A stretch of 64,000 bases of DNA, from NCBI RefSeq assembly GCF_003072625.1, contig NZ_CP027805.1, positions 1-64,000 on the forward strand. The letters are read 5' to 3'. Made by a program: the position numbers and the translations under genes. Numbering within the stretch: the first letter of the stretch is position 1; each line of letters begins with the position of its first letter. Shown here one piece after another: positions 1 through 64,000 of the stretch. The notes beneath the pieces were generated by a model. It was not told the origin of the DNA and did no database searches. It saw only the letters and a program-made list of their open reading frames with translations. This stretch comes from Limosilactobacillus reuteri (lineage in GTDB: Bacteria > Bacillota > Bacilli > Lactobacillales > Lactobacillaceae).

Positions 1-1323
1 TTGACTGAGCTCGATTCTCTGTGGGAAGCGATCCAAAATTCATTTCGTCAGGATACCACTCCGGTTACCTTTGACACTTTGATTGCTCCGGCAAAAGCAA
101 TTTCTCTCTCTCAAAATCAACTGGAAATCGAGGTGCCCACTCCGGTGCACCGCGATTTTTGGCGCAAAAATTTAAATACGCAGCTTAAAGAATTCGCTCA
201 ACGGGAATTAGGACGTAATATTGAGCCGCATTATATTTTAGAGGGAGAATTTACCTATACAAATAAAAAAACAGAAGATGATCCAACTCCTTCTTTTGAG
301 ATGGATACTCCTCTTAATCCTCACTACAACTTTGGAACGTTCGTTGTTGGAGAAGGAAACAAGATGGCACACGCTGCAGCATTTGCCGTTGCCGAAAGCC
401 CGGGCAGCCTTTACAACCCACTCTTTATTTATGGGGGGGTTGGTTTAGGAAAGACCCACTTAATGGAAGCGATCGGTAACCATATGCTTCAAGTTAATCC
501 AAATTCGCGTGTCAAATATGTGACGAGTGAGGATTTTACCAACGATTATATTAATGCTATTCGTAATAATACGACTGAACAATTAAGAGAAGAATATCGT
601 AACCTTGATCTCCTATTAATTGATGATATTCAATTTTTAGCCAACAAAGAGGGAACACAGCTAGAATTTTTCAATACTTTTAATGCCCTTCATGATCGCA
701 AAAAACAAATTGTTATGACATCTGATCGGATTCCAAATGAGATTCCTGAACTACAAGACCGGCTTGTATCACGTTTCAGATGGGGACTTACTGTCGAAAT
801 TACTCCTCCTGACTTAGAGACGCGAATTGCCATCTTGCGGAGCAAAGTTGAGGAAGATCATATTGATATTGGAAACGACACCCTTAATTACATCGCTGGC
901 CAAATCGATACAAACATTCGTGAACTGGAAGGAGCCTTAACAAAGGTTCAAGCATTTGCTAATTTAAGCGGTGAGCGAATCACGCCAAGCTTAGCATCTC
1001 AAGCATTAAAGGGACTTCACCGCGTAGTCAAAAACGAAATATCAATCGCTACAATTCAAAAACAAGTCGCTGACTTTTATAATATAACTCAAGGAGATAT
1101 CCTTGGTAAAAAGCGAGTTAAACAAATCGTTATGCCTCGCCAAATCGCTATGTATCTTTCTCGAGAACTCACCGATTCCTCTTTGCCAAAAATCGGCAAC
1201 GAATTCGGCGGCAAAGACCATACCACCGTTTTACATGCTATCGATAAAATCGAGGCAGAACTAAAAAAGGATACCCACTTACAAAACGATATTACAAAAC
1301 TAAAAGCTAAGCTCCGATCATAA
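1..1323 (+). CDS. dnaA: Chromosomal replication initiator DnaA
   Basis: DnaA binds 9-bp DnaA boxes and melts oriC to start replication. The 440-residue product has the four-domain family layout: an N-terminal interaction domain, a variable linker around residues 75-100, an AAA+ core with Walker A GGVGLGKTH near residue 145 and Walker B LLLIDDIQF near 205, and a C-terminal helix-turn-helix with the DnaA signature GGKDHTTVLHA near 405. The frame opens with TTG at base 1, so the sequence is evidently numbered from this gene and its ribosome site lies outside the window. dnaN follows after an intergenic stretch carrying DnaA boxes, as in most Firmicutes. Full-length and intact. Confidence 0.98.
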   Translation: MTELDSLWEAIQNSFRQDTTPVTFDTLIAPAKAISLSQNQLEIEVPTPVHRDFWRKNLNTQLKEFAQRELGRNIEPHYILEGEFTYTNKKTEDDPTPSFEMDTPLNPHYNFGTFVVGEGNKMAHAAAFAVAESPGSLYNPLFIYGGVGLGKTHLMEAIGNHMLQVNPNSRVKYVTSEDFTNDYINAIRNNTTEQLREEYRNLDLLLIDDIQFLANKEGTQLEFFNTFNALHDRKKQIVMTSDRIPNEIPELQDRLVSRFRWGLTVEITPPDLETRIAILRSKVEEDHIDIGNDTLNYIAGQIDTNIRELEGALTKVQAFANLSGERITPSLASQALKGLHRVVKNEISIATIQKQVADFYNITQGDILGKKRVKQIVMPRQIAMYLSRELTDSSLPKIGNEFGGKDHTTVLHAIDKIEAELKKDTHLQNDITKLKAKLRS

Positions 1324-1325
1324 GC

Positions 1326-1418
1326 TGTGGATAAATATAATAATTATCCTCAAACTTATCCACAAGTTATCAACAGGTGGATAACTTACAATAACAGGTG
1401 TTTAAATAGTTTTCCACA
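1326..1418. other. oriC: DnaA-box cluster between dnaA and dnaN (part of oriC)
   Basis: Two perfect DnaA boxes lie at 1326-1334 (TGTGGATAA) and 1356-1364 (TTATCCACA). One-mismatch boxes lie at 1367-1375 (TTATCAACA), 1376-1384 (GGTGGATAA) and 1410-1418 (TTTTCCACA). AT-rich sequence follows to 1490, a plausible unwinding element. In Firmicutes oriC is often bipartite, with a second box set upstream of dnaA, which is outside this window. Confidence 0.85.
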
Positions 1419-1498
1419 GTATTAACAGGCCCTACTACTACGACTATATTTTAAACTATTAAATATATTTATATACTTACACAAAAGGACTGAAATAT

Positions 1499-2641
1499 AT
1501 GAATTTTACGATTAACCGATCTGCATTCATTAGTCAATTAAATAATGTCTTACGTGCTATCTCTTCAAAAACAACTATTCCAATTTTGACTGGATTAAAG
1601 ATGGTCGTAAACGAAGATAACATTGTGTTAACTGGTAGCAATTCAGACATCACAATTGAAAGTGTTATTAGTGCCAATGATGCTAATAATGATTTAACAA
1701 TTGAAGATACTGGCGCTATTGTATTACCTGCCCGCTTCTTCAGTGATATTGTTAAAAAGTTGCCAGATAAGAAAGTAACTATTGAAGTTACAAGTGGTTT
1801 TCAAGCAGATATTACATCTGGTTCAGCTAAGTTCCAAATTAATGGCCAAGATGCCGAAAACTTTCCACATTTACCAGAAATTGAAACTAATAAATCAGTA
1901 ACCCTTCCTAACGACATCCTTAAAGAAGTAATTCGTCAAACCGTCATTGCAGTATCTAAGCAAGAAAGTCGTCCAATCCTTGCGGGAGTTCATATGACTT
2001 TAAGAGATGGCGTTCTAACTGCTGTTGCAACAGATAGTCACCGACTTGCACAACGGAAAGTGGTCCTCAAAAACATCGATAACGGCATCGATTTTGATGT
2101 GATCATTCCTGGAAAGAGCATGGAAGAACTATCTGGAATGATTAGTGATGTCCATGAAGATGTACAAATGCAAGTAACTGAAAATCAAGTGTTATTTATC
2201 TTTGGTAATACTCATTTCTATTCTCGATTACTAGAAGGAAACTACCCTGAAACTAGTCAGTTAATTCCACAAACTGCTGATACCACAGTTGAGCTAGAAG
2301 CTGGGACATTTTTATCATCAATTGAGCGTGCTTCCCTTTTATCTCATGAAAGTCGTAACGATGTGGTTAAGTTAAGTCTAAAGCCATCAGAAAATCTTGT
2401 TCGAATTAGTGGTGATTCTCCAGATATCGGTACCGTTGAAGAAGAGGTAGTAACGTCTGCTCTTGATGGTAATGATCTTGAAATCTCGTTCAATCCTAAC
2501 TACATGAAAGATGCTTTGCGTTCTTTTGGTCAAGCAACGATCAAGATTTCATTTACATCACCATTGCGACCATTTACTTTAGTTCCAACAGAAGATCAGG
2601 AAAATTTTGTTCACTTAATTACACCAGTACGGACATTTTAG
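1499..2641 (+). CDS. dnaN: DNA polymerase III beta subunit (sliding clamp)
   Basis: DnaN is the ring-shaped processivity clamp that tethers polymerase III, and many repair proteins, to DNA. The 380-residue length and three repeated clamp domains fit the family. The start MNFTINRSAFISQLN and the C-terminal end in the PVRTF style are typical. An AAAGGA ribosome site sits just upstream of ATG 1499. It is the second gene of the conserved dnaA-dnaN pair and is closed by a terminator at 2663. Confidence 0.98.
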   Translation: MNFTINRSAFISQLNNVLRAISSKTTIPILTGLKMVVNEDNIVLTGSNSDITIESVISANDANNDLTIEDTGAIVLPARFFSDIVKKLPDKKVTIEVTSGFQADITSGSAKFQINGQDAENFPHLPEIETNKSVTLPNDILKEVIRQTVIAVSKQESRPILAGVHMTLRDGVLTAVATDSHRLAQRKVVLKNIDNGIDFDVIIPGKSMEELSGMISDVHEDVQMQVTENQVLFIFGNTHFYSRLLEGNYPETSQLIPQTADTTVELEAGTFLSSIERASLLSHESRNDVVKLSLKPSENLVRISGDSPDIGTVEEEVVTSALDGNDLEISFNPNYMKDALRSFGQATIKISFTSPLRPFTLVPTEDQENFVHLITPVRTF

Positions 2642-2662
2642 AAAGAATTTTAATTTCTATAA

Positions 2663-2702
2663 GAAGAGGCTACAGAACGTCTTGTTTTGTAACCTCTTTT
2701 AT
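2663..2702 (+). terminator. Terminator after dnaN
   Basis: The inverted repeat AGAGGCTACA / TGTAACCTCT is followed by a T-rich tail. It separates dnaN from the yaaA-recF-gyrBA unit. Confidence 0.75.
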
Positions 2703-2850
2703 ATTTGGCATAGATTAAATTTAGTTAGTATCTCTAATTTATATTCAGATTTTTGACCATAGAGCAAATTTAACCGAATTTTGATAAAAAAGGCTAAAAT
2801 AAGTTAATGCGCTCAGAAAGGCTAATAACACAAAATTAGGCCAAATAATG

Positions 2851-2859
2851 TGGTATAAT
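2851..2859 (+). promoter_or_regulatory. Extended -10 promoter of yaaA-recF-gyrB-gyrA
   Basis: TGG followed by TATAAT (2854-2859) forms an extended -10 element 26 bp ahead of the yaaA start. No good -35 box is seen at the usual distance. Confidence 0.5.
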
Positions 2860-2884
2860 AGAATTACAAAAGTAGGTGAAAAAA

Positions 2885-3106
2885 ATGGAAGAAAAGTCAG
2901 TGTTGATTGATAGTCCATTTATTACACTCGGCCAGTTACTCAAAGAAGAGGGGATTATTCCTACTGGCGGAGCAGCTAAATGGTTTCTAAAAGAAAATAC
3001 TGTATTAGTAAATGATGAGCCAGATGATCGGCGGGGACGCAAATTGTATCCCGAAGATAAGATTCAAATTCCTGACCACCAATTACTTGTTATTAAGAGT
3101 AAGTAG
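2885..3106 (+). CDS. yaaA: S4-domain RNA-binding protein YaaA
   Basis: This small S4-like RNA-binding protein is conserved between dnaN and recF in Firmicutes; its exact role is unclear, with ribosome-related RNA binding inferred from the fold. The product is 73 residues from ATG 2885 and shows the S4 core (TLGQLLKEEGIIPTGGAAK, then VLVNDEPDDRRGRKLYPED). A GTG at 2876 is in frame but lies inside the AGGTG ribosome site, so the ATG six bases after that site is preferred. recF starts 8 bases after the stop. Confidence 0.9.
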   Translation: MEEKSVLIDSPFITLGQLLKEEGIIPTGGAAKWFLKENTVLVNDEPDDRRGRKLYPEDKIQIPDHQLLVIKSK

Positions 3107-3114
3107 GGATAAGC

Positions 3115-4239
3115 ATGATTCTGACGGAATTGCATTTACATCACTTTCGAAATTATCAGGATCTAACCGTTCACTTCAACCCTGGAGTGAACGTTTTAAT
3201 TGGCCATAATGCACAAGGTAAAACGAATATGCTAGAGGCAATCTATGTCCTTTCCCTGACCAAGAGTCATCGAACAAGTAATGACCATGAACTTATTAAT
3301 TGGCAAGAAAAATCGGCCCTAATAAGTGGCACAGTAGAAAAAAGTATTGGTAAGATTCCGCTTGAATTACAATTCTCGAGTAAGGGAAAAAAGGCAAAGG
3401 TAAATCATTTAGAACAAGCGCGATTATCACAATATGTGGGTCAACTAAATGCAATATTATTTGCCCCAGAGGACTTGTCGTTGGTAAAAGGGTCACCAGC
3501 TCTACGCCGCCACTTTATGGATCGAGAGTTTAGTCAGATGAGTAGCAAATATCTCTACAATGCAGGCCAATATCGCACACTCTTACGACAAAAAAACAAA
3601 TATTTAAAGCAACTAAAATATAAGCAACAAACTGACCGTGTCCTTTTAGGGGTCCTATCTGATCAGCTTGCTGCTTTTGGTGCGGAAGTAATTATTGCCC
3701 GTCAACATTTTTTAAAGCACCTTGAAGGATGGGCAGCGGATTTACATCAAGAAATTTCACTAAATAAGGAATCATTACGGCTTGAGTATGTCAATCAATT
3801 AAAGGTTAATGATGATGCTACTGTTGAAGAGGCTTATCAGGCACTTTTTAAGTTATATCAGGATAATGAACAGCGTGAAATCGAGCAAGGGACAACAATT
3901 TATGGTCCTCATCGTGATGATATCCGCTTTCTGGTAAATAATAAAAACGTGCAGGCTTTTGGATCGCAAGGACAACAGCGAACGACAGCACTATCAGTAA
4001 AATTAGCAGAGATTGATTTGATGAAAGAGCAAACAGGCGAGTATCCATTGTTATTATTAGACGATGTGTTATCTGAACTAGATACAATTCGACAAACACA
4101 CCTGTTAACAGCCATTCAGAATAAAGTCCAAACATTTTTGACGACAACTAGTCTGAGTGATGTTGCTCGCCAGCTAATTAATGAACCTACGATTTTTGAA
4201 ATTGAGCACGGCACTTTGAATAAGGAGGAAGTAAAGTGA
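3115..4239 (+). CDS. recF: DNA replication and repair protein RecF
   Basis: RecF is an SMC-like ATPase that, with RecO and RecR, loads RecA at single-stranded gaps. The 374-residue product carries Walker [10 protein letters not shown] near residue 33, the ABC-type signature region [18 protein letters not shown] near 285, and Walker [13 protein letters not shown] near 318. It follows yaaA closely, and its stop TGA overlaps the gyrB GTG by four bases (GTGA), which implies translational coupling. Intact. Confidence 0.97.
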
Positions 4240-6185
4240 GCAACGAACAACAAAAAGAAACCAAGATGGAATTGGCTAGCGAATATGATGCTAGTCAAAT
4301 TCAGGTTTTAAAGGGATTGGATGCAGTTCGAAAGCGTCCCGGAATGTACATTGGTTCCACTTCAGCCCAGGGACTTCATCACCTTGTTTGGGAAATTGTT
4401 GATAACGGAATTGACGAAGCCTTAGCAGGATTTTGTGATGAAATTAATGTTGTAGTTAATCCCGATAACAGTATTACTGTTAAGGATAATGGACGTGGAA
4501 TTCCAGTTGATACGCAAAAAGAAACTGGAAAGTCAGCCCTAGAAACTGTCTTTACTGTTCTCCACGCCGGAGGAAAATTTGGTGGCGGCGGATATAAGGT
4601 TTCCGGAGGTCTTCACGGGGTAGGGGCATCTGTTGTAAATGCCTTATCTACTGAATTGGATGTTAAAGTTGCTCGTCAAGGTAAACGTTACTACATGGAT
4701 TTTGATCATGGGCACGTTAAGTCTTCAATGAAGGTGATTGAAGAAGGACTTCCAGAAACTGAGCATGGTACGACCGTTCATTTTAAGCCGGATCCGGAAA
4801 TTTTCCGTGAAACAACGACTTACAATATTAAAACTTTAACTGATCGATTAAGAGAGTTAACCTTCTTGAATAAGGGACTTAAAATTACGATCGAAGACTT
4901 ACGACAAGCAGACCATGAACGGAAAGAATTCCATTATGAAGGTGGGATTCGGCATTATGTTGGATACCTTAATGAAGATCAAAATGTCTTATTTGATCCA
5001 CCAATTTACGTGGAAGGTAAAGAAAACGATATTACTGTTGAAGTTTCCTTACAATATACAGATTCATACCGTAGCAACTTACTAACGTTTACTAACAATA
5101 TTCATACTTACGAAGGTGGAACTCATGAGACCGGATTTAAGATGGCTCTTACACGTGTTATTAACGACTACGGCCACAAAGTAGGTATCTTAAAGTCTAA
5201 TGAGACCTTATCAGGGGATGATGTACGTGAAGGTTTAACTGCCGTTGTCTCCATTAAGCACCCTGATCCGCAATTCGAGGGGCAAACTAAGACTAAGTTA
5301 GGAAATTCAGATGCACGAACAGCGACGGACCATGTCTTCGCGGCAACATTTAACCGGTTCTTATTAGAACACCCAGACGAAGCGCGGCAAATTATTGAAA
5401 AAGGTCAACTCGCTTCCAAAGCACGGGTGGCTGCTAAACGGGCACGTGAAGTTACCCGTAAAAAGAGTGGTCTTGAAATTAGTAATTTACCAGGTAAGTT
5501 AGCTGATAACACAAGTAAGGATCCTGAAATTTCAGAATTATTTATTGTCGAGGGTGATTCTGCCGGTGGTTCAGCAAAGCAGGGACGTTCTCGCCTCACC
5601 CAAGCAATCCTTCCAATCCGCGGAAAGATTTTGAATGTTGAAAAAGCAACCCTTGATCGAGTCCTAGCTAATGATGAAATTCGTTCTTTATTTACCGCTC
5701 TTGGAACAGGTTTTGGGGATGACTTTGATATTACAAAGGCTAATTACCATAAATTAATTATCATGACTGATGCGGATGTCGATGGTGCCCACATTCGGAC
5801 ATTACTGTTAACCTTGTTCTACCGCTTTATGAAGCCAATGATTACGCATGGGTATGTTTATATTGCGCAACCGCCGCTATATCAAGTTCGGCAAGGTAAA
5901 TTTGTGAAATACATTGACTCTGATGAAGAACTAGAACAGGTTGTAAGCTCACTGCAACCAAGTCCTAAGCCTGTTATTCAACGTTACAAAGGGTTAGGTG
6001 AAATGGATGCTGAGCAATTATGGGAAACGACAATGGACCCAGAAAATCGGCACCTATTACGAGTGAAATTAGACGATGCAGAACAGGCTGATAAGATTTT
6101 CCCAATGCTAATGGGAACTAAGGTCGGACCACGGCGCGACTTTATTGAACAAAATGCTAAGTTCGTTGAGAATCTTGACCTGTAA
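4236..6185 (+). CDS. gyrB: DNA gyrase subunit B
   Basis: ATPase subunit of type II topoisomerase, introducing negative supercoils with GyrA. The 649-residue product has a GHKL ATPase domain ([13 protein letters not shown] near residue 55; [20 protein letters not shown] near 110), a transducer domain, and a TOPRIM domain with [13 protein letters not shown] near 435 and [14 protein letters not shown] near 510. It starts with GTG 4236 behind AAGGAGGAA and overlaps recF by 4 bases. gyrA follows 42 bases on. Confidence 0.98.
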
Positions 6186-6227
6186 TTAACTGTTGTTTAC
6201 TGCTAACGCAAAAAAGGAGGAACGACA

Positions 6228-8732
6228 TTGGCTGAACAAGATATGCCTAATCGGATCACGGATGTAAATCTTACGAGTCAGATGAAAAACTCATTCTTGG
6301 ATTATGCAATGAGTGTTATTGTTTCACGTGCGCTTCCCGACGTCCGTGATGGATTAAAACCGGTACAACGCCGGATTCTATATGGAATGAATGAATTAGG
6401 GGTTACACCAGATAAGCCTTACAAGAAGTCAGCTCGGATTGTCGGGGATGTAATGGGTAAGTTCCACCCTCATGGTGACTCTTCAATTTATGAGGGACTT
6501 GTTCGAATGGCTCAGGACTTTAGTTACCGTTACATGCTTGTTGATGGTCACGGTAACTTTGGGTCGGTTGATGGTGATGGAGCGGCTGCCATGCGTTATA
6601 CCGAAGCAAAGATAAGCAAAATTGCAGTTGAAATGCTTCGGGATATCAATAAAGATACCGTTAATTTCCATGATAACTACGATGGTACTGAAAAAGAACC
6701 GGATGTGTTACCAGCTCGTTTTCCTAATTTATTAGTTAATGGTGCCTCAGGAATTGCCGTAGGGATGGCTACTAATATTCCGACTCATAATTTAGGGGAA
6801 GTTATTAACGGGATTCATATGTTAATGGACAATCCTGATATTACAACTGAAGGACTAATGAAGGCTATTCCGGGCCCTGACTTTCCAACTGGTGGAGTAG
6901 TAATGGGGAAGTCTGGTATTCGTAAAGCTTACGAAACCGGTCGGGGAACTATCGTTGTTCGAGCAAAAGTTGATATTGAAGAACAAAAGAATGGTAAGCA
7001 ACGGATCATTGTCCACGAAATTCCTTATATGGTTAATAAAGCAAAATTAATTGAACGAATTGCTGAATTAGCTCGGAATAAAGATATTGACGGAATTACT
7101 GATGTTAATGATGAAACTGACCGTGACGGAATGCGAATCGTAATTGATGTTCGTCGTGATGCCAGTGCAGAAGTTATCTTGAATAACCTTTACAAGATGA
7201 CCTTGATGCAAACAACTTTTAACTTCAATATGCTAGCAATTGTTAATGGTGCTCCGAAGATTTTAAGCTTGAAACAAATTTTGCAACATTATCTGGAACA
7301 CCAAGAATCAGTTGTACGGCGACGGACAGAATTTGAATTAAAGAAAGCCCAAAATCGTGCGCACATTGTTGCCGGGTTGCGGATCGCTTTAGACCATATT
7401 GATGAGATAATTAATATCATTCGTAATTCACAAACAAGCGAAGTAGCGAAGAATGAGTTGATGAATAATTATGGTTTATCAGATCGGCAGGCACAAGCTA
7501 TCCTTGATATGCGGTTAGTTCGGCTGACTGGCCTAGAACGTGAAAAGATAGAGGATGAATATCAAAAATTAATGGCAGCAATTGCTGATTACAAGGATAT
7601 TCTTGCTCACCGTGAACGGATTAATCAAATCATTTATGATGAATTAATGGAAATTCAAAAACGTTTTGGGGATGAACGACGGACTGAACTTCAAGTTGGT
7701 GATATTACCAATATTGAAGATGAAGACCTAATTGAAGAAGAAGATATTATCGTTGCCTTGACCCACAATGGATACATTAAGCGTCTTCCGGTTGATGAAT
7801 TTAAGTCTCAGCATCGTGGTGGCCGTGGTGTTAAGGGAATGGGAGTTCATAAAGATGACTTTATTGAACAACTAATTTCTAGTTCAACTCACGATATGTT
7901 GCTCTTCTTCACTAATTCAGGAAAAGTATACTCAATGAAGGGATATGAAGTTCCTGAATATGGCCGGACTGCTCAAGGAATTCCAATTATTAACCTTCTT
8001 GGGATTAATAATAAAGAGAAAATTAGCGCTGTTATCAATGTTTCACATGAAACTAACGATGACGATAAATACCTCTTCTTTACTACTAAGCTAGGAACCG
8101 TTAAACGGACAGCAGTAACAGGATTTAAGAATATTCGAAGCAATGGATTAAAGGCGCTTAATCTTCATGAAAACGACGAATTGATCGATGTAGAAGTTAT
8201 TAGTGAGGATCAGCCAATGATTATTGGTACTCATAATGGATATGCTCTTAGCTTTAAATCATCAGTTGTTCGGTCAATGGGACGAAGCGCAGCCGGAGTT
8301 CGGGGAATTCGCTTACGAGATGAAGACTATGTAATTGGGGCTGCCCCTCTTAATCCTGATAGCAAGGTTCTTGTAATTAGTGAAAATGGTTTTGGAAAAC
8401 AAACTCCTGCTTCTGAATACCCAATCAAAGGACGTGGCGGACTAGGGGTTAAGACAGTCAATGTTACTGCAAAGAATGGTCCGTTAGTTGGTTTAACAAC
8501 TGTCAATGGTGATGAAGACATTATGTTAGTTACCGACCAGGGAGTAATTATTCGTTTTGACATTGAAAGTGTATCGCAAACTGGACGCTCTGCTGTTGGT
8601 GTCCACTTAATTAAGATGGATAATGGTGCCCGTGTTGCTACGATTGCAAAGGTGGATAAAGAAATAGATGAAGAAACTGAGGAAGCAACTAGTAATTCCT
8701 CCCAAGAAGAAAGCCAACCAACAGAAAATTAA
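6228..8732 (+). CDS. gyrA: DNA gyrase subunit A
   Basis: Breakage-reunion subunit of gyrase. The 834-residue product shows the quinolone-resistance region [19 protein letters not shown], with the wild-type-like serine and glutamate, and the active-site tyrosine in AAMRYTEAK near residue 120. The C-terminal beta-pinwheel has the GyrA box [11 protein letters not shown] near 525. An acidic, glutamate-rich tail ends the protein. The start is TTG 6228 behind AAGGAGGAA. Confidence 0.98.
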
Positions 8733-8813
8733 AAAATAAAGTGAGAAAGTAGATATTTTACGTATATATAGTTATAGTGACCGCAACATTTAGGATTTCT
8801 TGTTAGATGTTCC

Positions 8814-8842
8814 TTGTTTTAAATAGAATTTTATGCTATATT
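8814..8842 (+). promoter_or_regulatory. Promoter of rpsF-ssb-rpsR
   Basis: -35 TTGTTT (8814-8819), a 17-bp spacer, and -10 TATATT (8837-8842) with an upstream TGC extension. This leaves a leader of about 85 nt before rpsF. That leader contains the hairpin CTTCTC / GAGAAG (8885-8903). Many bacteria autoregulate this operon through an S6:S18-binding leader, but the specific conserved motif could not be confirmed here. Confidence 0.65.
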
Positions 8843-8933
8843 TTATGTCTGTGAGTATACGTAATGACGTCTACTTTCCTTGTTCTTCTCAAATAGCGAG
8901 AAGAGCCAGAGTCCATAAGGAGGTGTAACATTC

Positions 8934-9230
8934 ATGGAAACACGCAAATATGAAATTACTTACATCATTCGTCCTGATATCGAAGAATCTGCAAAGAGCG
9001 AATTGGTAGACCGCTTCGACAAGATCTTGGCGGACAATGGTGCAACTATCGCTGACTCAAAGGATTGGTCAACTCGTCGTTTTGCTTACCCAATCGCTAA
9101 GTACACTGAAGGTACTTACCACGTGGTAAACTTAACTACTGATTCAGATCAAGCTTTAAACGAATTTGATCGTTTAGCTAAGTTCAGTGATGATATCCTA
9201 CGTCACATGATTGTTAAGCTTGATGCTTAA
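8934..9230 (+). CDS. rpsF: 30S ribosomal protein S6
   Basis: S6 binds the central domain of 16S rRNA together with S18. The 98-residue product begins [18 protein letters not shown], as in the family, and has the [17 protein letters not shown] segment that is characteristic of S6. A strong AAGGAGGTG ribosome site precedes ATG 8934. It is first in the rpsF-ssb-rpsR operon. Confidence 0.98.
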
Positions 9231-9267
9231 TTAATTTGTCAATAAAGTAAAGAGAGGAGAAAGATCT

Positions 9268-9831
9268 ATGCTTAATCGTGCAGTCTTAACTGGGCGTTTA
9301 ACAAGAGATCCCGAGTTGCGGTACACAACCAGCGGGACAGCAGTTGTTTCATTTACGTTAGCTGTTGATCGGCAATTCCGAAACCAAAATGGTGATCGTG
9401 ATGCTGATTTTATCAATTGCGTTATTTGGCGTAAATCCGCTGAAAACTTTAGTAACTTTACGCATAAGGGTTCACTTGTTGGAATTGAAGGGCGTATTCA
9501 AACCCGAAATTATGAAAACCAACAGGGTAACCGTGTATATGTTACCGAAGTTGTTGTAGATAATTTTGCATTGTTAGAACCTCGTCAAAATGGTGGTATG
9601 AACCAATCAGGGATGCAACAACCATTTAACAATAACCAACAATCGTTTGGTGCTCAGGCTCCACAATATGGCAGTCAACCACAACCCGGAAATAATGCTC
9701 CTCAAAGTAATCCGTCACCAAGTATGGACAATGGTTTCGATCCCAATCAAAATGCTGGCAACCAGTTCCCTGGAAGCAGTGATGATGGTGGTCAATCCAT
9801 TGATTTAGCTGATGACGAATTACCATTCTAA
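9268..9831 (+). CDS. ssb: Single-stranded DNA-binding protein
   Basis: SSB coats single-stranded DNA and recruits replication and repair partners. The 187-residue product has an N-terminal OB fold ([34 protein letters not shown]), a glutamine/asparagine/glycine-rich disordered linker from about residue 110, and the acidic tip DDELPF that binds partner proteins. It lies between rpsF and rpsR as in other Firmicutes. Intact. Confidence 0.97.
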
Positions 9832-9864
9832 ATAAATTTTTACTCAGAATAGGAGGGTAATTTC

Positions 9865-10101
9865 ATGGCACAACAACGTCGGGGCGGACGTCGTCGTCGT
9901 AAGGTCGACTTCATCGCCGCAAACCACATCGAATACATCGATTACAAAGACACTGATTTATTACGTCGGTTCATTTCTGAACGTGGTAAGATCTTACCAC
10001 GTCGGGTTACTGGTACTAGTGCTAAGAACCAACGTAAGTTAACTATCGCTATCAAGCGTGCACGGATCATGGGTCTTTTGCCATTCGTTGCAGAAGACTA
10101 G
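9865..10101 (+). CDS. rpsR: 30S ribosomal protein S18
   Basis: The 78-residue product has a basic N-terminus ([16 protein letters not shown]) and the family core [22 protein letters not shown]18 forms a heterodimer with S6 on 16S rRNA. It is the last gene of the operon and is followed by a terminator at 10121. Confidence 0.97.
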
Positions 10102-10120
10102 TTTCCGCAAGAATAAAAAT

Positions 10121-10159
10121 AATAAAGAGGCCGAGGTTTACTCAGCCTCTTTATTATTT
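10121..10159 (+). terminator. Terminator after rpsR
   Basis: A perfect 11-bp stem, AATAAAGAGGC / GCCTCTTTATT, is followed by a T-rich tail. Confidence 0.9.
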
Positions 10160-10243
10160 TAAATTATTGTTACCTTTTCTAGAGTTTTTCGACTGCTATA
10201 TTAATATTCTTATGTATTAATTATCATTAGATGATATAATCTA

Positions 10244-10270
10244 TTGACTAAGTACTTGATGTGATATGAT
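10244..10270 (+). promoter_or_regulatory. Promoter of gdpP-rplI-dnaB
   Basis: -35 TTGACT (10244-10249) and -10 TATGAT (10265-10270) with a TGA extension. The spacer of 15 bp is short, and the extended -10 may compensate. Confidence 0.5.
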
Positions 10271-10316
10271 AGATTTATCCAATTAATAATTTAAAGCTAT
10301 TTTTAGGAGGACTAGC

Positions 10317-12335
10317 ATGCGAAAAATTTTCAGTCGTGAGAACTGGGAGTTTTATTTTGAACACCCAGCCGTTCGCTGGAATGTCTGCTATATAGTGCTT
10401 TTAACAATTATTGGGCTTATTTTAGGGTTTATGGATAACTGGGTTATTGGACTAATTGTTTTAATAATCGCAGTTATTGGTGGAGCTATTAGTATTCGGC
10501 GGTTAAGAAAATTAGTAGTTGATGCTCATGAATATTTAAATGAATTAACGTATAAAGTCCAACGTGGGCAACAAGAAGCATTACTGGAAATGCCCATGGG
10601 AATGATTATGTTAAATAAGCGTCATGAAGTTGAATGGATTAATCCATATATGGCGCGTTATTTTAATCTTGAAATTGTTGTAGGAAAGCCGATTGCAGAT
10701 GTTGATGCAAAATTAGCGGAATTAATAAAAAATCATGCGGATGATAAGCAAACGCAAGTAGTAACCTGGCGTGACCATCAATTTGAATTTTTGGTTCAGC
10801 ATCACGGACAGGTAGTTTATTTATTAGATATTACAAAATATGAACAGATTAGTGCACAATATAAGGATGAACAAATCTTTATTGGTAATATTTACCTTGA
10901 TAACTATGATGAACTGATTCAAGGAATGAGTGATTCTGATGTCTCTAATCTTCATAATTACGTAACTTCACAAATAAGCGATTGGGCAGTTGCTAATCAC
11001 TTATTGATGAAGATCATTGATGATGATAACTACTTGATTATTGGTCATCAAGCTTCATTAAAAGAACTTGAAAAGCAGAAATTCAAGATTCTTGATGTTA
11101 TCCGTGAAAATACATCTAAGCAAAATTCGCCAGTTACCCTTAGCGTAGGAATTGCTTATGGCGAAAATGATTTGATAAAACTTGCTGATACAGCACAAAA
11201 TAACCTTGACCTCGCGTTAGGTCGTGGTGGAGACCAAGTTGTTGTTCGTGCTCAAGATCAGGAAGCACGTTTCTATGGTGGAAAGACTAACCCGATGGAA
11301 AAACGAACCCGGGTACGAGCACGGATGATCAGTCAAGCATTACAAGAATTAATGGCCCAATCAGATCAATTATTTGTGATGGGCCACACCAATCCAGATA
11401 TGGATTCAATCGGTGCTTGTTTGGGGATTCGACGGATTGCGGAAATGAACGGTAAAGAATGCTGGATTGTGATTGATGACGAACATCCACACTCTGATAT
11501 TCAACGTTTGATGCGTGAGATTGATAATTATCAGACAATTAAAGACCATATTATTTCACCGGTCGAAGCGTTAGAAAAAGCGACGAATAACAGTTTATTA
11601 GTGATGGTTGATCATGCTAAGCGGGGAATTACCATTGCCCCTGAATTATATGATAAAATGCAAAACAGACTTGTTATCATTGACCACCACCGTCGCGGCG
11701 AGGACTTTCCTGAAAATCCATTGCTTGTTTATATCGAACCATATGCCTCATCAACTTGTGAGTTAATTACGGAAATGTTTGAATACCAACCACGCGAAGG
11801 AAAGGGACTTAACAAGCTTGAAGCAACGGCAATGCTAACAGGGATTCAGGTTGACACAAAATCATTCACCAAGAGTGCTGGTACGCGAACTTTTGATGCA
11901 GCTAGTTACTTGCGTTCTGCTGGTGCCGATGGTTTAATGATTCAATCATTTATGAAAGAAAATCCAGAAACTTTCATGATGCGTAATCATTTGATTTCAA
12001 GAGCGGAAATAAATGCTAAAATAGCATTATGTACGGGCGAAGAGGGACAAGTTTATGATCCTGTCACGGCTGCCCAGGCTGCTGATATGTTGCTCCAAAT
12101 GAGTGGAATTGAAGCTTCATTTGTAATTTTTGAACGTGCTGATAACAAGATCGGAATTTCAGCACGCTCAATGGGAAACGTCAACGTCCAGGTAATCATG
12201 GAAAAAATGGGTGGTGGCGGTCACCTTGCAAATGCTGCTACACAAATCAGTGATAAAGATATTACGCAGGTCAAGCAAGAGTTAGTCGATATTCTAACTA
12301 AACCTGATAAAGAGCAAGACGATACAGAGGAGTGA
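10317..12335 (+). CDS. gdpP: Cyclic-di-AMP phosphodiesterase GdpP (YybT family)
   Basis: GdpP hydrolyses c-di-AMP, which controls potassium and osmolyte balance and cell-wall stress. The 672-residue product has two N-terminal membrane helices (about residues 22-60), a PAS-like domain (about 85-150), a degenerate GGDEF domain (about 170-300) and a DHH/DHHA1 catalytic part. Visible metal-site motifs are GHTNPDMDSIG, VMVDHAK, VIIDHHRRGEDF and the glycine-rich GGGGHLANAATQ. The strong TTTAGGAGG site supports ATG 10317. Its stop overlaps the ribosome site of rplI. Confidence 0.96.
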   Translation: MRKIFSRENWEFYFEHPAVRWNVCYIVLLTIIGLILGFMDNWVIGLIVLIIAVIGGAISIRRLRKLVVDAHEYLNELTYKVQRGQQEALLEMPMGMIMLNKRHEVEWINPYMARYFNLEIVVGKPIADVDAKLAELIKNHADDKQTQVVTWRDHQFEFLVQHHGQVVYLLDITKYEQISAQYKDEQIFIGNIYLDNYDELIQGMSDSDVSNLHNYVTSQISDWAVANHLLMKIIDDDNYLIIGHQASLKELEKQKFKILDVIRENTSKQNSPVTLSVGIAYGENDLIKLADTAQNNLDLALGRGGDQVVVRAQDQEARFYGGKTNPMEKRTRVRARMISQALQELMAQSDQLFVMGHTNPDMDSIGACLGIRRIAEMNGKECWIVIDDEHPHSDIQRLMREIDNYQTIKDHIISPVEALEKATNNSLLVMVDHAKRGITIAPELYDKMQNRLVIIDHHRRGEDFPENPLLVYIEPYASSTCELITEMFEYQPREGKGLNKLEATAMLTGIQVDTKSFTKSAGTRTFDAASYLRSAGADGLMIQSFMKENPETFMMRNHLISRAEINAKIALCTGEEGQVYDPVTAAQAADMLLQMSGIEASFVIFERADNKIGISARSMGNVNVQVIMEKMGGGGHLANAATQISDKDITQVKQELVDILTKPDKEQDDTEE

Positions 12336-12340
12336 TCATA

Positions 12341-12793
12341 ATGAAAGTTATTTTTACACAAGATGTACGGGGCCGTGGTCAACGTGGTCAAATTAAGGAA
12401 GTTCCAGATGGCTATGCTCAAAACTACTTAATTAAGCGTGGATTAGCAAAACAAGCTACTAAAGCGGCGATGAGCCAACTAAAGGGTCAACAGCGTGCTG
12501 AAGAAAAACATGCTGCTGAAGAATTAGCCGATGCCAAGCGGATGAAGAAGATTCTTGAAGATGATAATACAGTTGTTGAATTAAGCGGAAAAGCTGGTAC
12601 AGACGGTCGGATGTTTGGTTCAATTTCAACAAAACAAATTGCAACTGCTTTACAAAAACAATTTGACCTTAAAATTGATAAGCGAAAGATTGAGCTGGCA
12701 GCCCCAATTAAGGCGCTTGGTTACGTAAATGTGCCAATCAAACTTCATCCAGAAGTAGAAGCTCAAATTCGTGTTCACATTGCTGAAAAGTAA
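12341..12793 (+). CDS. rplI: 50S ribosomal protein L9
   Basis: L9 is a two-domain, elongated ribosomal protein. The 150-residue product starts at ATG 12341 with the family opening MKVIFTQDVRGRGQRGQIKE and contains the RNA-binding N-domain, a long connecting helix (about 40-75) and the C-domain (GRMFGSISTKQIA). An in-frame GTG at 12332 overlaps the gdpP stop but sits in the GAGGAG ribosome site, so it is not chosen. It lies between gdpP and dnaB, a common arrangement. Confidence 0.97.
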   Translation: MKVIFTQDVRGRGQRGQIKEVPDGYAQNYLIKRGLAKQATKAAMSQLKGQQRAEEKHAAEELADAKRMKKILEDDNTVVELSGKAGTDGRMFGSISTKQIATALQKQFDLKIDKRKIELAAPIKALGYVNVPIKLHPEVEAQIRVHIAEK

Positions 12794-12826
12794 TGAGGAT
12801 TAATAGATTTAAGGAGCGGTATCGTC

Positions 12827-14218
12827 ATGGATAATGCACCAGTGCAAGAAGAGCCACGCGATATTGAAGCAGAAAAAGCAGTTCTTGGAGCTGCTTTTTT
12901 AAGTAAAAACGCGTTGGCTGATGCGATGGAATATCTTGAGCCGCAAGATTTTTACCGGAAGGCTCATCAAATAATTTTTGAAAAGATGGTCCAACTAAAT
13001 GATGCGGACCAGCCAATCGATCCGTTAACGATGAAAAATGTCCTTGATCAGGATAATCAAACGGAAAATGTTGGTGGAGTTGCTTATATTGCTGAACTTG
13101 CAACAGCGGTTCCGACGGCTGCTAATGTTGTCTATTACTCAAAGATTGTTCATGATAAGGCAATTTCACGACGGTTGATCAATACAGCAACCAAGATTAT
13201 CAATGATAGCTATGCAGGAAATGACAAAATTGAAGATCAACTTGACCGGGCTGAGCAAGAAATTATGTCAGTTTCGGAAAATAGTCGTCAAACTGGTTTT
13301 AAAAGTATTAGTGATGTTTTACAAGAGTCGATTAACCATGTTAGTGAGCTCTCTAGTCAAGATTCAGAGATTACTGGACTTTCAACTGGGTATGCTCAAT
13401 TAGATGAGATGACGACTGGTCTTCATAAAGACGAGTTGGTAATTATCGCGGCACGGCCTGCTGTTGGGAAGACTGCCTTTGTTTTGAATATTGCCCAAAA
13501 CGTTGCAACTAGAACCGATAATACGGTCGCAATTTTCAGTCTTGAAATGGGTGCGGAGTCCTTAGCAAACCGGATGCTCTGTGCTGAAGGAAACATTAAC
13601 GCTAATCACTTACGAACTGGACAGCTTACGCAAGATGAATGGCAAAGTTTATTTATTGCTACTGGAGCCTTGAGTAGTGCAAGTATCTATATTGACGATA
13701 CACCGGGAATCAAGGTAGCAGAAATTAGGGCTCGTTGTCGACGCTTAGCAAAGGAAAAAGGTAACTTAGGATTGATCGTAATTGATTATCTTCAGTTGAT
13801 TGAAGGGAGTAATCCTGATAACCGGCAGCAAGAAGTTTCAGAGATTTCTCGACAACTAAAGAAGCTGGCAAAGGAATTAGAAGTTCCGGTTATTGCCCTA
13901 TCACAGTTGTCACGGGGAGTTGAACAACGACAAGACAAGCGCCCGGTTTTATCTGATATTCGTGAATCTGGATCGATTGAACAGGATGCAGATATTGTTA
14001 GTTTTCTTTATCGTGATGACTATTATGAGCACGATGAAGATTCAGATGATAATAATAACCAGGGAAATAATCAGGATGACGATGGATCAAATGCCAGTGA
14101 AGTTGAAGTCATTATCGAAAAGAATCGTAGTGGTCCACGGGGGACAGTTAAATTATTATTTGCAAAATCCTATAATAAGTTCACTTCGATTTCTTATATC
14201 CCTGAAGATAATAATTAA
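12827..14218 (+). CDS. dnaB: Replicative DNA helicase (DnaB type, called DnaC in Bacillus)
   Basis: Hexameric 5'-3' helicase of the replication fork. The 463-residue product has the N-terminal DnaB domain (EAEKAVLGAAFLS) and a RecA-like ATPase with Walker A AARPAVGKTAF near residue 208, the SLEMGAESLANRM signature, and Walker B VIDYLQLI near 315. An asparagine/aspartate-rich insert (about residues 405-425) precedes the C-terminal EVIIEKNRSGPRGTVKL motif. The AAGGAG site lies before ATG 12827. Confidence 0.97.
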   Translation: MDNAPVQEEPRDIEAEKAVLGAAFLSKNALADAMEYLEPQDFYRKAHQIIFEKMVQLNDADQPIDPLTMKNVLDQDNQTENVGGVAYIAELATAVPTAANVVYYSKIVHDKAISRRLINTATKIINDSYAGNDKIEDQLDRAEQEIMSVSENSRQTGFKSISDVLQESINHVSELSSQDSEITGLSTGYAQLDEMTTGLHKDELVIIAARPAVGKTAFVLNIAQNVATRTDNTVAIFSLEMGAESLANRMLCAEGNINANHLRTGQLTQDEWQSLFIATGALSSASIYIDDTPGIKVAEIRARCRRLAKEKGNLGLIVIDYLQLIEGSNPDNRQQEVSEISRQLKKLAKELEVPVIALSQLSRGVEQRQDKRPVLSDIRESGSIEQDADIVSFLYRDDYYEHDEDSDDNNNQGNNQDDDGSNASEVEVIIEKNRSGPRGTVKLLFAKSYNKFTSISYIPEDNN

Positions 14219-14231
14219 AAACTAAATTTCT

Positions 14232-14270
14232 AAGAGGGCATTTCAGTAAAAATTGAGGTAGCCCTTTTAG
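14232..14270 (+). terminator. Terminator after dnaB
   Basis: AAGAGGGC pairs with GCCCTTTT (one G-U pair), closing a 21-nt loop. It ends the replication/ribosomal block. Confidence 0.6.
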
Positions 14271-14337
14271 TGCGCTTAAGACATTAAAAATGTTTAAAAA
14301 AATAAACGGTATGATAGTAATTGAGGAGGCGTAAACA

Positions 14338-15540
14338 ATGAACCGTCAAGCTGTAGAATTAAAATGGCTTTTATTCGGAATGTTCCTTGGAAGTATTGGG
14401 AATAGTTTTGTCTGGCCATTAACAACAATTTATATTCACGATCAGTTGCATGAGTCATTAACTGTATCGGGAATTGTTTTACTCTTTTATTCGGGAGCAA
14501 ATGTTGTCGGAAGTTATATTAGCGGAATGTTATTTGACCGAGCTAACCCGCGGAAATTAATGATTGACGGGACACTGCTAGCGACCATTGTAATGGCTAT
14601 TATGATTTTCTTCAATGGCTGGCCAATATATGGAATTCTTTTAACAGTTATTGGATTTTTTAATGGTTGGATTATCACAATGGTTAATTCTTTTGCGACC
14701 CGTTCAGGCCGAGATGGACGTTATGTCTTTAATATGTTGTATTTTGCCAATAACTTGGGGATGGTGATTGGAACTACTATTGTCGGTCCACTTTATCAGT
14801 ATGCAGATGGCAATGTTTCACCAATGTTCTTAATTACGACAATCCTTTATACAATGTTCTCACTTGTTGTCATCTTTTTCTTTAAAGACAGTCAACAAAC
14901 AGTTGCGAAGACTGAAAATACAGAAAATAAAGAAGAAACCAAGACAGTTGGTATTAAGATGCCCCAAGCTAACTTATGGATTAACTGGATCTTCTTCATT
15001 GCCTTAGTTGTAATCTGGACAATGTATGAACAATGGGCAAGTAACTTATCAGTTTTCATGACTGATCAAGGAATCTCAATGACGAAATATAGTCTTTTGT
15101 GGACATTAAATGGGATTTTAATCGTTGTTTTCGAACTAGGAATTACTTGGCTTAATCGTTGGGTTAATCGACCATATGCGCAAGTATTTATTGGGATGTT
15201 TACAATTGGTTTCTCATTTGTCCTCTTACTTTACGCCCACTCATATAGCTGGTTTGTTGCGGCAATGGTCGTTTTGACAATTGGTGAAGCCACTGCTTTG
15301 CCAACGATGCCTGCTATTGTAAACAGCCTTTCACCGGTTGCTGTTAAGGGAAAGTACCAGGGGATTTTGAACGCATTTTCTTCTTTAGGAAAGGCAATTG
15401 GTCCTCTATTTGGTGGATTGATGATTGAAGCGACCTCTTATCATATCCTCTTTATTATTTGTGCGATTTCGATTTTTGTAATGGAAATAATAGTAGTCTT
15501 TGTTATTAAGATAAAACAGGCAAAAGCAGTTGAATATTAA
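14338..15540 (+). CDS. MFS transporter (multidrug-efflux-like)
   Basis: A 400-residue membrane protein of the major facilitator superfamily with about 11-12 predicted helices. It has the MFS motif-A-like loop GMLFDRANPRKLM after the second helix (about residues 62-75) and a central cytoplasmic loop rich in K, E and T (about 182-206). Substrate is unknown; it resembles drug-efflux permeases of lactobacilli. GGAGGCG precedes ATG 14338. The next gene starts 12 bases after the stop, so the two are probably cotranscribed. Confidence 0.85.
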   Translation: MNRQAVELKWLLFGMFLGSIGNSFVWPLTTIYIHDQLHESLTVSGIVLLFYSGANVVGSYISGMLFDRANPRKLMIDGTLLATIVMAIMIFFNGWPIYGILLTVIGFFNGWIITMVNSFATRSGRDGRYVFNMLYFANNLGMVIGTTIVGPLYQYADGNVSPMFLITTILYTMFSLVVIFFFKDSQQTVAKTENTENKEETKTVGIKMPQANLWINWIFFIALVVIWTMYEQWASNLSVFMTDQGISMTKYSLLWTLNGILIVVFELGITWLNRWVNRPYAQVFIGMFTIGFSFVLLLYAHSYSWFVAAMVVLTIGEATALPTMPAIVNSLSPVAVKGKYQGILNAFSSLGKAIGPLFGGLMIEATSYHILFIICAISIFVMEIIVVFVIKIKQAKAVEY

Positions 15541-15552
15541 AGAAGTGATCAG

Positions 15553-15879
15553 ATGTTTTACAATAATTTTGATAATGTACATGGTGAAGAGCGTTATGGA
15601 ATGGTAGGAAAAACAGGAGATCCTTTTAGGGAAGAATGTGAACTAGGGATTTCTTGTTATCAGTGCCATGAACAGCCGTTAGTAATTGCGGAAAGAAATT
15701 GGATGGATACGAATAATGATGACTCGCAACGATACCAAATTGTGGTAGTTTGTGAGCATTGTGGTGCCGTTGATGAATTCATTGTTAATGATGGTCGAGA
15801 GCATCAAATTAGTAAATTAAAACGTAGTAAATACCAGTCAACAGAAAAGAATATTATAAATAAGGGAACTGTGGACTAG
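15553..15879 (+). CDS. Small zinc-ribbon protein of unknown function
   Basis: A 108-residue product not recognised by name. Cysteine pairs SCYQCHE near residue 35 and VCEHCGA near 72 look like a two-knuckle zinc ribbon. Acidic N-terminus and basic C-terminus. It starts 12 bases after the MFS gene with a GAAGTGATC ribosome site and shares its terminator at 15866. Function cannot be inferred beyond metal binding. Confidence 0.7.
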   Translation: MFYNNFDNVHGEERYGMVGKTGDPFREECELGISCYQCHEQPLVIAERNWMDTNNDDSQRYQIVVVCEHCGAVDEFIVNDGREHQISKLKRSKYQSTEKNIINKGTVD

Positions 15880-15899
15880 AATGTTCATGGTTCTTTTTT
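15866..15899 (+). terminator. Terminator after the zinc-ribbon gene
   Basis: GAACTGTGGAC pairs with GTTCATGGTTC (two mismatches), followed by six T. The stem overlaps the end of the coding frame. Confidence 0.75.
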
Positions 15900-15920
15900 G
15901 ATATTATTACATTTAATTAA

Positions 15921-15968
15921 ATAAGCTCCTAAGACTGATATAGTGATCATAGAGCCTTAGCAGCTTAT
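15921..15968. repeat. Inverted repeat at the left side of the IS30-type element
   Basis: ATAAGCTCCTAAG (15921-15933) and CTTAGCAGCTTAT (15956-15968) form a 13-bp stem with one mismatch around a 22-nt loop. There is no T-run. It lies just outside the left IS end, so it belongs to the host sequence or an older element. Confidence 0.55.
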
Positions 15969-15981
15969 ATATCTCCCGAAA

Positions 15982-17020
15982 TGTCAATTTAAGTTAGAAA
16001 GAAAATAGTTGCTCATCAGTGACGTAAGACATGAATACTTCATATGGAGTTCAATAGCCTAGTGATTTACGGGGCAGGTTATTTCGCTTACTCATCAGTT
16101 GGGTTACCAATTCATCAGGAAGATTGCGGAAATCTAGCTGTTTCGTTAAGCCATCCCGGCGTAAAAGACCGTTGTTGTTTTCGTTCAGCCTGGGAGCACC
16201 AACCTCGGCAAAGTAAGTGTGAAGGTCAAATTGATTGGCAATCTCGCGCCAGCCGGCGAATTCTTTTCCGTTGTCAAAGGTAATCGATTTGAAGAAGTAC
16301 CGCGGGAATTTCCGAAGCCACTGACTTAAGTGTTGGTTAATCGCATCAGCCGTCTTTTCGTGCACATTGAGTACAATTTCGACCTTCGATTGGCGTTCGG
16401 TCAGGGTCATTACCGCCCCTTGGTGCTTTTTGCCTTGGACGGTATCAGCTTCAAGGTGCCTAAATTCAGTGGCATAGTGCGGAAAGTCCTTGGCACGCTC
16501 GTGAATACTTCGCCCCAATTAGCCAGCCTTCCCGCGGCGCTCGACATAGCCATTCGGGTGCCGCTCACCTGGAACGGACATCGAAGCCGAACTGGCCACG
16601 TTCAAACATCCGGTAAAGAGTTCGCCGGTTACAACTAATTGGGCGCTCAGCGCGCCCAATAATGGTATCAGGCGTCCACCCCTGGGCAATTTTGTCGTTG
16701 ATATAAGTGAGTTCAGCCAGTGACAACTGAGTACGTTTTCGGCCACAACGTTGCTTATTGCGCATATAGTGATCCTGATAATCAGCAATTGAGGCACCGG
16801 TTTCCAGGTAACGATAAACGCGATAAACGGTTTCGGCGCAACGGTTGATCATTTGGGCCACTCGGTACGCTTTAAGCTTTTGCACGAAAGAATGGGCGAT
16901 GATTGTCAGCTCGTTTGTGGTAAGATGGGTGTAAGTCATTTGTGGTTTCCTTTCTTTTGTTTAGGGGTATTCAAAAGTCTACCACAAATGGCTTTTCTAT
17001 TTTTTTAACTTAATTTTACA
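15982..17020 (-). mobile_element. Decayed IS30-family insertion sequence
   Basis: Imperfect terminal repeats TGTCAATTTAAGTTA (from 15982) and, on the other strand, TGTAAAATTAAGTTA (ending at 17020) enclose a broken IS30-type transposase on the minus strand. Length about 1039 bp, in the family range. Target duplications could not be assigned with confidence. GC content inside is visibly higher than in the neighbours, which suggests a foreign origin. Confidence 0.75.
15994..16939 (-). pseudogene. IS30-family transposase, inactivated
   Basis: The N-terminal part (16939 to about 16570) has the helix-turn-helix region (MTYTHLTTNELTIIAHSF) and IS30-type motifs. The frame then shifts near 16570-16590. 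The downstream frame encodes ERHPNGYVERRGKAG, a TAA at 16519-16521 in place of the usual glutamine codon, and the DDE core: LEADTVQG, ITFDNGKEF and the NENNNGLLRRDG box. A TGA at 16051-16053 then interrupts before the final TPYEVFMSYVTDEQ. One frameshift and two stops make it non-functional. Confidence 0.85.
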
Positions 17021-17029
17021 AACGGCGTA

Positions 17030-17067
17030 AAAAAAAAGACCACCGATTACTCGGTGATCTTTTTTTA
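17030..17067 (-). terminator. Terminator of the first tRNA-Lys
   Basis: On the minus strand, GATCACCGA pairs with TCGGTGGTC, followed by a run of T. It lies just downstream of the tRNA. Confidence 0.85.
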
Positions 17068-17072
17068 TATGA

Positions 17073-17145
17073 TGGGCAGTCAGGGGATCGAACCCTGGAC
17101 CCACGGATTAAGAGTCCGTTGCTCTGCCAGCTGAGCTAACTGCCC
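17073..17145 (-). tRNA. tRNA-Lys (anticodon CTT)
   Basis: On the minus strand a 73-nt cloverleaf begins GGGCAGTTAGCTCAG and ends CTGACTGCCCA. The anticodon loop reads CT-CTT-AA, giving anticodon CTT for lysine codon AAG. The T-loop GGTTCGATCCC is canonical. CCA is not encoded. An identical copy lies at 18954-19026. Confidence 0.96.
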
Positions 17146-17241
17146 GTGTCTTTGACAACATAAATAATAATATCAACTTCCGGTCATTTTCGCAAGTGTT
17201 TTTCTGAATTTATTTAATAAATTTTCAGATCTGTATTTTAA

Positions 17242-17263
17242 TTAGGTGTCTAACTGTTATAAT
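17242..17263 (+). promoter_or_regulatory. marR promoter with MarR-type operator
   Basis: TTAGGTGTCTAACTGTTA (17242-17259) overlaps the -10 TATAAT (17258-17263). It contains the inverted repeat TTAG-N4-CTAA and recurs with two changes at 17786-17803 ahead of the transporter gene, which points to autorepression. Confidence 0.65.
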
Positions 17264-17294
17264 TAACAATAAAATTAAATTTGGGAGTAATTTC

Positions 17295-17729
17295 ATGGCA
17301 TTAAAAAAAGATAAATTTGAGCAAATGAACCGTTTATTGCGAAACTATATGATTAACATGAAGCATTTTTATACTGAACTTGCCCCTGAATTAGATATAA
17401 CTCCACAGCAAGCTCATACGCTTTTTTATATAGAAAAACACGCTGGTCTTATTCAACGAGAATTAGGTGACCATTTCCATTTACGGAATGCTAGTGTTAC
17501 TAGTATGGTGAAAAATCTTGAACGCGACGGGTATATTATCCGAAAGACGGATCAAGAGTCAGCACGAATTAAGCGGATTTTTCTTACCGAAAAAGGTGAA
17601 GAAAAGACTAATGAGGTTAAAGAAATATTTGATAAAGCTTATTTGCAGATTATTGCCCGCCTCGATGAAGAAGATATTGATGCAATAGTTAAAGGGATGT
17701 CTAATATTAATAACAATCTAAAAAAATGA
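17295..17729 (+). CDS. MarR-family transcriptional regulator
   Basis: A 144-residue winged-helix regulator. The DNA-binding core includes LTPQQAHTLFYIEK-like helices, ELGDHFHLRNASVTSMVKNLERDG (recognition helix near residues 62-75) and the wing KTDQESARIKRIFLTEKGEE near 90-105. MarR proteins usually repress a neighbouring transporter and release DNA on binding a small molecule. Operator-like repeats in its own promoter and ahead of the downstream ABC gene support that role. GGGAG ribosome site before ATG 17295. Confidence 0.92.
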   Translation: MALKKDKFEQMNRLLRNYMINMKHFYTELAPELDITPQQAHTLFYIEKHAGLIQRELGDHFHLRNASVTSMVKNLERDGYIIRKTDQESARIKRIFLTEKGEEKTNEVKEIFDKAYLQIIARLDEEDIDAIVKGMSNINNNLKK

Positions 17730-17745
17730 GTTAGGCCCTTGATGG

Positions 17746-17756
17746 TTAGATATCTA
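17746..17756 (+). promoter_or_regulatory. Possible third MarR operator
   Basis: TTAGATATCTA fits the pattern TTAG-N4-CTA seen in the other two sites and contains the perfect palindrome TAGATATCTA. Confidence 0.4.
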
Positions 17757-17783
17757 TGTGTTTAAATATTCATCATTATTAAA

Positions 17784-17803
17784 AGTTAGGTATTTAACTG
17801 TTA
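17784..17803 (+). promoter_or_regulatory. MarR-type operator upstream of the ABC gene
   Basis: AGTTAGGTATTTAACTGTTA includes the inverted repeat AGTTA-N6-TAACT and matches 16 of 18 bases of the site in the marR promoter. It lies 14 bases ahead of the transporter start. Confidence 0.65.
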
Positions 17804-17816
17804 GAAAGCTTATGCT

Positions 17817-18860
17817 TTGAACAAAAATAAATTTAGTTTTCAAAGTTTCTTTAGTTTAATAAATCAATTACATCCGCAGTATATTAAGCTTTTTGTGGGA
17901 ATCTTACTAGGTTTTATCTCCACGGGTGCTAACCTATTTGTTCCTCAACTAGCGCAAAAGTTAATTAATAATTTTAAGAGTATTAGTCCAACGTTGGCAA
18001 TTTTAACAGTTGTAATTTTTATAGCAGGATTAATTACAAGTGCGTTATCGGGATTATTATTAGGAATTTTTGGTGAAAATGTTGTTTCTAAATTACGGAA
18101 ACAATTGTGGCAAAAACTACTAAAAATGCCTGTAAAATATTTTGATGATGTTAAAACAGGTGAAATCAGTTCACGATTAGTTAATGATACGTCACAGGTG
18201 AAGGATTTACTTGCTTCAACATTACCAAATGCAATGACATCGCTTTTACAATTCGTTGGTGCACTGGTTATTATGTTAGCAATGGATTGGCGGATGACAT
18301 TGTTGATGTTTGTGGCGGTTCCTTTAGTGATTTTAGTCATGCTACCAGTGATGAATCAGTCGCGTAAGATTGGTCTCGTAAGCCAAGATGCTGCAGTAAT
18401 GCCAGGAACTATTCGTGATAATTTAACTTATGGATTACGAAGAGAAGTCTCAGATGAGGAACTTTGGGAAGCGTTAAGAATGGCTTATGCAGATGGTTTT
18501 GTCAGTGAAATGGAAGATCAGTTAGAAACTGAAATTGGTGAACGAGGGATTAAACTTTCTGGGGGACAACGGCAACGAATAGCGATTGCGCGAGCTTTTC
18601 TCCGTGATCCAAAAATCTTAATGCTTGATGAAGCTACTGCTAGCTTGGACGCTGAATCAGAGGCGATGGTTCAAAAAGCATTGGGAGACTTAATGCAAGG
18701 AAGAACGACGCTAGTAATTGCCCATCGCTTGAGTACGATTGTAGATGCCGATAAAATCTACTTTATCGAAAATGGAACAGTATCCGGCGCGGGAACCCAT
18801 CAAGAATTACTAAAGACAACACCACTATATGCACAGTATGTTAAGGATCAATTTAAATAA
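17817..18860 (+). pseudogene. ABC exporter with large in-frame internal deletion
   Basis: A 347-residue frame; family members (BmrA/LmrA-like half-exporters with a transmembrane domain followed by an ATPase) are about 580. Residues 1-185 are the first part of the membrane domain, including DVKTGEISSRLVND. At MNQSRKIGLVSQDAAVMPGT the sequence jumps into the ATPase after its Q-loop. The ABC signature LSGGQRQRIAIARAF, Walker B ILMLDEATASLD and the H-loop IAHRLST remain, but Walker A and the last membrane helices are gone. It therefore cannot work as a normal exporter. Starts at TTG 17817 with a weak ribosome site. Confidence 0.85.
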
Positions 18861-18904
18861 AATAAAGACTGCGAAAAGCCAAAATTTCCGCAGTCTTTAT
18901 TTTA
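18861..18904 (+). terminator. Terminator after the ABC gene
   Basis: A perfect 13-bp stem, AATAAAGACTGCG / CGCAGTCTTTATT, around a 15-nt loop with T-rich flanks on both strands. Confidence 0.9.
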
Positions 18905-18907
18905 AGT

Positions 18908-18942
18908 ACAAAAAAGCGATTGAGATAAAATCCCAATCGCTG
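18908..18942 (-). terminator. Terminator of the second tRNA-Lys
   Basis: On the minus strand AGCGATTG pairs with CAATCGCT and is followed by six T. Confidence 0.85.
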
Positions 18943-18953
18943 TAAACCTCTGA

Positions 18954-19026
18954 TGGGCAGTCAGGGGATCGAACCCTGGACCCACGGATTAAGAGTCCGT
19001 TGCTCTGCCAGCTGAGCTAACTGCCC
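18954..19026 (-). tRNA. tRNA-Lys (anticodon CTT), second copy
   Basis: Identical over 73 nt to the copy at 17073-17145, same strand, with its own promoter side and terminator. The repeat extends a few bases into the 3' flank (ATGGGCAG context). The two copies bracket the marR-ABC module as direct repeats. Confidence 0.96.
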
Positions 19027-19126
19027 ATATCCTTTAACAGAATACTTAAATATTTTAACCTGTTATTGATCAAATGTCAAATATTTTTCATAAGTTTTTA
19101 GAAAATATTTATGGAACTTTTCCCTG

Positions 19127-19135
19127 TGCTATAAT
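19127..19135 (+). promoter_or_regulatory. Extended -10 promoter of the wal operon
   Basis: TGC followed by TATAAT (19130-19135); no clear -35. The leader to walR is about 60 nt. Confidence 0.55.
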
Positions 19136-19201
19136 AGAGGCACTGATATATAGCAGATTTAAAGTAATTAATCAATTAACCCAACGGAAGGAATTATTGA
19201 T

Positions 19202-19909
19202 ATGGCAAAGAAAATTTTAGTTGTTGATGATGAAAAACCAATTTCTGATATCATCAAATTTAACCTTGAAAAAGAAGGGTATGAAGTTGTCGTAGCTTAT
19301 GATGGCGAAGCAGCTTTACAACAAGTTGAAGCAGGAAATCCTGATTTAATTATTCTCGACCTAATGCTGCCGAAGATCGATGGACTTGAAGTGGCCAAGC
19401 GGGTTCGAGCTAAGCATACCATGCCGATTATTATGGTAACCGCTAAAGATTCGGAACTAGATAAAGTGCTAGGGCTTGAACTTGGGGCCGATGATTATGT
19501 TACTAAGCCATTCTCCAACCGCGAACTAGTAGCACGAGTAAAGGCTAATTTACGGCGTCAAGCAACTCTGAAGGCACCGGCAGAGGAAGAAAATAATACC
19601 GATATTCAAATTGGCGACCTTACGATTCATCCTGAAGCTTACACCGTAACTAAGCGGGGCGAAAATATCAATTTAACGCATCGTGAGTTTGAGCTTCTCC
19701 ATTATCTAGCTCAACATATTGGACAAGTTATTAACCGTGAACACCTTCTTCAGACTGTATGGGGTTATGACTATTTTGGGGATGTTCGGACAGTTGATGT
19801 GACCGTTCGTCGGCTTCGTGAAAAGATTGAAGATAACCCGAGTCACCCCCAATGGTTAATTACCCGGCGTGGTGTTGGCTATTACCTAGCAAATCCTGAT
19901 CAGAATTAG
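19202..19909 (+). CDS. walR: Response regulator WalR (YycF)
   Basis: OmpR-type regulator of the essential WalRK system controlling cell-wall hydrolases. The 235-residue product has a receiver domain with acidic pocket DDEKP, phosphoacceptor Asp near residue 53 in [13 protein letters not shown], and the conserved Lys in [11 protein letters not shown] winged-helix output domain follows ([31 protein letters not shown]). It is first in the walRKHIJ operon, with walK 13 bases downstream. Confidence 0.97.
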
Positions 19910-19922
19910 AGGCTAAACCATT

Positions 19923-21788
19923 GTGAACAGCAAGTTAAAATTTTATCAATCGATTCGCTTTAAAATCGCTCTCGTATTCGTGTTAATTTTGATGTTAACA
20001 CTTGAATGCGTTGGGGCGGTTTTTGTGCGTCAATTAGAGCATCAAAACCTTAATACGTTTAAGCAAACCATTGAATTACCGTCTTACGTTGATAATTCTT
20101 TAGCAGAGCAGCTATCACGATCAAATACTAAAAAAGCAAACAAACAAATTAACCAAATCCTTTCAGAAGTTAATAACAATAACATTTCTGAAATCCGCGT
20201 GGTTGATAGTAAGAGTATTGTACGGGGAACAAGCAACGCTGATAATAGGAGTGCAATCGGTCAGAAAATAACTGATCAAGCAACCAAAGCAACCTTATTA
20301 AATAATAGGTCGCATACCGAAAATTTGTACGATGATTCAAATGACATGCGCTACTATGTCAATGTGATTCCCCTTGTGGATGACAGTAATAATAACGTTG
20401 TCGGAGCTGTTTACCTGCGAGCTAGTCTGGAAAGTGTCTACTCTAATATTAACAATATTACGTTGGTATACTTATCCGCGGCGATGATTACTATTGTCTT
20501 GAGTCTGATCTTGGCAATTATTATTTCCCAGGAAATTACCCGCCCAATTGAAAAAATGAGGAAACAAACATTACGAATTGCCCGAGGAGACTATTCTGGT
20601 CAAGTAAAAGTATTGGGAAATGACGAGTTAGGACAATTGGCAGGGGCAGTTAATAATCTTTCTGTCCGGGTTGAAGAGGCACAGGAGTCGAGCGATTCTG
20701 AGCGACGGCGGCTTGATAGTATTTTATCCCATATGTCAGATGGGGTTTTAGCCACTGATCGGCGAGGGAATGTGACAATTGTAAATAATATGGTGTTACA
20801 GTTACTAGGTGTCGAAAATGAATACGATTTAATTGGTAAGTCAATTATTGATGTGTTGGATATTCGTTATGACTATACCGTTCGTCAACTAGTAAATGGT
20901 GAACAGCGCGAGATGATTATTGATATGTCAAACTCTGGCAATAATTTGATCTTAAACGCCTACTTCTCACCAATTCAACGCGAATCTGGCTTTGTCAGTG
21001 GGCTTGTGTGTGTCCTTCATGATGTAACGAGCCAGCAAAAAGAAGAACGCGAACGGAAGCAATTCGTTTCAAACGTCTCGCATGAGTTGCGGACTCCATT
21101 AACAAGTGTTAGAAGTTATGTCGAAGCATTAAGTGATGGTGCTTGGCAGGATAAAGAAATTGCCCCTCAGTTCTTAAAGGTTGTCCAGAATGAGACGGAC
21201 CGGATGATTCGAATGATCAATGACCTGTTGAGTCTATCACGGATGGATGCAGGGACAACGAAGCTCAATCTGGAATACGTAAATATTAATGAGTTATTTA
21301 ACTATATCTTGGATCGTTTCAATATGATTATTAAAAAAGAAGAAGATCCAAAAAAGAAAAAGTATACCATTGAACGATACTTTACTAAGAAAGATTTATG
21401 GGTTGAAATTGATACTGATAAGTTTACCCAGGTAATTGATAATATTATGAATAACGCGATTAAGTATTCTCCAGATGGTGGTGTAATTACAACACGATTA
21501 CTGGAGACACATAATCATGTTATTTTAAGTATTTCTGACCAAGGCCTAGGGATTCCACGAAAAGATCTTGGACGTATCTTTGATCGATTCTTCCGCGTTG
21601 ATAAGGCAAGAAGCCGAAAACAAGGTGGAACGGGTCTAGGATTAGCTATTTCCAAGGAAGTTATCAATATGCTTGGTGGACAAATTTGGGTTGATAGTGT
21701 AGAAGGCAAGGGTTCAACATTCTATATTTCCTTGCCATATGTACCTTATGAGGAGGAAGACTGGGATGATGAAGAAGCTGAAAAGTAA
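19923..21788 (+). CDS. walK: Sensor histidine kinase WalK (YycG)
   Basis: Membrane sensor partner of WalR. The 621-residue product has a first helix near residues 15-33, an extracytoplasmic PAS-like domain, a second helix near 180-203, then HAMP, PAS, and a kinase core with H-box FVSNVSHELRTPLTSVRSY, N-box NIMNNAIKYSPDGG, and ATP-lid motifs DQGLGIP and GGTGLGLAISKEV. GTG start at 19923. It ends in an acidic tail that overlaps the walH start. Confidence 0.96.
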   Translation: MNSKLKFYQSIRFKIALVFVLILMLTLECVGAVFVRQLEHQNLNTFKQTIELPSYVDNSLAEQLSRSNTKKANKQINQILSEVNNNNISEIRVVDSKSIVRGTSNADNRSAIGQKITDQATKATLLNNRSHTENLYDDSNDMRYYVNVIPLVDDSNNNVVGAVYLRASLESVYSNINNITLVYLSAAMITIVLSLILAIIISQEITRPIEKMRKQTLRIARGDYSGQVKVLGNDELGQLAGAVNNLSVRVEEAQESSDSERRRLDSILSHMSDGVLATDRRGNVTIVNNMVLQLLGVENEYDLIGKSIIDVLDIRYDYTVRQLVNGEQREMIIDMSNSGNNLILNAYFSPIQRESGFVSGLVCVLHDVTSQQKEERERKQFVSNVSHELRTPLTSVRSYVEALSDGAWQDKEIAPQFLKVVQNETDRMIRMINDLLSLSRMDAGTTKLNLEYVNINELFNYILDRFNMIIKKEEDPKKKKYTIERYFTKKDLWVEIDTDKFTQVIDNIMNNAIKYSPDGGVITTRLLETHNHVILSISDQGLGIPRKDLGRIFDRFFRVDKARSRKQGGTGLGLAISKEVINMLGGQIWVDSVEGKGSTFYISLPYVPYEEEDWDDEEAEK

Positions 21789-23061
21789 TTGGCAAGCAAT
21801 CGCCTTAACGGTTGTTGTGCTTCTTAGTTTATTCATTTCATGGATTGTCTGGACCAACCCATTTCCTTTTGAGGGAGCACGACACGAAAATTTCAATAAT
21901 AACCAATCACAACAATATACACTGCAATCAATGGGCGATGTTTATCTTCCAACTAAAGCAGTTGAGACAAGTGAAAAAGGAACTCAGAATCAGCTTTATA
22001 GCCCTAAAGCTAATTTAATTCTGAGCGTAAAAAAAGAGTTAGAGGATTGGAAATTAGGCCGGACAAATGTTGTCAAACAAAATAATAGTGATGTTTACCT
22101 GAGTTATTTGCGACGGCGGAACTCATTAATGCTGACATATCCTGATGAGGTACCAAGCTCAGTCTTCAACGAAACATTTTCCCAGTCAATTGATACTGAC
22201 CGGGTTAATCAGATTAACCATATTGTTATCCCATTAAACGGGCAACATGAGATTTACTTACTTGGTGACCACCATTATAGTGTGTACCGAGTACGGGTAG
22301 AGAAAGGAAAATTTAACCGCATTCGGCAACTCTTAAAGTCAATGGATCAGATCCCGGTTGACCATAAAATTATTAACGGGATAGCGGTAATGATGTATCC
22401 GCGATCCTTTGAATTACCAGCATTAGGATATCAAATCACTGCGCAAAATATTGATACCCTTAGTGCTAGTCCAATGAGTACTAACCAACACACAACAATT
22501 ACGGCAAATCGGAATGGCAACGAGACTACCTATACGGATGGAACCAATCGTCGGCTGATATTTAATCGCCAAAATGGAACGCTTAAATACGAAAACTACC
22601 TTAGTAAGGACGATCGGGAATCAACAAGCCAGATTTTCCCACACTTCTATAATAAGTTGACGACAATTGGAATTCCGCTTAATAATTTGCGCTATGATGA
22701 GGTGAGTGAGCATGGTCGTCGGTTAAACTATCGAGCTTATGTTGATAGCTTTCCAATTTTCAATAGTGATGGTTATGGGGAAGTAACGCTTGAATCCACA
22801 AGTGGCGGGAATGAACGCTTCTGGCTAAGTCTTTATAGTCTTCAAGTGCCATTGCCAATTGATCACCAGATGGTCAAGCTCCCATCAAGTGCAGATGTGA
22901 TTAATCAGTTACATGCAACCAACCGGATGCGTGACATCAAGGACTTACGTGTCGGGTATATTTGGAAAACTGATAAAGATAGTCATGTTGTAAAGTTAGT
23001 GCCAACATATTTCATTAAGTATCGCGGCCACTGGGTTGAATATACCGAGTTAGAAAAGTAG
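21766..23061 (+). CDS. walH: WalH (YycH), regulator of WalK
   Basis: YycH family membrane-anchored extracytoplasmic protein that, with WalI, modulates WalK through membrane-helix contacts. About 431 residues: a short basic N-terminus MMKKLKSNWQ, one helix (about residues 10-26), then a large outer domain. ATG 21766 lies 9 bases after AGGAGG (21751-21756) inside the end of walK; upstream in-frame starts lack a ribosome site. Overlaps walK by 23 bases, and walI follows 12 bases later. Confidence 0.9.
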   Translation: MMKKLKSNWQAIALTVVVLLSLFISWIVWTNPFPFEGARHENFNNNQSQQYTLQSMGDVYLPTKAVETSEKGTQNQLYSPKANLILSVKKELEDWKLGRTNVVKQNNSDVYLSYLRRRNSLMLTYPDEVPSSVFNETFSQSIDTDRVNQINHIVIPLNGQHEIYLLGDHHYSVYRVRVEKGKFNRIRQLLKSMDQIPVDHKIINGIAVMMYPRSFELPALGYQITAQNIDTLSASPMSTNQHTTITANRNGNETTYTDGTNRRLIFNRQNGTLKYENYLSKDDRESTSQIFPHFYNKLTTIGIPLNNLRYDEVSEHGRRLNYRAYVDSFPIFNSDGYGEVTLESTSGGNERFWLSLYSLQVPLPIDHQMVKLPSSADVINQLHATNRMRDIKDLRVGYIWKTDKDSHVVKLVPTYFIKYRGHWVEYTELEK

Positions 23062-23073
23062 GAGGGTTAAAGA

Positions 23074-23916
23074 ATGAATTTTAAACGTATTCAATGGATC
23101 TTTATCCTTGCCTTTTTGCTTTTTGATATTTTTGTTGGAAGTTCATTAATCTTAGAAACTAAATTTACCGTTTCTAATGGTCAGCAAAATCGCCAATCAA
23201 CAGTGTTAAAAGAAATGCGTAATGACTCGATTAGTTATGGCGACCTTTCTAACAAGCAGCAAACTGGATATTATATTGCTGGGAAAAAATCATCGGATGG
23301 CGGAGTCCTAGAACAGGAAGCCGGGAAATTACGTAATCAAAATTTTCGTCTATCTTCAGGAACACTGACTAGTGAGTTTGATAAGCCAATTAAAACGACT
23401 AAAAATAATGATATTAGGCGGGTTGACCGGTTGCTAAAAAATAAAAAGATGGTAAGTTTGGGAAATCATTATCGTTATAACAAGGAATTGTCTGACAAAA
23501 ATACCCTTGTTTATACGCAAATGCTAGAAGGAAAGCCGCTATTTTCAAATGATGGGCAAATTCGTTTTCGGATAAACTCTGACCATAAGATAACAGGTTA
23601 TACGCAGACTTACTTGCAAGATGTTGAAATTCTCCGGCAACGGTCAAATACGATTAGCCAGCGCCGAGCAATTACCTGGTTGTATAAACATAATCAGATT
23701 CCTAATAACTCCCGCATTAGGTGGTCGGTGCTCAGTTATTCTAAGCTCCTTAACACTACTACTGATGATAAAGCAGTCTATGTGCCAACGTGGACTGTTG
23801 AAATCAAAACTAAAAACTCAGGAGCAATTCAACAATTACAAGTTAACGCATTTAATAGTACAGTTATGAAGGAAACGCCAGATAGTGTGAATACGAACTC
23901 GTTAAATAATAAGTAA
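23074..23916 (+). CDS. walI: WalI (YycI), regulator of WalK
   Basis: The 280-residue product has one N-terminal helix (about residues 7-26, IQWIFILAFLLFDIFVGSSL) and an extracytoplasmic YycI domain. It works with WalH in the WalK membrane complex. GGAGGG ribosome site before ATG 23074. Followed after 17 bases by walJ. Confidence 0.9.
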   Translation: MNFKRIQWIFILAFLLFDIFVGSSLILETKFTVSNGQQNRQSTVLKEMRNDSISYGDLSNKQQTGYYIAGKKSSDGGVLEQEAGKLRNQNFRLSSGTLTSEFDKPIKTTKNNDIRRVDRLLKNKKMVSLGNHYRYNKELSDKNTLVYTQMLEGKPLFSNDGQIRFRINSDHKITGYTQTYLQDVEILRQRSNTISQRRAITWLYKHNQIPNNSRIRWSVLSYSKLLNTTTDDKAVYVPTWTVEIKTKNSGAIQQLQVNAFNSTVMKETPDSVNTNSLNNK

Positions 23917-23933
23917 TTGAGGAGGAACTTTAA

Positions 23934-24740
23934 GTGACAGAAACGGATCTATTACGTTATAGTGTACTTGCGAGCGGGAGTACTGGGAATGTAACTTATT
24001 TGGAAACGCGCAACCACCGGATCTTAATTGATGCTGGTTTAAGTGGGAAGCGGATTGAAAATTTAATGAAGAAGATTGATCGATCATTAAAAGACGTCGA
24101 TGCAATTTTTGTAACGCATGAACACAGTGATCATACGCATGGCGTTGGTGTCTTGGCACGCCGTTATGGAATGGATGTATATGCCAATGAGGGTACCTGG
24201 CAGGCAATGGCTGATAAAGTTGGTAAAATCCCATTAGCACAAAAGCATATTATTGCACCAAATACTGTTAAGGACTTGGGAGACATGGATATTGAAAGTT
24301 TTGCGGTATCCCATGATGCTGCGCAACCGCAATTTTACCAAGTTCACCACAATAATAAGACCTTCTGTATTATTACGGATACTGGTTATGTTTCTGATCG
24401 AGTTGCGGGAACCATTCGAAATGCAGATGCCTACGTAATGGAATGCAATCATGATACAGAAATGTTGCGGATGGGTCCTTATTCATGGCCATTAAAACAG
24501 CGGATATTAGGGGATGAGGGCCACCTCTCCAATGAAGAAGGTGCTGATGCATTGATGAGCGTTGTGGGCCGACGAACCAAAGAGATTTTTCTTGGTCATC
24601 GTAGTCAACATAACAACATGCGTTCACTCGCCCACTTAACAGTTGCAAGTTTGATGGAGCAACATGACTTTGGCGTCGATCATGATTTTAAATTGCAAGA
24701 TGCTGAACCAGAAGAACCAAGCAAGCTAATGACGTTATAA
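23934..24740 (+). CDS. walJ: WalJ/YycJ metallo-beta-lactamase-fold hydrolase
   Basis: A 268-residue cytoplasmic MBL-fold protein with the metal-binding motif THEHSDHTHG near residue 61 and further ligands in AVSHDAAQP, TDTGYVSD and ECNHDTEML. The family is linked to DNA metabolism and cell-cycle coordination; a nuclease role is suggested for it. GTG start at 23934 behind GAGGAGG. Last gene of the conserved wal block before htrA. Confidence 0.92.
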   Translation: MTETDLLRYSVLASGSTGNVTYLETRNHRILIDAGLSGKRIENLMKKIDRSLKDVDAIFVTHEHSDHTHGVGVLARRYGMDVYANEGTWQAMADKVGKIPLAQKHIIAPNTVKDLGDMDIESFAVSHDAAQPQFYQVHHNNKTFCIITDTGYVSDRVAGTIRNADAYVMECNHDTEMLRMGPYSWPLKQRILGDEGHLSNEEGADALMSVVGRRTKEIFLGHRSQHNNMRSLAHLTVASLMEQHDFGVDHDFKLQDAEPEEPSKLMTL

Positions 24741-24842
24741 TAAAAAGAGATCATGGTTTTTATCGACTTTATTCAATGATTTTTCATATTTAAATTGTAA
24801 CTTGAAGATAGTGATTCTTTAACTTGGTGGAGGGTTGAATTG

Positions 24843-26120
24843 ATGAATAGGATAAAACAAGCTTTTAAAGATCGATTGTGGCTAGGCGTAATTATTGTCG
24901 GCTTATTTGCTGGTCTTATTGGTGGCGGAATCGCCTTAGGAATTAATAACCTGGTACAACATCATGAAGAAGTAACAAGTACACTGGTCCCAGCTGGCTC
25001 TAATAAGTCTGGTGGTACGAAGGTTAATAAGAATAAGGCGGACTTAAACGGGGAAGCGTCCCAAGCTTATAAGTCCGTCCAAGGAGCCGTTGTTAGTGTT
25101 ATTAATAAACAAAAAGTTCAGCAATCAAGTGGGATGCTAGCAATTTTTGGTTGTGGCAACAGTAGTAACGGCAGCAGCAGTGATTCGTCTAGCGATAATA
25201 AATTAGAAACCGCTAGTGAAGGATCAGGAGTTATTTACAAGAAGAGTGGCAATTCGGCTTATGTTGTAACTAATAACCACGTTGTCAAAGGTTCAAACGC
25301 GCTCCAAGTAATTCTAAGCAATGGTAAAAAAGTTAACGCTGATTTAGTTGGTGCTGATTCTGCAACCGACTTAGCTGTATTGAAGATTAACGCTACAAAT
25401 GTTAAGACAGTTGCATCCTTTGGTAACTCTAATTCGATTGTTCCTGGTCAGGATGTGCTAGCAATTGGTTCACCAATGGGAAGTGAATATGCTAATACAG
25501 TAACGAAAGGAATTATTTCTGCAAAAGATCGGACATTAAAAGCCGGTACTGATGGAACTTTGACATCGGTTATCCAAACAGACGCCGCTATTAACTCTGG
25601 TAATTCAGGTGGTCCATTAATTAATATGGCAGGTCAAGTTATCGGAATTAATTCAATGAAACTTGCTTCTGATACACAAGGCTCTTCAGTTGAAGGGATT
25701 GGTTTTGCCATTCCAAGTAATGAAGTTGTGACAATTATTAACCAGTTAATTAAGAATGGTAAAATAACTCGTCCATCACTCGGAATTAGTATGGTGGATC
25801 TTAGTAATGTTACTTCTGATCAACAGCAATCAGTCTTAAAACTACCAACAAGCGTAAGCAAAGGGGTAGTGATTATGGATGTGAATAGTGGTTCAGTTGC
25901 TGATACTGCTGGATTGAAAAAATATGATGTCATTACAAAACTTGGTGATACTCAAGTTACAGATACGGGTTCATTAAAGGCCGCCTTATATAAATACAAG
26001 GTTGGACAAAACGCTAAAGTCACTTACTACCGTGATGGTCAACAGCACACCGCAACTTTGCATCTAACAAAGAGTGCTGATACAACATCAACTGATGACT
26101 CACAACAAGATAATAATTAA
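24843..26120 (+). CDS. htrA: Membrane-anchored serine protease HtrA
   Basis: Surface quality-control protease. The 425-residue product has an N-terminal helix (about residues 13-35), a serine/glycine/asparagine-rich linker, a trypsin-like domain with catalytic His in VTNNHVVKG, Asp in SATDLAVLK and Ser in NSGNSGGPLIN, and a C-terminal PDZ domain (about 310-400). ATG 24843 follows GGTGGAGGG; an in-frame TTG lies 3 bases upstream. htrA sits directly after walJ in many Firmicutes. Confidence 0.96.
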   Translation: MNRIKQAFKDRLWLGVIIVGLFAGLIGGGIALGINNLVQHHEEVTSTLVPAGSNKSGGTKVNKNKADLNGEASQAYKSVQGAVVSVINKQKVQQSSGMLAIFGCGNSSNGSSSDSSSDNKLETASEGSGVIYKKSGNSAYVVTNNHVVKGSNALQVILSNGKKVNADLVGADSATDLAVLKINATNVKTVASFGNSNSIVPGQDVLAIGSPMGSEYANTVTKGIISAKDRTLKAGTDGTLTSVIQTDAAINSGNSGGPLINMAGQVIGINSMKLASDTQGSSVEGIGFAIPSNEVVTIINQLIKNGKITRPSLGISMVDLSNVTSDQQQSVLKLPTSVSKGVVIMDVNSGSVADTAGLKKYDVITKLGDTQVTDTGSLKAALYKYKVGQNAKVTYYRDGQQHTATLHLTKSADTTSTDDSQQDNN

Positions 26121-26224
26121 TGAATTAAGATTGGGGATGGACATTCCTGATCTCTTTTCATTAAAAGCCTCTTATATTAAAAGGGGTATAATATTAGTTA
26201 TCAATATAAAGGATGGTGGGTAAA

Positions 26225-26722
26225 ATGAATAATCCACGGTTTAAATACCCAGATACAAAGGCATATGAATTTGTAGTACATCGTTTAGAAGAACGCGGAG
26301 TAAACTTAGAAGAGCTTGCGAAGATTGTGTATGAGACACAAAAGGGCTTTGAACCAGATTTGACGTTGGAAATATGTCAAAAATTTTTAATTGATACGAT
26401 GCATAAGCGTGAATTATTAAATAGTGCAATGGTAGCACTTGAACTTGATCGGTTAACCGAAGAAGGAAAAGTAGATGAACCTTTAGCAGGTATTATAAGA
26501 AATGATGCTGGGGTGTTTGGGGTAGATGAAACCCTGGCTTTACAAATTGCTAACATTTATGGAACAATTGGGACGACAAACTTTGGTTACTTTGACCGGG
26601 TTAAGAGTGGGATTATTGCCAAATTTGACCATGATAAGGTTCATGTAAATACATTTATTGACGATATTCTCGCGGCGATTGTGGCGGCTGTTTGTGGAAA
26701 GATTGCCCACCAGTACGCTTGA
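26225..26722 (+). CDS. Phosphatidylglycerophosphatase A-like protein (YutG family)
   Basis: The 165-residue product fits the PgpA/YutG family, which removes the phosphate of phosphatidylglycerophosphate or acts on related substrates. Family-like blocks are RNDAGVFGVDETLALQIANI and GTTNFGYFDRVKSGII. ATG 26225 follows GGTGGG; an ATG at 26213 in frame lies inside that ribosome site. Single gene with its own small promoter region. Confidence 0.8.
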   Translation: MNNPRFKYPDTKAYEFVVHRLEERGVNLEELAKIVYETQKGFEPDLTLEICQKFLIDTMHKRELLNSAMVALELDRLTEEGKVDEPLAGIIRNDAGVFGVDETLALQIANIYGTIGTTNFGYFDRVKSGIIAKFDHDKVHVNTFIDDILAAIVAAVCGKIAHQYA

Positions 26723-26736
26723 TTAAAAAAATATCA

Positions 26737-26765
26737 TTGAATTTTAAATGATTTATCATTAAGAT
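26737..26765 (+). promoter_or_regulatory. Promoter of the trpX leader
   Basis: -35 TTGAAT (26737-26742), 17-bp spacer, -10 TAAGAT (26760-26765). Transcription would start about 24 nt before the leader ORF. Confidence 0.55.
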
Positions 26766-26795
26766 GAACGTAATTCGTTTAGAGGAGTAAAGCAA

Positions 26796-26843
26796 ATGAG
26801 TTATCAAACTTTACAATTAAATCATAGTTGGCAAAGCCGGTAA
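26796..26843 (+). CDS. Tryptophan-type leader peptide (attenuator)
   Basis: A 15-codon ORF, MSYQTLQLNHSWQSR, behind the good ribosome site AGAGGAG (26781-26787). It has one Trp codon (26829-26831) near its end. It is followed by a hairpin, an intrinsic terminator and, past the intron, a second hairpin-plus-T-run and the trpX gene. This is the layout of ribosome-mediated attenuation: translation of the Trp codon would set which RNA fold forms. No T-box consensus is seen. The family is not known to me by name. Confidence 0.65.
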   Translation: MSYQTLQLNHSWQSR

Positions 26844-26859
26844 CTCGGGGATAGCTGTA

Positions 26860-26906
26860 GTACAGATATGACCTGGGTTTATTCGCAGATTATATCTGTA
26901 CCGGCT
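26860..26906 (+). promoter_or_regulatory. Leader RNA hairpin of the trpX attenuator
   Basis: GTACAGATAT (26860-26869) and ATATCTGTAC (26892-26901) pair perfectly. AGCCGGTA at the leader stop codon (26835-26842) is complementary to TACCGGCT (26899-26906), and TAAAGCA beside the leader start (26788-26794) is complementary to TGCTTTA (26906-26912). Ribosome position on the leader ORF would decide these pairings. Confidence 0.6.
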
Positions 26907-26924
26907 GCTTTATCATGTACAAAT

Positions 26925-26958
26925 AAGGGCCTGTACGGATTCCACGTACGGGCTTTTT
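26925..26958 (+). terminator. First terminator of the trpX attenuator
   Basis: GCCTGTACG (26929-26937) pairs with CGTACGGGC (26945-26953), extended by AAGG/TTTT, followed by TTTTT. The group II intron starts four bases downstream. Confidence 0.85.
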
Positions 26959-26961
26959 CTA

Positions 26962-28871
26962 GTGCGCCCGGCATGGGTATTAGCTAGGTGGTGAAAGTCC
27001 GCTATGGGCCGTAGTAGTCGGAACCATGAGCTGAGGACAAGGGTGTCCACCGTGAGGTGGAATCTGAAGGAAGTCTAAGGCAAAGTACTGCATCGATGAA
27101 CAAGAAGTAGCTATAAGGCTGAAATTAACTGGATAAGGCTGCTAGACAAGTTGAAGTCCAATACTACTCGAAATTGGTTTCAGTAAAGCTAACGATGACA
27201 TGGTACGAAAGCTAATATTCTTACCCGGGGAGATCTGGCCTACACGTTTCCGACAAGAGGAATAAGTTTAATTTCCACAGAAACAAGCGATGCAGTGATG
27301 CAGTGTTGAGTAAGCCAGAAGTCAGCCGAGGTCATAGTAGTTTGAATAATCGGATGAAGGACTGAACGACAATAACTTGTAACTTATATCGGAGGTGTAA
27401 TCAGGTGCGACAATCGCAGAAAACAGAACAACAAGCTGACCGCTTGTCGAGGATAGGTTTGGAAAACCGAAAGTACACAAGGGCGCGTAGTACCGGTTAT
27501 GGTGAAGGTAAAGGTATGAGTGTCACTATCCAAGACCTGGTCTTGGATCGCAATAACCTTAATCAGGCTTATTTGCGAGTTAAGAGAAATAAAGGAGCAG
27601 CAGGCGTTGATGATATGACAGTCAATGACCTTCTACCATATCTCAGAGAAAATAAGACGGAACTGATCGCTAGTTTGCGTGAGGGAAAGTATAAACCAGC
27701 TCCAGTCAAACGGGTAGAAATTCCGAAGCCTAATGGTGGAGTAAGAAGACTTGGAATACCAACGGTGGTGGACCGAATGGTTCAACAAGCTGTAGCCCAA
27801 ATTCTTACGCCTATCTTTGAGCGTGTTTTCTCTGATAATAGCCTTGGCTTCCGTCCCCACCGTGGGGCCCATGACGCTATTTCGAAAGTAGTAGATCTTT
27901 ATAATCAAGGTTATCGAAGAGTTGTCGACTTAGACCTAAAAGCCTATTTTGATAACGTTAATCATGACTTGATGATTAAGTATCTCCAACAATATATTGA
28001 TGACCCATGGACACTAAGACTCATTCGTAAGTTTCTAACTAGCGGAGTCTTAGACCATGGGCTTTTCGCTAAGAGTGAAAAAGGAACCCCACAAGGAGGG
28101 CCATTGTCACCACTACTGGCGAACATCTATCTAAATGAGTTGGACAAAGAGTTGACTAGACGTGGTCACCACTTTGTGCGCTATGCGGATGATTGTAACA
28201 TCTATGTTAAAAGTCAACGAGCCGGAGAACGAGTAATGCGAAGCATTACCCAGTTTCTAGAAAAGCGCTTGAAAGTTAAAGTGAACCCAGATAAAACCAA
28301 AGTCGGTAGCCCGCTACGGTTGAAGTTTCTTGGCTTTTCGTTGGGTGTAGACCACAATGGGGCCTACGCCCGTCCAGCTAAACAATCGCAACAACGAGTA
28401 AAGAAAGCACTGAAGTTATTAACTAAACGTAATCGTGGAATATCTCTGACAAGAATGTTTGAAGAAATTCATCGAAAAATGCGTGGGTGGCTTCAGTACT
28501 ACTCAATTGGGAAACTAACTAACTTTATTCAACGCCTTGACAAGTGGTTGAGGGTCCGAATAAGGCAGTATATTTGGAAGCAATGGAAAAAGTTTAAAAC
28601 TAAGGTAACTAACTTACAGAAGTTGGGGCTGTCCCAGCATGATGTATATGTCTTCGCTAGTACCCGAAAGGGCTACTGGCGAACTGCACATAGTAAGACC
28701 TTGAGCTATTCTCTAACTAATAGAAAACTGGAACAACTCGGACTTATGAATATGTCCAAGACGCTCCAGTCAATTCAATGTGATTAAGTTGTCGAACCGC
28801 CGTATACGGAACCGTACGTACGGTGGTGTGAGAGGTCGATAATTGAACTAATCAATTATCTCCTACTCGAT
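26962..28871 (+). mobile_element. Group II intron (class C type), copy 1
   Basis: The 1910-bp element begins GTGCGCCCGG and ends CCTACTCGAT, with domain V near 28795-28840 (GTATACGGAACCGTACGTAC core) and domain VI just after. Boundaries follow from alignment with the second copy at 60637. It carries a 460-residue maturase-reverse transcriptase without an endonuclease domain and lies directly 3' of a terminator, both traits of group IIC introns. Confidence 0.9.
27405..28787 (+). CDS. ltrA: Group II intron maturase/reverse transcriptase, copy 1
   Basis: This multifunctional protein aids intron splicing and copies the intron during retrohoming. The 460 residues hold reverse-transcriptase blocks with FRPHRGAHDAI near residue 148, GTPQGGPLSPLLANI near 225 and the catalytic box FVRYADDCN near 257. 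A maturase (GIIM/X) domain follows (RKMRGWLQYYSIGKLTNF near 360). There is no HNH endonuclease domain. GTG start behind CGGAGGTG. Compared with copy 2 it has changes at residues around 141-155 (NSLGF instead of NSFGF; ISKVV instead of IEKGV). Confidence 0.93.
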   Translation: MRQSQKTEQQADRLSRIGLENRKYTRARSTGYGEGKGMSVTIQDLVLDRNNLNQAYLRVKRNKGAAGVDDMTVNDLLPYLRENKTELIASLREGKYKPAPVKRVEIPKPNGGVRRLGIPTVVDRMVQQAVAQILTPIFERVFSDNSLGFRPHRGAHDAISKVVDLYNQGYRRVVDLDLKAYFDNVNHDLMIKYLQQYIDDPWTLRLIRKFLTSGVLDHGLFAKSEKGTPQGGPLSPLLANIYLNELDKELTRRGHHFVRYADDCNIYVKSQRAGERVMRSITQFLEKRLKVKVNPDKTKVGSPLRLKFLGFSLGVDHNGAYARPAKQSQQRVKKALKLLTKRNRGISLTRMFEEIHRKMRGWLQYYSIGKLTNFIQRLDKWLRVRIRQYIWKQWKKFKTKVTNLQKLGLSQHDVYVFASTRKGYWRTAHSKTLSYSLTNRKLEQLGLMNMSKTLQSIQCD

Positions 28872-28890
28872 TTTCACTGGATAAATAGTG

Positions 28891-28917
28891 GGAGTTCCGA
28901 AACGTGGAGCTCCTTTT
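28891..28917 (+). terminator. Second hairpin-terminator upstream of trpX
   Basis: GGAGTTCC (28891-28898) pairs with GGAGCTCC (one G-U pair) followed by TTTTT. It was next to the first terminator before the intron inserted and is the last barrier before trpX. Confidence 0.75.
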
Positions 28918-28940
28918 TATTTTGAAAGGTGGAGATAGGG

Positions 28941-29842
28941 ATGAAACGAATTATGGGCTATATTATTATTGGAATTGTTGTGATTGGTGGTTATTTTGGA
29001 CTTTTAAGGCTTCATCAACAGACTACAAAGCCAGTGGTAGGAATTTTAACAATGATGCATCATCCAGCATTAGATCAGATTCAAAAGGGAGTCGTTGCCG
29101 GATTAGCAGAAGAAGGATACCGAAACGGCAAGAATATCAAAATTGAATACCAGAATGCGAATGGTGATCAGGGAAACTTAAATACTATGGCGAATAAATT
29201 AGTGAATGATCATGCGAAAGTAATCGTTGGTATTACCACCCCAGCTTGCCAAGCACTTGCTAATGCGACCAAGGATATTCCAATTGTGATGGGCGGAATT
29301 GGTGATCCGGTTGGTGCCCCGGCTTAGTAAAGAATGAAAAACACCCAGAAGGAAACGTTACAGGGGTTCATAATGTAAATCCGAGTGAACAGCAGATTGC
29401 CTTAGTAAAGACATTTATACCAAACATAAAGACTCTGGGAGTAATCTACACATCGAGCGATACCTCTTCTGAAAGTCAGTATCGAACAATGTTGAGTAAA
29501 GTAGACGCGGTCATTGTTCCTAGTGACAATACAATTGCCGGATCAATGGGAGTATTGGTGAAAAATGCGGATGCGGTCAATAAGCCTGTTTTCCCTAGTG
29601 CTGATACAATGGTAAAAGATGGTGTAGTAGCTTCGATTAGTCTTAGCCAATACGGGCAAGGAAAAGCAGCTGGAAAAATGGTAGCACGTATTTTGAAAGG
29701 TGAAAAGCCAGGACAGATGGCAGTTAATAATTACCATCATGGAGAACCGGTTCTTAATTTAAAGCAGGCACGTAAGTTAGGAATAAAAGTTCCAGCAGAT
29801 TTTCAACGAGAAGCAGGACAACATGGAACAGTCTTTAAGTAA
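28941..29842 (+). pseudogene. trpX: Tryptophan ABC-transporter substrate-binding protein TrpX, broken
   Basis: ATG 28941 behind AAAGGTGGAG opens a frame with one helix (IMGYIIIGIVVIGGYFG) and the periplasmic-binding core VVGILTMMHHPALDQIQKGV. At GDPVGA (about 29315) a one-base loss shifts the frame to TAG 29325. The next frame continues from GLVKNEKHPEG, then residues expected between QYRTM and KVDAVIVPSDNT (about 30) are missing. The rest reaches 29842. The usual permease and ATPase partners are absent downstream. So tryptophan uptake by this system is lost. Confidence 0.85.
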
Positions 29843-29976
29843 GATAGTGGGAAAATTCCGAATAATAAGAAAAATTGAAGAAGATAACATTCGCTAGGTA
29901 ACATTCTGTTGTATACTTACCACAGATTGTGTTGTAAATCGTTAGAAATACGTTAAAATAATAATGTGAAATTGCT

Positions 29977-30288
29977 TGTGGATAAGTCAGTGGATAACTA
30001 ACAGTAAATTTAAAGTAATTTTATAAATGTTGGTATATCAATAAAATTTATTGTTCAAAACTTATCCACAAGTTGAATGTGTATTTGTGGATAAGTGGAA
30101 TTCTTTGTATAATTCCTGTAACAAAGCTTACGGGCCCATGGAATTACGGAATCATTACTGAACGATTGTTCCTGTAGATAACTGTGGATAATTAATTTTT
30201 AAGAAAACGCTTTTTTAACAAAAAATTAACCGAACATTCGGGAAAAGTAAAAAAATCTACACTGGCCTGTGGATAACTTTGTGGATAA
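29977..30288. other. Second DnaA-box cluster, upstream of rlmH
   Basis: Six perfect DnaA boxes: 29977-29985, 30062-30070 (reverse orientation), 30086-30094, 30183-30191, 30268-30276 and 30280-30288. One-mismatch boxes lie at 29989-29997 and 30173-30181. The cluster fills the 468 bases between trpX and rlmH. It is denser in perfect boxes than the dnaA-dnaN spacer. From memory, Bacillus subtilis also has a DnaA-box cluster at yydA (rlmH), so it may be a conserved DnaA-titration or regulatory site. Confidence 0.85.
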
Positions 30289-30310
30289 ACTGTGGAAGGT
30301 AGTGGATATC

Positions 30311-30790
30311 TTGAATATAAAAATTATTGGTGTGGGTAAGTTAAAAGAAAAGTATTTTAAAGCGGGAATTGCTGAATATGCTAAACGACTTGGACGTTAT
30401 TGTAAATTTGAAATTGTTGAGGTTCCTGATGAAAAAGCGCCTGAATCTTTAAGTCAAGCAGAAATGGATGAAGTAATGTCAAAGGAAGGGGAACAGATTC
30501 TTGATAAAATCAAAGATCGCGAATATGTGTATGCTTTAGCGATTAAAGGCAAAGAACGTTCTTCTGAAGAGTTTGCAAAAGAGATCAATAAATTAACAAC
30601 TTATGGTCACAGTGATATTACTTTTGTGATCGGAGGTTCGTTAGGCTTAAGTCCAGCAGTATTAAAACGGGCAGATGCTCAAATCTCGTTTGGACGTTTT
30701 ACCTTGCCTCATCAATTAATGCGTTTAGTTTTAAGCGAACAAATTTATCGTGCATTTACCATTATCAATGGTCTTCCATATCATAAATAA
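30311..30790 (+). CDS. rlmH: 23S rRNA (pseudouridine1915-N3)-methyltransferase RlmH
   Basis: SPOUT-class methyltransferase acting on 23S rRNA on the 70S ribosome. From TTG 30311 the product is 159 residues, the exact family length, starting (M)[18 protein letters not shown] and ending in the knot region [17 protein letters not shown] and [14 protein letters not shown]. An open frame extends back to GTG 30269, but that part is made of DnaA boxes and has no family match; AAGG (30297-30300) serves the TTG. Usual position downstream of htrA. Confidence 0.95.
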
Positions 30791-30933
30791 AGAATTTCTT
30801 GAGTTTTGTTTAGATTATTATTTATTGTCGTTAGCGATGGTATAGTAGTAAATATGAAGTGTAACGGCATAAGAATTAAAGGATTTGATTTAAGATAGGC
30901 ATACGAAGTTATCAAGTAATTCTTTTAGGGGTA

Positions 30934-31152
30934 ATGGCAGGAATATGCATTTTAGTGATGCAAGGAAAAGCAAGTGCAAGGATAGTGAATGAAGCACGGC
31001 TGACATTGCCTAATGAAAAAAGAATTGAGCATGATGAATTTGAACGTTACCAGTTTCGGGCAAAACAGTTACGAACTTGGTGGCAGTTTAAGCGACCGAA
31101 ATATAAAATTGGTTGGTCATTTTATCATAAGAAACGAGGATACTGGGATTAG
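30934..31152 (+). CDS. Hypothetical small, possibly secreted protein
   Basis: A 72-residue frame, not recognised. The N-terminus is hydrophobic (MAGICILVMQGKASA) and the remainder basic and rich in W, Y and K. The open frame continues upstream to 30889 with IRSYQVILLGV, which would complete a signal peptide with a KASA cleavage site, but no standard start codon is present there. Either ATG 30934 behind AGGGG is used, or the original start was lost by a frameshift. Confidence 0.4.
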   Translation: MAGICILVMQGKASARIVNEARLTLPNEKRIEHDEFERYQFRAKQLRTWWQFKRPKYKIGWSFYHKKRGYWD

Positions 31153-31225
31153 CTCAGATCCTTGTTTTTCTTTTAACTTTTCAAAAAAGCTATTAAAATG
31201 AAGATATTAAAAGGAGGCAATGATA

Positions 31226-31762
31226 ATGAAAAAAGTTGGGATTATTGTCGGCAGCGTTCGTCCAAATCGGCGGAGTATGCAAGTAGCGAATTGGTTAAAA
31301 GTTCAATTAAAGAAAAGTACAAAGGTGCAATTTGACATCATCGACCTAAAAGAAGTTAATTTACCAATGATGGATGAACCTAAAATTCCTTATTTGGGCT
31401 TATATGTTCACGAAAAAACGCGTAAATGGAGTGAGTTAGTACAAAACTATGATGGTTTTGTGTTTGTTTTTCCGCAATACAATTGGGGCTATCCAGCAGT
31501 TTTGAAAAATGCGATTGATTACTTAGGAAAAGAATGGCAAGGGAAGCCAGTTAGTTTAGTAACATTCGGTGGACATGGCGGCTCACAAGCACAAATTGCA
31601 ATGAAATTAGTCGTAACCGGCTTAAAGATGGCGGCTCTTCCTGTTGATTTACAAATTAACTTGCTGCCAGATGATTCAACTGCGACCGCTGATCGGAAGT
31701 TGAATACTTATAATACGCAAGCAGCGTTATTAAAGACTGCCTTTGAAAATGAATTAAGCTAG
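31226..31762 (+). CDS. NADPH-dependent FMN reductase-family protein
   Basis: Flavodoxin-like oxidoreductase of 178 residues. The FMN phosphate loop GSVRPNRRSMQVANW lies near residue 8, and VFPQYNWGYPAVLKNAIDYL near 80-100 is the family's second signature. Substrate is unknown; relatives reduce quinones, azo dyes or chromate. AAGGAGG lies 8 bases before ATG 31226; an ATG 6 bases earlier is too close to that site. Confidence 0.88.
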   Translation: MKKVGIIVGSVRPNRRSMQVANWLKVQLKKSTKVQFDIIDLKEVNLPMMDEPKIPYLGLYVHEKTRKWSELVQNYDGFVFVFPQYNWGYPAVLKNAIDYLGKEWQGKPVSLVTFGGHGGSQAQIAMKLVVTGLKMAALPVDLQINLLPDDSTATADRKLNTYNTQAALLKTAFENELS

Positions 31763-31924
31763 TTTGTGATTAAAGTGGCAAATTATTGTGGGACATTAAT
31801 ATAAAATTGGTTCAATTTGTGAATATTATGACAAACATCGTGATATTGTAGTAGATTAGGCAAGATTATTATTACAAATTGGGCGATAATGAACAAAAAA
31901 TAAAAATGTTTCTATTGCAAAAAT

Positions 31925-31937
31925 AAAACGCTTGCAT
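31925..31937 (+). promoter_or_regulatory. cre-like site ahead of the alcohol dehydrogenase
   Basis: AAAACGCTTGCAT resembles a catabolite-responsive element but has two mismatches to the WTGNAANCGNWNNCW consensus. Confidence 0.3.
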
Positions 31938-31980
31938 GATAATGGAATCGTATTCAAATGCCATGAGGAGGGTATTTTTA

Positions 31981-33153
31981 ATGAATAGACAATTTGATTT
32001 CTTAATGCCAAGTGTGAACTTCTTTGGTCCTGGTGTTATTGCTAAAATTGGTGATCGTGCAAAGATACTCAATATGCATAAACCATTGATTGTTACTACT
32101 GAAGGTTTATCCAAGATTGACAATGGCCCTGTAAAGCAAACCATTGCTTCATTGGAAAAGGCTGGCGTTGACTATGCCGTATTTACTGGCGCTGAACCTA
32201 ATCCTAAGATCCGGAACGTTCAAGCTGGTAAAAAGATGTACCAAGATGAGAACTGTGACTCAATCATCACTGTTGGTGGAGGTTCTGCTCACGACTGTGG
32301 TAAGGGTATCGGTATTGTTTTAACTAACGGTGATGATATTTCTAAGCTTGCCGGAATTGAAACATTGAAGAATCCACTTCCACCATTGATGGCTGTTAAC
32401 ACTACTGCCGGAACTGGTTCTGAATTAACTCGTCACGCTGTTATTACTAACGAAAAGACTCATTTGAAGTTTGTTGTTGTTTCATGGCGTAACATTCCAT
32501 TGGTATCATTCAACGATCCAATGTTGATGCTTGATATTCCAAAAGACATTACTGCTGCTACTGGTTGTGATGCTTTTGTTCAAGCTATTGAACCATACGT
32601 TTCTGTTGACCATAACCCAATTACTGATAGTCAATGTAAAGAGGCTATTCAATTAATTCAAACTGCTTTACCAGAAGTAGTTGCTAATGGTCACAATGTT
32701 GAAGCGCGGACTAAGATGGTTGAAGCTGAAATGCTTGCCGGCATGGCCTTTAACAATGCTAACTTAGGTTATGTTCACGCGATGGCTCACCAACTCGGTG
32801 GTCAATATGATGCTCCTCATGGTGTTTGCTGTGCCTTGCTCTTGACCACTGTTGAAGAATATAACTTAATCGCATGTCCAGAACGGTTTGCTGAATTAGC
32901 TAAGGTAATGGGCTTTGACACTACTGGTCTTACCCTTTACGAAGCAGCTCAAAAGTCAATTGACGGTATGCGTGAAATGTGCCGGCTTGTTGGTATTCCA
33001 TCATCAATCAAGGAAATTGGTGCTAAGCCAGAAGACTTTGAAATGATGGCCAAGAATGCCCTCAAGGATGGTAATGCCTTCTCTAACCCACGTAAGGGTA
33101 CTGTTGAAGATGTTGTAAAGCTTTACCAAAAGGCTTACGATGGTATTTACTAA
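31981..33153 (+). CDS. Iron-containing alcohol dehydrogenase (1,3-propanediol dehydrogenase-like)
   Basis: Reduces aldehydes such as 3-hydroxypropionaldehyde to alcohols with NAD(P)H. The 390-residue product is a type III alcohol dehydrogenase with the nucleotide loop GGGSAHDCGKG near residue 95 and metal-site histidines in AMAHQLGGQYDAPHGVCCA (about 262-280). The first metal block reads TGCDAFVQAIEPY, where most relatives have a His at the Gln position. GAGGAGGG supports ATG 31981. Codon use is biased toward highly expressed genes. In L. reuteri a gene of this kind takes part in 1,3-propanediol formation (recalled). Confidence 0.9.
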   Translation: MNRQFDFLMPSVNFFGPGVIAKIGDRAKILNMHKPLIVTTEGLSKIDNGPVKQTIASLEKAGVDYAVFTGAEPNPKIRNVQAGKKMYQDENCDSIITVGGGSAHDCGKGIGIVLTNGDDISKLAGIETLKNPLPPLMAVNTTAGTGSELTRHAVITNEKTHLKFVVVSWRNIPLVSFNDPMLMLDIPKDITAATGCDAFVQAIEPYVSVDHNPITDSQCKEAIQLIQTALPEVVANGHNVEARTKMVEAEMLAGMAFNNANLGYVHAMAHQLGGQYDAPHGVCCALLLTTVEEYNLIACPERFAELAKVMGFDTTGLTLYEAAQKSIDGMREMCRLVGIPSSIKEIGAKPEDFEMMAKNALKDGNAFSNPRKGTVEDVVKLYQKAYDGIY

Positions 33154-33178
33154 TAAGGTAAGTAAATAATTTAAAACG

Positions 33179-33222
33179 AAAAATCCATGGAAAGATTCAC
33201 CTAGATCTTTCCATGGATTTTT
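33179..33222. terminator. Bidirectional terminator between convergent genes
   Basis: A perfect 16-bp stem, AAATCCATGGAAAGAT / ATCTTTCCATGGATTT, around 8 nt, with A-run and T-run on either side. It serves the alcohol dehydrogenase (+) and the VOC gene (-). Confidence 0.92.
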
Positions 33223-33225
33223 TAC

Positions 33226-34002
33226 TCACTCTTTATCGGTTAGTTCAAAACGAATTTGTCCAAGTTGGAGTTTTTCAGGTTTCTTTGCGCCGTGAAAGAT
33301 AAGTTTAAATAATCTATTTTCAACGCCAGCCGTGAAGATAAGTTGCTTATTTCCAATATTGATTGTATAGGTATCACCCTCGCTAACTACTTCTGCTTGT
33401 AAGAGGGCTGACCATTGCTTAGCTGCTTCTTCTGGGTCGCTAACATTAAAGATAGCTTGTTTAACAAAGAGGTCGCCGGCTGGGTGGAATTTGATTAATC
33501 CCTGTTTCTTTAGGTCTTCGCGACGCTTATCATCATCTTCACTCCATTGAATAAAGAATGGGGCCGGCAAATGATTAACAAGTTCGTCATCGACATAGAA
33601 AATCTTCCATTGAATGAGTTTGCCAGCAGGATCAATCCGTTTTCCATCAGTAATATCACCGACATTAAGGCCCAGTCTCTTTAATCGCTGGTGGGTTTCT
33701 TCGATGTTATCAGTCCGAATAGCAATTGTTGTGATTCGCTGAATACCAGCAAAATAATCTTCAACAGCATCGTGAATTGCTGAGTTATTTTCATATGGAA
33801 ATGCCTTAGCTTTTTCCTTATTAACGACTGTTAAGAGTTCGATATAGTTAAGTCCAAAATAATCTAGTGCATTTTTGGTTCCCCAATATTCATGATGTCC
33901 ACCAGGGGTAAATGCTAGCCCTTTAGAGTTAAAATAATCAATTGCATCTTGCAGATTAGTTACATCGACCATTGTATGATCCCAATTTAACGTTTCTGTC
34001 AT
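33226..34002 (-). CDS. VOC (glyoxalase-like) family protein
   Basis: The 258-residue product starts MTETLNWDHTMVDVTNLQDA, the opening of the glyoxalase-like (Glyoxalase_3) family: HTMVDV with a metal-type His and GGHHEYWGTKNALDYFG near residue 35. Substrate unknown. ATG 34002 follows AAGGGTG; the start lies within 2 bases of the proC stop, so it was the second gene of a proC-VOC operon. The IS in proC may now be polar on it. Confidence 0.8.
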   Translation of the reverse strand: MTETLNWDHTMVDVTNLQDAIDYFNSKGLAFTPGGHHEYWGTKNALDYFGLNYIELLTVVNKEKAKAFPYENNSAIHDAVEDYFAGIQRITTIAIRTDNIEETHQRLKRLGLNVGDITDGKRIDPAGKLIQWKIFYVDDELVNHLPAPFFIQWSEDDDKRREDLKKQGLIKFHPAGDLFVKQAIFNVSDPEEAAKQWSALLQAEVVSEGDTYTINIGNKQLIFTAGVENRLFKLIFHGAKKPEKLQLGQIRFELTDKE

Positions 34003-34003
34003 T

Positions 34004-34400
34004 TTAATCACCCTTATTCTGTTTTCCTAATTCCTTTGTTCGTTTAACAGCAGCAAGGACAGCATTTTCGATTCCGGCTGAAAAAGAGCTTTTGTCTAAC
34101 TCGTGCTGAGCTGTGATACCCACTCCGCCAGCAGAATTATTAATATCAAGTAATTCGGCAGGGTGTTTACCACTTTGTTCTACAAATGCAGCGGCTGCGC
34201 GTAGATTCTCAAGAGCAAGTTTGTTTGCTTGTTGGCGAGGCATTCCGGCAAGCACGCCTGCGTTTGTAAAACTAATTAGAAAGTTATAGATATAGTTTGG
34301 TCCAGCCACGCCATATCCAGTAAATACATCTAGCAAGGATTCATCAATGTAATCGACTTTTCCAAAACTATTTAGAAAGTCTTCAATGACAGTTTGATTA
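34004..34400 (-). pseudogene. proC: proC, 3' part, cut by IS5-type element
   Basis: C-terminal part of pyrroline-5-carboxylate reductase, the last step of proline synthesis. It includes DVFTGYGVAGPNYIYNFL and the dimer helix segment with NSAGGVGITAQHELD, close to the family P-T-S-G-G-V-T-I-x-A-L-H region. It joins in frame with the part at 35254-35671: removing the IS and one TA copy gives a 270-residue frame. Confidence 0.9.
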
Positions 34401-35253
34401 GGGACTGTCTGAAAACTAAAAATTCAGGTATAATCTGAGGAAAAACGAATCGAGGCATTCCGATGACAACACCTAAACGATACGAACTGGAAGATGCTCA
34501 GTGGGACCGAATCAAAGGATACTTCCCGCCATACCGGACTGGCCGTCCATCAAGCCTAGACAACCGTACCGCCCTCAACGCTATCCTCTGGCTCATGCGC
34601 AGCGGGGCTCCTTGGCGTGATCTACCTGAACGCTATGGCTCTTGGAAAACGGTGTATAGTCGCTTCCGAGCCTGGGTAAGTTCAAACTTGTTCGAACAGG
34701 TTTTTCTCAAATTGATTGACGATCCCGACATGGAAAACTTGAGCTTAGATTCAACGATCGTTCGAGCGCATCAAAAGGCCACTGGGGCAAAAAAAACGCC
34801 GAATGTATGGTCGAAAATCAAGCTATTGGACTAAGTCGAGGTGGCCGAACGACCAAGATTCACGCACTCGTTGACGGATTAGGGAATCCCTTGGGTTTTC
34901 GCCTAACAGGTGGTCAAGTACATGATAGCCAAGTTGCCAGTGAGTTGCTGGAAGGCTTCGATATTTCTCAATCAAATATTATCGCGGATAAAGCCTATGG
35001 CACCGCGAAACTTCGCCAGTATATTAAAGATAAAGCAGCCGTCTATACCATTCCGCCAAAGGAAAATACCAAAGACAAGTGGACCTGTGATTACCACGTT
35101 TATTGTGAGCGCCATTTGATTGAGAACTTCTTCAATCAGTTGAAGAACTTTCGTAGGATTGCAACGCGTTATGATAAGCTCGCTCATGTTTATCTGGCTA
35201 CGGTTTACATTGCCTCAATTTGCATCTTACTTAAGTAGTTTTCAGACGGACCC
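34401..35253 (+). mobile_element. IS5-family insertion sequence in proC
   Basis: 853 bp with 18-bp terminal repeats GGGACTGTCTGAAAACTA (34401-34418) and, reversed, GGGTCCGTCTGAAAACTA (35236-35253). It is flanked by a TA duplication (34399-34400 and 35254-35255) and carries two overlapping transposase frames. These features fit the IS427/IS1031 group of IS5. The clean insertion suggests recent movement. Confidence 0.92.
34463..35238 (+). CDS. IS5-family transposase (orfA/orfB joined by -1 frameshift)
   Basis: orfA (34463-34834, 123 residues) holds the N-terminal DUF4096-like part (YELEDAQWDRIKGYFPP) and the first catalytic Asp in LSLDSTIVRAHQ. orfB overlaps in the -1 frame and has IADKAYG (second Asp) and RHLIENFFNQLKNFRRIATRYDK (Glu). 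Eight A at 34789-34796 provide an A-AAA-AAA slippery site, which would give a fused product of about 258 residues. The two frames are therefore probably functional together, not a mutation. Confidence 0.88.
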
Positions 35254-35671
35254 TAGCTCGATTGTTTTTAACGACGCCGCTATAACCCATGGCAACATCA
35301 GTCAAGGTATTGGGGATGATCCGTGTAATTGCAAAAAGATCTTCCTGTGATGAAAGTTGTGCAACTGTTACGCCGGCAATAATTGAAAGCACGTCCTTTT
35401 GGTAGTGGTGGGCGACAAGTTCTTTCATGATCTCTTGCCAGTTATCTTGTGGACGCACTCCCAGAATAACAAGATCAGCATTCTCAACAGCAGTCCAATC
35501 GGGGCGTTGACTTGCTTGAATATGATAAGTATCAGTCAAATAATTAACTCGATCGATCGAAACATCTGTTACGCCGGTTGTTTCAGGAGTGATTATTCCT
35601 TTCTTCAGTGCAGCCCGCAACATTGCTTCCACCATTTGACCACCACCAAATGAGTAAATCTTAAGTGTCAT
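35254..35671 (-). pseudogene. proC: proC, 5' part, cut by IS5-type element
   Basis: N-terminal part of pyrroline-5-carboxylate reductase with the Rossmann start LKIYSFGGGQMVEAML and ADLVILGVRPQD. ATG 35671 follows AAAGGATG on the minus strand. The frame runs into the IS after VVKNNRA. Proline synthesis by this gene is lost unless the IS excises precisely. Confidence 0.9.
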
Positions 35672-35795
35672 TGAAACATCATCCTTTCTATATGTACCTA
35701 ACCTAATCGTAGCGTATTTCAAACCAAGACACTAATTTAAACACTTCTTTCAAAAAAATAAATTCACAAATTGGTATACTTGAAATTAAATTAAC

Positions 35796-35810
35796 AAGAA
35801 AACGTTTCCT
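35796..35810 (+). promoter_or_regulatory. cre-like site 1 of the aldehyde dehydrogenase
   Basis: AAGAAAACGTTTCCT has one mismatch to the catabolite-responsive element consensus and adjoins TATAAT (35812-35817), the probable -10. Confidence 0.45.
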
Positions 35811-35942
35811 GTATAATTAAATTATTAGTTAGAGGTAGAATAAAATAGCTTTTATTTGTTAAAAAACAAACTTTTTAATATGATGTAATTGGATTTTCGT
35901 AGAGTGATATTAGTTGAATTGGTCTATGAAACAGTTGCAAAA

Positions 35943-35956
35943 TGTAAGCGCTTGTT
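35943..35956 (+). promoter_or_regulatory. cre-like site 2 of the aldehyde dehydrogenase
   Basis: TGTAAGCGCTTGTT, one mismatch to consensus, directly before the AAGGAGG ribosome site. A bound CcpA here would act as a roadblock. Confidence 0.5.
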
Positions 35957-35971
35957 TAAGGAGGAACCATT

Positions 35972-36670
35972 ATGGCATATCAAAGTATCAATCCATTTAC
36001 TAACCAAGTAGAAAAAACGTTTGAAAATACAACTGATGAAGAATTAGAACAAACATTGACTACGGCACATCAATTATATTTAGATTGGCGGAAGTATAAT
36101 GACCTTGAAAAACGGAAACGCCAAATTTTAAAGTTAGGTCAAATATTACGTGAACGGCGTGTTGAATATGCGACAGTTATGAGTAAGGAAATGGGGAAAT
36201 TAATTAGCGAAGCAGAAGGCGAAGTTGACCTTTGTGCTTCTTTCTGTGATTATTATGCAGCCCATGCAGATAAATTTCTGCAACCAAAAATTATTGCGAC
36301 AACGAGTGGACGCGCCAAAGTTTTGAAGCAATCATTAGGAATTTTAGTTGCAGTTGAACCTTGGAATTTCCCATTTTATCAAATTGCCCGGGTGTTTATT
36401 CCCAACTTAATTGCAGGAAACCCCATGATTTTAAAGGATGCATCGAATTGTCCAGCATCAGCCCAAGCATTTGCTGATGCCGTTAAGGAAGCTGGTGCGC
36501 CAGCTGGCAGTTTAACTAATTTATTCCTTTCATATGACCAAGTAAATAAGGCAATTGCTGATAAGCGGGTAGCCGGCGTTTGTCTTACTGGTTCTGTAAC
36601 CTACAAGGGCCAAACTGTTTACTATAAAGCAAATGGTAATGATCAATACCAAGTTACAACTGCTAAATAG
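35972..36670 (+). pseudogene. Succinate-semialdehyde-type aldehyde dehydrogenase, truncated and chimeric
   Basis: The first about 206 of 232 residues match NAD(P)-dependent aldehyde dehydrogenases (SINPFTNQVEKTFENTTDEE; the oxyanion-site Asn in VEPWNFPFYQ; VCLTGS). The normal length is about 455, and the catalytic Cys region is missing. After VCLTGS the frame switches to VTYKGQTVYYKANGNDQYQV, which resembles the end of a surface protein and not a dehydrogenase. A deletion has joined two genes. The product cannot be an active dehydrogenase. Confidence 0.85.
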
Positions 36671-36675
36671 TTTGG

Positions 36676-36719
36676 TTACTAAAAAGTGTCCGGTATTTTG
36701 TCCAGACACTTTTTAGTAA
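36676..36719 (+). terminator. Terminator after the truncated aldehyde dehydrogenase
   Basis: A perfect 15-bp stem TTACTAAAAAGTGTC / GACACTTTTTAGTAA around 14 nt. Confidence 0.85.
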
Positions 36720-36856
36720 AAATACTATGAAAGATGTAAAATATACTAATTGTTTGCGCTTTAGTATATAATGAATGAGCGTAATGAATATGTTTATTAA
36801 GTGATCATTCAGTATAGAAATATACTTAAAGATTTGGATATTATTGGAGTACTTTT

Positions 36857-38251
36857 ATGCAAAAACTATCTATTAAACAACTAATAATAATCACATTGTG
36901 CTTATTAGTGCTGGCGGTTGGCTGCATGACTATTCACCAGCGTCGTCATTTTAATAAGAACGTTAAGATTGATAATGTATCGGTTGGTGGATTGACTGCT
37001 AAGCAAGCATTAAAGAAGTTACAAGATAATCCACAATCGCCAAAAATTTATATTAACAATGAGTTAGTATTTACGGATAAGCAATCGGTAGCAAAGTTTA
37101 GTAGTGCTGACGAACAAAAAATTAAAAATGCATTACATAGTCAATATACTTTCTTCCCATCATCTAAGGCAAAGAATATTGCGATTAAGCCTCAAAATGT
37201 TAATCAAGATGAAGTATCAAAGATTGATCAAGCAGTCAGTCAAAAGGTAACAGAATTAAATAATGGTCGAAAAGCTCCTGCTGATGCTTACGCTGTATAC
37301 GAAAATGGCCGAGTACAAGTAAAACCAGCAGTTGGTGGTACTCAATACAGTTTAGATGGTTTGCATAATAAAGTTGAGAATGAGATTGCTGGTGGAACTG
37401 TTTACTTGAGGCCAGTATACAAAACTCCGCTTTCTGCAAATAGTAAAACTGTTCAGAATGAAAAAGCAAAGCTCGAAGAATTAGCAAAACGATCTGTAAC
37501 ATACCAAGTACAAAACAAAAAGTATCAATTAAATTGCGTTGAGATTATTACCAGAGCAACCTATCAAAATGGAAAATACCACTTTGACACTGGAGCAGCT
37601 GATTCAAAGATTGATGAAATTAATAATACCCAAGCAACTCTTGGCAAATCATTTGAATTCAAAACCCATGATGGATCAGTGATCAAAACAACAGATGCTG
37701 GCTCATATGGGTGGAAGATCAGTAAGAAACAAGCTGGAAAGACTCTTACGAATGCATTGGTTGCAAATAAGCAAACAGTAAACGCCAAAAATGATATCTA
37801 TGGTAAGGGATATAATCAGCATGGAACAGGTTATGAGACCACAACCAATAATGGCATCGGTAATACCTATGCCGAAGTTTCGCTAGCCGATCAACATGCA
37901 TGGTTCTATAAGGATGGTAAATGCGTTCTTAGTACTGACATTGTTAGTGGGACCAATAACAAAGATAATGAAACTCCTAAGGGTGTCTGGTATATCATGT
38001 ACCAGCAAACACCGTCTGTCCTTCGAGGCCTTAACGATGATGGTTCGAAATATGCAAGTAAGGTCCAATATTGGTCACCATTTACTGATAGTGGATGTGG
38101 ATTTCATGATGCAAGCTGGCGTCATGACTGGTCGAAACAAGCCTATCTCGCTAAAGGTGGCGGATCGCATGGATGTATCAATATGCATCCAGATGTTGCT
38201 GGTCAAGCCTTTCATGACTTACAGAAAAATGAGCCTGTAATTATCTACTAA
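36857..38251 (+). CDS. L,D-transpeptidase (YkuD domain) with peptidoglycan-binding-type region
   Basis: A 464-residue surface enzyme that forms 3-3 cross-links in peptidoglycan or attaches proteins. One N-terminal membrane helix (about residues 7-25), then a PG_binding_4-type middle part (NVSVGGLTAKQALKKLQ; GSYGWKISKKQAGKTL) and a C-terminal YkuD domain (YAEVSLADQHAWFYKDGK) with the catalytic motif SHGCINMHPD near residue 435. GGAGTAC ribosome site. Two tiny membrane ORFs follow closely. Confidence 0.92.
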   Translation: MQKLSIKQLIIITLCLLVLAVGCMTIHQRRHFNKNVKIDNVSVGGLTAKQALKKLQDNPQSPKIYINNELVFTDKQSVAKFSSADEQKIKNALHSQYTFFPSSKAKNIAIKPQNVNQDEVSKIDQAVSQKVTELNNGRKAPADAYAVYENGRVQVKPAVGGTQYSLDGLHNKVENEIAGGTVYLRPVYKTPLSANSKTVQNEKAKLEELAKRSVTYQVQNKKYQLNCVEIITRATYQNGKYHFDTGAADSKIDEINNTQATLGKSFEFKTHDGSVIKTTDAGSYGWKISKKQAGKTLTNALVANKQTVNAKNDIYGKGYNQHGTGYETTTNNGIGNTYAEVSLADQHAWFYKDGKCVLSTDIVSGTNNKDNETPKGVWYIMYQQTPSVLRGLNDDGSKYASKVQYWSPFTDSGCGFHDASWRHDWSKQAYLAKGGGSHGCINMHPDVAGQAFHDLQKNEPVIIY

Positions 38252-38264
38252 AGGAGAATTTATT

Positions 38265-38363
38265 ATGCGCCCAAGTGCTGAACGTTCAATAATGATTGCG
38301 GTTGGTTGTTTTATATTAACAATTATTATTTCATTCGCCTTGTCTGAGGGATGGATAAAGTAG
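38265..38363 (+). CDS. Tiny membrane peptide, 32 residues
   Basis: ATG 38265 behind AAAGGAG opens a 32-residue frame, MRPSAERS then a single hydrophobic helix (IMIAVGCFILTIIISFA) and LSEGWIK. Not recognised. It lies 13 bases after the transpeptidase stop and upstream of the decayed kinase. It could be a small membrane regulator or a remnant of a signal-peptide gene. Confidence 0.45.
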   Translation: MRPSAERSIMIAVGCFILTIIISFALSEGWIK

Positions 38364-38373
38364 GGATTTAACG

Positions 38374-38529
38374 ATGGACTTGGAAAAGAAGAAAAATTTG
38401 GTAATTATTAATCTATTTTATATTGGATTGATTTTGATTTACTGCATTTTACATGCAGGACCACTGAATTTAATGGTGTTTTTGGGTATGTTAGTGGTTG
38501 CAAATTTAATGGGGATGTTAATCAAATAA
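38374..38529 (+). CDS. Tiny membrane peptide, 51 residues
   Basis: ATG 38374 with AGGGAT seven bases upstream. Basic start MDLEKKKN and two hydrophobic stretches (VIINLFYIGLILIYCIL; LMVFLGMLVVANLMGML). Not recognised. It sits between the 32-residue peptide and the kinase, in the position where AgrD-type signals or accessory peptides are found, but it has no visible processing motif. Confidence 0.45.
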   Translation: MDLEKKKNLVIINLFYIGLILIYCILHAGPLNLMVFLGMLVVANLMGMLIK

Positions 38530-38540
38530 TGGGTTAGAAA

Positions 38541-39845
38541 ATGATTGATTTAACTTTACCACAAGCATTCGTTTCGGACTTTTTAAATGTTTTTGAACTA
38601 ATTATTATTTATAGGTTAGTGACGGGTTATTTGAGCAAGAAAATTATTTTAGTTGATTTCCTTGCAAGCTTAGTTATTATTTGCGTTCCTTTTCTAGAAG
38701 GTTCATTAGAGTTTCCATTAATAATGATATATTTATGGCTATTTGATAGGAAACATGATCGTCCGCAAATTATACATAATAATACTCTTGCTATGTGTAC
38801 AATAATTGTAATGATTTCACTTATTGATTTAGGTGATCATTATATGTATGAAATTTTTTTGGAAGATAGAAAGAATATTTCGTTATTAGGCTGGATATTA
38901 CCAATTACAGATCTTATCGTCACTATTATAGTAGGAATATTGGTAATACTTTTTATTGCTCCCAAAGTTCGTGAAGTTAGTATACAAATTTTGAATCCCG
39001 TTCCACTTTGGAAATTAGTCGGGGTATTCTTTATTTTATATTTTCTTCTTAATGTCGTTGCAGAAAAAGAAGGAATAGCAAATAATTATGCTCCATTACT
39101 TTTGCTAGTATTTTTAACGATTATTTTGATAGGTGGGAGTAGTTTATTTAGCATAATTAGAAGCTCTATTCAGATTTAGAATCAACAGCGGTTAATTGAT
39201 ACCTATAAGTTGCAAATTGCAAGTGCGCATGAAGTAAGTAAGCAATATGACCAAATTCAGCGTGAACGCCATGATACGCGTAACATGCTACTTAGTATTC
39301 AAGGATATATTCGTGATCATAAAGATAAGGAAGCGGCAGAATTATTATCAACATTTCTTCAAAATGATATAGCAGAAAAAGCATTATAATGAAATTGATA
39401 ATGCCCTAGATGAAATCAAAATCTCTGGCTTACATAATTAATCAAAGAAAGGGCTTATAAAATAGTAGAAAAGGGTATTCCATTTTCATTTGAAGTTAAT
39501 GCTGAGATCGACGAGTTGCCGGGTTCAGAAATAAAAACTGCTAGAATTATCGGAATTTTAATGGACAATGCAATTGAAGCAACCTTCAAACAAGCTAAAC
39601 CATATATTCAGTTTGCATTGCTTAAGCACACTCCGGAAGTTTATGAATTGGTAATTGCTAATTCGATTGAACAAAAACTTAATATTAATACTGCACTGAA
39701 ATTTGAGCATTCGACTAAAGAAGGGCATCAAGGAATTAGCCTTTCAAATGTGACCCAGTTGGTAGAAAATGATGACCATTATTCTTTTTCAGCGGAAGTT
39801 AAAGATAAGGTAATTATGATGACTTGTTTTATTCAGGGAAAGTGA
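38541..39845 (+). pseudogene. AgrC-type sensor histidine kinase, broken
   Basis: Six-helix membrane sensor (residues 1-212) ends at TAG 39177. The same frame continues with NQQRLIDTYKLQIASAHEV and the phosphoacceptor box QRERHDTRNMLLSIQGY, then stops at 39387. A shifted frame reads HYNEIDNALDEIKISGLHN. Another shift near 39440 opens the GHKL ATPase part ending at 39845 (GILMDNAIEATF; GHQGISLSNVTQL). One nonsense and two frameshift lesions. Quorum sensing of this type usually pairs such a kinase with a LytTR regulator, which follows. Confidence 0.88.
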
Positions 39846-39852
39846 GAATAAA

Positions 39853-40527
39853 ATGTTAAAAGTAATTATTTTAGAAAATGATGATTATCAAGCTGATTAT
39901 ATAGAGCGCCTAGTTTCTCAGCGAAAATTGATTAATCCAACTCCGCGTAGTTATGATATGAAAGTCTACTTACGAACGAGTGATCCCCAGGAGGTAATTA
40001 ACAAGATTACAGATGAGGAATATTTAGCGGTTTTAGATATTGAATTAGATAGTCAACTTAGTGGAATAGATGTTGCTGAGCAGATTCGAAAAAGGGCCGA
40101 ATTTGCCGAAATTATCTTTGTAACTGCTTATCAAGAATATTTACCTTATACTGTTTCGCGCCGAATAGAGCCTTTTGATTATATATCTAAAGGTGATAAA
40201 ATCGAATCTATTACTGACCGACTTCGGATGGATATTGATGAAGCATATGTTCGCTATCAAAATTATGTAAATGCTAATCCAAAACACCAAGAAAAATTTG
40301 CTTATGAACCAATCCATGGTGTAAAACGTCAAGTTAATTTTGCTGATCTTTATTATATTGAATCAGTTAAAAATGCTAATCGACGGCTACGAATTGTTGG
40401 AAAGAATATGCGGATTGAATATCATGGTGAACTAGGAAAAATAGTAGATGATCGGTTATTGCGAGTAAATCAAAGCACGTTGATTAATCCTTTATCCATA
40501 CAAAGATTTGATAAAAAGAAAGAATAA
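39853..40527 (+). CDS. LytTR-family response regulator, C-terminally truncated
   Basis: AgrA-like regulator with a receiver domain (LENDDYQADYIERL; Asp in LAVLDIELDSQLSG near residue 62) and a LytTR DNA-binding domain (VKRQVNFADLYYIESVK; LGKIVDDRLLRVNQSTLIN). 224 residues. It stops early at 40525: restoring one A in the A-run at 40511-40516 would extend the frame through IIYFDSNEVKVTVSYRK to TAG 40608. The lost strand is the end of the LytTR domain, so DNA binding is doubtful. The partner kinase is broken as well. Confidence 0.8.
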   Translation: MLKVIILENDDYQADYIERLVSQRKLINPTPRSYDMKVYLRTSDPQEVINKITDEEYLAVLDIELDSQLSGIDVAEQIRKRAEFAEIIFVTAYQEYLPYTVSRRIEPFDYISKGDKIESITDRLRMDIDEAYVRYQNYVNANPKHQEKFAYEPIHGVKRQVNFADLYYIESVKNANRRLRIVGKNMRIEYHGELGKIVDDRLLRVNQSTLINPLSIQRFDKKKE

Positions 40528-40608
40528 TATATTTTGATAGTAATGAAGTGAAAGTTACAGTAAGTTATCGGAAATTAAAGTTACTGACTAACTTTCTGGA
40601 AAATAAAT

Positions 40609-40652
40609 AGGAGTGTCTTAGGCTGTGATGCTTAGGATACTCCTATTTTAAT
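40609..40652 (+). terminator. Terminator after the response regulator
   Basis: AGGAGTGTC pairs with GATACTCCT (one G-U) with a further TTAG-based inner stem, followed by a T-rich tail. It starts at the ancestral stop codon. Confidence 0.8.
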
Positions 40653-40669
40653 TTTACAAACGGCGAAAG

Positions 40670-40708
40670 TAAATGGCTGGGAAGAATTTTTTCTCCTCAG
40701 CCATTTTT
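40670..40708 (-). terminator. Terminator of the OsmC gene
   Basis: On the minus strand AAATGGCTG pairs with CAGCCATTT, with an inner purine/pyrimidine stem. The T-run is weak. Confidence 0.55.
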
Positions 40709-40711
40709 CAA

Positions 40712-41140
40712 CTAATTAACTTTTATAAATCCATCTTGAACAAATTTCGTTCCGTAAGTCAGGGTGTTTTCCACAGGACATTTTGCAGCGACGTCAGCAA
40801 GAAATTTCTTAATATCCTCATCAGACTCGCTGCTGCGAAGGTGTGGTTGGTAACGGATCTCAGTAAACTTGCTGACATTTTTACCATCAGCGACGTCTTC
40901 ACGACTAAGATCACCCTCGATTGTTACCCAAAAAGCTCGTAAGTCAAAGTTGCGCTTTTTAGCTAAAGCCTGGGCAGTAATTGCTTGGCAGGCACCAAAT
41001 GACGTAAGGAGAATTTCTACTGGGTTCATCCCCGTATTTGTACTTTCAGGTTCATCAAAGGTAATTTCAAAACCACGGGTACCGGCTGAAACTTGCATCC
41101 CCGTTGTTGTCTTAGTTGCTGTTACTTTATATTTACTCAT
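40712..41140 (-). CDS. OsmC/Ohr-family protein
   Basis: Thiol peroxidase-fold protein of 142 residues, acting on organic peroxides in well-studied relatives. Two Cys positions fit the family: TSFGACQAITAQAL near residue 58 and AAKCPVENTLTYG near 122. The start MSKYKVTATK at ATG 41140 follows AAAGGAGGG on the minus strand; earlier in-frame codons lack a ribosome site. Confidence 0.88.
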   Translation of the reverse strand: MSKYKVTATKTTTGMQVSAGTRGFEITFDEPESTNTGMNPVEILLTSFGACQAITAQALAKKRNFDLRAFWVTIEGDLSREDVADGKNVSKFTEIRYQPHLRSSESDEDIKKFLADVAAKCPVENTLTYGTKFVQDGFIKVN

Positions 41141-41207
41141 AGCCGTGCCCTCCTTTAATACCCATAGTGTAGTCGAGGAAATACACTTGGTCAATGAGGG
41201 TGCTCAA

Positions 41208-42203
41208 TTATAAGGTGATTTCATGTGGTGATTTTTCGCCATTAAGGATTGTTATCACATCATCAAGTGAAATATCCACCATATTTTTGACCGCTAAATT
41301 AGTAAAGAAGGCAATGTGAGGCGTAAGAATGACGTTATCCATTTCGTGTAATTCTTTAACAAGGGGCTGATCATCAAGCCCTTTTTCTCGCCGATCTGTA
41401 GCTGCCACCGTTTCTTCACCTTCAAAAGTATCAAGAGCGGCAGCTGCAATTGTTCCCGTTTTTAGGGCCGCAACTAAATCAGCTGTATTGACGACTGGAC
41501 CGCGACTAGCATTAACCAAACCAGCAGTTGGTTTCATCATTGCAAAGTCGTTAGCAGTCAACAGCCCTTTGGAAGTTGGGTTTAAATCGACGTGGAGACT
41601 AACAACATCGGCTTGCTTTAGTAATTCTTCTTTAGAAACGAACTGGACAATTCCATCGAGGTCAGTGCGCGGATTCGTGTCATATCCTAGAACGGTAGCA
41701 CCTAATGTATGAAGAAGTTTTGCTAGGGTTCCGCCAATATGTCCAACGCCGATAATTCCAATGGTAGCAGTGTGAACTTCGGTTGATTGTTCATCGCTAA
41801 ACCAGCGGAAGTCATTTTCGGCGACTTGGTGATCAAAGCGGTAAGTTTTCCGAAGCAACCGAAAAATCTGCATTAATGCAAACTCGGCGACACTCCGCGG
41901 TGAATATGCTGGTACATTGGTCACGACTAGGTCATTTTCGTTAGCCTTTTTGATGTCGACCATGTCAAATCCAGCTGTCCGCGTTGCAATTTGTTTGAGC
42001 CCATTGGTATGGAGCTTTTCATAAATATCAGCCGGAACTTTACTGCGTTGCTGAATTACGAGTCCATCAACATCGGCAGTTAATTCAACAGCATCGTCAA
42101 TCAATTTCGGCGTTGTGATAATTTCGATATTATGTTCTTTTGCGTATTCATTAATGGCGGTTTGTTCATCGTCCCGCAAACTAGTCATTAAGATTTTTGT
42201 CAT
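41208..42203 (-). CDS. ldhD: D-2-hydroxyacid (D-lactate) dehydrogenase
   Basis: Reduces pyruvate (or another 2-oxoacid) to the D-hydroxyacid with NADH. The 331-residue product has the NAD-binding loop GIIGVGHIGGTLAKLL near residue 147, the catalytic Arg in VNASRGPVV near 235, Glu in DTFEGEE near 264 and His in LTPHIAFFT near 296. It lies 11 bases downstream of the broken aminotransferase and was probably in one operon with it. Which 2-oxoacid it prefers is not decided by sequence; with the aromatic leader it may act on aromatic 2-oxoacids. Confidence 0.9.
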   Translation of the reverse strand: MTKILMTSLRDDEQTAINEYAKEHNIEIITTPKLIDDAVELTADVDGLVIQQRSKVPADIYEKLHTNGLKQIATRTAGFDMVDIKKANENDLVVTNVPAYSPRSVAEFALMQIFRLLRKTYRFDHQVAENDFRWFSDEQSTEVHTATIGIIGVGHIGGTLAKLLHTLGATVLGYDTNPRTDLDGIVQFVSKEELLKQADVVSLHVDLNPTSKGLLTANDFAMMKPTAGLVNASRGPVVNTADLVAALKTGTIAAAALDTFEGEETVAATDRREKGLDDQPLVKELHEMDNVILTPHIAFFTNLAVKNMVDISLDDVITILNGEKSPHEITL

Positions 42204-42214
42204 GTTAATCCTCC

Positions 42215-43393
42215 TTACTTAATGAAGGCTGCAATGTTATCAAGAGCATCGGTTAGATTTTCCATACTGGTGGCGTAACTAATTCGAACATAACCCTGAC
42301 CGCCAGCACCAAAGAATGATCCAGGAATTACAGTGACTTTTCCTTCATTGGCAAGATCGGTCGCAAATTTAAGGTCATCGTTACCATACTGTTCAGGAAT
42401 CTTAGCAAAAACGTAGAAAGCCCCTTGAGGATTAATCAGCCGGAAACCTAATTTTTTGAGGCTGTTCACAATAAAGTCTCGCCGTTGCTCATAGGCTTCT
42501 TTCATTTCTTGAGTAGCTGTTTTTCCTTCGTTAGTGTCAAATGCGGCGACTGCAGCGGCCATTGCTGGATTAGAAGCAGCGGTCACTAACATCGCGTGAA
42601 TGGCACTGACCGATTTCGTCAATTCTTGCGGACCAGCGATAAAACCGATGCGGTAACCAGTCATTGCATGTGACTTTGAGGCACCATTTAAAATTAGCGT
42701 TTGTTCGGGGATGTAATTAGCGATTGAAGTATGAGTAGCTCCGTAAACAAATTCAGAGTAAATTTCATCGGCAATTACAATCAGATTAGTTGATTTAATC
42801 GTATCGGCTAATGCTTTAATTTGATCTTGGGTGTAAGTAACACCAGTTGGGTTGGAGGGTTAGTTAAGAACTAGTCCCTTGGCGTTAGGATGTTCTGCTA
42901 GTACGCTTTGGAGTCTTTCTGATGTGAGGACAAAACCATCGCTGCTTGTATCAACTTCAATCGGGATCCCACTAAGAATCTTTGTGACAGCCATGTAGAA
43001 GGGGAAAGTTGGGGTTGGAATGATAATTTCGTCGCCAGGATTAATAATAGTCGAAAGAGAAGCGAAAAATCCTTCTGTTGCGCCAACTGTAACAGCAATT
43101 TAGTTTTCTGGATCGTAGTCAAGCTGGTAACGATCTTGCATGAAGTGAGCGATTACTTGGCGGAGTGCGAAGGTCCCATTTCCCGCAGCATAGTGTGAAT
43201 CATTGGCATTGATGCTATCGATTGCGGCCTGCTTCATCGCGGCTGGCACATTAAAATCTGGTTCACCTAATGTTAGTTTAATGATGCCAGGGATTGAGTT
43301 TACCTGATAATCAAATTCGCGGATTCCACCAGGAGTGAGTTTAGCGAAATTATTGTTAAGACGACTAAGGATTTCTTCTTTAGTAGCTGGCAT
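42215..43393 (-). pseudogene. Aminotransferase (aromatic/AraT-PatA type) with two in-frame stops
   Basis: A PLP-dependent class I aminotransferase reading in one frame over 393 codons, interrupted by TAA at 43100-43102 and TAA at 42860-42862. Parts are MPATKEEILSRLNNNFAK, LGEPDFNVP, the PSNPTG motif right after the second stop, ADEIYSEFVY, and the Lys-bearing LNGASKSHAMTGYRIG. No frameshift is present. The stops sit where a Lys-type (AAA) and a Tyr-type (TAC/TAT) codon would be expected. Start at ATG 43393 behind AGGAGG. Confidence 0.88.
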
Positions 43394-43429
43394 GATAAAT
43401 TCCTCCTATATAAATATGTAGATTTAGAA

Positions 43430-43474
43430 ATAAAAGAAGCCCTGAATGCTATAGAAATAACATCCAAGGCTTCT
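43430..43474 (-). terminator. Terminator (attenuator) before the aminotransferase
   Basis: On the minus strand AGAAGCCTTGGATG pairs with CATTCAGGGCTTCT (two mismatches) and is followed by TTTT. It ends 37 bases before the gene start, as an attenuator would. Confidence 0.8.
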
Positions 43475-43507
43475 TGATCAGATTGGAATGAGTATAAAAG
43501 AGGCTCT

Positions 43508-43528
43508 CGGATGTTTGGGGGTCATCCG
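43508..43528 (-). promoter_or_regulatory. Upstream hairpin of the aromatic leader
   Basis: CGGATG and CATCCG pair around 9 nt; AGAGCCTCTTTT follows on the minus strand. It forms the first of two tandem hairpins after the leader ORF. Confidence 0.5.
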
Positions 43529-43558
43529 GGAACATCACAATGATAAAATCACTGCTGG

Positions 43559-43630
43559 TTAGCGGACCGTAATCGCGCTAAACCAGAAGACATACGCTTG
43601 ATTCAAGTGAATTGTCGCGGTAATCATCAT
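43559..43630 (-). CDS. Aromatic leader peptide (attenuator)
   Basis: A 23-codon ORF on the minus strand behind the strong site AAAAGGAGGACA. The peptide begins MMITATIHLNQA and continues YVFWFSAITVR: Tyr, Phe, Trp and Phe codons lie within five positions. The stop region forms a stem with the Trp-Phe codons (GGTTTAGCG / CGCTAACC), and the start region (43626-43634) is complementary over 9 bp to 43536-43544. With the terminator downstream, it fits translation-controlled attenuation of an aromatic aminotransferase operon. Confidence 0.7.
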   Translation of the reverse strand: MMITATIHLNQAYVFWFSAITVR

Positions 43631-43663
43631 TGTGTCCTCCTTTTGATTAACTGATTATTAATA

Positions 43664-43691
43664 ATTCTAATCGTTTTTTAATTTTTATCAA
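43664..43691 (-). promoter_or_regulatory. Promoter of the aromatic leader
   Basis: On the minus strand -35 TTGATA (43691-43686), 16-bp spacer, -10 TAGAAT (43669-43664). It puts the transcript start about 25 nt before the leader ORF. Confidence 0.6.
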
Positions 43692-43845
43692 GCGTTGATT
43701 GAGAAAAATTATTAATTACAAAATTATTTATTGATTACAATTGTAAATATAATAAAGTTCGAAAATGTTTGTAATTATTAGTTAGCATTTAATTTAATAT
43801 TTAATTTATATTCTACAATTTTTTTATTTTTCCGCGCCTTTTTTG

Positions 43846-43873
43846 TTGCGCTACTCCACAAATGTGATATAAT
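43846..43873 (+). promoter_or_regulatory. Promoter of the small HTH gene
   Basis: -35 TTGCGC (43846-43851), 16-bp spacer, extended -10 TGA-TATAAT (43868-43873). Confidence 0.6.
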
Positions 43874-43899
43874 ATTAATCGTAAAGGAAGTGGGTAGCA

Positions 43900-44121
43900 A
43901 TGCGGATCGACATCAAACATTATTTGGAAGTTAACCACTTGACCATTTATCAAGTTTCCAAGCGTTCCGGTTACGGCTACACGACTTTACACAAATCGTT
44001 TAACAAACCACAGTCTAGTTCGACCTCGCTTAACCTGCGTGACCTTGATGCCTTGGCTCGCACTCAAGACAAGAGCATGTGGGAGGTCCTTAAAGAACTA
44101 GAAGAGCATTACCTCGAATGA
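43900..44121 (+). CDS. Small helix-turn-helix protein
   Basis: A 73-residue protein with an XRE-like HTH: MRIDIKHYLEVNHLTIYQVSKRSGYGYTTLHK... shows the helix-turn-helix around residues 16-35. Not recognised by name. AAAGGAAGTGGG site before ATG 43900. It lies 117 bases ahead of clpL in the same direction and could be its regulator, but this is only positional. Family-level role unknown. Confidence 0.65.
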   Translation: MRIDIKHYLEVNHLTIYQVSKRSGYGYTTLHKSFNKPQSSSTSLNLRDLDALARTQDKSMWEVLKELEEHYLE

Positions 44122-44148
44122 GATTGTGGCATTGCTGTAGCCACAGGA

Positions 44149-44194
44149 GGTCAAATGCATTAACTTTTGACTTCTAGAATACTTAGACTATGAA
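44149..44194 (+). promoter_or_regulatory. clpL promoter with GGTCAAA-type repeat
   Basis: -35 TTGACT (44167-44172), 16-bp spacer, -10 TATGAA (44189-44194). GGTCAAA (44149-44155) lies just upstream, and the -35 region holds the reverse-strand copy AGTCAAAA. CtsR sites are direct repeats of this heptamer; here the copies are inverted, so CtsR control is only possible. A TGTGGC / GCCACA hairpin (44125-44145) lies upstream. Confidence 0.45.
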
Positions 44195-44238
44195 ACTTAG
44201 AAAACAAAATATTATATTTAATTGAGGAGGGATTGCAT

Positions 44239-46476
44239 ATGGCTCAAAACCCAATGAATCCATTTGACAACGACGTGAATGACATCTTTAATCAATTAAT
44301 GGGTGGCATAAATGGTTTCAATTCTGATAATCGGCGTTACCTAATCAATGGTCGTGAAGTAACACCAGAAGAATTTGCTGAATATCGTAGAACTGGTCAA
44401 TTGCCAGGCGGTGCAAATCCTCAACAAGGTGGCCAACCTGGCCCTCAGCCTGACGCTGGTAAGGATAGTATCTTACACAAGTTAGGTCGGAACTTAACTC
44501 AAGAAGCTCGTGAACATGAACTTGACCCTGTTATTGGTCGTAACAAGGAAATCCAAGAAACAGCTGAAATTTTAAGCCGGCGGACAAAGAATAACCCTGT
44601 ATTAGTTGGGGACGCTGGTGTTGGTAAGACTGCTGTTGTTGAAGGATTAGCACAAGCAATTGTTTCCGGTGATGTACCAGCTGCAATCAAGGACAAGGAA
44701 ATTATTAGCATTGATATTTCTGGCCTTGAAGCAGGTACTCAATACCGTGGTAGCTTTGAAGAAAACATGCAGAAGTTGGTTGATGAAGTCAAGAAGGCTG
44801 GAAACATCATCCTCTTCTTCGATGAAATTCACCAAATTATCGGTGCCGGTTCAACCGGCGATTCTAGTGGTTCTAAGGGTATGTCTGACATTATTAAGCC
44901 AGCATTATCCCGTGGTGAACTTACAGTTATCGGTGCAACTACTCAAGATGAATATCGGAACACGATTATGAAGGATGCTGCATTAGCACGGCGGTTCAAT
45001 TCTGTTACTGTTAATGCTCCAAGCAAGGCTGATACAGTTGCCATCCTTAAAGGTATCCGTGACTTGTACGAACGTCACCACAATGTAAAGTTACCAGATG
45101 ACGTTCTCCAAGCTGCTGTTGATTACTCTGTTCAATACATGCCACAACGTGCATTACCTGACAAGGCTATCGACTTAATTGATATGACTGCTGCTCACTT
45201 AGCAGCAAAGCACCCAGCACGGGACGCTAAGGCAATTGAAAAAGATATCGAAGCAGAAGAAAAGAAGCAAAAAGCTGCTGCTAAGAAAGAAGATTACAAG
45301 GCTGCTCAAGATGCCAAGGAAAAGATTGCTGACTTGAAGAAGCAATTGAGCGAAAACTCTGAATCTGAAAAGGTTACTGCTACTCCAGAAGACGTTGCTA
45401 AGGCTGTAGAACAAATGACTGGTATTCCAGTTTCTAAGATTGGTGCTAGTGACGTTGAACGTCTAAAGGACATGGACAAGCGGCTTGAAGGCAAGGTTAT
45501 TGGCCAAGATAAAGCTGTTGAAGCAGTTGCTCGTGCTATTCGTCGTAACCGTGCCGGATTTGACGAAGGTGATTCACCAATTGGTAGCTTCCTCTTTGTT
45601 GGACCTACTGGTGTTGGTAAGACTGAACTTGCTAAGCAATTAGCCCTTGATATGTTTGGCAGCAAGGATGACATTATTCGGTTAGATATGTCTGAATACT
45701 CTGATCGTACAGCCGTATCTAAGATGATCGGTGCTACTGCTGGCTATGTTGGTTATGAAGACAATGGTAATACCTTGACTGAAAAGGTTCGTCGTCACCC
45801 TTATTCAATTATTCTTCTTGATGAAATTGAAAAGGCTAACCCACAAGTTATTACCCTCTTGCTTCAAGTGCTTGATGACGGTCGGTTAACTGATGGACAA
45901 GGTAACACTATTGACTTTAAGAATACTGTTATCATTGCTACATCAAATGCCGGCTACTCCAACGATGCTCCAGTTAAGATGGGCCGGAACGAAGATGAAG
46001 AAGACTTAATTAAGAAGTTGACTACTTACTTCCGTCCTGAATTCTTGAACCGGTTCAACGCTATTGTTGAATTCCACAGCTTGACTAAGGAAGACTTGAA
46101 GCAAATCGTTGACTTAATGCTTGCTGAAGTTAACCGGACATTGGCTAAGAAGGGCATGGATGTTAAGGTTACTGATACTGCAAAGCAATACCTTATTGAT
46201 GAAGGTTACGATGAAGCCATGGGTGCTCGTCCTCTTCGTCGGGTTATCGAACGTGAAATCCGTGATAAGGTAACTGATTACTACCTTGACCACCTCGATG
46301 CAAAGAACCTTGTTGCTGAAATGAAGGATAGTCAACTCGTAATTGTTGATGCTAAGGACGCTGCAAAAGACGATAGCAAAGAATATACTTCACCATCTGA
46401 AAAGAAGGATGAAGAAAAAGACGATAAGAAGGAAGAAGACAAGAAGTCTGGCGAAGATAAAAAAGACGAAAAGTAA
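44239..46476 (+). CDS. clpL: ATP-dependent chaperone ClpL
   Basis: Hsp100-family disaggregase involved in heat and acid tolerance in lactobacilli. 745 residues from ATG 44239 behind GAGGAGGGA. It has the short ClpL N-terminus ([17 protein letters not shown]) in place of the Clp_N repeats, AAA1 with Walker [14 protein letters not shown] near residue 122, a lysine/alanine-rich coiled coil near 330-385, AAA2 with Walker [14 protein letters not shown] near 455, and a charged lysine/glutamate tail. Codon use is strongly biased, as for a highly expressed gene. Confidence 0.94.
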
Positions 46477-46494
46477 TATTCCTTTAATGTAGAG

Positions 46495-46540
46495 AAAGAC
46501 ATAGGATAACTTTGAAATGAGTTAACCTATGTCTTTTTTG
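46495..46540 (+). terminator. Terminator after clpL
   Basis: AAAGACATAGG pairs with CCTATGTCTTT, extended by a TAAC/GTTA inner stem, followed by six T. Confidence 0.9.
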
Positions 46541-46598
46541 CTTTAAATAATAAGCATTATTAATGTTTGAGGTAATTACTATAGGAATTAGAAACTAA

Positions 46599-48091
46599 GG
46601 CTCTTCGTCAAGAAGTACTGATGAGAAAATAAAATAATTTTACTAAGCAGCTTGTGCCTGGACTTTGGCATGAGCTGTTTGTTTATTTCGCCAAGTTATT
46701 GCGATATAGATATTTGGTAATGCAAGAAGAATTCTAATCCGGAAATTAAAGAAATTACGAAAGCCATAAGCAGTTCGTTTAATAACTTTAATTTTATTAT
46801 TAGTTCCTTCAACAGGACCGTTTGTATAGGTGTCATATTTGAAACTATTATAGATTTCTTGTTTATGACTACGAAGGGTACGCTGAACTTTCTGTAGTGC
46901 TTGTGGAAGCTGTGTCCATTTAATTACGAGTAAGTTTTTTAATTCTTTCTTACTACGATGAGCAATCGCCATAATTAAGTCTTGATAGTATTCATAAGCT
47001 TTTTTTAATTCATTATCAAAACTTAGGAGACGGTGAATAACTTCAACATCGGTTAATTGAGCGTAACTAAAGTTACGTCTTGGCCAATAATTATTATATT
47101 TAAGCTCATTAGCAGGTGTTAAGAGTAATTTCCAAAAATGCTTAAGTGCACGCCACTCATGAGTGGCAGCACCAGCGCGATTCATTACTTGAATCCTGAT
47201 TTTATTTAATGCACGATACGCTTGAGCAACGATGTGAAAATGATCAGCGATAATTATAGCGTGAGGGAAGAGTTCATGAATTAAGTGACGATATGGAGTG
47301 TATAAGTCAACTGTTACTGTTTGAACTGCTAGGCGTGCTGAACGGTCATATCGAAGAAAGTAGTTCCGCAAATAACTATTTTTTCGTGACAGGATAATGT
47401 CAAGTGTCCGTTTATTTTCAATGTTCATTAGAATCATACTCATTCCACTGGGCGCAAAGCGACCAGATTTAAAATCATCAAAAGCAATATGGCGAGGCAA
47501 CCAATGATAGTTAGGCTTGAAAAATTGATCAAGGTTTGTAATGACTCGTCTAATTGTCCAGTCAGAGACATTTAGTTCTTTGGCTAAATCACTTTGTGAT
47601 TCATTTTTCGTCAGAAACATCATGGCTCGTTGTTTTATCGCTAAAGAAATATGATCATGATAATTAATATCTCTAACAGCCGCTAATTTAGTAATTACTT
47701 CAGGACAAGAAGAGGAAGCTTTACAGATATATTTTTGCTTTTTAATCGACCAGATTGTTGGTTTAAAGTGAAGCTCTGGTCCCAAGCAATTAACTGTTTT
47801 ATAGCCATTCTTACACATTAGCTGTCCACATCGTGGGCAATGCATAGGATAAGTTTGGATGAGATGGACAATGATTTGATTAGGTTGATCTTCAATTGGA
47901 TTATCAAAGTTCTTTTCATCTAGTTTGAGATAGGGATCTTTAACTCCTAAGATAGTTCTGATAGAATTGTTCATGAAAGATGGTCCTTTCTTAACGAAGA
48001 CGGGGTCCAACCATCTTTCGCTTTTTTATTTTAAATTTTAAACAAATAAAGCACTGATGTTAAATCCATCAGTACTTAAAATTGTAGAGCC
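46599..48091 (-). mobile_element. ISL3-family insertion sequence
   Basis: About 1493 bp with imperfect 25-bp terminal repeats (GGCTCT...AGTACTGATG at both ends in inverse orientation) around an intact ISL3 transposase. No 8-bp target duplication is visible (flanks GAAACTAA and TTTTAAAC). It is inserted between clpL and the acetyltransferase, apparently without breaking a gene. Confidence 0.85.
46643..47974 (-). CDS. ISL3-family transposase
   Basis: A 443-residue DDE transposase. It has an N-terminal zinc-finger-like region CPRCGQLMCKNG (about residues 45-56), an HTH (ESQSDLAKELNVSDWTIRR), and ISL3 motifs FDDFKSGRF, TVTVDLYTPYRHLI and IADHFHIVAQAYRALNKIR, then the C-terminal GPVEGTNNKIKVIKR with the Glu. 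ATG 47974 follows AAAGGA on the minus strand; a TTG 36 bases earlier is less likely. Intact, so the element may be active. Confidence 0.93.
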   Translation of the reverse strand: MNNSIRTILGVKDPYLKLDEKNFDNPIEDQPNQIIVHLIQTYPMHCPRCGQLMCKNGYKTVNCLGPELHFKPTIWSIKKQKYICKASSSCPEVITKLAAVRDINYHDHISLAIKQRAMMFLTKNESQSDLAKELNVSDWTIRRVITNLDQFFKPNYHWLPRHIAFDDFKSGRFAPSGMSMILMNIENKRTLDIILSRKNSYLRNYFLRYDRSARLAVQTVTVDLYTPYRHLIHELFPHAIIIADHFHIVAQAYRALNKIRIQVMNRAGAATHEWRALKHFWKLLLTPANELKYNNYWPRRNFSYAQLTDVEVIHRLLSFDNELKKAYEYYQDLIMAIAHRSKKELKNLLVIKWTQLPQALQKVQRTLRSHKQEIYNSFKYDTYTNGPVEGTNNKIKVIKRTAYGFRNFFNFRIRILLALPNIYIAITWRNKQTAHAKVQAQAA

Positions 48092-48118
48092 TTTTAAACT
48101 GTTATTCCCTTTTGTATC

Positions 48119-48703
48119 CTATAGCTTATCAATCAATGGTTGCATAAAATTATTATTGATTCGGGTAAGCTTATGATGGCTTCCTAAGTTTAGTTCATAG
48201 GCTAATCGCTCGGGATCATTTTGGTCATTAACTTTAATGATTCCTCGTTTCTTAAAGTTAAAATTTTCGGCAATGTGCTGCATCGCTTTGTTACTGCGAT
48301 GAGTATCAACCCGAAAATTCTTAATTCCTTGCATTTGGCCAACTGTTAGCAAGTTAGAAAGAAGCAACTTACTAAGTCCTTGTCCCCGATAATTACTACT
48401 GATTGCGACCCGATGGATGGTAGCGTAAGGCGCATCTGGTTGTTGCCATTGTCCATGTGCAATGTTACGGTAGGTCGATTCTGGGGTAAGCTGAAGAGTA
48501 GCAGTTGCCACTACTTTATTATCATTAATTAACACCCAGTTTGTTTGCATCGCAATATCTTGAACAAAAGTTTCCCGATTTGGATAACCGTTTTGCCATT
48601 GCGGACTGCCATTTTTCTTTAGAAGGTCCTTTGCATCATCAATTATCTTCATGATCGCCGCTAAATCTTGGGTTTGGGCGCGACGTAAATATATTTCTGC
48701 CAT
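48119..48703 (-). CDS. GNAT-family N-acetyltransferase
   Basis: The 194-residue product uses acetyl-CoA to modify an unknown amine. Motif A, with the CoA loop, is VAISSNYRGQGLSKLLL near residue 100, followed by NFRVDTHRSNKAMQHIAENFNFK. ATG 48703 (MAEIYLRRAQ) follows AAGGGAG on the minus strand; the open frame extends 14 codons further without a ribosome site. Confidence 0.85.
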   Translation of the reverse strand: MAEIYLRRAQTQDLAAIMKIIDDAKDLLKKNGSPQWQNGYPNRETFVQDIAMQTNWVLINDNKVVATATLQLTPESTYRNIAHGQWQQPDAPYATIHRVAISSNYRGQGLSKLLLSNLLTVGQMQGIKNFRVDTHRSNKAMQHIAENFNFKKRGIIKVNDQNDPERLAYELNLGSHHKLTRINNNFMQPLIDKL

Positions 48704-48842
48704 TATTTTTCTCCCTTGACTAATAATATTTCTATTGTACGACATTTAGTCCTATTCAGCGGATAAAATAGGCGAGATTATATTTCAGAAAGAAGTAGTT
48801 TGCGTTAGAATGAAAAGCAATGATATGAATGGAGGATAAGCG

Positions 48843-50306
48843 ATGGCATTAACATGGACAATTATTTGGTGGTGCTTGCTACTGGTTATTCTCGTCAATG
48901 AAATTGCAGCCATTTATACCGTTTTCCGTGAAAAGCGAGATATTGCTGCAACTTGGGTATGGCTGTTGGTGTTAATGCTGATTCCTGGTTTTGGTTTTAT
49001 TCTGTATGCTTTCTTTGGGCGGAAATTACCGCATAAACAATTAGCCCGAATAAAATCGCAAACCCAACTAAAATTAAAACAAGCATTAGAAAAGCAGAAG
49101 CAACAATTCATCAATATGCCGAAGCCCCAAGACCAAACTGTCCAGATTTATCGGCGGACTATCATGCTTTTTCAAAGTATCGATGACTCGTTCTTGACGC
49201 GGCACAATACCGTTAATATTTTTACAAATGGTAATGTGCTTTTTAAGAAAATGTTTGATGATATTGCAGCAGCGAAAAAGAGCATCCATATTGAGTTTTA
49301 TACTATTTATAATGATCAAATTGGTAATGAATTACGGACTCTGCTTGAACAAAAGGCTGCTGAGGGAGTAGAAGTGCGAGTTCTCTACGATTCATGGGGA
49401 TCGATGGGGGTTTGGCCAAGTTTCTATGATCATTTACGTGAAGTCGATGGTTATGCGGCTCCGTTCCTGATGTCACGAAGTAATTTTTTTGATTTTCGGA
49501 TAAATTACCGGGGTCACCGGAAAATCGTTGTTATTGATGGTGAGATTGGTTATGTTGGTGGCTTTAATATTGGGGATCAATACCTAGGGCGTGTTCCTAA
49601 ATTTGGTCCATGGCGTGATACCCACCTTCGAATTATCGGCGGTGGCGTTTATGGGCTTCAGCGACGGTTTATCGGCGATTGGAATGCATCAATGAAAAAG
49701 GATAAAGATAAGATTGTTCATTATCATCCTTACTTCCAACCAATTAGAGTTCATGGGGATGTTGCGTTGCAGACTGTTTCTAGTGGTCCTGAAGCGCCAT
49801 TGGAAAAAATTAAAATGGGATATTTACGGTTAATTAATGCAGCGCAGGATCATATTTGGATTCAAACTCCTTACTTGATCCCCGACGATAGTATTTTGGA
49901 TGCGCTAAAAGTGGCCGCTCATTCAGGAATCGATGTACGGATAATGATTCCTTCAATGCCTGACCATGCCTTTGTATATCGGGCAACACAGTATTATGCT
50001 CGTGAGCTTGCTAATCATGGTGTAACAATTTATTACTATCAGAAGGGTTTTCTCCACGCTAAGACAATGATGATTGACGGTCGAATGGCCTCTGTTGGAT
50101 CTGCCAACCTTGACTTTCGGAGTTTTAAATTAAATTTCGAAATTAATGCCTTTATTTATAATCAAACTACAGTAGACGATCTTGAGCAGATTTTTGTTAA
50201 TGATATCCGCGACTGCCGGGTAATTACACCAGCAATGTTTGCTGAGCAACCGCGCTGGTTGAAGTTTAAGCAAACGGTGTCACGTCTGCTGTCCCCAATT
50301 TTATAA
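48843..50306 (+). CDS. cls: Cardiolipin synthase
   Basis: Membrane enzyme that joins two phosphatidylglycerol molecules. The 487-residue product has two N-terminal helices (about residues 4-26 and 36-58), and two phospholipase-D HKD motifs: HRKIVVIDGEIGYVGGFN near 225 and HAKTMMIDGRMASVGSANLD near 405. The catalytic HxKxxxxD residues are intact in both. GGAGG ribosome site before ATG 48843. Single gene with its own terminator. Confidence 0.95.
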   Translation: MALTWTIIWWCLLLVILVNEIAAIYTVFREKRDIAATWVWLLVLMLIPGFGFILYAFFGRKLPHKQLARIKSQTQLKLKQALEKQKQQFINMPKPQDQTVQIYRRTIMLFQSIDDSFLTRHNTVNIFTNGNVLFKKMFDDIAAAKKSIHIEFYTIYNDQIGNELRTLLEQKAAEGVEVRVLYDSWGSMGVWPSFYDHLREVDGYAAPFLMSRSNFFDFRINYRGHRKIVVIDGEIGYVGGFNIGDQYLGRVPKFGPWRDTHLRIIGGGVYGLQRRFIGDWNASMKKDKDKIVHYHPYFQPIRVHGDVALQTVSSGPEAPLEKIKMGYLRLINAAQDHIWIQTPYLIPDDSILDALKVAAHSGIDVRIMIPSMPDHAFVYRATQYYARELANHGVTIYYYQKGFLHAKTMMIDGRMASVGSANLDFRSFKLNFEINAFIYNQTTVDDLEQIFVNDIRDCRVITPAMFAEQPRWLKFKQTVSRLLSPIL

Positions 50307-50310
50307 TGAT

Positions 50311-50350
50311 AAAACGAGTAGGAATGAAATACATGCCTACTCGTTTTTAG
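50311..50350 (+). terminator. Terminator after cls
   Basis: A perfect 12-bp stem AAAACGAGTAGG / CCTACTCGTTTT with a T-run. Confidence 0.92.
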
Positions 50351-50420
50351 CTAAAGAATATATGTTCGTTTTATGATAAAATTAGAGGAGCAATTTAAGC
50401 GATAGAAAGGATTAAAGATT

Positions 50421-53400
50421 ATGGGAACACTGGGATTTGTTTTAGGAACAGCAGCGATGGATCATCAGCAAGTATTGATTGATCAATTAGTTGACCAGGT
50501 AAAGAATACACCTGCTGATGACACCTTTTATTATTTGGTGCCCAACCATATTAAGTTTGAAACTGAAATTAATGTTCTTGCTGGTCTTCGTGATCGCCAA
50601 GGACTTAGTGGGAGTGATCGGTTCGCCTCTTCACGCGTACAGGTACTTTCATTTAGCCGGCTTGCTTGGTACCTTTTACGAGATACTCCAGCTTTTCAAA
50701 AACAACACCTTTCTAAAATTGGGATGGCGATGCTGACTTCTCAAGTTGTTCAAGAACAGGCAAGTGATCTCCGTTTATATGCGAGCGAAGTAAAACAACA
50801 TGGCTTTATTCAAAAGATGACAGCTCAGCTTGAAGAATTAAAAAATGCCAACATAACCGCCGATGACTTAACTGATATTATTTCCCGGGTGAAGTCCGTG
50901 AATGATCCAGCAGCTAATCAGGCGTGGCTCGCTAAAATGCATGATGTTGAAATTATATATCATGCTTATGAAGCCCGGTTGCGTGACCGGTACATTGGTA
51001 ATAGTGAGTTATACCGGCAATTAGTGTCTTACCTTCAAAAATCACCAGAAGTCGCTAAGATGCACTTCTTTATTGACCGTTTTGCTCAGTTTACTGCAAA
51101 TGAACAACAAGTAGTTGATGCATTAATTACTAATGCCGCATCGACAACTATTTCTTTAACCCTTGATCGTGGATACCCAGACCAGAATCATCCAAATCCC
51201 CAGGAACTTCCTCCTAAAAATAACTTGTTCTATTCCTCCGCAATGCAATTTCACCGTTTGTGGAAATTTGGTCAAATGCATCAAAAAGAAGTGAAGGTTT
51301 TGCAAAATGTAGCGTTTGCGACAACTCCTCGCGTTGATGCGGAATTACAACAAGTTGATTCGTATTTTAAGCGTTATGCAAGTGAACCAATTGGCCCCGG
51401 CGAGCGAGAGGAGCTTCCTGATCCCCAAAACATTCAATTTATGACAACCACTAATCGGATGACTGAATTAAATAATGTGGCCACCCAGATTCGCCAATTA
51501 GTTGCTAGTGGTAAATATCGTTATCGTGACTTCCTTATTCTTAGTCGCCACCTTGACGGCTATCAAACAATGATTGAACCGGTTTTTGCTGCGCATAATA
51601 TTCCAGTTTTTAATGACCATGAACGATTGATGGATAACCATCCACTAGTAACACTGCTCACAACACTATTAGAATTACCGCAGCGAGGCTATCGAACAGC
51701 AGACATCATCCAATTGCTGAAGACATGGTTACTTGTTCCACGGACAGGCACTGGTGATCTGATGGGGCTAAGTGATTTCCAAGCAGCAGTTTTTACTACT
51801 GAGAATTGGTGCCTTAAGCAGGCAATTGAGGGAAAAAATGCTTGGACAACTAATGATCCAGAAAAGATTAAGCAATTATGGCAGGCGCCCGGAACGAACC
51901 TGACAGATCCAAAGTATGAACAGTCACGTTTAGAAAAATTAAATGACCAGTTAGCCCTTGTAAAAGATTTTGTTGCAAACCACTTACTGCCAGTTTTCGA
52001 CCAGTTTAAACAAGCACAAACAGGACAAGAACTTGCCACTGCGTTATACCAGTTCTTAGCTGCCATGGGAGTTACAGACCGGTTATATGCTTGGCAGCAA
52101 TACCAAAGTACCCGAGATTTAGACCTCGCACGCCAACCACAACAAGTCTGGACTACCTTTTGCCAAATTCTCCAAGAATATGTGGAAATCTTGGGCCAAC
52201 AAGAACTACGAGATGGAACTAGTGAGGTCCTTGCAGATTTCAGTGAGTTACTCCAGGCAGGGTTTGCGGCTGCCCAGTATTCCCAAATTCCAGCAACGTT
52301 AGATCAAGTAGTAATCTCTGAAACTGGAATTGTCCAAAGTGAAAACCGAAAAGTAGTTTTTATGATTGGATCAACTGATGATGTAATGCCGGAGATGCAA
52401 GAAAGTGATAGTTTGTTAACTGACCAAGATAAGGATGTTTTGAGTGCTTATCTTGATGAAGATTTCCAATACCTTCCTGGAACGGCAATTGATCAACTGA
52501 TTGATGAGCCATTTGTCCACTATACTGGGTTTATGAACGCTAAGGAACGATTGATTTTCTCGGCGCCACAGACTGATAGTGATGACAAAGAACTTAGCAT
52601 GTCGCCATATATGCATGATATGGCTCGCTACTTTGGTCAACCTGTTCGTGAATATCCATTAGCTACTAGCAAGGCGGGGCAAGAGAATGCTATTGATTTT
52701 GTTAGTGCCCCGCTTGCAACAATAAACCGGTTAGTCGAAGTTAGCCGGCAAATTCGTGATGAGCAAGGAGTTGGCATTGATCGTCAACCGGTCATGCCAG
52801 TTGGATGGCAAACAGTTGCTGAAATGTTGGTGAAGTTAGCTAAGCAATGGCAACAATCAGCGGATACTAAGCTTCAAGCAGAAGGAATATCACTAGGTCA
52901 GCGGCTATCGTTAGTTGCTGCTGGCTTTCATTATCAAAATAAGATTGATTCCCTGGGAAATAAATTGGCTCAGGCGCTCTATCTCCGGACGGCTCCAAAT
53001 GATGATCATGGGCGGGTGTTATATGCCTCAATCTCGCAGTTACAAGATTTTTATATTAATCAGTACGAATATTTCCTTAAGTATGGCTTGCGGTTGCAAA
53101 AACGAGATGAGTTAACCTTATCTAATGACCGTATCGGCACCTTCTTCCACAAAGCAATGGAGACTTTTGTTATAACAATTCGAGAAAATAATTTGTCATT
53201 TGCAGACCTTGCCCACAAAGATAATCAGATGCAACGTGACCAGCTAATTGATCATGCATTAGTTACAGCCCAAGAGAATCAGCCAACTTTATTGCGGCTC
53301 ATTAATTCTTCAGCCCAAGCCCAATTCCAATATCAGCAATTAACCGCCATTGTTAAAACAATGTTAATTACATTATGCCGCCAAGCTGAATATACCGGCT

Positions 53401-54203
53401 CACAACCAGTTAAAACCGAAGTTCAGTTTGGACGAATTGGTAACCAGCAGCCGGGTAACCTGGGCTCTCTTGATTATCCGCTTAAAGATAATCATCATAT
53501 TTATCTGCGGGGACGAATTGACCGAATCGATAATCTTAAGCAAGGTAACGATAATTTCTTGACGGTCGTTGATTATAAGTCGAGTAACCATCTTTTTGAT
53601 CTCACTTCGGCTTATTATGGACTCTCTCTCCAACTTTTAACTTACCTTAATGGATTACAGGCAAACTTAACGGAATTAGAAACGAGTAATCCACGACTGG
53701 CAGGGGCATTATATCTTCGTTTGAATAATCCGACAATTAAGGCTGCCGAGTTAAAGAAAAATTCCCTTGAGGATTTAAAATTAAAAGAGCACCAATACAA
53801 GGGACTCCTCCTGAATGATCCACAATTATTGCGGGAGTTAGATAAGAGCTTAGATAAACAAGCATTCTTATACCCACTCAAGGAATATAAGAACGGAAAA
53901 ATCAAAGCTAATAAAGAAGCACTACTCGTTACGCCGCAGCAACTTGATTGGCTGCAAAACATGAATAAGGAACTTGTAATTAATGCGGGTAATCAAATTT
54001 TGAGTGGTGACTTGAAATTAAATCCTTACCGGTTACTAACCGGAAGCAACCGCCGCACAGGACTTGATTATAGTGACTTTTTGGACGTATTTCAGTTTGA
54101 TAATATGCTCGACCAGCAAAACTACCGCGACCTAAATCCTAATTTAGCAAAAGAAGCATTTGATAATGTAGTCCAAGACGAGAATGAGGAGGATAAGAAA
54201 TAA
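50421..54203 (+). CDS. rexB: ATP-dependent nuclease subunit B (RexB/AddB)
   Basis: Partner of AddA in double-strand-break processing. The 1260-residue product has the Lactobacillales RexB form: the N-terminal region [14 protein letters not shown] lacks a Walker A GKT loop, unlike Bacillus AddB. The C-terminal nuclease domain has [10 protein letters not shown] and the catalytic VVDYKSSNH near residue 1055. The start of addA overlaps its stop (TAATG). AGAAAGGA site before ATG 50421. Confidence 0.93.
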
Positions 54204-57200
54204 TGGCTGGATTTAAACCAACGCCTGCTCAATCCAAGGCGATTAATGACCGTGGTGAAAATATTCTAGTTTCAGCTTCCGCAGGATCAGGAAAAACAGC
54301 TGTGCTAGTAAATCGGACAATTGAATTAATTAAAGAAGGGCAAAGCATTGATCGAATGCTGCTCGTAACCTTTACTGACGCAGCAGCAAAGAATATGCGG
54401 GACAAAATCAGAGCAGCCTTGCAGAAAATAGTACAAGATCCCGCTAATCCCAAAGATTTACGTGACCGGATGAGTAACCAAATTAACCGGCTTGCCGCTG
54501 CAGATATCAGTACAATTCATGCCTTTTGTTTAAAGTTAATAAAGCGTTACTATTACTTAATTGACCTTGATCCACAATTTCGGCTCTTAACTGATGAAAC
54601 GGAGCGATTGTTACTTCAAGAAGATGTCTGGCATGAAGTTAGCGAAGAACTATATAAAAATGCTGAGGAAAAAGTTTCAGGAAGAGCTTCTTTTAGGGAA
54701 CTAGTTCTTAACTTTTCTAGTGATCGTGATGACCAAGGGCTCGACGACTTGGGTTTACGGTTATATGAAATTGCTAATGCCCAGCCTGATCCCGAAAAGT
54801 GGCTCCAAAAATTACCAGATAATTATGATTTAGGGTCGGGCACAATATTAGAATCTAATTTTTACCAACAACAGCTAAAGCCTCTTATCATTGAAAAACT
54901 TAATCAGTTCATTCAAGATTATCGTGAATTAGCAACGAGAGCTAGCGATAATGGATTAGACCAAGCGGCAGGGGTCATTAAGAGTGATGAAGAGCTGATG
55001 CACCAACTTCTTTCCTCATTAGGTGGTTTTGACGTTAATAATGTTTGTCAAATAATGGCTCAACAAAAGTTTGGTAGTTTTCGGGGACGACCAGCGGCAG
55101 ATGATCCACGGATTGATGTATTTAAGGATATTCAAAAGCAACGTAATCAGCTAAAGAAGCAGTGGGAACAGATGGTCAGTACTTATTTGGGAAAGCAGGA
55201 AGCACAGGACCAAATTGCAAAAGAAGAACTGCTAACTGAACTAACAACTTTTCGTGATCAATTTGCAGACTTGTTAAGCCAAGCAACGGAAAGTCAATTA
55301 GATGCTAAAACTGTTGATTCATTGCAAAAAGACCAGCAGATGATGCAGGGGCTTTTAGACTTATTACAACCGCCTACTTGGAATACTATTCGGGACTTAT
55401 TTGCTAATGCTAAATTTGCGCGAATGGGCGGCAAACCGAAAGACGATGAGCTAGCTGAGGAAGTGTATAAATCACTGGGAAGCGCTCGCACTGGGATAAA
55501 AAAGCAATTTGATCAGTTGATTGATCGCTTCTTTAATTACCGGGAAGACCAATTTCGATTAATTTCAGCACATGCTCAGGAACTTTTACGCGAATTGAGT
55601 GCAGTAACAATTAATTTCCGTCGACGGTATCAACAAACCAAGTTGAATCGACATGTTCTTGAATTTAGTGACTTGGAGCACTACGCGTACGCCATTTTAA
55701 CGCCACCAGATGACCAGCCAAACTGGCAAGCCCTCGTTAAAGATTTGCAAAATCATTATCAAGAAATTATGATCGACGAATATCAGGATACGAACTGTCT
55801 TCAGGAAAGTATTTTGATGAAATTAACATCTCCTGAACGTAAGAACTTATTTATGGTAGGGGACGTTAAGCAATCGATTTACCGCTTCCGTGAAGCTGAT
55901 CCAACATTATTTCTCGGGAAATATCAAAACTATCGTCAAGGCAGCGACGGAGAAGCGATTGTTCTGGGAGAAAATTTCCGGTCGATGACTAATGTAACGA
56001 GCTTTACCAATATTCTTTTCGAACAACTCATGGATAGGGAAGTTGGTGAAATTGATTATGATGAAGATGCCCATTTAAAATATGCGGCAACTTATTACGA
56101 AGAAAATCAAGATAATAAGGTTCAACCAACGGAAGTGTTGTTATATGACGCCAATGCTCTTGATCCAGAAAAGGAAGATATTGAACACGAGGATGATAAG
56201 TTAGCTGGAGAATTTCGGATGATCGGGATGCGAATTAAGCAGATGGTCGAAAATCAGGAGTTAATTTTTCATCCAGAAGATGGGCAGATGCATCCGATTC
56301 AGTATGGTGATATTGTTTTGCTTGAACGGACAAAGGCAATCAATAATTCATTGATGGAAGAGTTTAATAAACTTAATATTCCATTGACAGTTCACGATGT
56401 TGAAAGTTATTTTCAAGCTACTGAAGTGCGAGTAATGATGTCCTTGTTGAAGATAATTGATAATCCACAACAGGATATTCCATTAGCTGCGGTTTTACGG
56501 TCACCGATTGTCGGGTTAACTAACCAAGAATTAGCTTTTATCCGTCTTCAGAATCGATCTGTCGATTACTACGCCGCCTTGCAAACATTCATGAGTAATT
56601 ACCAGCGAAAGGCTCTTCGCCATCAATCGCTTCTTACTTCTGAACAGGTAAATGCCCTTTATGAAAAAGCAGATCACTTCTTAGGTTTGCTTCGTGTCTT
56701 TCGACAAACAGCTCAGCAACAAACCCTTGTTGACTTGATTTGGCAGATCTATGACCAAACAGGTTACCTTGATTATGTCGGAGCAATGCCAGGAGGCCAC
56801 CAACGACAAGCAAACCTCCATGCCCTTTACCAACGTGCTCACTCCTATGAACAAAGCAGTTTTAAGGGCCTTTATCAATTTATTCGCTTTATTGAGAAAA
56901 TGCAGGAACATGATAAAGATTTAGGAGTAGCACCGACACAGTTAACTGCAAATACGGTTAATGTTATGACAATTCATGGAAGCAAAGGTCTTCAATTCCC
57001 CGTGGTCTTTCTAATTGATGCCACGCATGGCTTTAACAAAGGAGCAGCTCGTGAAAATGCAGTTGTCGATGCTGTTGCCGGTGTAGGAATTCGTTACATG
57101 GATGATCAACGGGTCATTTATGATACGCCACAACGACAAGCAGTGATTGAAGAGATCCAGCGCGGCGAACGGGCAGAAGATCTTCGAGTTCTTTATGTTG

Positions 57201-58381
57201 CATTGACCCGGGCGGAACAGCGATTAGTTATTACGGGATCCTTTAATGAAGAAATGCGGACACAAAGCCTTGCTGGCTCATGGCAGCGATGGCAAAAAGC
57301 TTATCAGAGTAAGAATTTACTAATTGGCCCGCAGCCACGGATTACTGCAAATTCATTTATGGACTGGGTTGGGCTTGCCCTGGCTCGTTATCCAGAATTC
57401 AATGCGCAACAATTGAGTCGTGGAAATGTCACGCTAGAAGAAAGTACTCTTGCTGATACTAAAGTTACTGGTTTGGCGGCTGATCCTCACTTTATTGCAA
57501 AAACATATACCGCGATTGATGTTAGCGATGGATTGGCAAAAATTGGGCAAAATGCTAGTGCTAATGTAACGGAAAAAAACAATATGGTAGCAACTGATGC
57601 GTCTGAACAAAAGATTGGTCAAATTTTGCGCTATCGTTACCCCCATCTTGTCGCTACTCAAACAACTGCTTACCAATCCGTTACAGATGTTAAACGAGTC
57701 TTTGAAGATCCTGACACGCGTGATATGGCGCGGTGGGATTATGATCAACAACAAAAGGTCAAGACGCAAGGGATTTATTTAAATAATAACTTTGATGTCC
57801 CAGCTTTCATTCAGCAGACTACTCATGAACCAGCGGCAACAGAAATCGGAACAGCAACTCACCTGGTTTTCCAAAAACTACCACTTAATGAAGGCCCAAT
57901 TAACGTTGAGTTTGTTGATCAGGAAATTCAAAAATTAGTAGGAGAAAAATTGATTAATCCGGTTGTGGCAGCGAGGATCAATCGTGAAGGAATAATGGCC
58001 TTTTATCATACTGCTGTTGGTCAGAAGATCTTAAAGCATCCAGCAGACTATCATCGTGAAGTACCATTTTCGATGATTATGAATGGTCACGAACTATTTA
58101 AGGGAGTAAATGTTAGTGATGATGAACGTATTTTAATTCATGGAATCATTGATGGTTACTTAAAAACTAATGAGGGAATTATTCTAGTTGACTATAAGAC
58201 TGATCACCTTAACAAAGATTACCGCGACTTTGATTTGGTACGGATAAAGGACCGGTATCGGGGACAATTAGAGCTCTATAAAGAAGCATTGAACTTAATG
58301 GAAGGGATTCCGGTTGTCCAAATGGGACTTTACCTGTTAGAATTAGGAGAGTTTGTGTTATTTACAAAAGAGGGTGATTAG
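54203..58381 (+). CDS. addA: ATP-dependent helicase/nuclease subunit A (AddA/RexA)
   Basis: UvrD-type helicase with a C-terminal nuclease, forming the RecBCD-like complex with RexB. 1392 residues, somewhat longer than the usual 1230 or so. Motif [16 protein letters not shown] lies near residue 30, motif [11 protein letters not shown] near 525, [15 protein letters not shown] near 555, helicase motifs [16 protein letters not shown] near 920 and [16 protein letters not shown] near 1000. The nuclease block has [20 protein letters not shown] near 1320. Starts in the TAATG overlap with rexB. Confidence 0.94.
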
Positions 58382-59317
58382 TTGGCAACAATTAAAGATA
58401 TTGCACAAAAAGCCGGAGTATCGGTTTCAACTGCTTCTCGAGCTTTAAACCATAATCCACGAATTAGTGAAAAAACACGGCAACGAATAGAGATGATTGC
58501 TAAAGAGTTGGGATATCAACCAAATTACAATGCACAGAACCTAACACGGGGCGAATCAAATATGGTTGGAATTATTTTTCCGGTAACCAGTGATACTGCT
58601 CCTGCCAACCCTTTTCATATTGATTTATTACGGGGAATCAGCGTGGCATTAAAGCCGATTCACTATGAAATGGTTGTGGCAATTGCGCCAACTACGACCG
58701 ACCTTTTACAAAGTGTAAAATCAATGGTTGAACAATCAAAGGTGCATAACTTTTTAGTGCTTTATACTGTTAAAGATGATCCAATTACTAATTACCTGCG
58801 CCAAAATAACCTTAATTTTGTGGTAATCGGTCACCCAGATAAAGCCCAAGATCGTTTTGTCGACAATGATAACGTAGCGGCAGGACGAGCGGCAACTGAT
58901 TATTTAATGGATCATCAGCGGGTCAGTCATCCCATATTTCTTCAATCTGCAAGCAATTGGGTATTTGAACAGGATAGATATCAAGGTTATGAGCAGAGTA
59001 TGCAAAATCATCAACTTCCTGCTTTAAGTTGGCGATATTCACCAGCCGGGATCACTGTTAAAGATTTTATTAAACAGCATCCGCAAATCGATTCAATTGT
59101 TTGTGCTGATGACTTGTTGCTGGTACGATTAATATGGCAACTACAAGAATTTAATTTACCAACTATTTGTTTTAACAATAGTCGGTTGATGGGGATGTTA
59201 ATTAATCAAGAAGAAAAGGTTGACTTACAACCCCGCAAATTAGGTCAGCAAGCGGTCGAATTACTTTTTAATCCAGAAGAGCAATTCCGAATCGTTGATT
59301 TTAAAATAAATAGTTGA
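58382..59317 (+). CDS. malR: LacI-family regulator, MalR-like
   Basis: A 311-residue repressor with N-terminal HTH and hinge (TIKDIAQKAGVSVSTASRALN; the LacI-type SxxTxSRxLN helix) and a periplasmic-binding-like sensor domain. TTG start at 58382, immediately after the addA stop with no gap, so the ribosome site (GAGGGTG) lies inside addA. It resembles maltose-operon repressors of Gram-positives. The maltose-type permease at 62781 with two LacI-type operators (GCAANCGNTTNC) is the likely target; a thiolase and an intron now separate them. Confidence 0.8.
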   Translation: MATIKDIAQKAGVSVSTASRALNHNPRISEKTRQRIEMIAKELGYQPNYNAQNLTRGESNMVGIIFPVTSDTAPANPFHIDLLRGISVALKPIHYEMVVAIAPTTTDLLQSVKSMVEQSKVHNFLVLYTVKDDPITNYLRQNNLNFVVIGHPDKAQDRFVDNDNVAAGRAATDYLMDHQRVSHPIFLQSASNWVFEQDRYQGYEQSMQNHQLPALSWRYSPAGITVKDFIKQHPQIDSIVCADDLLLVRLIWQLQEFNLPTICFNNSRLMGMLINQEEKVDLQPRKLGQQAVELLFNPEEQFRIVDFKINS

Positions 59318-59319
59318 TA

Positions 59320-59358
59320 GAAAGGACCACGGAATTACTTGCCACGGTCCTCTCTTAT
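59320..59358 (+). terminator. Terminator after the LacI regulator
   Basis: AGGACC pairs with GGTCCT around a 14-nt interior region (CACGGAATTACTTGCCAC), followed by CTCTTATTTTT. Confidence 0.65.
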
Positions 59359-59380
59359 TTTTACATGGAGGGAAATCGGA

Positions 59381-60559
59381 ATGAAGAAGGTTTACATTGT
59401 TGCTGCTCGGCGAACACCAATCGGTAAGTTTAATGGTCAGTTAGCTTCAAAGTCTGCAGTTGAATTAGGAGCGATTGCAATTAAAGCAGCTGTTGAAAAG
59501 GCAAAGCTCAGTGGAAACGATATTGACCAAGTGTTAATGGGGAATGTTATTCAAGCAGGAGCTGGACAAAATCCGGCTCGCCAGGCATCAATGGCGGCTG
59601 GATTAGGTGAGCAGGTTCCAGCAATAACGATTAATGATGTCTGCGCATCAGGAATGTCCAGTGTTGACTTGGCAGCAAGTTTGATTCGCGCAGGGCAGGC
59701 TAATGTAATTGTTGCTGGAGGGATGGAAAGTATGTCCCAAGCCCCATATGTTCTTCCTAAAGCACGGAATGGTTATCGGTTTGGGAACGGGACCTTGCTT
59801 GATGCAATGCAAAGTGATGCCTTAAATGACGCTTATGGCGGTTATTCAATGGGAATTACTGCTGAAAATATCAATGATAAGTATCAGATTACTCGTCACC
59901 AACAAGACGAATTTGCTTTGATGAGCCACCAACATGCGGTAAAGGCTCAAAAAGCAGGCTATTTCGATTCAGAAATTGTACCAGTTGAAGTTAAGCAGAA
60001 ACGAACAACCGTGACTGTAACTGTTGACGAAGCTCCACGACCAGATACTTCACTAGCGGCTTTAGCAAAATTAAAACCAGCTTTTAAACCTGACGGAAGT
60101 GTGACTGCAGGGAATGCCTCGGGAATTAATGATGGTGGAGCTGCCTTGGTTCTTGCTTCTGAAAGTGCAGTCAACCGATTAGGATTAACTCCATTGGCTG
60201 AGTGGCAAGGATCTGCAGTTGTTGGTCTTGATCCAGCATTGATGGGTCTGGGACCATATTATGCAATCAATAAACTCTTAGAAAACCAGCAGATGTCGGC
60301 AGATGACGTAGATACTTACGAAATTAATGAGGCGTTTGCGACCCAAGCCCTTGTCTGTCAGAACTTGCTTCATCTTGATCCTAGTGCTGTTAATCCTTGG
60401 GGTGGGGCAATTGCATTAGGCCATCCTGTTGGGTGTTCAGGAGCACGAATTATCGTCACGATGATTAATGAAATGCATAGGGATAATCATGAACTCGGCA
60501 TTGCTTCGCTGTGTGTCGGGGGCGGAATGGGTGAAGCGGTTCTGCTTAAGAAAATTTAG
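59381..60559 (+). CDS. thlA: Acetyl-CoA C-acetyltransferase (thiolase)
   Basis: Condenses two acetyl-CoA to acetoacetyl-CoA, the first step of the mevalonate route to isoprenoids in lactic acid bacteria. The 392-residue product has catalytic Cys in [15 protein letters not shown] near residue 88, the NEAFA motif near 316, [16 protein letters not shown] with His near 348, and the second Cys in [11 protein letters not shown] near 378. ATG 59381 follows GGAGGG; codons upstream to 59339 have no ribosome site. Confidence 0.94.
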
Positions 60560-60583
60560 TACCAAGAATAACTTTCATCGTAA

Positions 60584-60636
60584 AAGGCAAGTAATTGAGG
60601 AAACTTGAAGTTTTTCTCTATTACTTGCCTTCTTTA
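60584..60636 (+). terminator. Terminator after thlA
   Basis: A perfect 12-bp stem AAGGCAAGTAAT / ATTACTTGCCTT with a further inner stem (AAACTT / AAGTTT), then CTTTA. The intron starts at 60637, directly after it. Confidence 0.92.
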
Positions 60637-62546
60637 GTGCGCCCGGCATGGGTATTAGCTAGGTGGTGAAAGTCCGCTATGGGCCGTAGTAGTCGGAACC
60701 ATGAGCTGAGGACAAGGGTGTCCACCGTGAGGTGGAATCTGAAGGAAGTCTAAGGCAAAGTACTGCATCGATGAACAAGAAGTAGCTATAAGGCTGAAAT
60801 TAACTGGATAAGGCTGCTAGACAAGTTGAAGTCCAATACTACTCGAAATTGGTTTCAGTAAAGCTAACGATGACATGGTACGAAAGCTAATATTCTTACC
60901 CGGGGAGATCTGGCCTACACGTTTCCGACAAGAGGAATAAGTTTAATTTCCACAGAAACAAGCGATGCAGTGATGCAGTGTTGAGTAAGCCAGAAGTCAG
61001 CCGAGGTCATAGTAGTTTGAATAATCGGATGAAGGACTGAACGACAATAACTTGTAACTTATATCGGAGGTGTAATCAGGTGCGACAATCGCAGAAAACA
61101 GAACAACAAGCTGACCGCTTGTCGAGGATAGGTTTGGAAAACCGAAAGTACACAAGGGCGCGTAGTACCGGTTATGGTGAAGGTAAAGGTATGAGTGTCA
61201 CTATCCAAGACCTGGTCTTGGATCGCAATAACCTTAATCAGGCTTATTTGCGAGTTAAGAGAAATAAAGGAGCAGCAGGCGTTGATGATATGACAGTCAA
61301 TGACCTTCTACCATATCTCAGAGAAAATAAGACGGAACTGATCGCTAGTTTGCGTGAGGGCAAGTATAAACCAGCTCCAGTCAAACGGGTAGAAATTCCG
61401 AAGCCTAATGGTGGAGTAAGAAGACTTGGAATACCAACGGTGGTGGACCGAATGGTTCAACAAGCTGTAGCCCAAATTCTTACGCCTATCTTTGAGCGTA
61501 TTTTCTCTGATAATAGCTTTGGCTTCCGTCCCCACCGTGGGGCCCATGACGCTATTGAAAAAGGAGTAGATCTTTATAATCAAGGTTATCGAAGAGTTGT
61601 CGACTTAGACCTAAAAGCCTATTTTGATAACGTTAATCATGACTTGATGATTAAGTATCTCCAACAATATATTGATGACCCATGGACACTAAGACTCATT
61701 CGTAAGTTTCTAACTAGCGGAGTCTTAGACCATGGGCTTTTCGCTAAGAGTGAAAAAGGAACCCCACAAGGAGGGCCATTGTCACCACTACTGGCGAACA
61801 TCTATCTAAATGAGTTGGACAAAGAGTTGACTAGACGTGGTCACCACTTTGTGCGCTATGCGGATGATTGTAACATCTATGTTAAAAGTCAACGAGCCGG
61901 AGAACGAGTAATGCGAAGCATTACCCAGTTTCTAGAAAAGCGCTTGAAAGTTAAAGTGAACCCAGATAAAACCAAAGTCGGTAGCCCGCTACGGTTGAAG
62001 TTTCTTGGCTTTTCGTTGGGTATAGACCACATTGGGGCCTACGCCCGTCCAGCTAAACAATCGCAACAACGAGTAAAGAAAGCACTGAAGTTATTAACTA
62101 AACGTAATCGTGGAATATCTCTGACAAGAATGTTTGAAGAAATTCATCGAAAAATGCGTGGGTGGCTTCAGTACTACTCAATTGGGAAACTAACTAACTT
62201 TATTCAACGCCTTGACAAGTGGTTGAGGGTCCGAATAAGGCAGTATATTTGGAAGCAATGGAAAAAGTTTAAAACTAAGGTAACTAACTTACAGAAGTTG
62301 GGGCTGTCCCATCATGATGCATATGTCTTCGCTAGTACCCGAAAGGGCTACTGGCGAACTGCACATAGTAAGACCTTGAGCTATTCTCTAACTAATAGAA
62401 AACTGGAACAACTCGGACTTATGAATATGTCCAAGACGCTCCAGTCAATTCAATGTGATTAAGTTGTCGAACCGCCGTATACGGAACCGTACGTACGGTG
62501 GTGTGAGAGGTCGATAATTGAACTAATCAATTATCTCCTACTCGAT
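60637..62546 (+). mobile_element. Group II intron (class C type), copy 2
   Basis: 1910 bp, same length and ends as copy 1 at 26962 (GTGCGCCCGG ... CCTACTCGAT), with nearly identical sequence. Inserted directly downstream of the thlA terminator, between thlA and the maltose transporter. It carries the same single ORF. Confidence 0.92.
61080..62462 (+). CDS. ltrA: Group II intron maturase/reverse transcriptase, copy 2
   Basis: 460 residues, nearly the same as copy 1, with YADD catalytic box and maturase domain intact. It has the canonical NSFGFRPHRG reverse-transcriptase motif where copy 1 has NSLGF. Other differences to copy 1: IEKGVDLYNQ versus ISKVVDLYNQ, IDHIGAYA versus VDHNGAYA, and SHHDAYVF versus SQHDVYVF. 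GTG start behind CGGAGGTG. Confidence 0.94.
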   Translation: MRQSQKTEQQADRLSRIGLENRKYTRARSTGYGEGKGMSVTIQDLVLDRNNLNQAYLRVKRNKGAAGVDDMTVNDLLPYLRENKTELIASLREGKYKPAPVKRVEIPKPNGGVRRLGIPTVVDRMVQQAVAQILTPIFERIFSDNSFGFRPHRGAHDAIEKGVDLYNQGYRRVVDLDLKAYFDNVNHDLMIKYLQQYIDDPWTLRLIRKFLTSGVLDHGLFAKSEKGTPQGGPLSPLLANIYLNELDKELTRRGHHFVRYADDCNIYVKSQRAGERVMRSITQFLEKRLKVKVNPDKTKVGSPLRLKFLGFSLGIDHIGAYARPAKQSQQRVKKALKLLTKRNRGISLTRMFEEIHRKMRGWLQYYSIGKLTNFIQRLDKWLRVRIRQYIWKQWKKFKTKVTNLQKLGLSHHDAYVFASTRKGYWRTAHSKTLSYSLTNRKLEQLGLMNMSKTLQSIQCD

Positions 62547-62636
62547 TTTTGTTAAGCTAAATATGTTTTAAATAATTAACTATAACGGACCTGCTTTGCA
62601 GAAACTAAACAGCAAGAACTTTAAATTATAAAAATC

Positions 62637-62697
62637 TGCAACCGTTTTCTAAAATTTTGAGCAAGCGGTTGCACAAATTTTTCAAATTTGATATTAT
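62637..62697 (+). promoter_or_regulatory. Promoter and LacI-type operators of the maltose transporter
   Basis: -35 TTGCAC (62669-62674), 17-bp spacer, -10 TATTAT (62692-62697). Operator O1 GCAACCGTTTTC (62638-62649) and O2 GCAAGCGGTTGC (62661-62672) share GCAANCGNTTNC, a LacI-family pattern with central CG. O2 overlaps the -35. A cre-like TATGAAACGCTTACA (62714-62728) lies downstream of the -10. Confidence 0.7.
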
Positions 62698-62780
62698 TAA
62701 TATTGCAATAATGTATGAAACGCTTACAATAATCATAAGTGTCTTTTAGAACTATTTTATAAGTTAAGGAGTTGTTAGCA

Positions 62781-64000
62781 ATGAGTCAAGAAAAGTCCGC
62801 GGGGGCTGGATTACCTACTCTCTCAAAGAGTACCATCTGGATGATCAACTTTGGATTCCTTGGTGTTCAGACAGCTTTTACTCTGCAGAGTTCTCAAATG
62901 AGTCGGATTTTCCAAACTATTGGGGCCGACCCTAACAACCTTGGCTGGTTCTTCATCTTACCACCATTAGCTGGTTTGATTGTTCAACCAATCATTGGTT
63001 ATTATTCAGACCGTACATGGGCACCAAAATTAGGTGGTCGGCGGTTACCATACTTACTATTGGGAATGATTGTGGCTGTTATCGTTATGATTTTACTTCC
63101 TAATTCAGGAAGTTTTGGTTTCGGGTATGGTTCGCTTGCTGCGCTTTGGTTCGGTGCAATTACTGTTGCTTTGCTTGACCTATCATCAAATGTGGCAATG
63201 CAGCCATTTAAGATGATGGTTGGTGACATGGTTAATGATGACCAAAAGAGTTATGCCTATGGGATTCAAAGTTTCTTATCTAACACTGGTGCTGTGTTAG
63301 CTGCTGTTTTCCCATTTATCTTAGCTGCTTGGTTTGGAGTTCGTAACACTGCTAAACGAGGAGTTGTTCCAGATTCCGTTATTATTGCCTTCTACGTTGG
63401 AGCAGCATTGTTAGTTGTTACTAGTTTGTTTACAGTTTTTCGGGTTCATGAATATGATCCAGCAACTTACGCAAAGTATCATGGTATTACTGAAGATGAC
63501 AACAAAGAAGGTGGAAACTGGCTTACGCTTTTGAAGCACGCTCCAAAAGCATTCTGGACAGTTACCCTTGTTCAATTCTTCTGCTGGTTCGCCTTCCAAT
63601 ACCTCTGGACATACTCAGCTGGTGCTATTGCCAAAAATGTTTGGAATACTGTTGATGCTACTTCTGCTGGTTACCAAGCTGCTGGTAACTGGTACGGTGT
63701 TCTTGCTGCTGTTCAATCAATCGCTGCGGTTATCTGGTCATATGTTTTAGCTAAGGTACCAAACAAGTACCACAAGCTCGGTTATGGTGGTAGCCTTCTT
63801 CTCGGGGCCCTTGGATTTATTTCCGTCTTCTTTATTCACAACCAATGGGTATTAATTATTTCTTACACATTAGTTGGTATTGCTTGGGCTGCGATGAACA
63901 CTTACCCATTAACAATCGTCACAAACGCATTGACTGGTAAGCATATGGGTACATACCTTGGATTATTCAACGGTTCAATTTGTTTCCCACAGATTGTTGC
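62781..64000 (+). CDS. malT: MFS maltose-type transporter (partial, runs off the window)
   Basis: At least 406 residues, no stop before the window ends. ATG 62781 behind AAGGAG. The opening SKSTIWMINFGFLGVQTAF and GWFFILPPLAGLIVQPIIGY plus the motif-A-like loop YYSDRTWAPKLGGRRLPYL (about residues 74-92) fit the SLC45-like sugar permeases used for maltose in lactobacilli. Multiple membrane helices. The operators in its promoter fit the LacI gene at 58382. Codon bias suggests high expression. Confidence 0.85.
   Translation, partial: MSQEKSAGAGLPTLSKSTIWMINFGFLGVQTAFTLQSSQMSRIFQTIGADPNNLGWFFILPPLAGLIVQPIIGYYSDRTWAPKLGGRRLPYLLLGMIVAVIVMILLPNSGSFGFGYGSLAALWFGAITVALLDLSSNVAMQPFKMMVGDMVNDDQKSYAYGIQSFLSNTGAVLAAVFPFILAAWFGVRNTAKRGVVPDSVIIAFYVGAALLVVTSLFTVFRVHEYDPATYAKYHGITEDDNKEGGNWLTLLKHAPKAFWTVTLVQFFCWFAFQYLWTYSAGAIAKNVWNTVDATSAGYQAAGNWYGVLAAVQSIAAVIWSYVLAKVPNKYHKLGYGGSLLLGALGFISVFFIHNQWVLIISYTLVGIAWAAMNTYPLTIVTNALTGKHMGTYLGLFNGSICFPQIV

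Follow-up and report, generated by a model that had tools for sequence, protein, structure and literature searches.

Putative leader-peptide attenuators at two loci of Limosilactobacillus reuteri: a codon-programmed reading of the Rfam trpB motif and a separate six-strand leader

Introduction

Two unlinked leaders in the genome of Limosilactobacillus reuteri each carry a short upstream open reading frame (uORF) and hairpins in front of a gene of amino-acid metabolism. Do they belong to one regulatory family, and which signal would they read? We have analysed a window of 64,000 nucleotides (RefSeq assembly GCF_003072625.1, contig NZ_CP027805.1, positions 1 to 64,000). Its preliminary description proposed that both leaders share one architecture, a candidate undescribed attenuator family expected before aromatic genes only.

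Classic attenuators offer a frame for comparison. The E. coli trpL leader combines a uORF containing Trp, alternative stems and a terminator, and the enterobacterial his operon leader is a six-strand attenuator.

A publication of 2024 presented the trpB motif (RF04312, SRC-39-1) as a strong riboswitch candidate, of which more than 900 members are reported; the available portion of that publication notes no uORF, and its authors left a classic attenuator open. As far as the accessible text of the respective papers goes, His leader peptides have been described in the Bacillus cereus group, Peptostreptococcaceae and Erysipelotrichales (PMC9413887, PMC2965389), a Trp T-box precedes trpX in Streptococcus suis (PMC9382623) and L. 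plantarum has a Trp T-box ABC system (PMC2494555).

Results

Leader 1 is the upstream half of an RF04312 locus

Leader 1 lies on the plus strand. A Shine-Dalgarno sequence GAGGAG (26782–26787) precedes the 15-codon uORF MSYQTLQLNHSWQSR (26796–26843), whose only Trp codon is UGG at 26829–26831; relatives have endings of the WQS type. The P1 hairpin and terminator that follow (26859–26965) are a full-length match to RF04312 at 86.6 bits (E 3.9e-11), above the gathering score of 59, which makes the locus a member of the family. Leader 1 is the upstream half of this locus and the motif itself holds P1 and the terminator. The label "undescribed" is therefore lost for the 3′ half of leader 1, which is the trpB motif of 2024. 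No T-box was matched by Rfam in leader 1 or leader 2 at E up to 10.

In leader 1 the uORF-end strand AGCCGGUA (26835–26842) pairs with the P1 shoulder (26899–26906) and forms the base of a long interrupted stem. In the outer stem, the strand that covers the RBS and start region, GUAAAGCA (26787–26794), is complementary to 26906–26913, and this region shows co-varying pairing throughout the family. The antiterminator strand AUCUGUACCGGCU (26894–26906), i.e. the P1 3′ arm with its shoulder, has the terminator 5′ arm region (26928–26940) as alternative partner.

The target of leader 1 is damaged. A group II intron on the plus strand (27046–28871 by Rfam domain matches; reverse transcriptase ORF 27405–28787) separates leader 1 from a trpX-like ABC substrate-binding gene (28929–29842, plus strand). 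Judging by a GUGCG start, we presume the intron 5′ end to be near 26962. Comparison with an intact relative, which is TrpX by NCBIfam NF041285 (429.8; cut-off 390), indicates that a frame change breaks the gene into ORFs 28929–29327 and 29489–29842. A further copy of the leader, at genome position 1892377, has an open gene.

Codons upstream of RF04312 follow the downstream gene

A uORF was accepted if it had a Shine-Dalgarno sequence and a Trp codon or a run of Phe/Tyr/His/Leu codons and ended just before the motif; this criterion was set only once the pattern had been noticed. We read all 69 matches of a 50-genome search, all 53 non-genus matches listed in a 251-genome search, the best 28 new loci among the matches listed for a 345-genome search and 19 new loci of the 65 matches in a 194-genome search. 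The gathering score was passed in 12/50, 9/251, 55/345 (among the matches listed) and 0/194 genomes, respectively. A qualifying uORF precedes 155 of the 170 loci. Control positions gave 2–7 of 168–170 at five upstream offsets and 8/171 in antisense. By score class, the uORF is found at 46/46 loci above the gathering score and 110/125 below it; one locus (L012) is too close to a contig end for the 155/170 count and passes here.

The coded amino acid agrees with the gene, as named for representatives by NCBIfam and Pfam. Downstream of the 140 Trp-type uORFs there are 114 matches to TrpX, 10 to TrpB and one to TrpE. HisS or HisZ follows four of five His-type uORFs, Na-dependent SNF transporters follow 11 of 18 Phe/Tyr-type uORFs, and a single Leu-coded member sits before a transporter. 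One His-type member, L130, scores 62.2 bits and is above the gathering score. The codon-swapped L128 and L177–L179, as well as all loci of the 194-genome search, lie below it, with per-genome E values of 1e-3 or lower. Since most RF04312 matches fall under the gathering score, codon-swapped members other than L130 rest on sub-threshold matches. The expectation that a covariance-model scan would return aromatic contexts only does not hold for RF04312, given the His-coded members before hisS and hisZ and the Leu-coded one. Nor are the hits scattered at random, as the codons change with the gene.

Alternative pairings co-vary

In our own-vs-swapped test the pairing of strands within a locus is compared with that of partners exchanged between loci (5000 permutations). 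Eight of 124 loci without a chosen uORF (L107, L118, L120–L125) were kept out of it, leaving 116, and are included in the uORF counts. Own partners were preferred with z 9.0 for uORF end and shoulder, 16.0 for start region and post strand and 10.6 for P1 3′ arm and terminator, each with 0/5000 permutations; a repeat in 43–45 further loci gave z 7.1 and 4.4. Crossed combinations score too (uORF end with post strand, z 5.7; start region with shoulder, z 15.5) because the shoulder and post windows overlap; the test tells which ends match, not the exact partner bases. Across the loci the shoulder sequence alters together with the uORF codons. This covariation backs a terminator and an antiterminator that would be mutually exclusive in the family of leader 1. 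A single-best-helix shuffle test on 124 loci was abandoned in favour of the swap test: only 43/124 loci reached a level of 5 or fewer of 100 shuffles, in part since the helix that scored best was the uORF-end pairing in some loci and the start pairing in others.

Equilibrium folding of the whole leader in 115 loci is uninformative on switching because the terminator prevails at almost all loci (probability 0.95 with the leader free, at the Trp stall and at the stop codon alike). When folding is halted after the terminator 5′ arm, the mean antiterminator value goes from 0.12 to 0.23, with a rise of more than 0.1 in 25/115 loci and a fall in two; leader 1 itself hardly rises (0.05 to 0.07).

Leader 2 has a six-strand layout of its own

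Leader 2 is on the minus strand. Its uORF MMITATIHLNQAYVFWFSAITVR (43559–43630) has 23 codons, among them Tyr, Phe and Trp (43585–43583). Strand A (43576–43586), made of the Trp-Phe-Ser codons, pairs with B (43555–43567) at 43564–43555, and B has C (43523–43533), the 5′ arm of the second hairpin, as its other partner. Strand D (43503–43515), the 3′ arm with flank, has E as alternative partner; E (43475–43457) and F (43452–43434) form an intrinsic terminator (43434–43475). A linker, ACUCAUUCC (43485–43493), is invariant in the 22 sequences of alignment A1. Downstream lie a class I PLP aminotransferase gene (42215–43393, minus strand), interrupted by an in-frame stop near 43100 (ORF pieces 43393–43100 and 42664–42215), and an adjoining D-2-hydroxyacid dehydrogenase gene (41208–42203, minus strand). 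The genes downstream of leader 1 and leader 2 are both broken in this genome.

The DNA of leader 2 is kept in 25 of 50 genomes of the genus, this one counted. Its relatives come from the higher-scoring aminotransferase matches: 30 loci were taken and three (L039, L055 at a contig end, and L061) dropped, having no leader 2 uORF in the available sequence. With the uORF of the window counted, AY.FWFS occurs in 21/27 uORFs, LN in 10/27 and Arg as the final residue in 11/27; where terminal Arg is missing, the same stretch runs on to SASQQ or SANQQ in 8/16.

The swap test gave z 4.4 for A:B, 4.8 for B:C and 7.4 for D:E; the value for C:D (5.7) is biased, since C:D was defined at every locus by picking its best hairpin. 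Strands A, B and C are altered jointly in L060, L062 and L063. The covariation points to a six-strand design in which A:B, C:D and E:F would alternate with B:C and D:E. Pairing of the start region with its partner downstream of the uORF (start:linker) fails the swap test (z 0.9; reversed control 2.2). The conserved linker ACUCAUUCC scored z 3.1 against the start region (12/5000 permutations) and was not accepted as a 5′ UTR partner (z 1.7). Folding with a stalled ribosome raised B:C by more than 0.1 in 13/27 relatives and D:E in 4/27, and lowered neither; in leader 2 of the window D:E is folded in every state, the ribosome-free one included. Folding of both families thus weakly reproduces a switch in relatives, but not for the two leaders of the window.

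Part of the earlier comparison of the two leaders stands. Both ORFs are real (26796–26843, and 43630–43559 on the minus strand), with LN, a late Trp and a terminal Arg; each leader forms a stem at the Trp/stop region (26835–26842 with 26899–26906; 43586–43576 with 43564–43555) and has additional hairpins including an intrinsic terminator, and both resemble uORF attenuators beside amino-acid genes. The proposed aromatic or Trp genes downstream are borne out in kind, TrpX and an aminotransferase fitting amino-acid metabolism, but both are broken here. Complementarity between the start region and a segment 60–70 nt past the ORF is present in leader 1 (26787–26794 with 26906–26913, 63–70 nt) but not in leader 2, where CACAAUGAU (43626–43634) is complementary to 43544–43536, only 15–23 nt away. 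Similarly, a leader start that takes part in a switchable stem is supported by the relatives of leader 1 (z 16, 0/5000), but in leader 2 the pairing is present and fails the test.

Discussion

Our preferred reading makes each leader a transcription attenuator that a translating ribosome reads, and assigns the two to separate families; we give it a probability of about 0.87. Comparison shows the uORFs, the codon choice, the gene context and the co-varying pairings, while ribosome stalling, the direction of the response, the co-transcriptional order and the toehold step are inferred. Because uORFs precede the motif, the codons follow the gene and the alternative pairings co-vary, we regard a leader-peptide attenuator programmable by its codons as the most likely identity of RF04312.

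In leader 1 the Trp codon stands just ahead of AGCCGGUA, the uORF-end strand whose partner is the 3′ shoulder of P1. If charged tRNA-Trp is plentiful, the ribosome would complete the uORF and depart; the vacated uORF end, together with the RBS via the outer stem, would then pair with the shoulder region, P1 would be locked and the terminator would form. If Trp is scarce, a ribosome stalled at UGG would mask the uORF end, and the released shoulder could pair with and invade the terminator 5′ arm, leading to read-through into trpX. Other bacteria apparently use the same scaffold with Phe/Tyr, His or Leu codons, ahead of genes that fit the codons. In leader 2, a stalled ribosome would mask strand A and leave B free for C and D free for E, so that the terminator E:F is blocked; the aminotransferase operon would be read when aromatic amino acids are scarce.

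A stronger version holds that RF04312 is one homologous, re-programmable scaffold in Lactobacillales, Clostridium and Fusobacteria, retargeted between Trp, Phe/Tyr, His and Leu by joint change of codons and shoulder, in which the RBS outer stem would stop further rounds of translation and one ribosome, at even one Trp codon, would decide through the P1-shoulder toehold. We consider the odds on this to be even, and not better, because almost every codon-swapped member falls short of the Rfam gathering score.

It is quite improbable that RF04312 is a riboswitch with an amino acid or a related compound as its direct ligand, the uORF being incidental. It was published as a strong candidate of that kind, with strong covariation and an antiterminator shoulder. 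Against this, the uORF stands at 155 of 170 loci, its codons vary with the gene and the shoulder varies with the codons, and one aptamer would not be expected to serve trp, his and Phe/Tyr genes together.

Equally slim is the chance that leaders 1 and 2 are one family diverged beyond the reach of our models. The order of parts is alike (uORF, aromatic-codon stem, start-region stem, second hairpin, terminator), and the sub-cut-off RF04312 matches L177/L178 (44 bits) have Trp-Phe-Ser codons and the strand GGUUUAGC in common with leader 2; the shared strand follows from the same codons. The cross-searches speak against it, and a shared covariance family was rejected on their outcome. RF04312 left leader 2 unmatched at E up to 10, missed it again when the genome was searched at E up to 1, and hit none of 20 leader 2 loci with a limit of E 0.5. 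Model R2, built from relatives of leader 2 on a stated structure (it superseded R1, which had 8 pairs only), reported leader 2 and nothing else from this genome up to E 5. Among 100 RF04312 loci it matched no leader; its two matches there, at E 0.67 and 1.7, were off target. The topology differs as well: in leader 1 the antiterminator strand is the 3′ side of the one P1 hairpin, whereas leader 2 sets A:B, C:D and E:F against B:C and D:E. The idea of one leader architecture is thus not supported.

Least probable of all, by a narrow step, is a TnaC-like arrest peptide that would respond to free tryptophan when the ribosome reaches the stop codon and turn genes on at high Trp: the WQSR* ending of many members, with Arg before the stop, could hint at an arrest motif, but we set this aside since the residues are variable and tied to RNA pairing (WQSR*, WQSW, WQGQ, WQNWRR, HHHR, SYYR), other members have His or Phe runs, and the targets (uptake, biosynthesis, HisS) suit need, not breakdown.

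On the reading as two attenuator families, leader 1 and its relatives resemble E. coli trpL in having a Trp uORF, alternative stems and a terminator. They differ from it in often having one Trp codon, in a terminated state that would be a long interrupted stem including the uORF RBS, in guarding mostly a transporter and in a scaffold that seems reused for other amino acids. Leader 2 is like the enterobacterial his leader in its six strands, and unlike it in its Tyr/Phe/Trp codons and its aminotransferase gene; it has no Rfam match and nothing on it turned up among the publications listed, and within that scope leader 2 may be undescribed.

To the trpB motif as described in the available portion of its report, where it is filed as a riboswitch candidate, our analysis adds the uORF. 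The His leaders of PMC9413887 and PMC2965389 resemble our His-type loci in that a run of His stands ahead of his genes, also in Firmicutes; the accessible text draws no link to RF04312, and our Clostridium and Ilyobacter loci are outside the groups it names. Judging from the same kind of partial text, the Trp T-box systems of S. suis and L. plantarum share gene kind and signal with leader 1; unlike a T-box, which reads tRNA directly, leader 1 would use a uORF.

If the attenuator reading is true, RF04312 would no longer be an orphan: its signal would be tRNA charging, specified by the uORF codons. Substrates of unnamed transporters could then be read from the leader codons; Tyr would be predicted for the TrpX-like protein of L179, Phe or Tyr for the SNF transporters and His for the L130 permease. 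Trp metabolites of Lactobacillales matter to their hosts. Leader-peptide attenuation would, alongside T-boxes, stand before the Trp and aromatic genes of many Lactobacillales.

Results

The leader 1 uORF, MSYQTLQLNHSWQSR with its stop codon (26796–26843, plus strand), is preceded by a Shine-Dalgarno sequence, and 15 bases 3' of it begins a full-length match to the trpB motif, RF04312 (26859–26965, plus strand; 86.6 bits where the gathering score is 59; E 3.9e-11). A group II intron sits a few bases 3' of the terminator U-run, and a trpX-like gene broken by a frame change follows 3' of the intron (28929–29842, plus strand). Near-identical introns occupy about 26962–28871 and about 60637–62546 of the window (98% in the first 300 nt, the part compared); both begin a few bases 3' of a terminator hairpin with a U-run, and the first parts leader 1 from its gene. 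The genome holds a second RF04312 match, L002 (genome positions 1892377–1892472; 48.4 bits, under the cut-off), with the uORF MNVYQTINVNTRWQSR and an open TrpX-like gene downstream. On the minus strand of the window lie two tRNA genes, about 1.9 kb apart (17073–17145 and 18954–19026), to which Rfam gives equal scores.

According to the available part of Narunsky et al. 2024 (PMC11109978), the trpB motif counts over 900 members, from Firmicutes and Fusobacteria, its antiterminator is placed in the right shoulder of the hairpin P1, and it is a strong riboswitch candidate for which a classic attenuator was not ruled out. A uORF is not mentioned in that part. Neither uORF of the window is reported in the listed titles and opening lines of abstracts, mostly from outside the subscription journals, that connect leader peptides to Trp, to aromatic aminotransferase or to Lactobacillus. 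RF04312 was matched in 42 of 50 genomes of the genus sample, presumably Limosilactobacillus (E 0.01; 12 of these exceed the gathering score), 63 of 251 of the family sample (E 1e-4; 9), 150 of 345 of the order sample (55 over it) and 3 of 398 of the phylum sample (2 over it). The family of one distant hit, taken as that of Clostridium because the C. tetanomorphum leader recurs there (L250), gave 44 of 194 (E 1e-3), none over the gathering score. The samples overlap, and the source genome is in each except the distant-family sample.

Of the 171 RF04312 loci that we read, 46 exceed the gathering score. Under a rule fixed only after the pattern had been noticed (an ORF of 8–40 codons preceded by a Shine-Dalgarno sequence, ending at most 40 bases upstream of the motif, with Trp or a Trp/Phe/Tyr/His/Leu run near its end), a uORF is present at 155 of 170 loci, as compared to 2 to 7 of 168–170 at five offsets further upstream and 8 of 171 on the other strand. 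By score, it is found at 46/46 loci over the gathering score and 110/125 under it. The 15 failures are decayed leaders beside trpX remnants (L016, L107), weak matches (L118, L120–L123), seven uORFs with a poor Shine-Dalgarno sequence, and L251, whose Phe codons fall outside the rule. The weak matches L124 and L125 probably satisfy it by chance. At L016 and L107 the RF04312 remnants, with a decayed or absent uORF, adjoin trpX remnants in which no long reading frame stays open.

Downstream genes were sought by tblastn with 12 reference proteins in the 1.5 kb 3' of the 171 loci and named from representatives of each group. Trp-class uORFs (n=140) precede TrpX in 114 cases, TrpB in 10, TrpE in 1, a membrane protein in 7, a peptide-binding protein in 1 and other genes in 7; the last include L124, L125 and leader 1 of the window, where the intron intervenes. 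His-class uORFs (n=5) stand before HisS (3), HisZ (1) and an amino-acid permease (1), and Phe/Tyr-class uORFs (n=18) before SNF transporters (11), BrnQ-like proteins (3), transketolase (2), a TrpX-like protein (1) and one other gene. Two uORFs fell in the Leu class: that of L260 precedes an SNF transporter, and that of L016 belongs to a decayed Trp leader and is misclassed; six of 171 loci have no class. Among the representatives, TrpX (429.8 against a cut-off of 390), TrpB (615 against 392), HisS in three, SNF in three and BrnQ-like in one are over cut-off. HisZ is the best model of its representative, yet below cut-off (218 against 271.65); TrpE was named from two Pfam domains, and SBP_bac_5, AA_permease_2 and transketolase from Pfam.

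When 84,980 genomes were scanned for three His codons plus the shoulder, four loci came up: one from Clostridium tetanomorphum, whose leader is that of L250, one in each of two other Clostridium records and one in an assembly of the fusobacterium Ilyobacter polytropus. The His codons were demanded by the pattern itself; the uORF, the HisZ-like gene and the RF04312 match were not. The surrounding uORFs hold 3, 5, 5 and 6 His, the RF04312 matches reach 41–58 bits, all under the gathering score, and the first gene is HisZ-like (at L271 as best NCBIfam model, below cut-off; elsewhere by resemblance). L271 also weakly matches the enterobacterial His_leader model (E 0.22). His leader peptides are already known in some Firmicutes (PMC2965389, PMC9413887).

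To test the pairings, the strands of each locus were scored with one another and with those exchanged from other loci (5000 permutations). Own strands scored higher for three pairs: the uORF end and the P1 shoulder (19.5 vs 17.3, n=100, z 9.0), the start region of the uORF and the segment that follows the shoulder (17.4 vs 13.4, n=105, z 16.0), and the P1 3' arm plus shoulder and the 5' arm of the terminator (23.4 vs 19.4, n=94, z 10.6), each with 0/5000 permutations; note that the windows of the shoulder and the segment behind it overlap and that crossed strand combinations also score. Controls (reversed strands, loop, sequence behind the terminator, mismatched segments) gave z −2.2 to 0.7, except the reversed segment behind the shoulder (z 3.6). 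Among 47 further loci (the best 28 new among the order-sample matches listed and 19 new of 65 distant-family matches), 43–45 could be scored: z was 7.1 for uORF end with shoulder and 4.4 for start with the segment behind it, reversed controls 1.2 and 0.0, and pairing with the shoulder often involves the codons themselves, e.g. CCAUCACCAU with AUGGUGAUGG. These pairings support the placing of the start of leader 1 within an alternative stem, as the preliminary description had observed.

A stalled ribosome would cover the uORF end. Folding with the whole terminator included showed no switch. With the transcript ended after the terminator 5' arm, a Trp stall raises the mean for the antiterminator from 0.12 to 0.23 (up at 25/115 loci, down at 2/115); leader 1 itself hardly changes. 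Here, as for the leader 2 relatives below, the modelled response fits attenuation in direction, its size being no proof.

The leader 2 uORF, MMITATIHLNQAYVFWFSAITVR with its stop codon (43630–43559, minus strand), lies before a class I PLP aminotransferase gene with an in-frame stop; a D-2-hydroxyacid dehydrogenase gene is also there. Judging from the uORF codons the aminotransferase would be aromatic; no NCBIfam model was over cut-off for the 366-residue piece tested. In this genome both leader-guarded genes are defective (28929–29842 by a frame change, 42215–43393 by an in-frame stop), and the leaders look intact. The Rfam search of leader 2 reached no family (best E 0.16, at 23 bits where the gathering score is 87.7). 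In 27 leader 2 uORFs, that of the window included, the aromatic run ends in Trp-Phe (AY.FWFS in 21), and six strands, A–F, are common to the loci. In the swap test A:B gave z 4.4 (1/5000), B:C 4.8 and D:E 7.4, with reversed controls of 2.1, 0.2 and −1.7; the z of 5.7 for C:D is biased, as C:D was chosen as each locus's best hairpin. In an alignment of 19 sequences A:B is paired in 94.7% of cells and C:D in 80.3%, and its covariation score was matched by 0/500 shuffles. A, B and C change jointly in L060, L062 and L063 (B CCUAGAA or CCUAGAG, C UUCUAGG). Under stall B:C rises in 13/27 loci and D:E in 4/27; in the window's own leader 2, D:E is present in every folding state. For a switchable stem at the start of this leader, also proposed in the preliminary description, start and linker pair in most loci, yet the pairing does not pass the swap test (z 0.9 against 2.2 for the reversed control). 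Another linker of leader 2, ACUCAUUCC (window 43485–43493), and a similar preceding hairpin recur at L192, L198, L199 and L219, in a second leader without aromatic uORF whose downstream gene is weakly OsmC-like (NCBIfam 47 bits, below the cut-off of 95).

Discussion

It had been proposed that the two leaders share one architecture. The order of parts is real, but R2, the covariance model from leader 2 relatives, found no leader among 100 RF04312 loci, and RF04312 was absent from 20 leader 2 loci. In the source genome leader 2 is the sole R2 match. These cross-searches give no support to common descent. R2 matched 9 of 251 family genomes (E 0.01). Among the hits are L190, from a different genus and followed by an aminotransferase that seems to be the same one, and L187 and L188, where a PTS_EIIC_2-like membrane protein lies downstream of uORFs ending VYYFWFFR or KYYFWFFR; L189 and L191 are weak and lack such an aromatic uORF. 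It is possible that the YYFWFFR uORFs tie the PTS_EIIC_2-like family to aromatics.

In the trpB motif family, the TrpX-like protein at L179 is below the TrpX cut-off (307.9 against 390) and has the Tyr-rich uORF SYYYGYFG upstream. From this uORF, the protein is predicted to be a Tyr importer.
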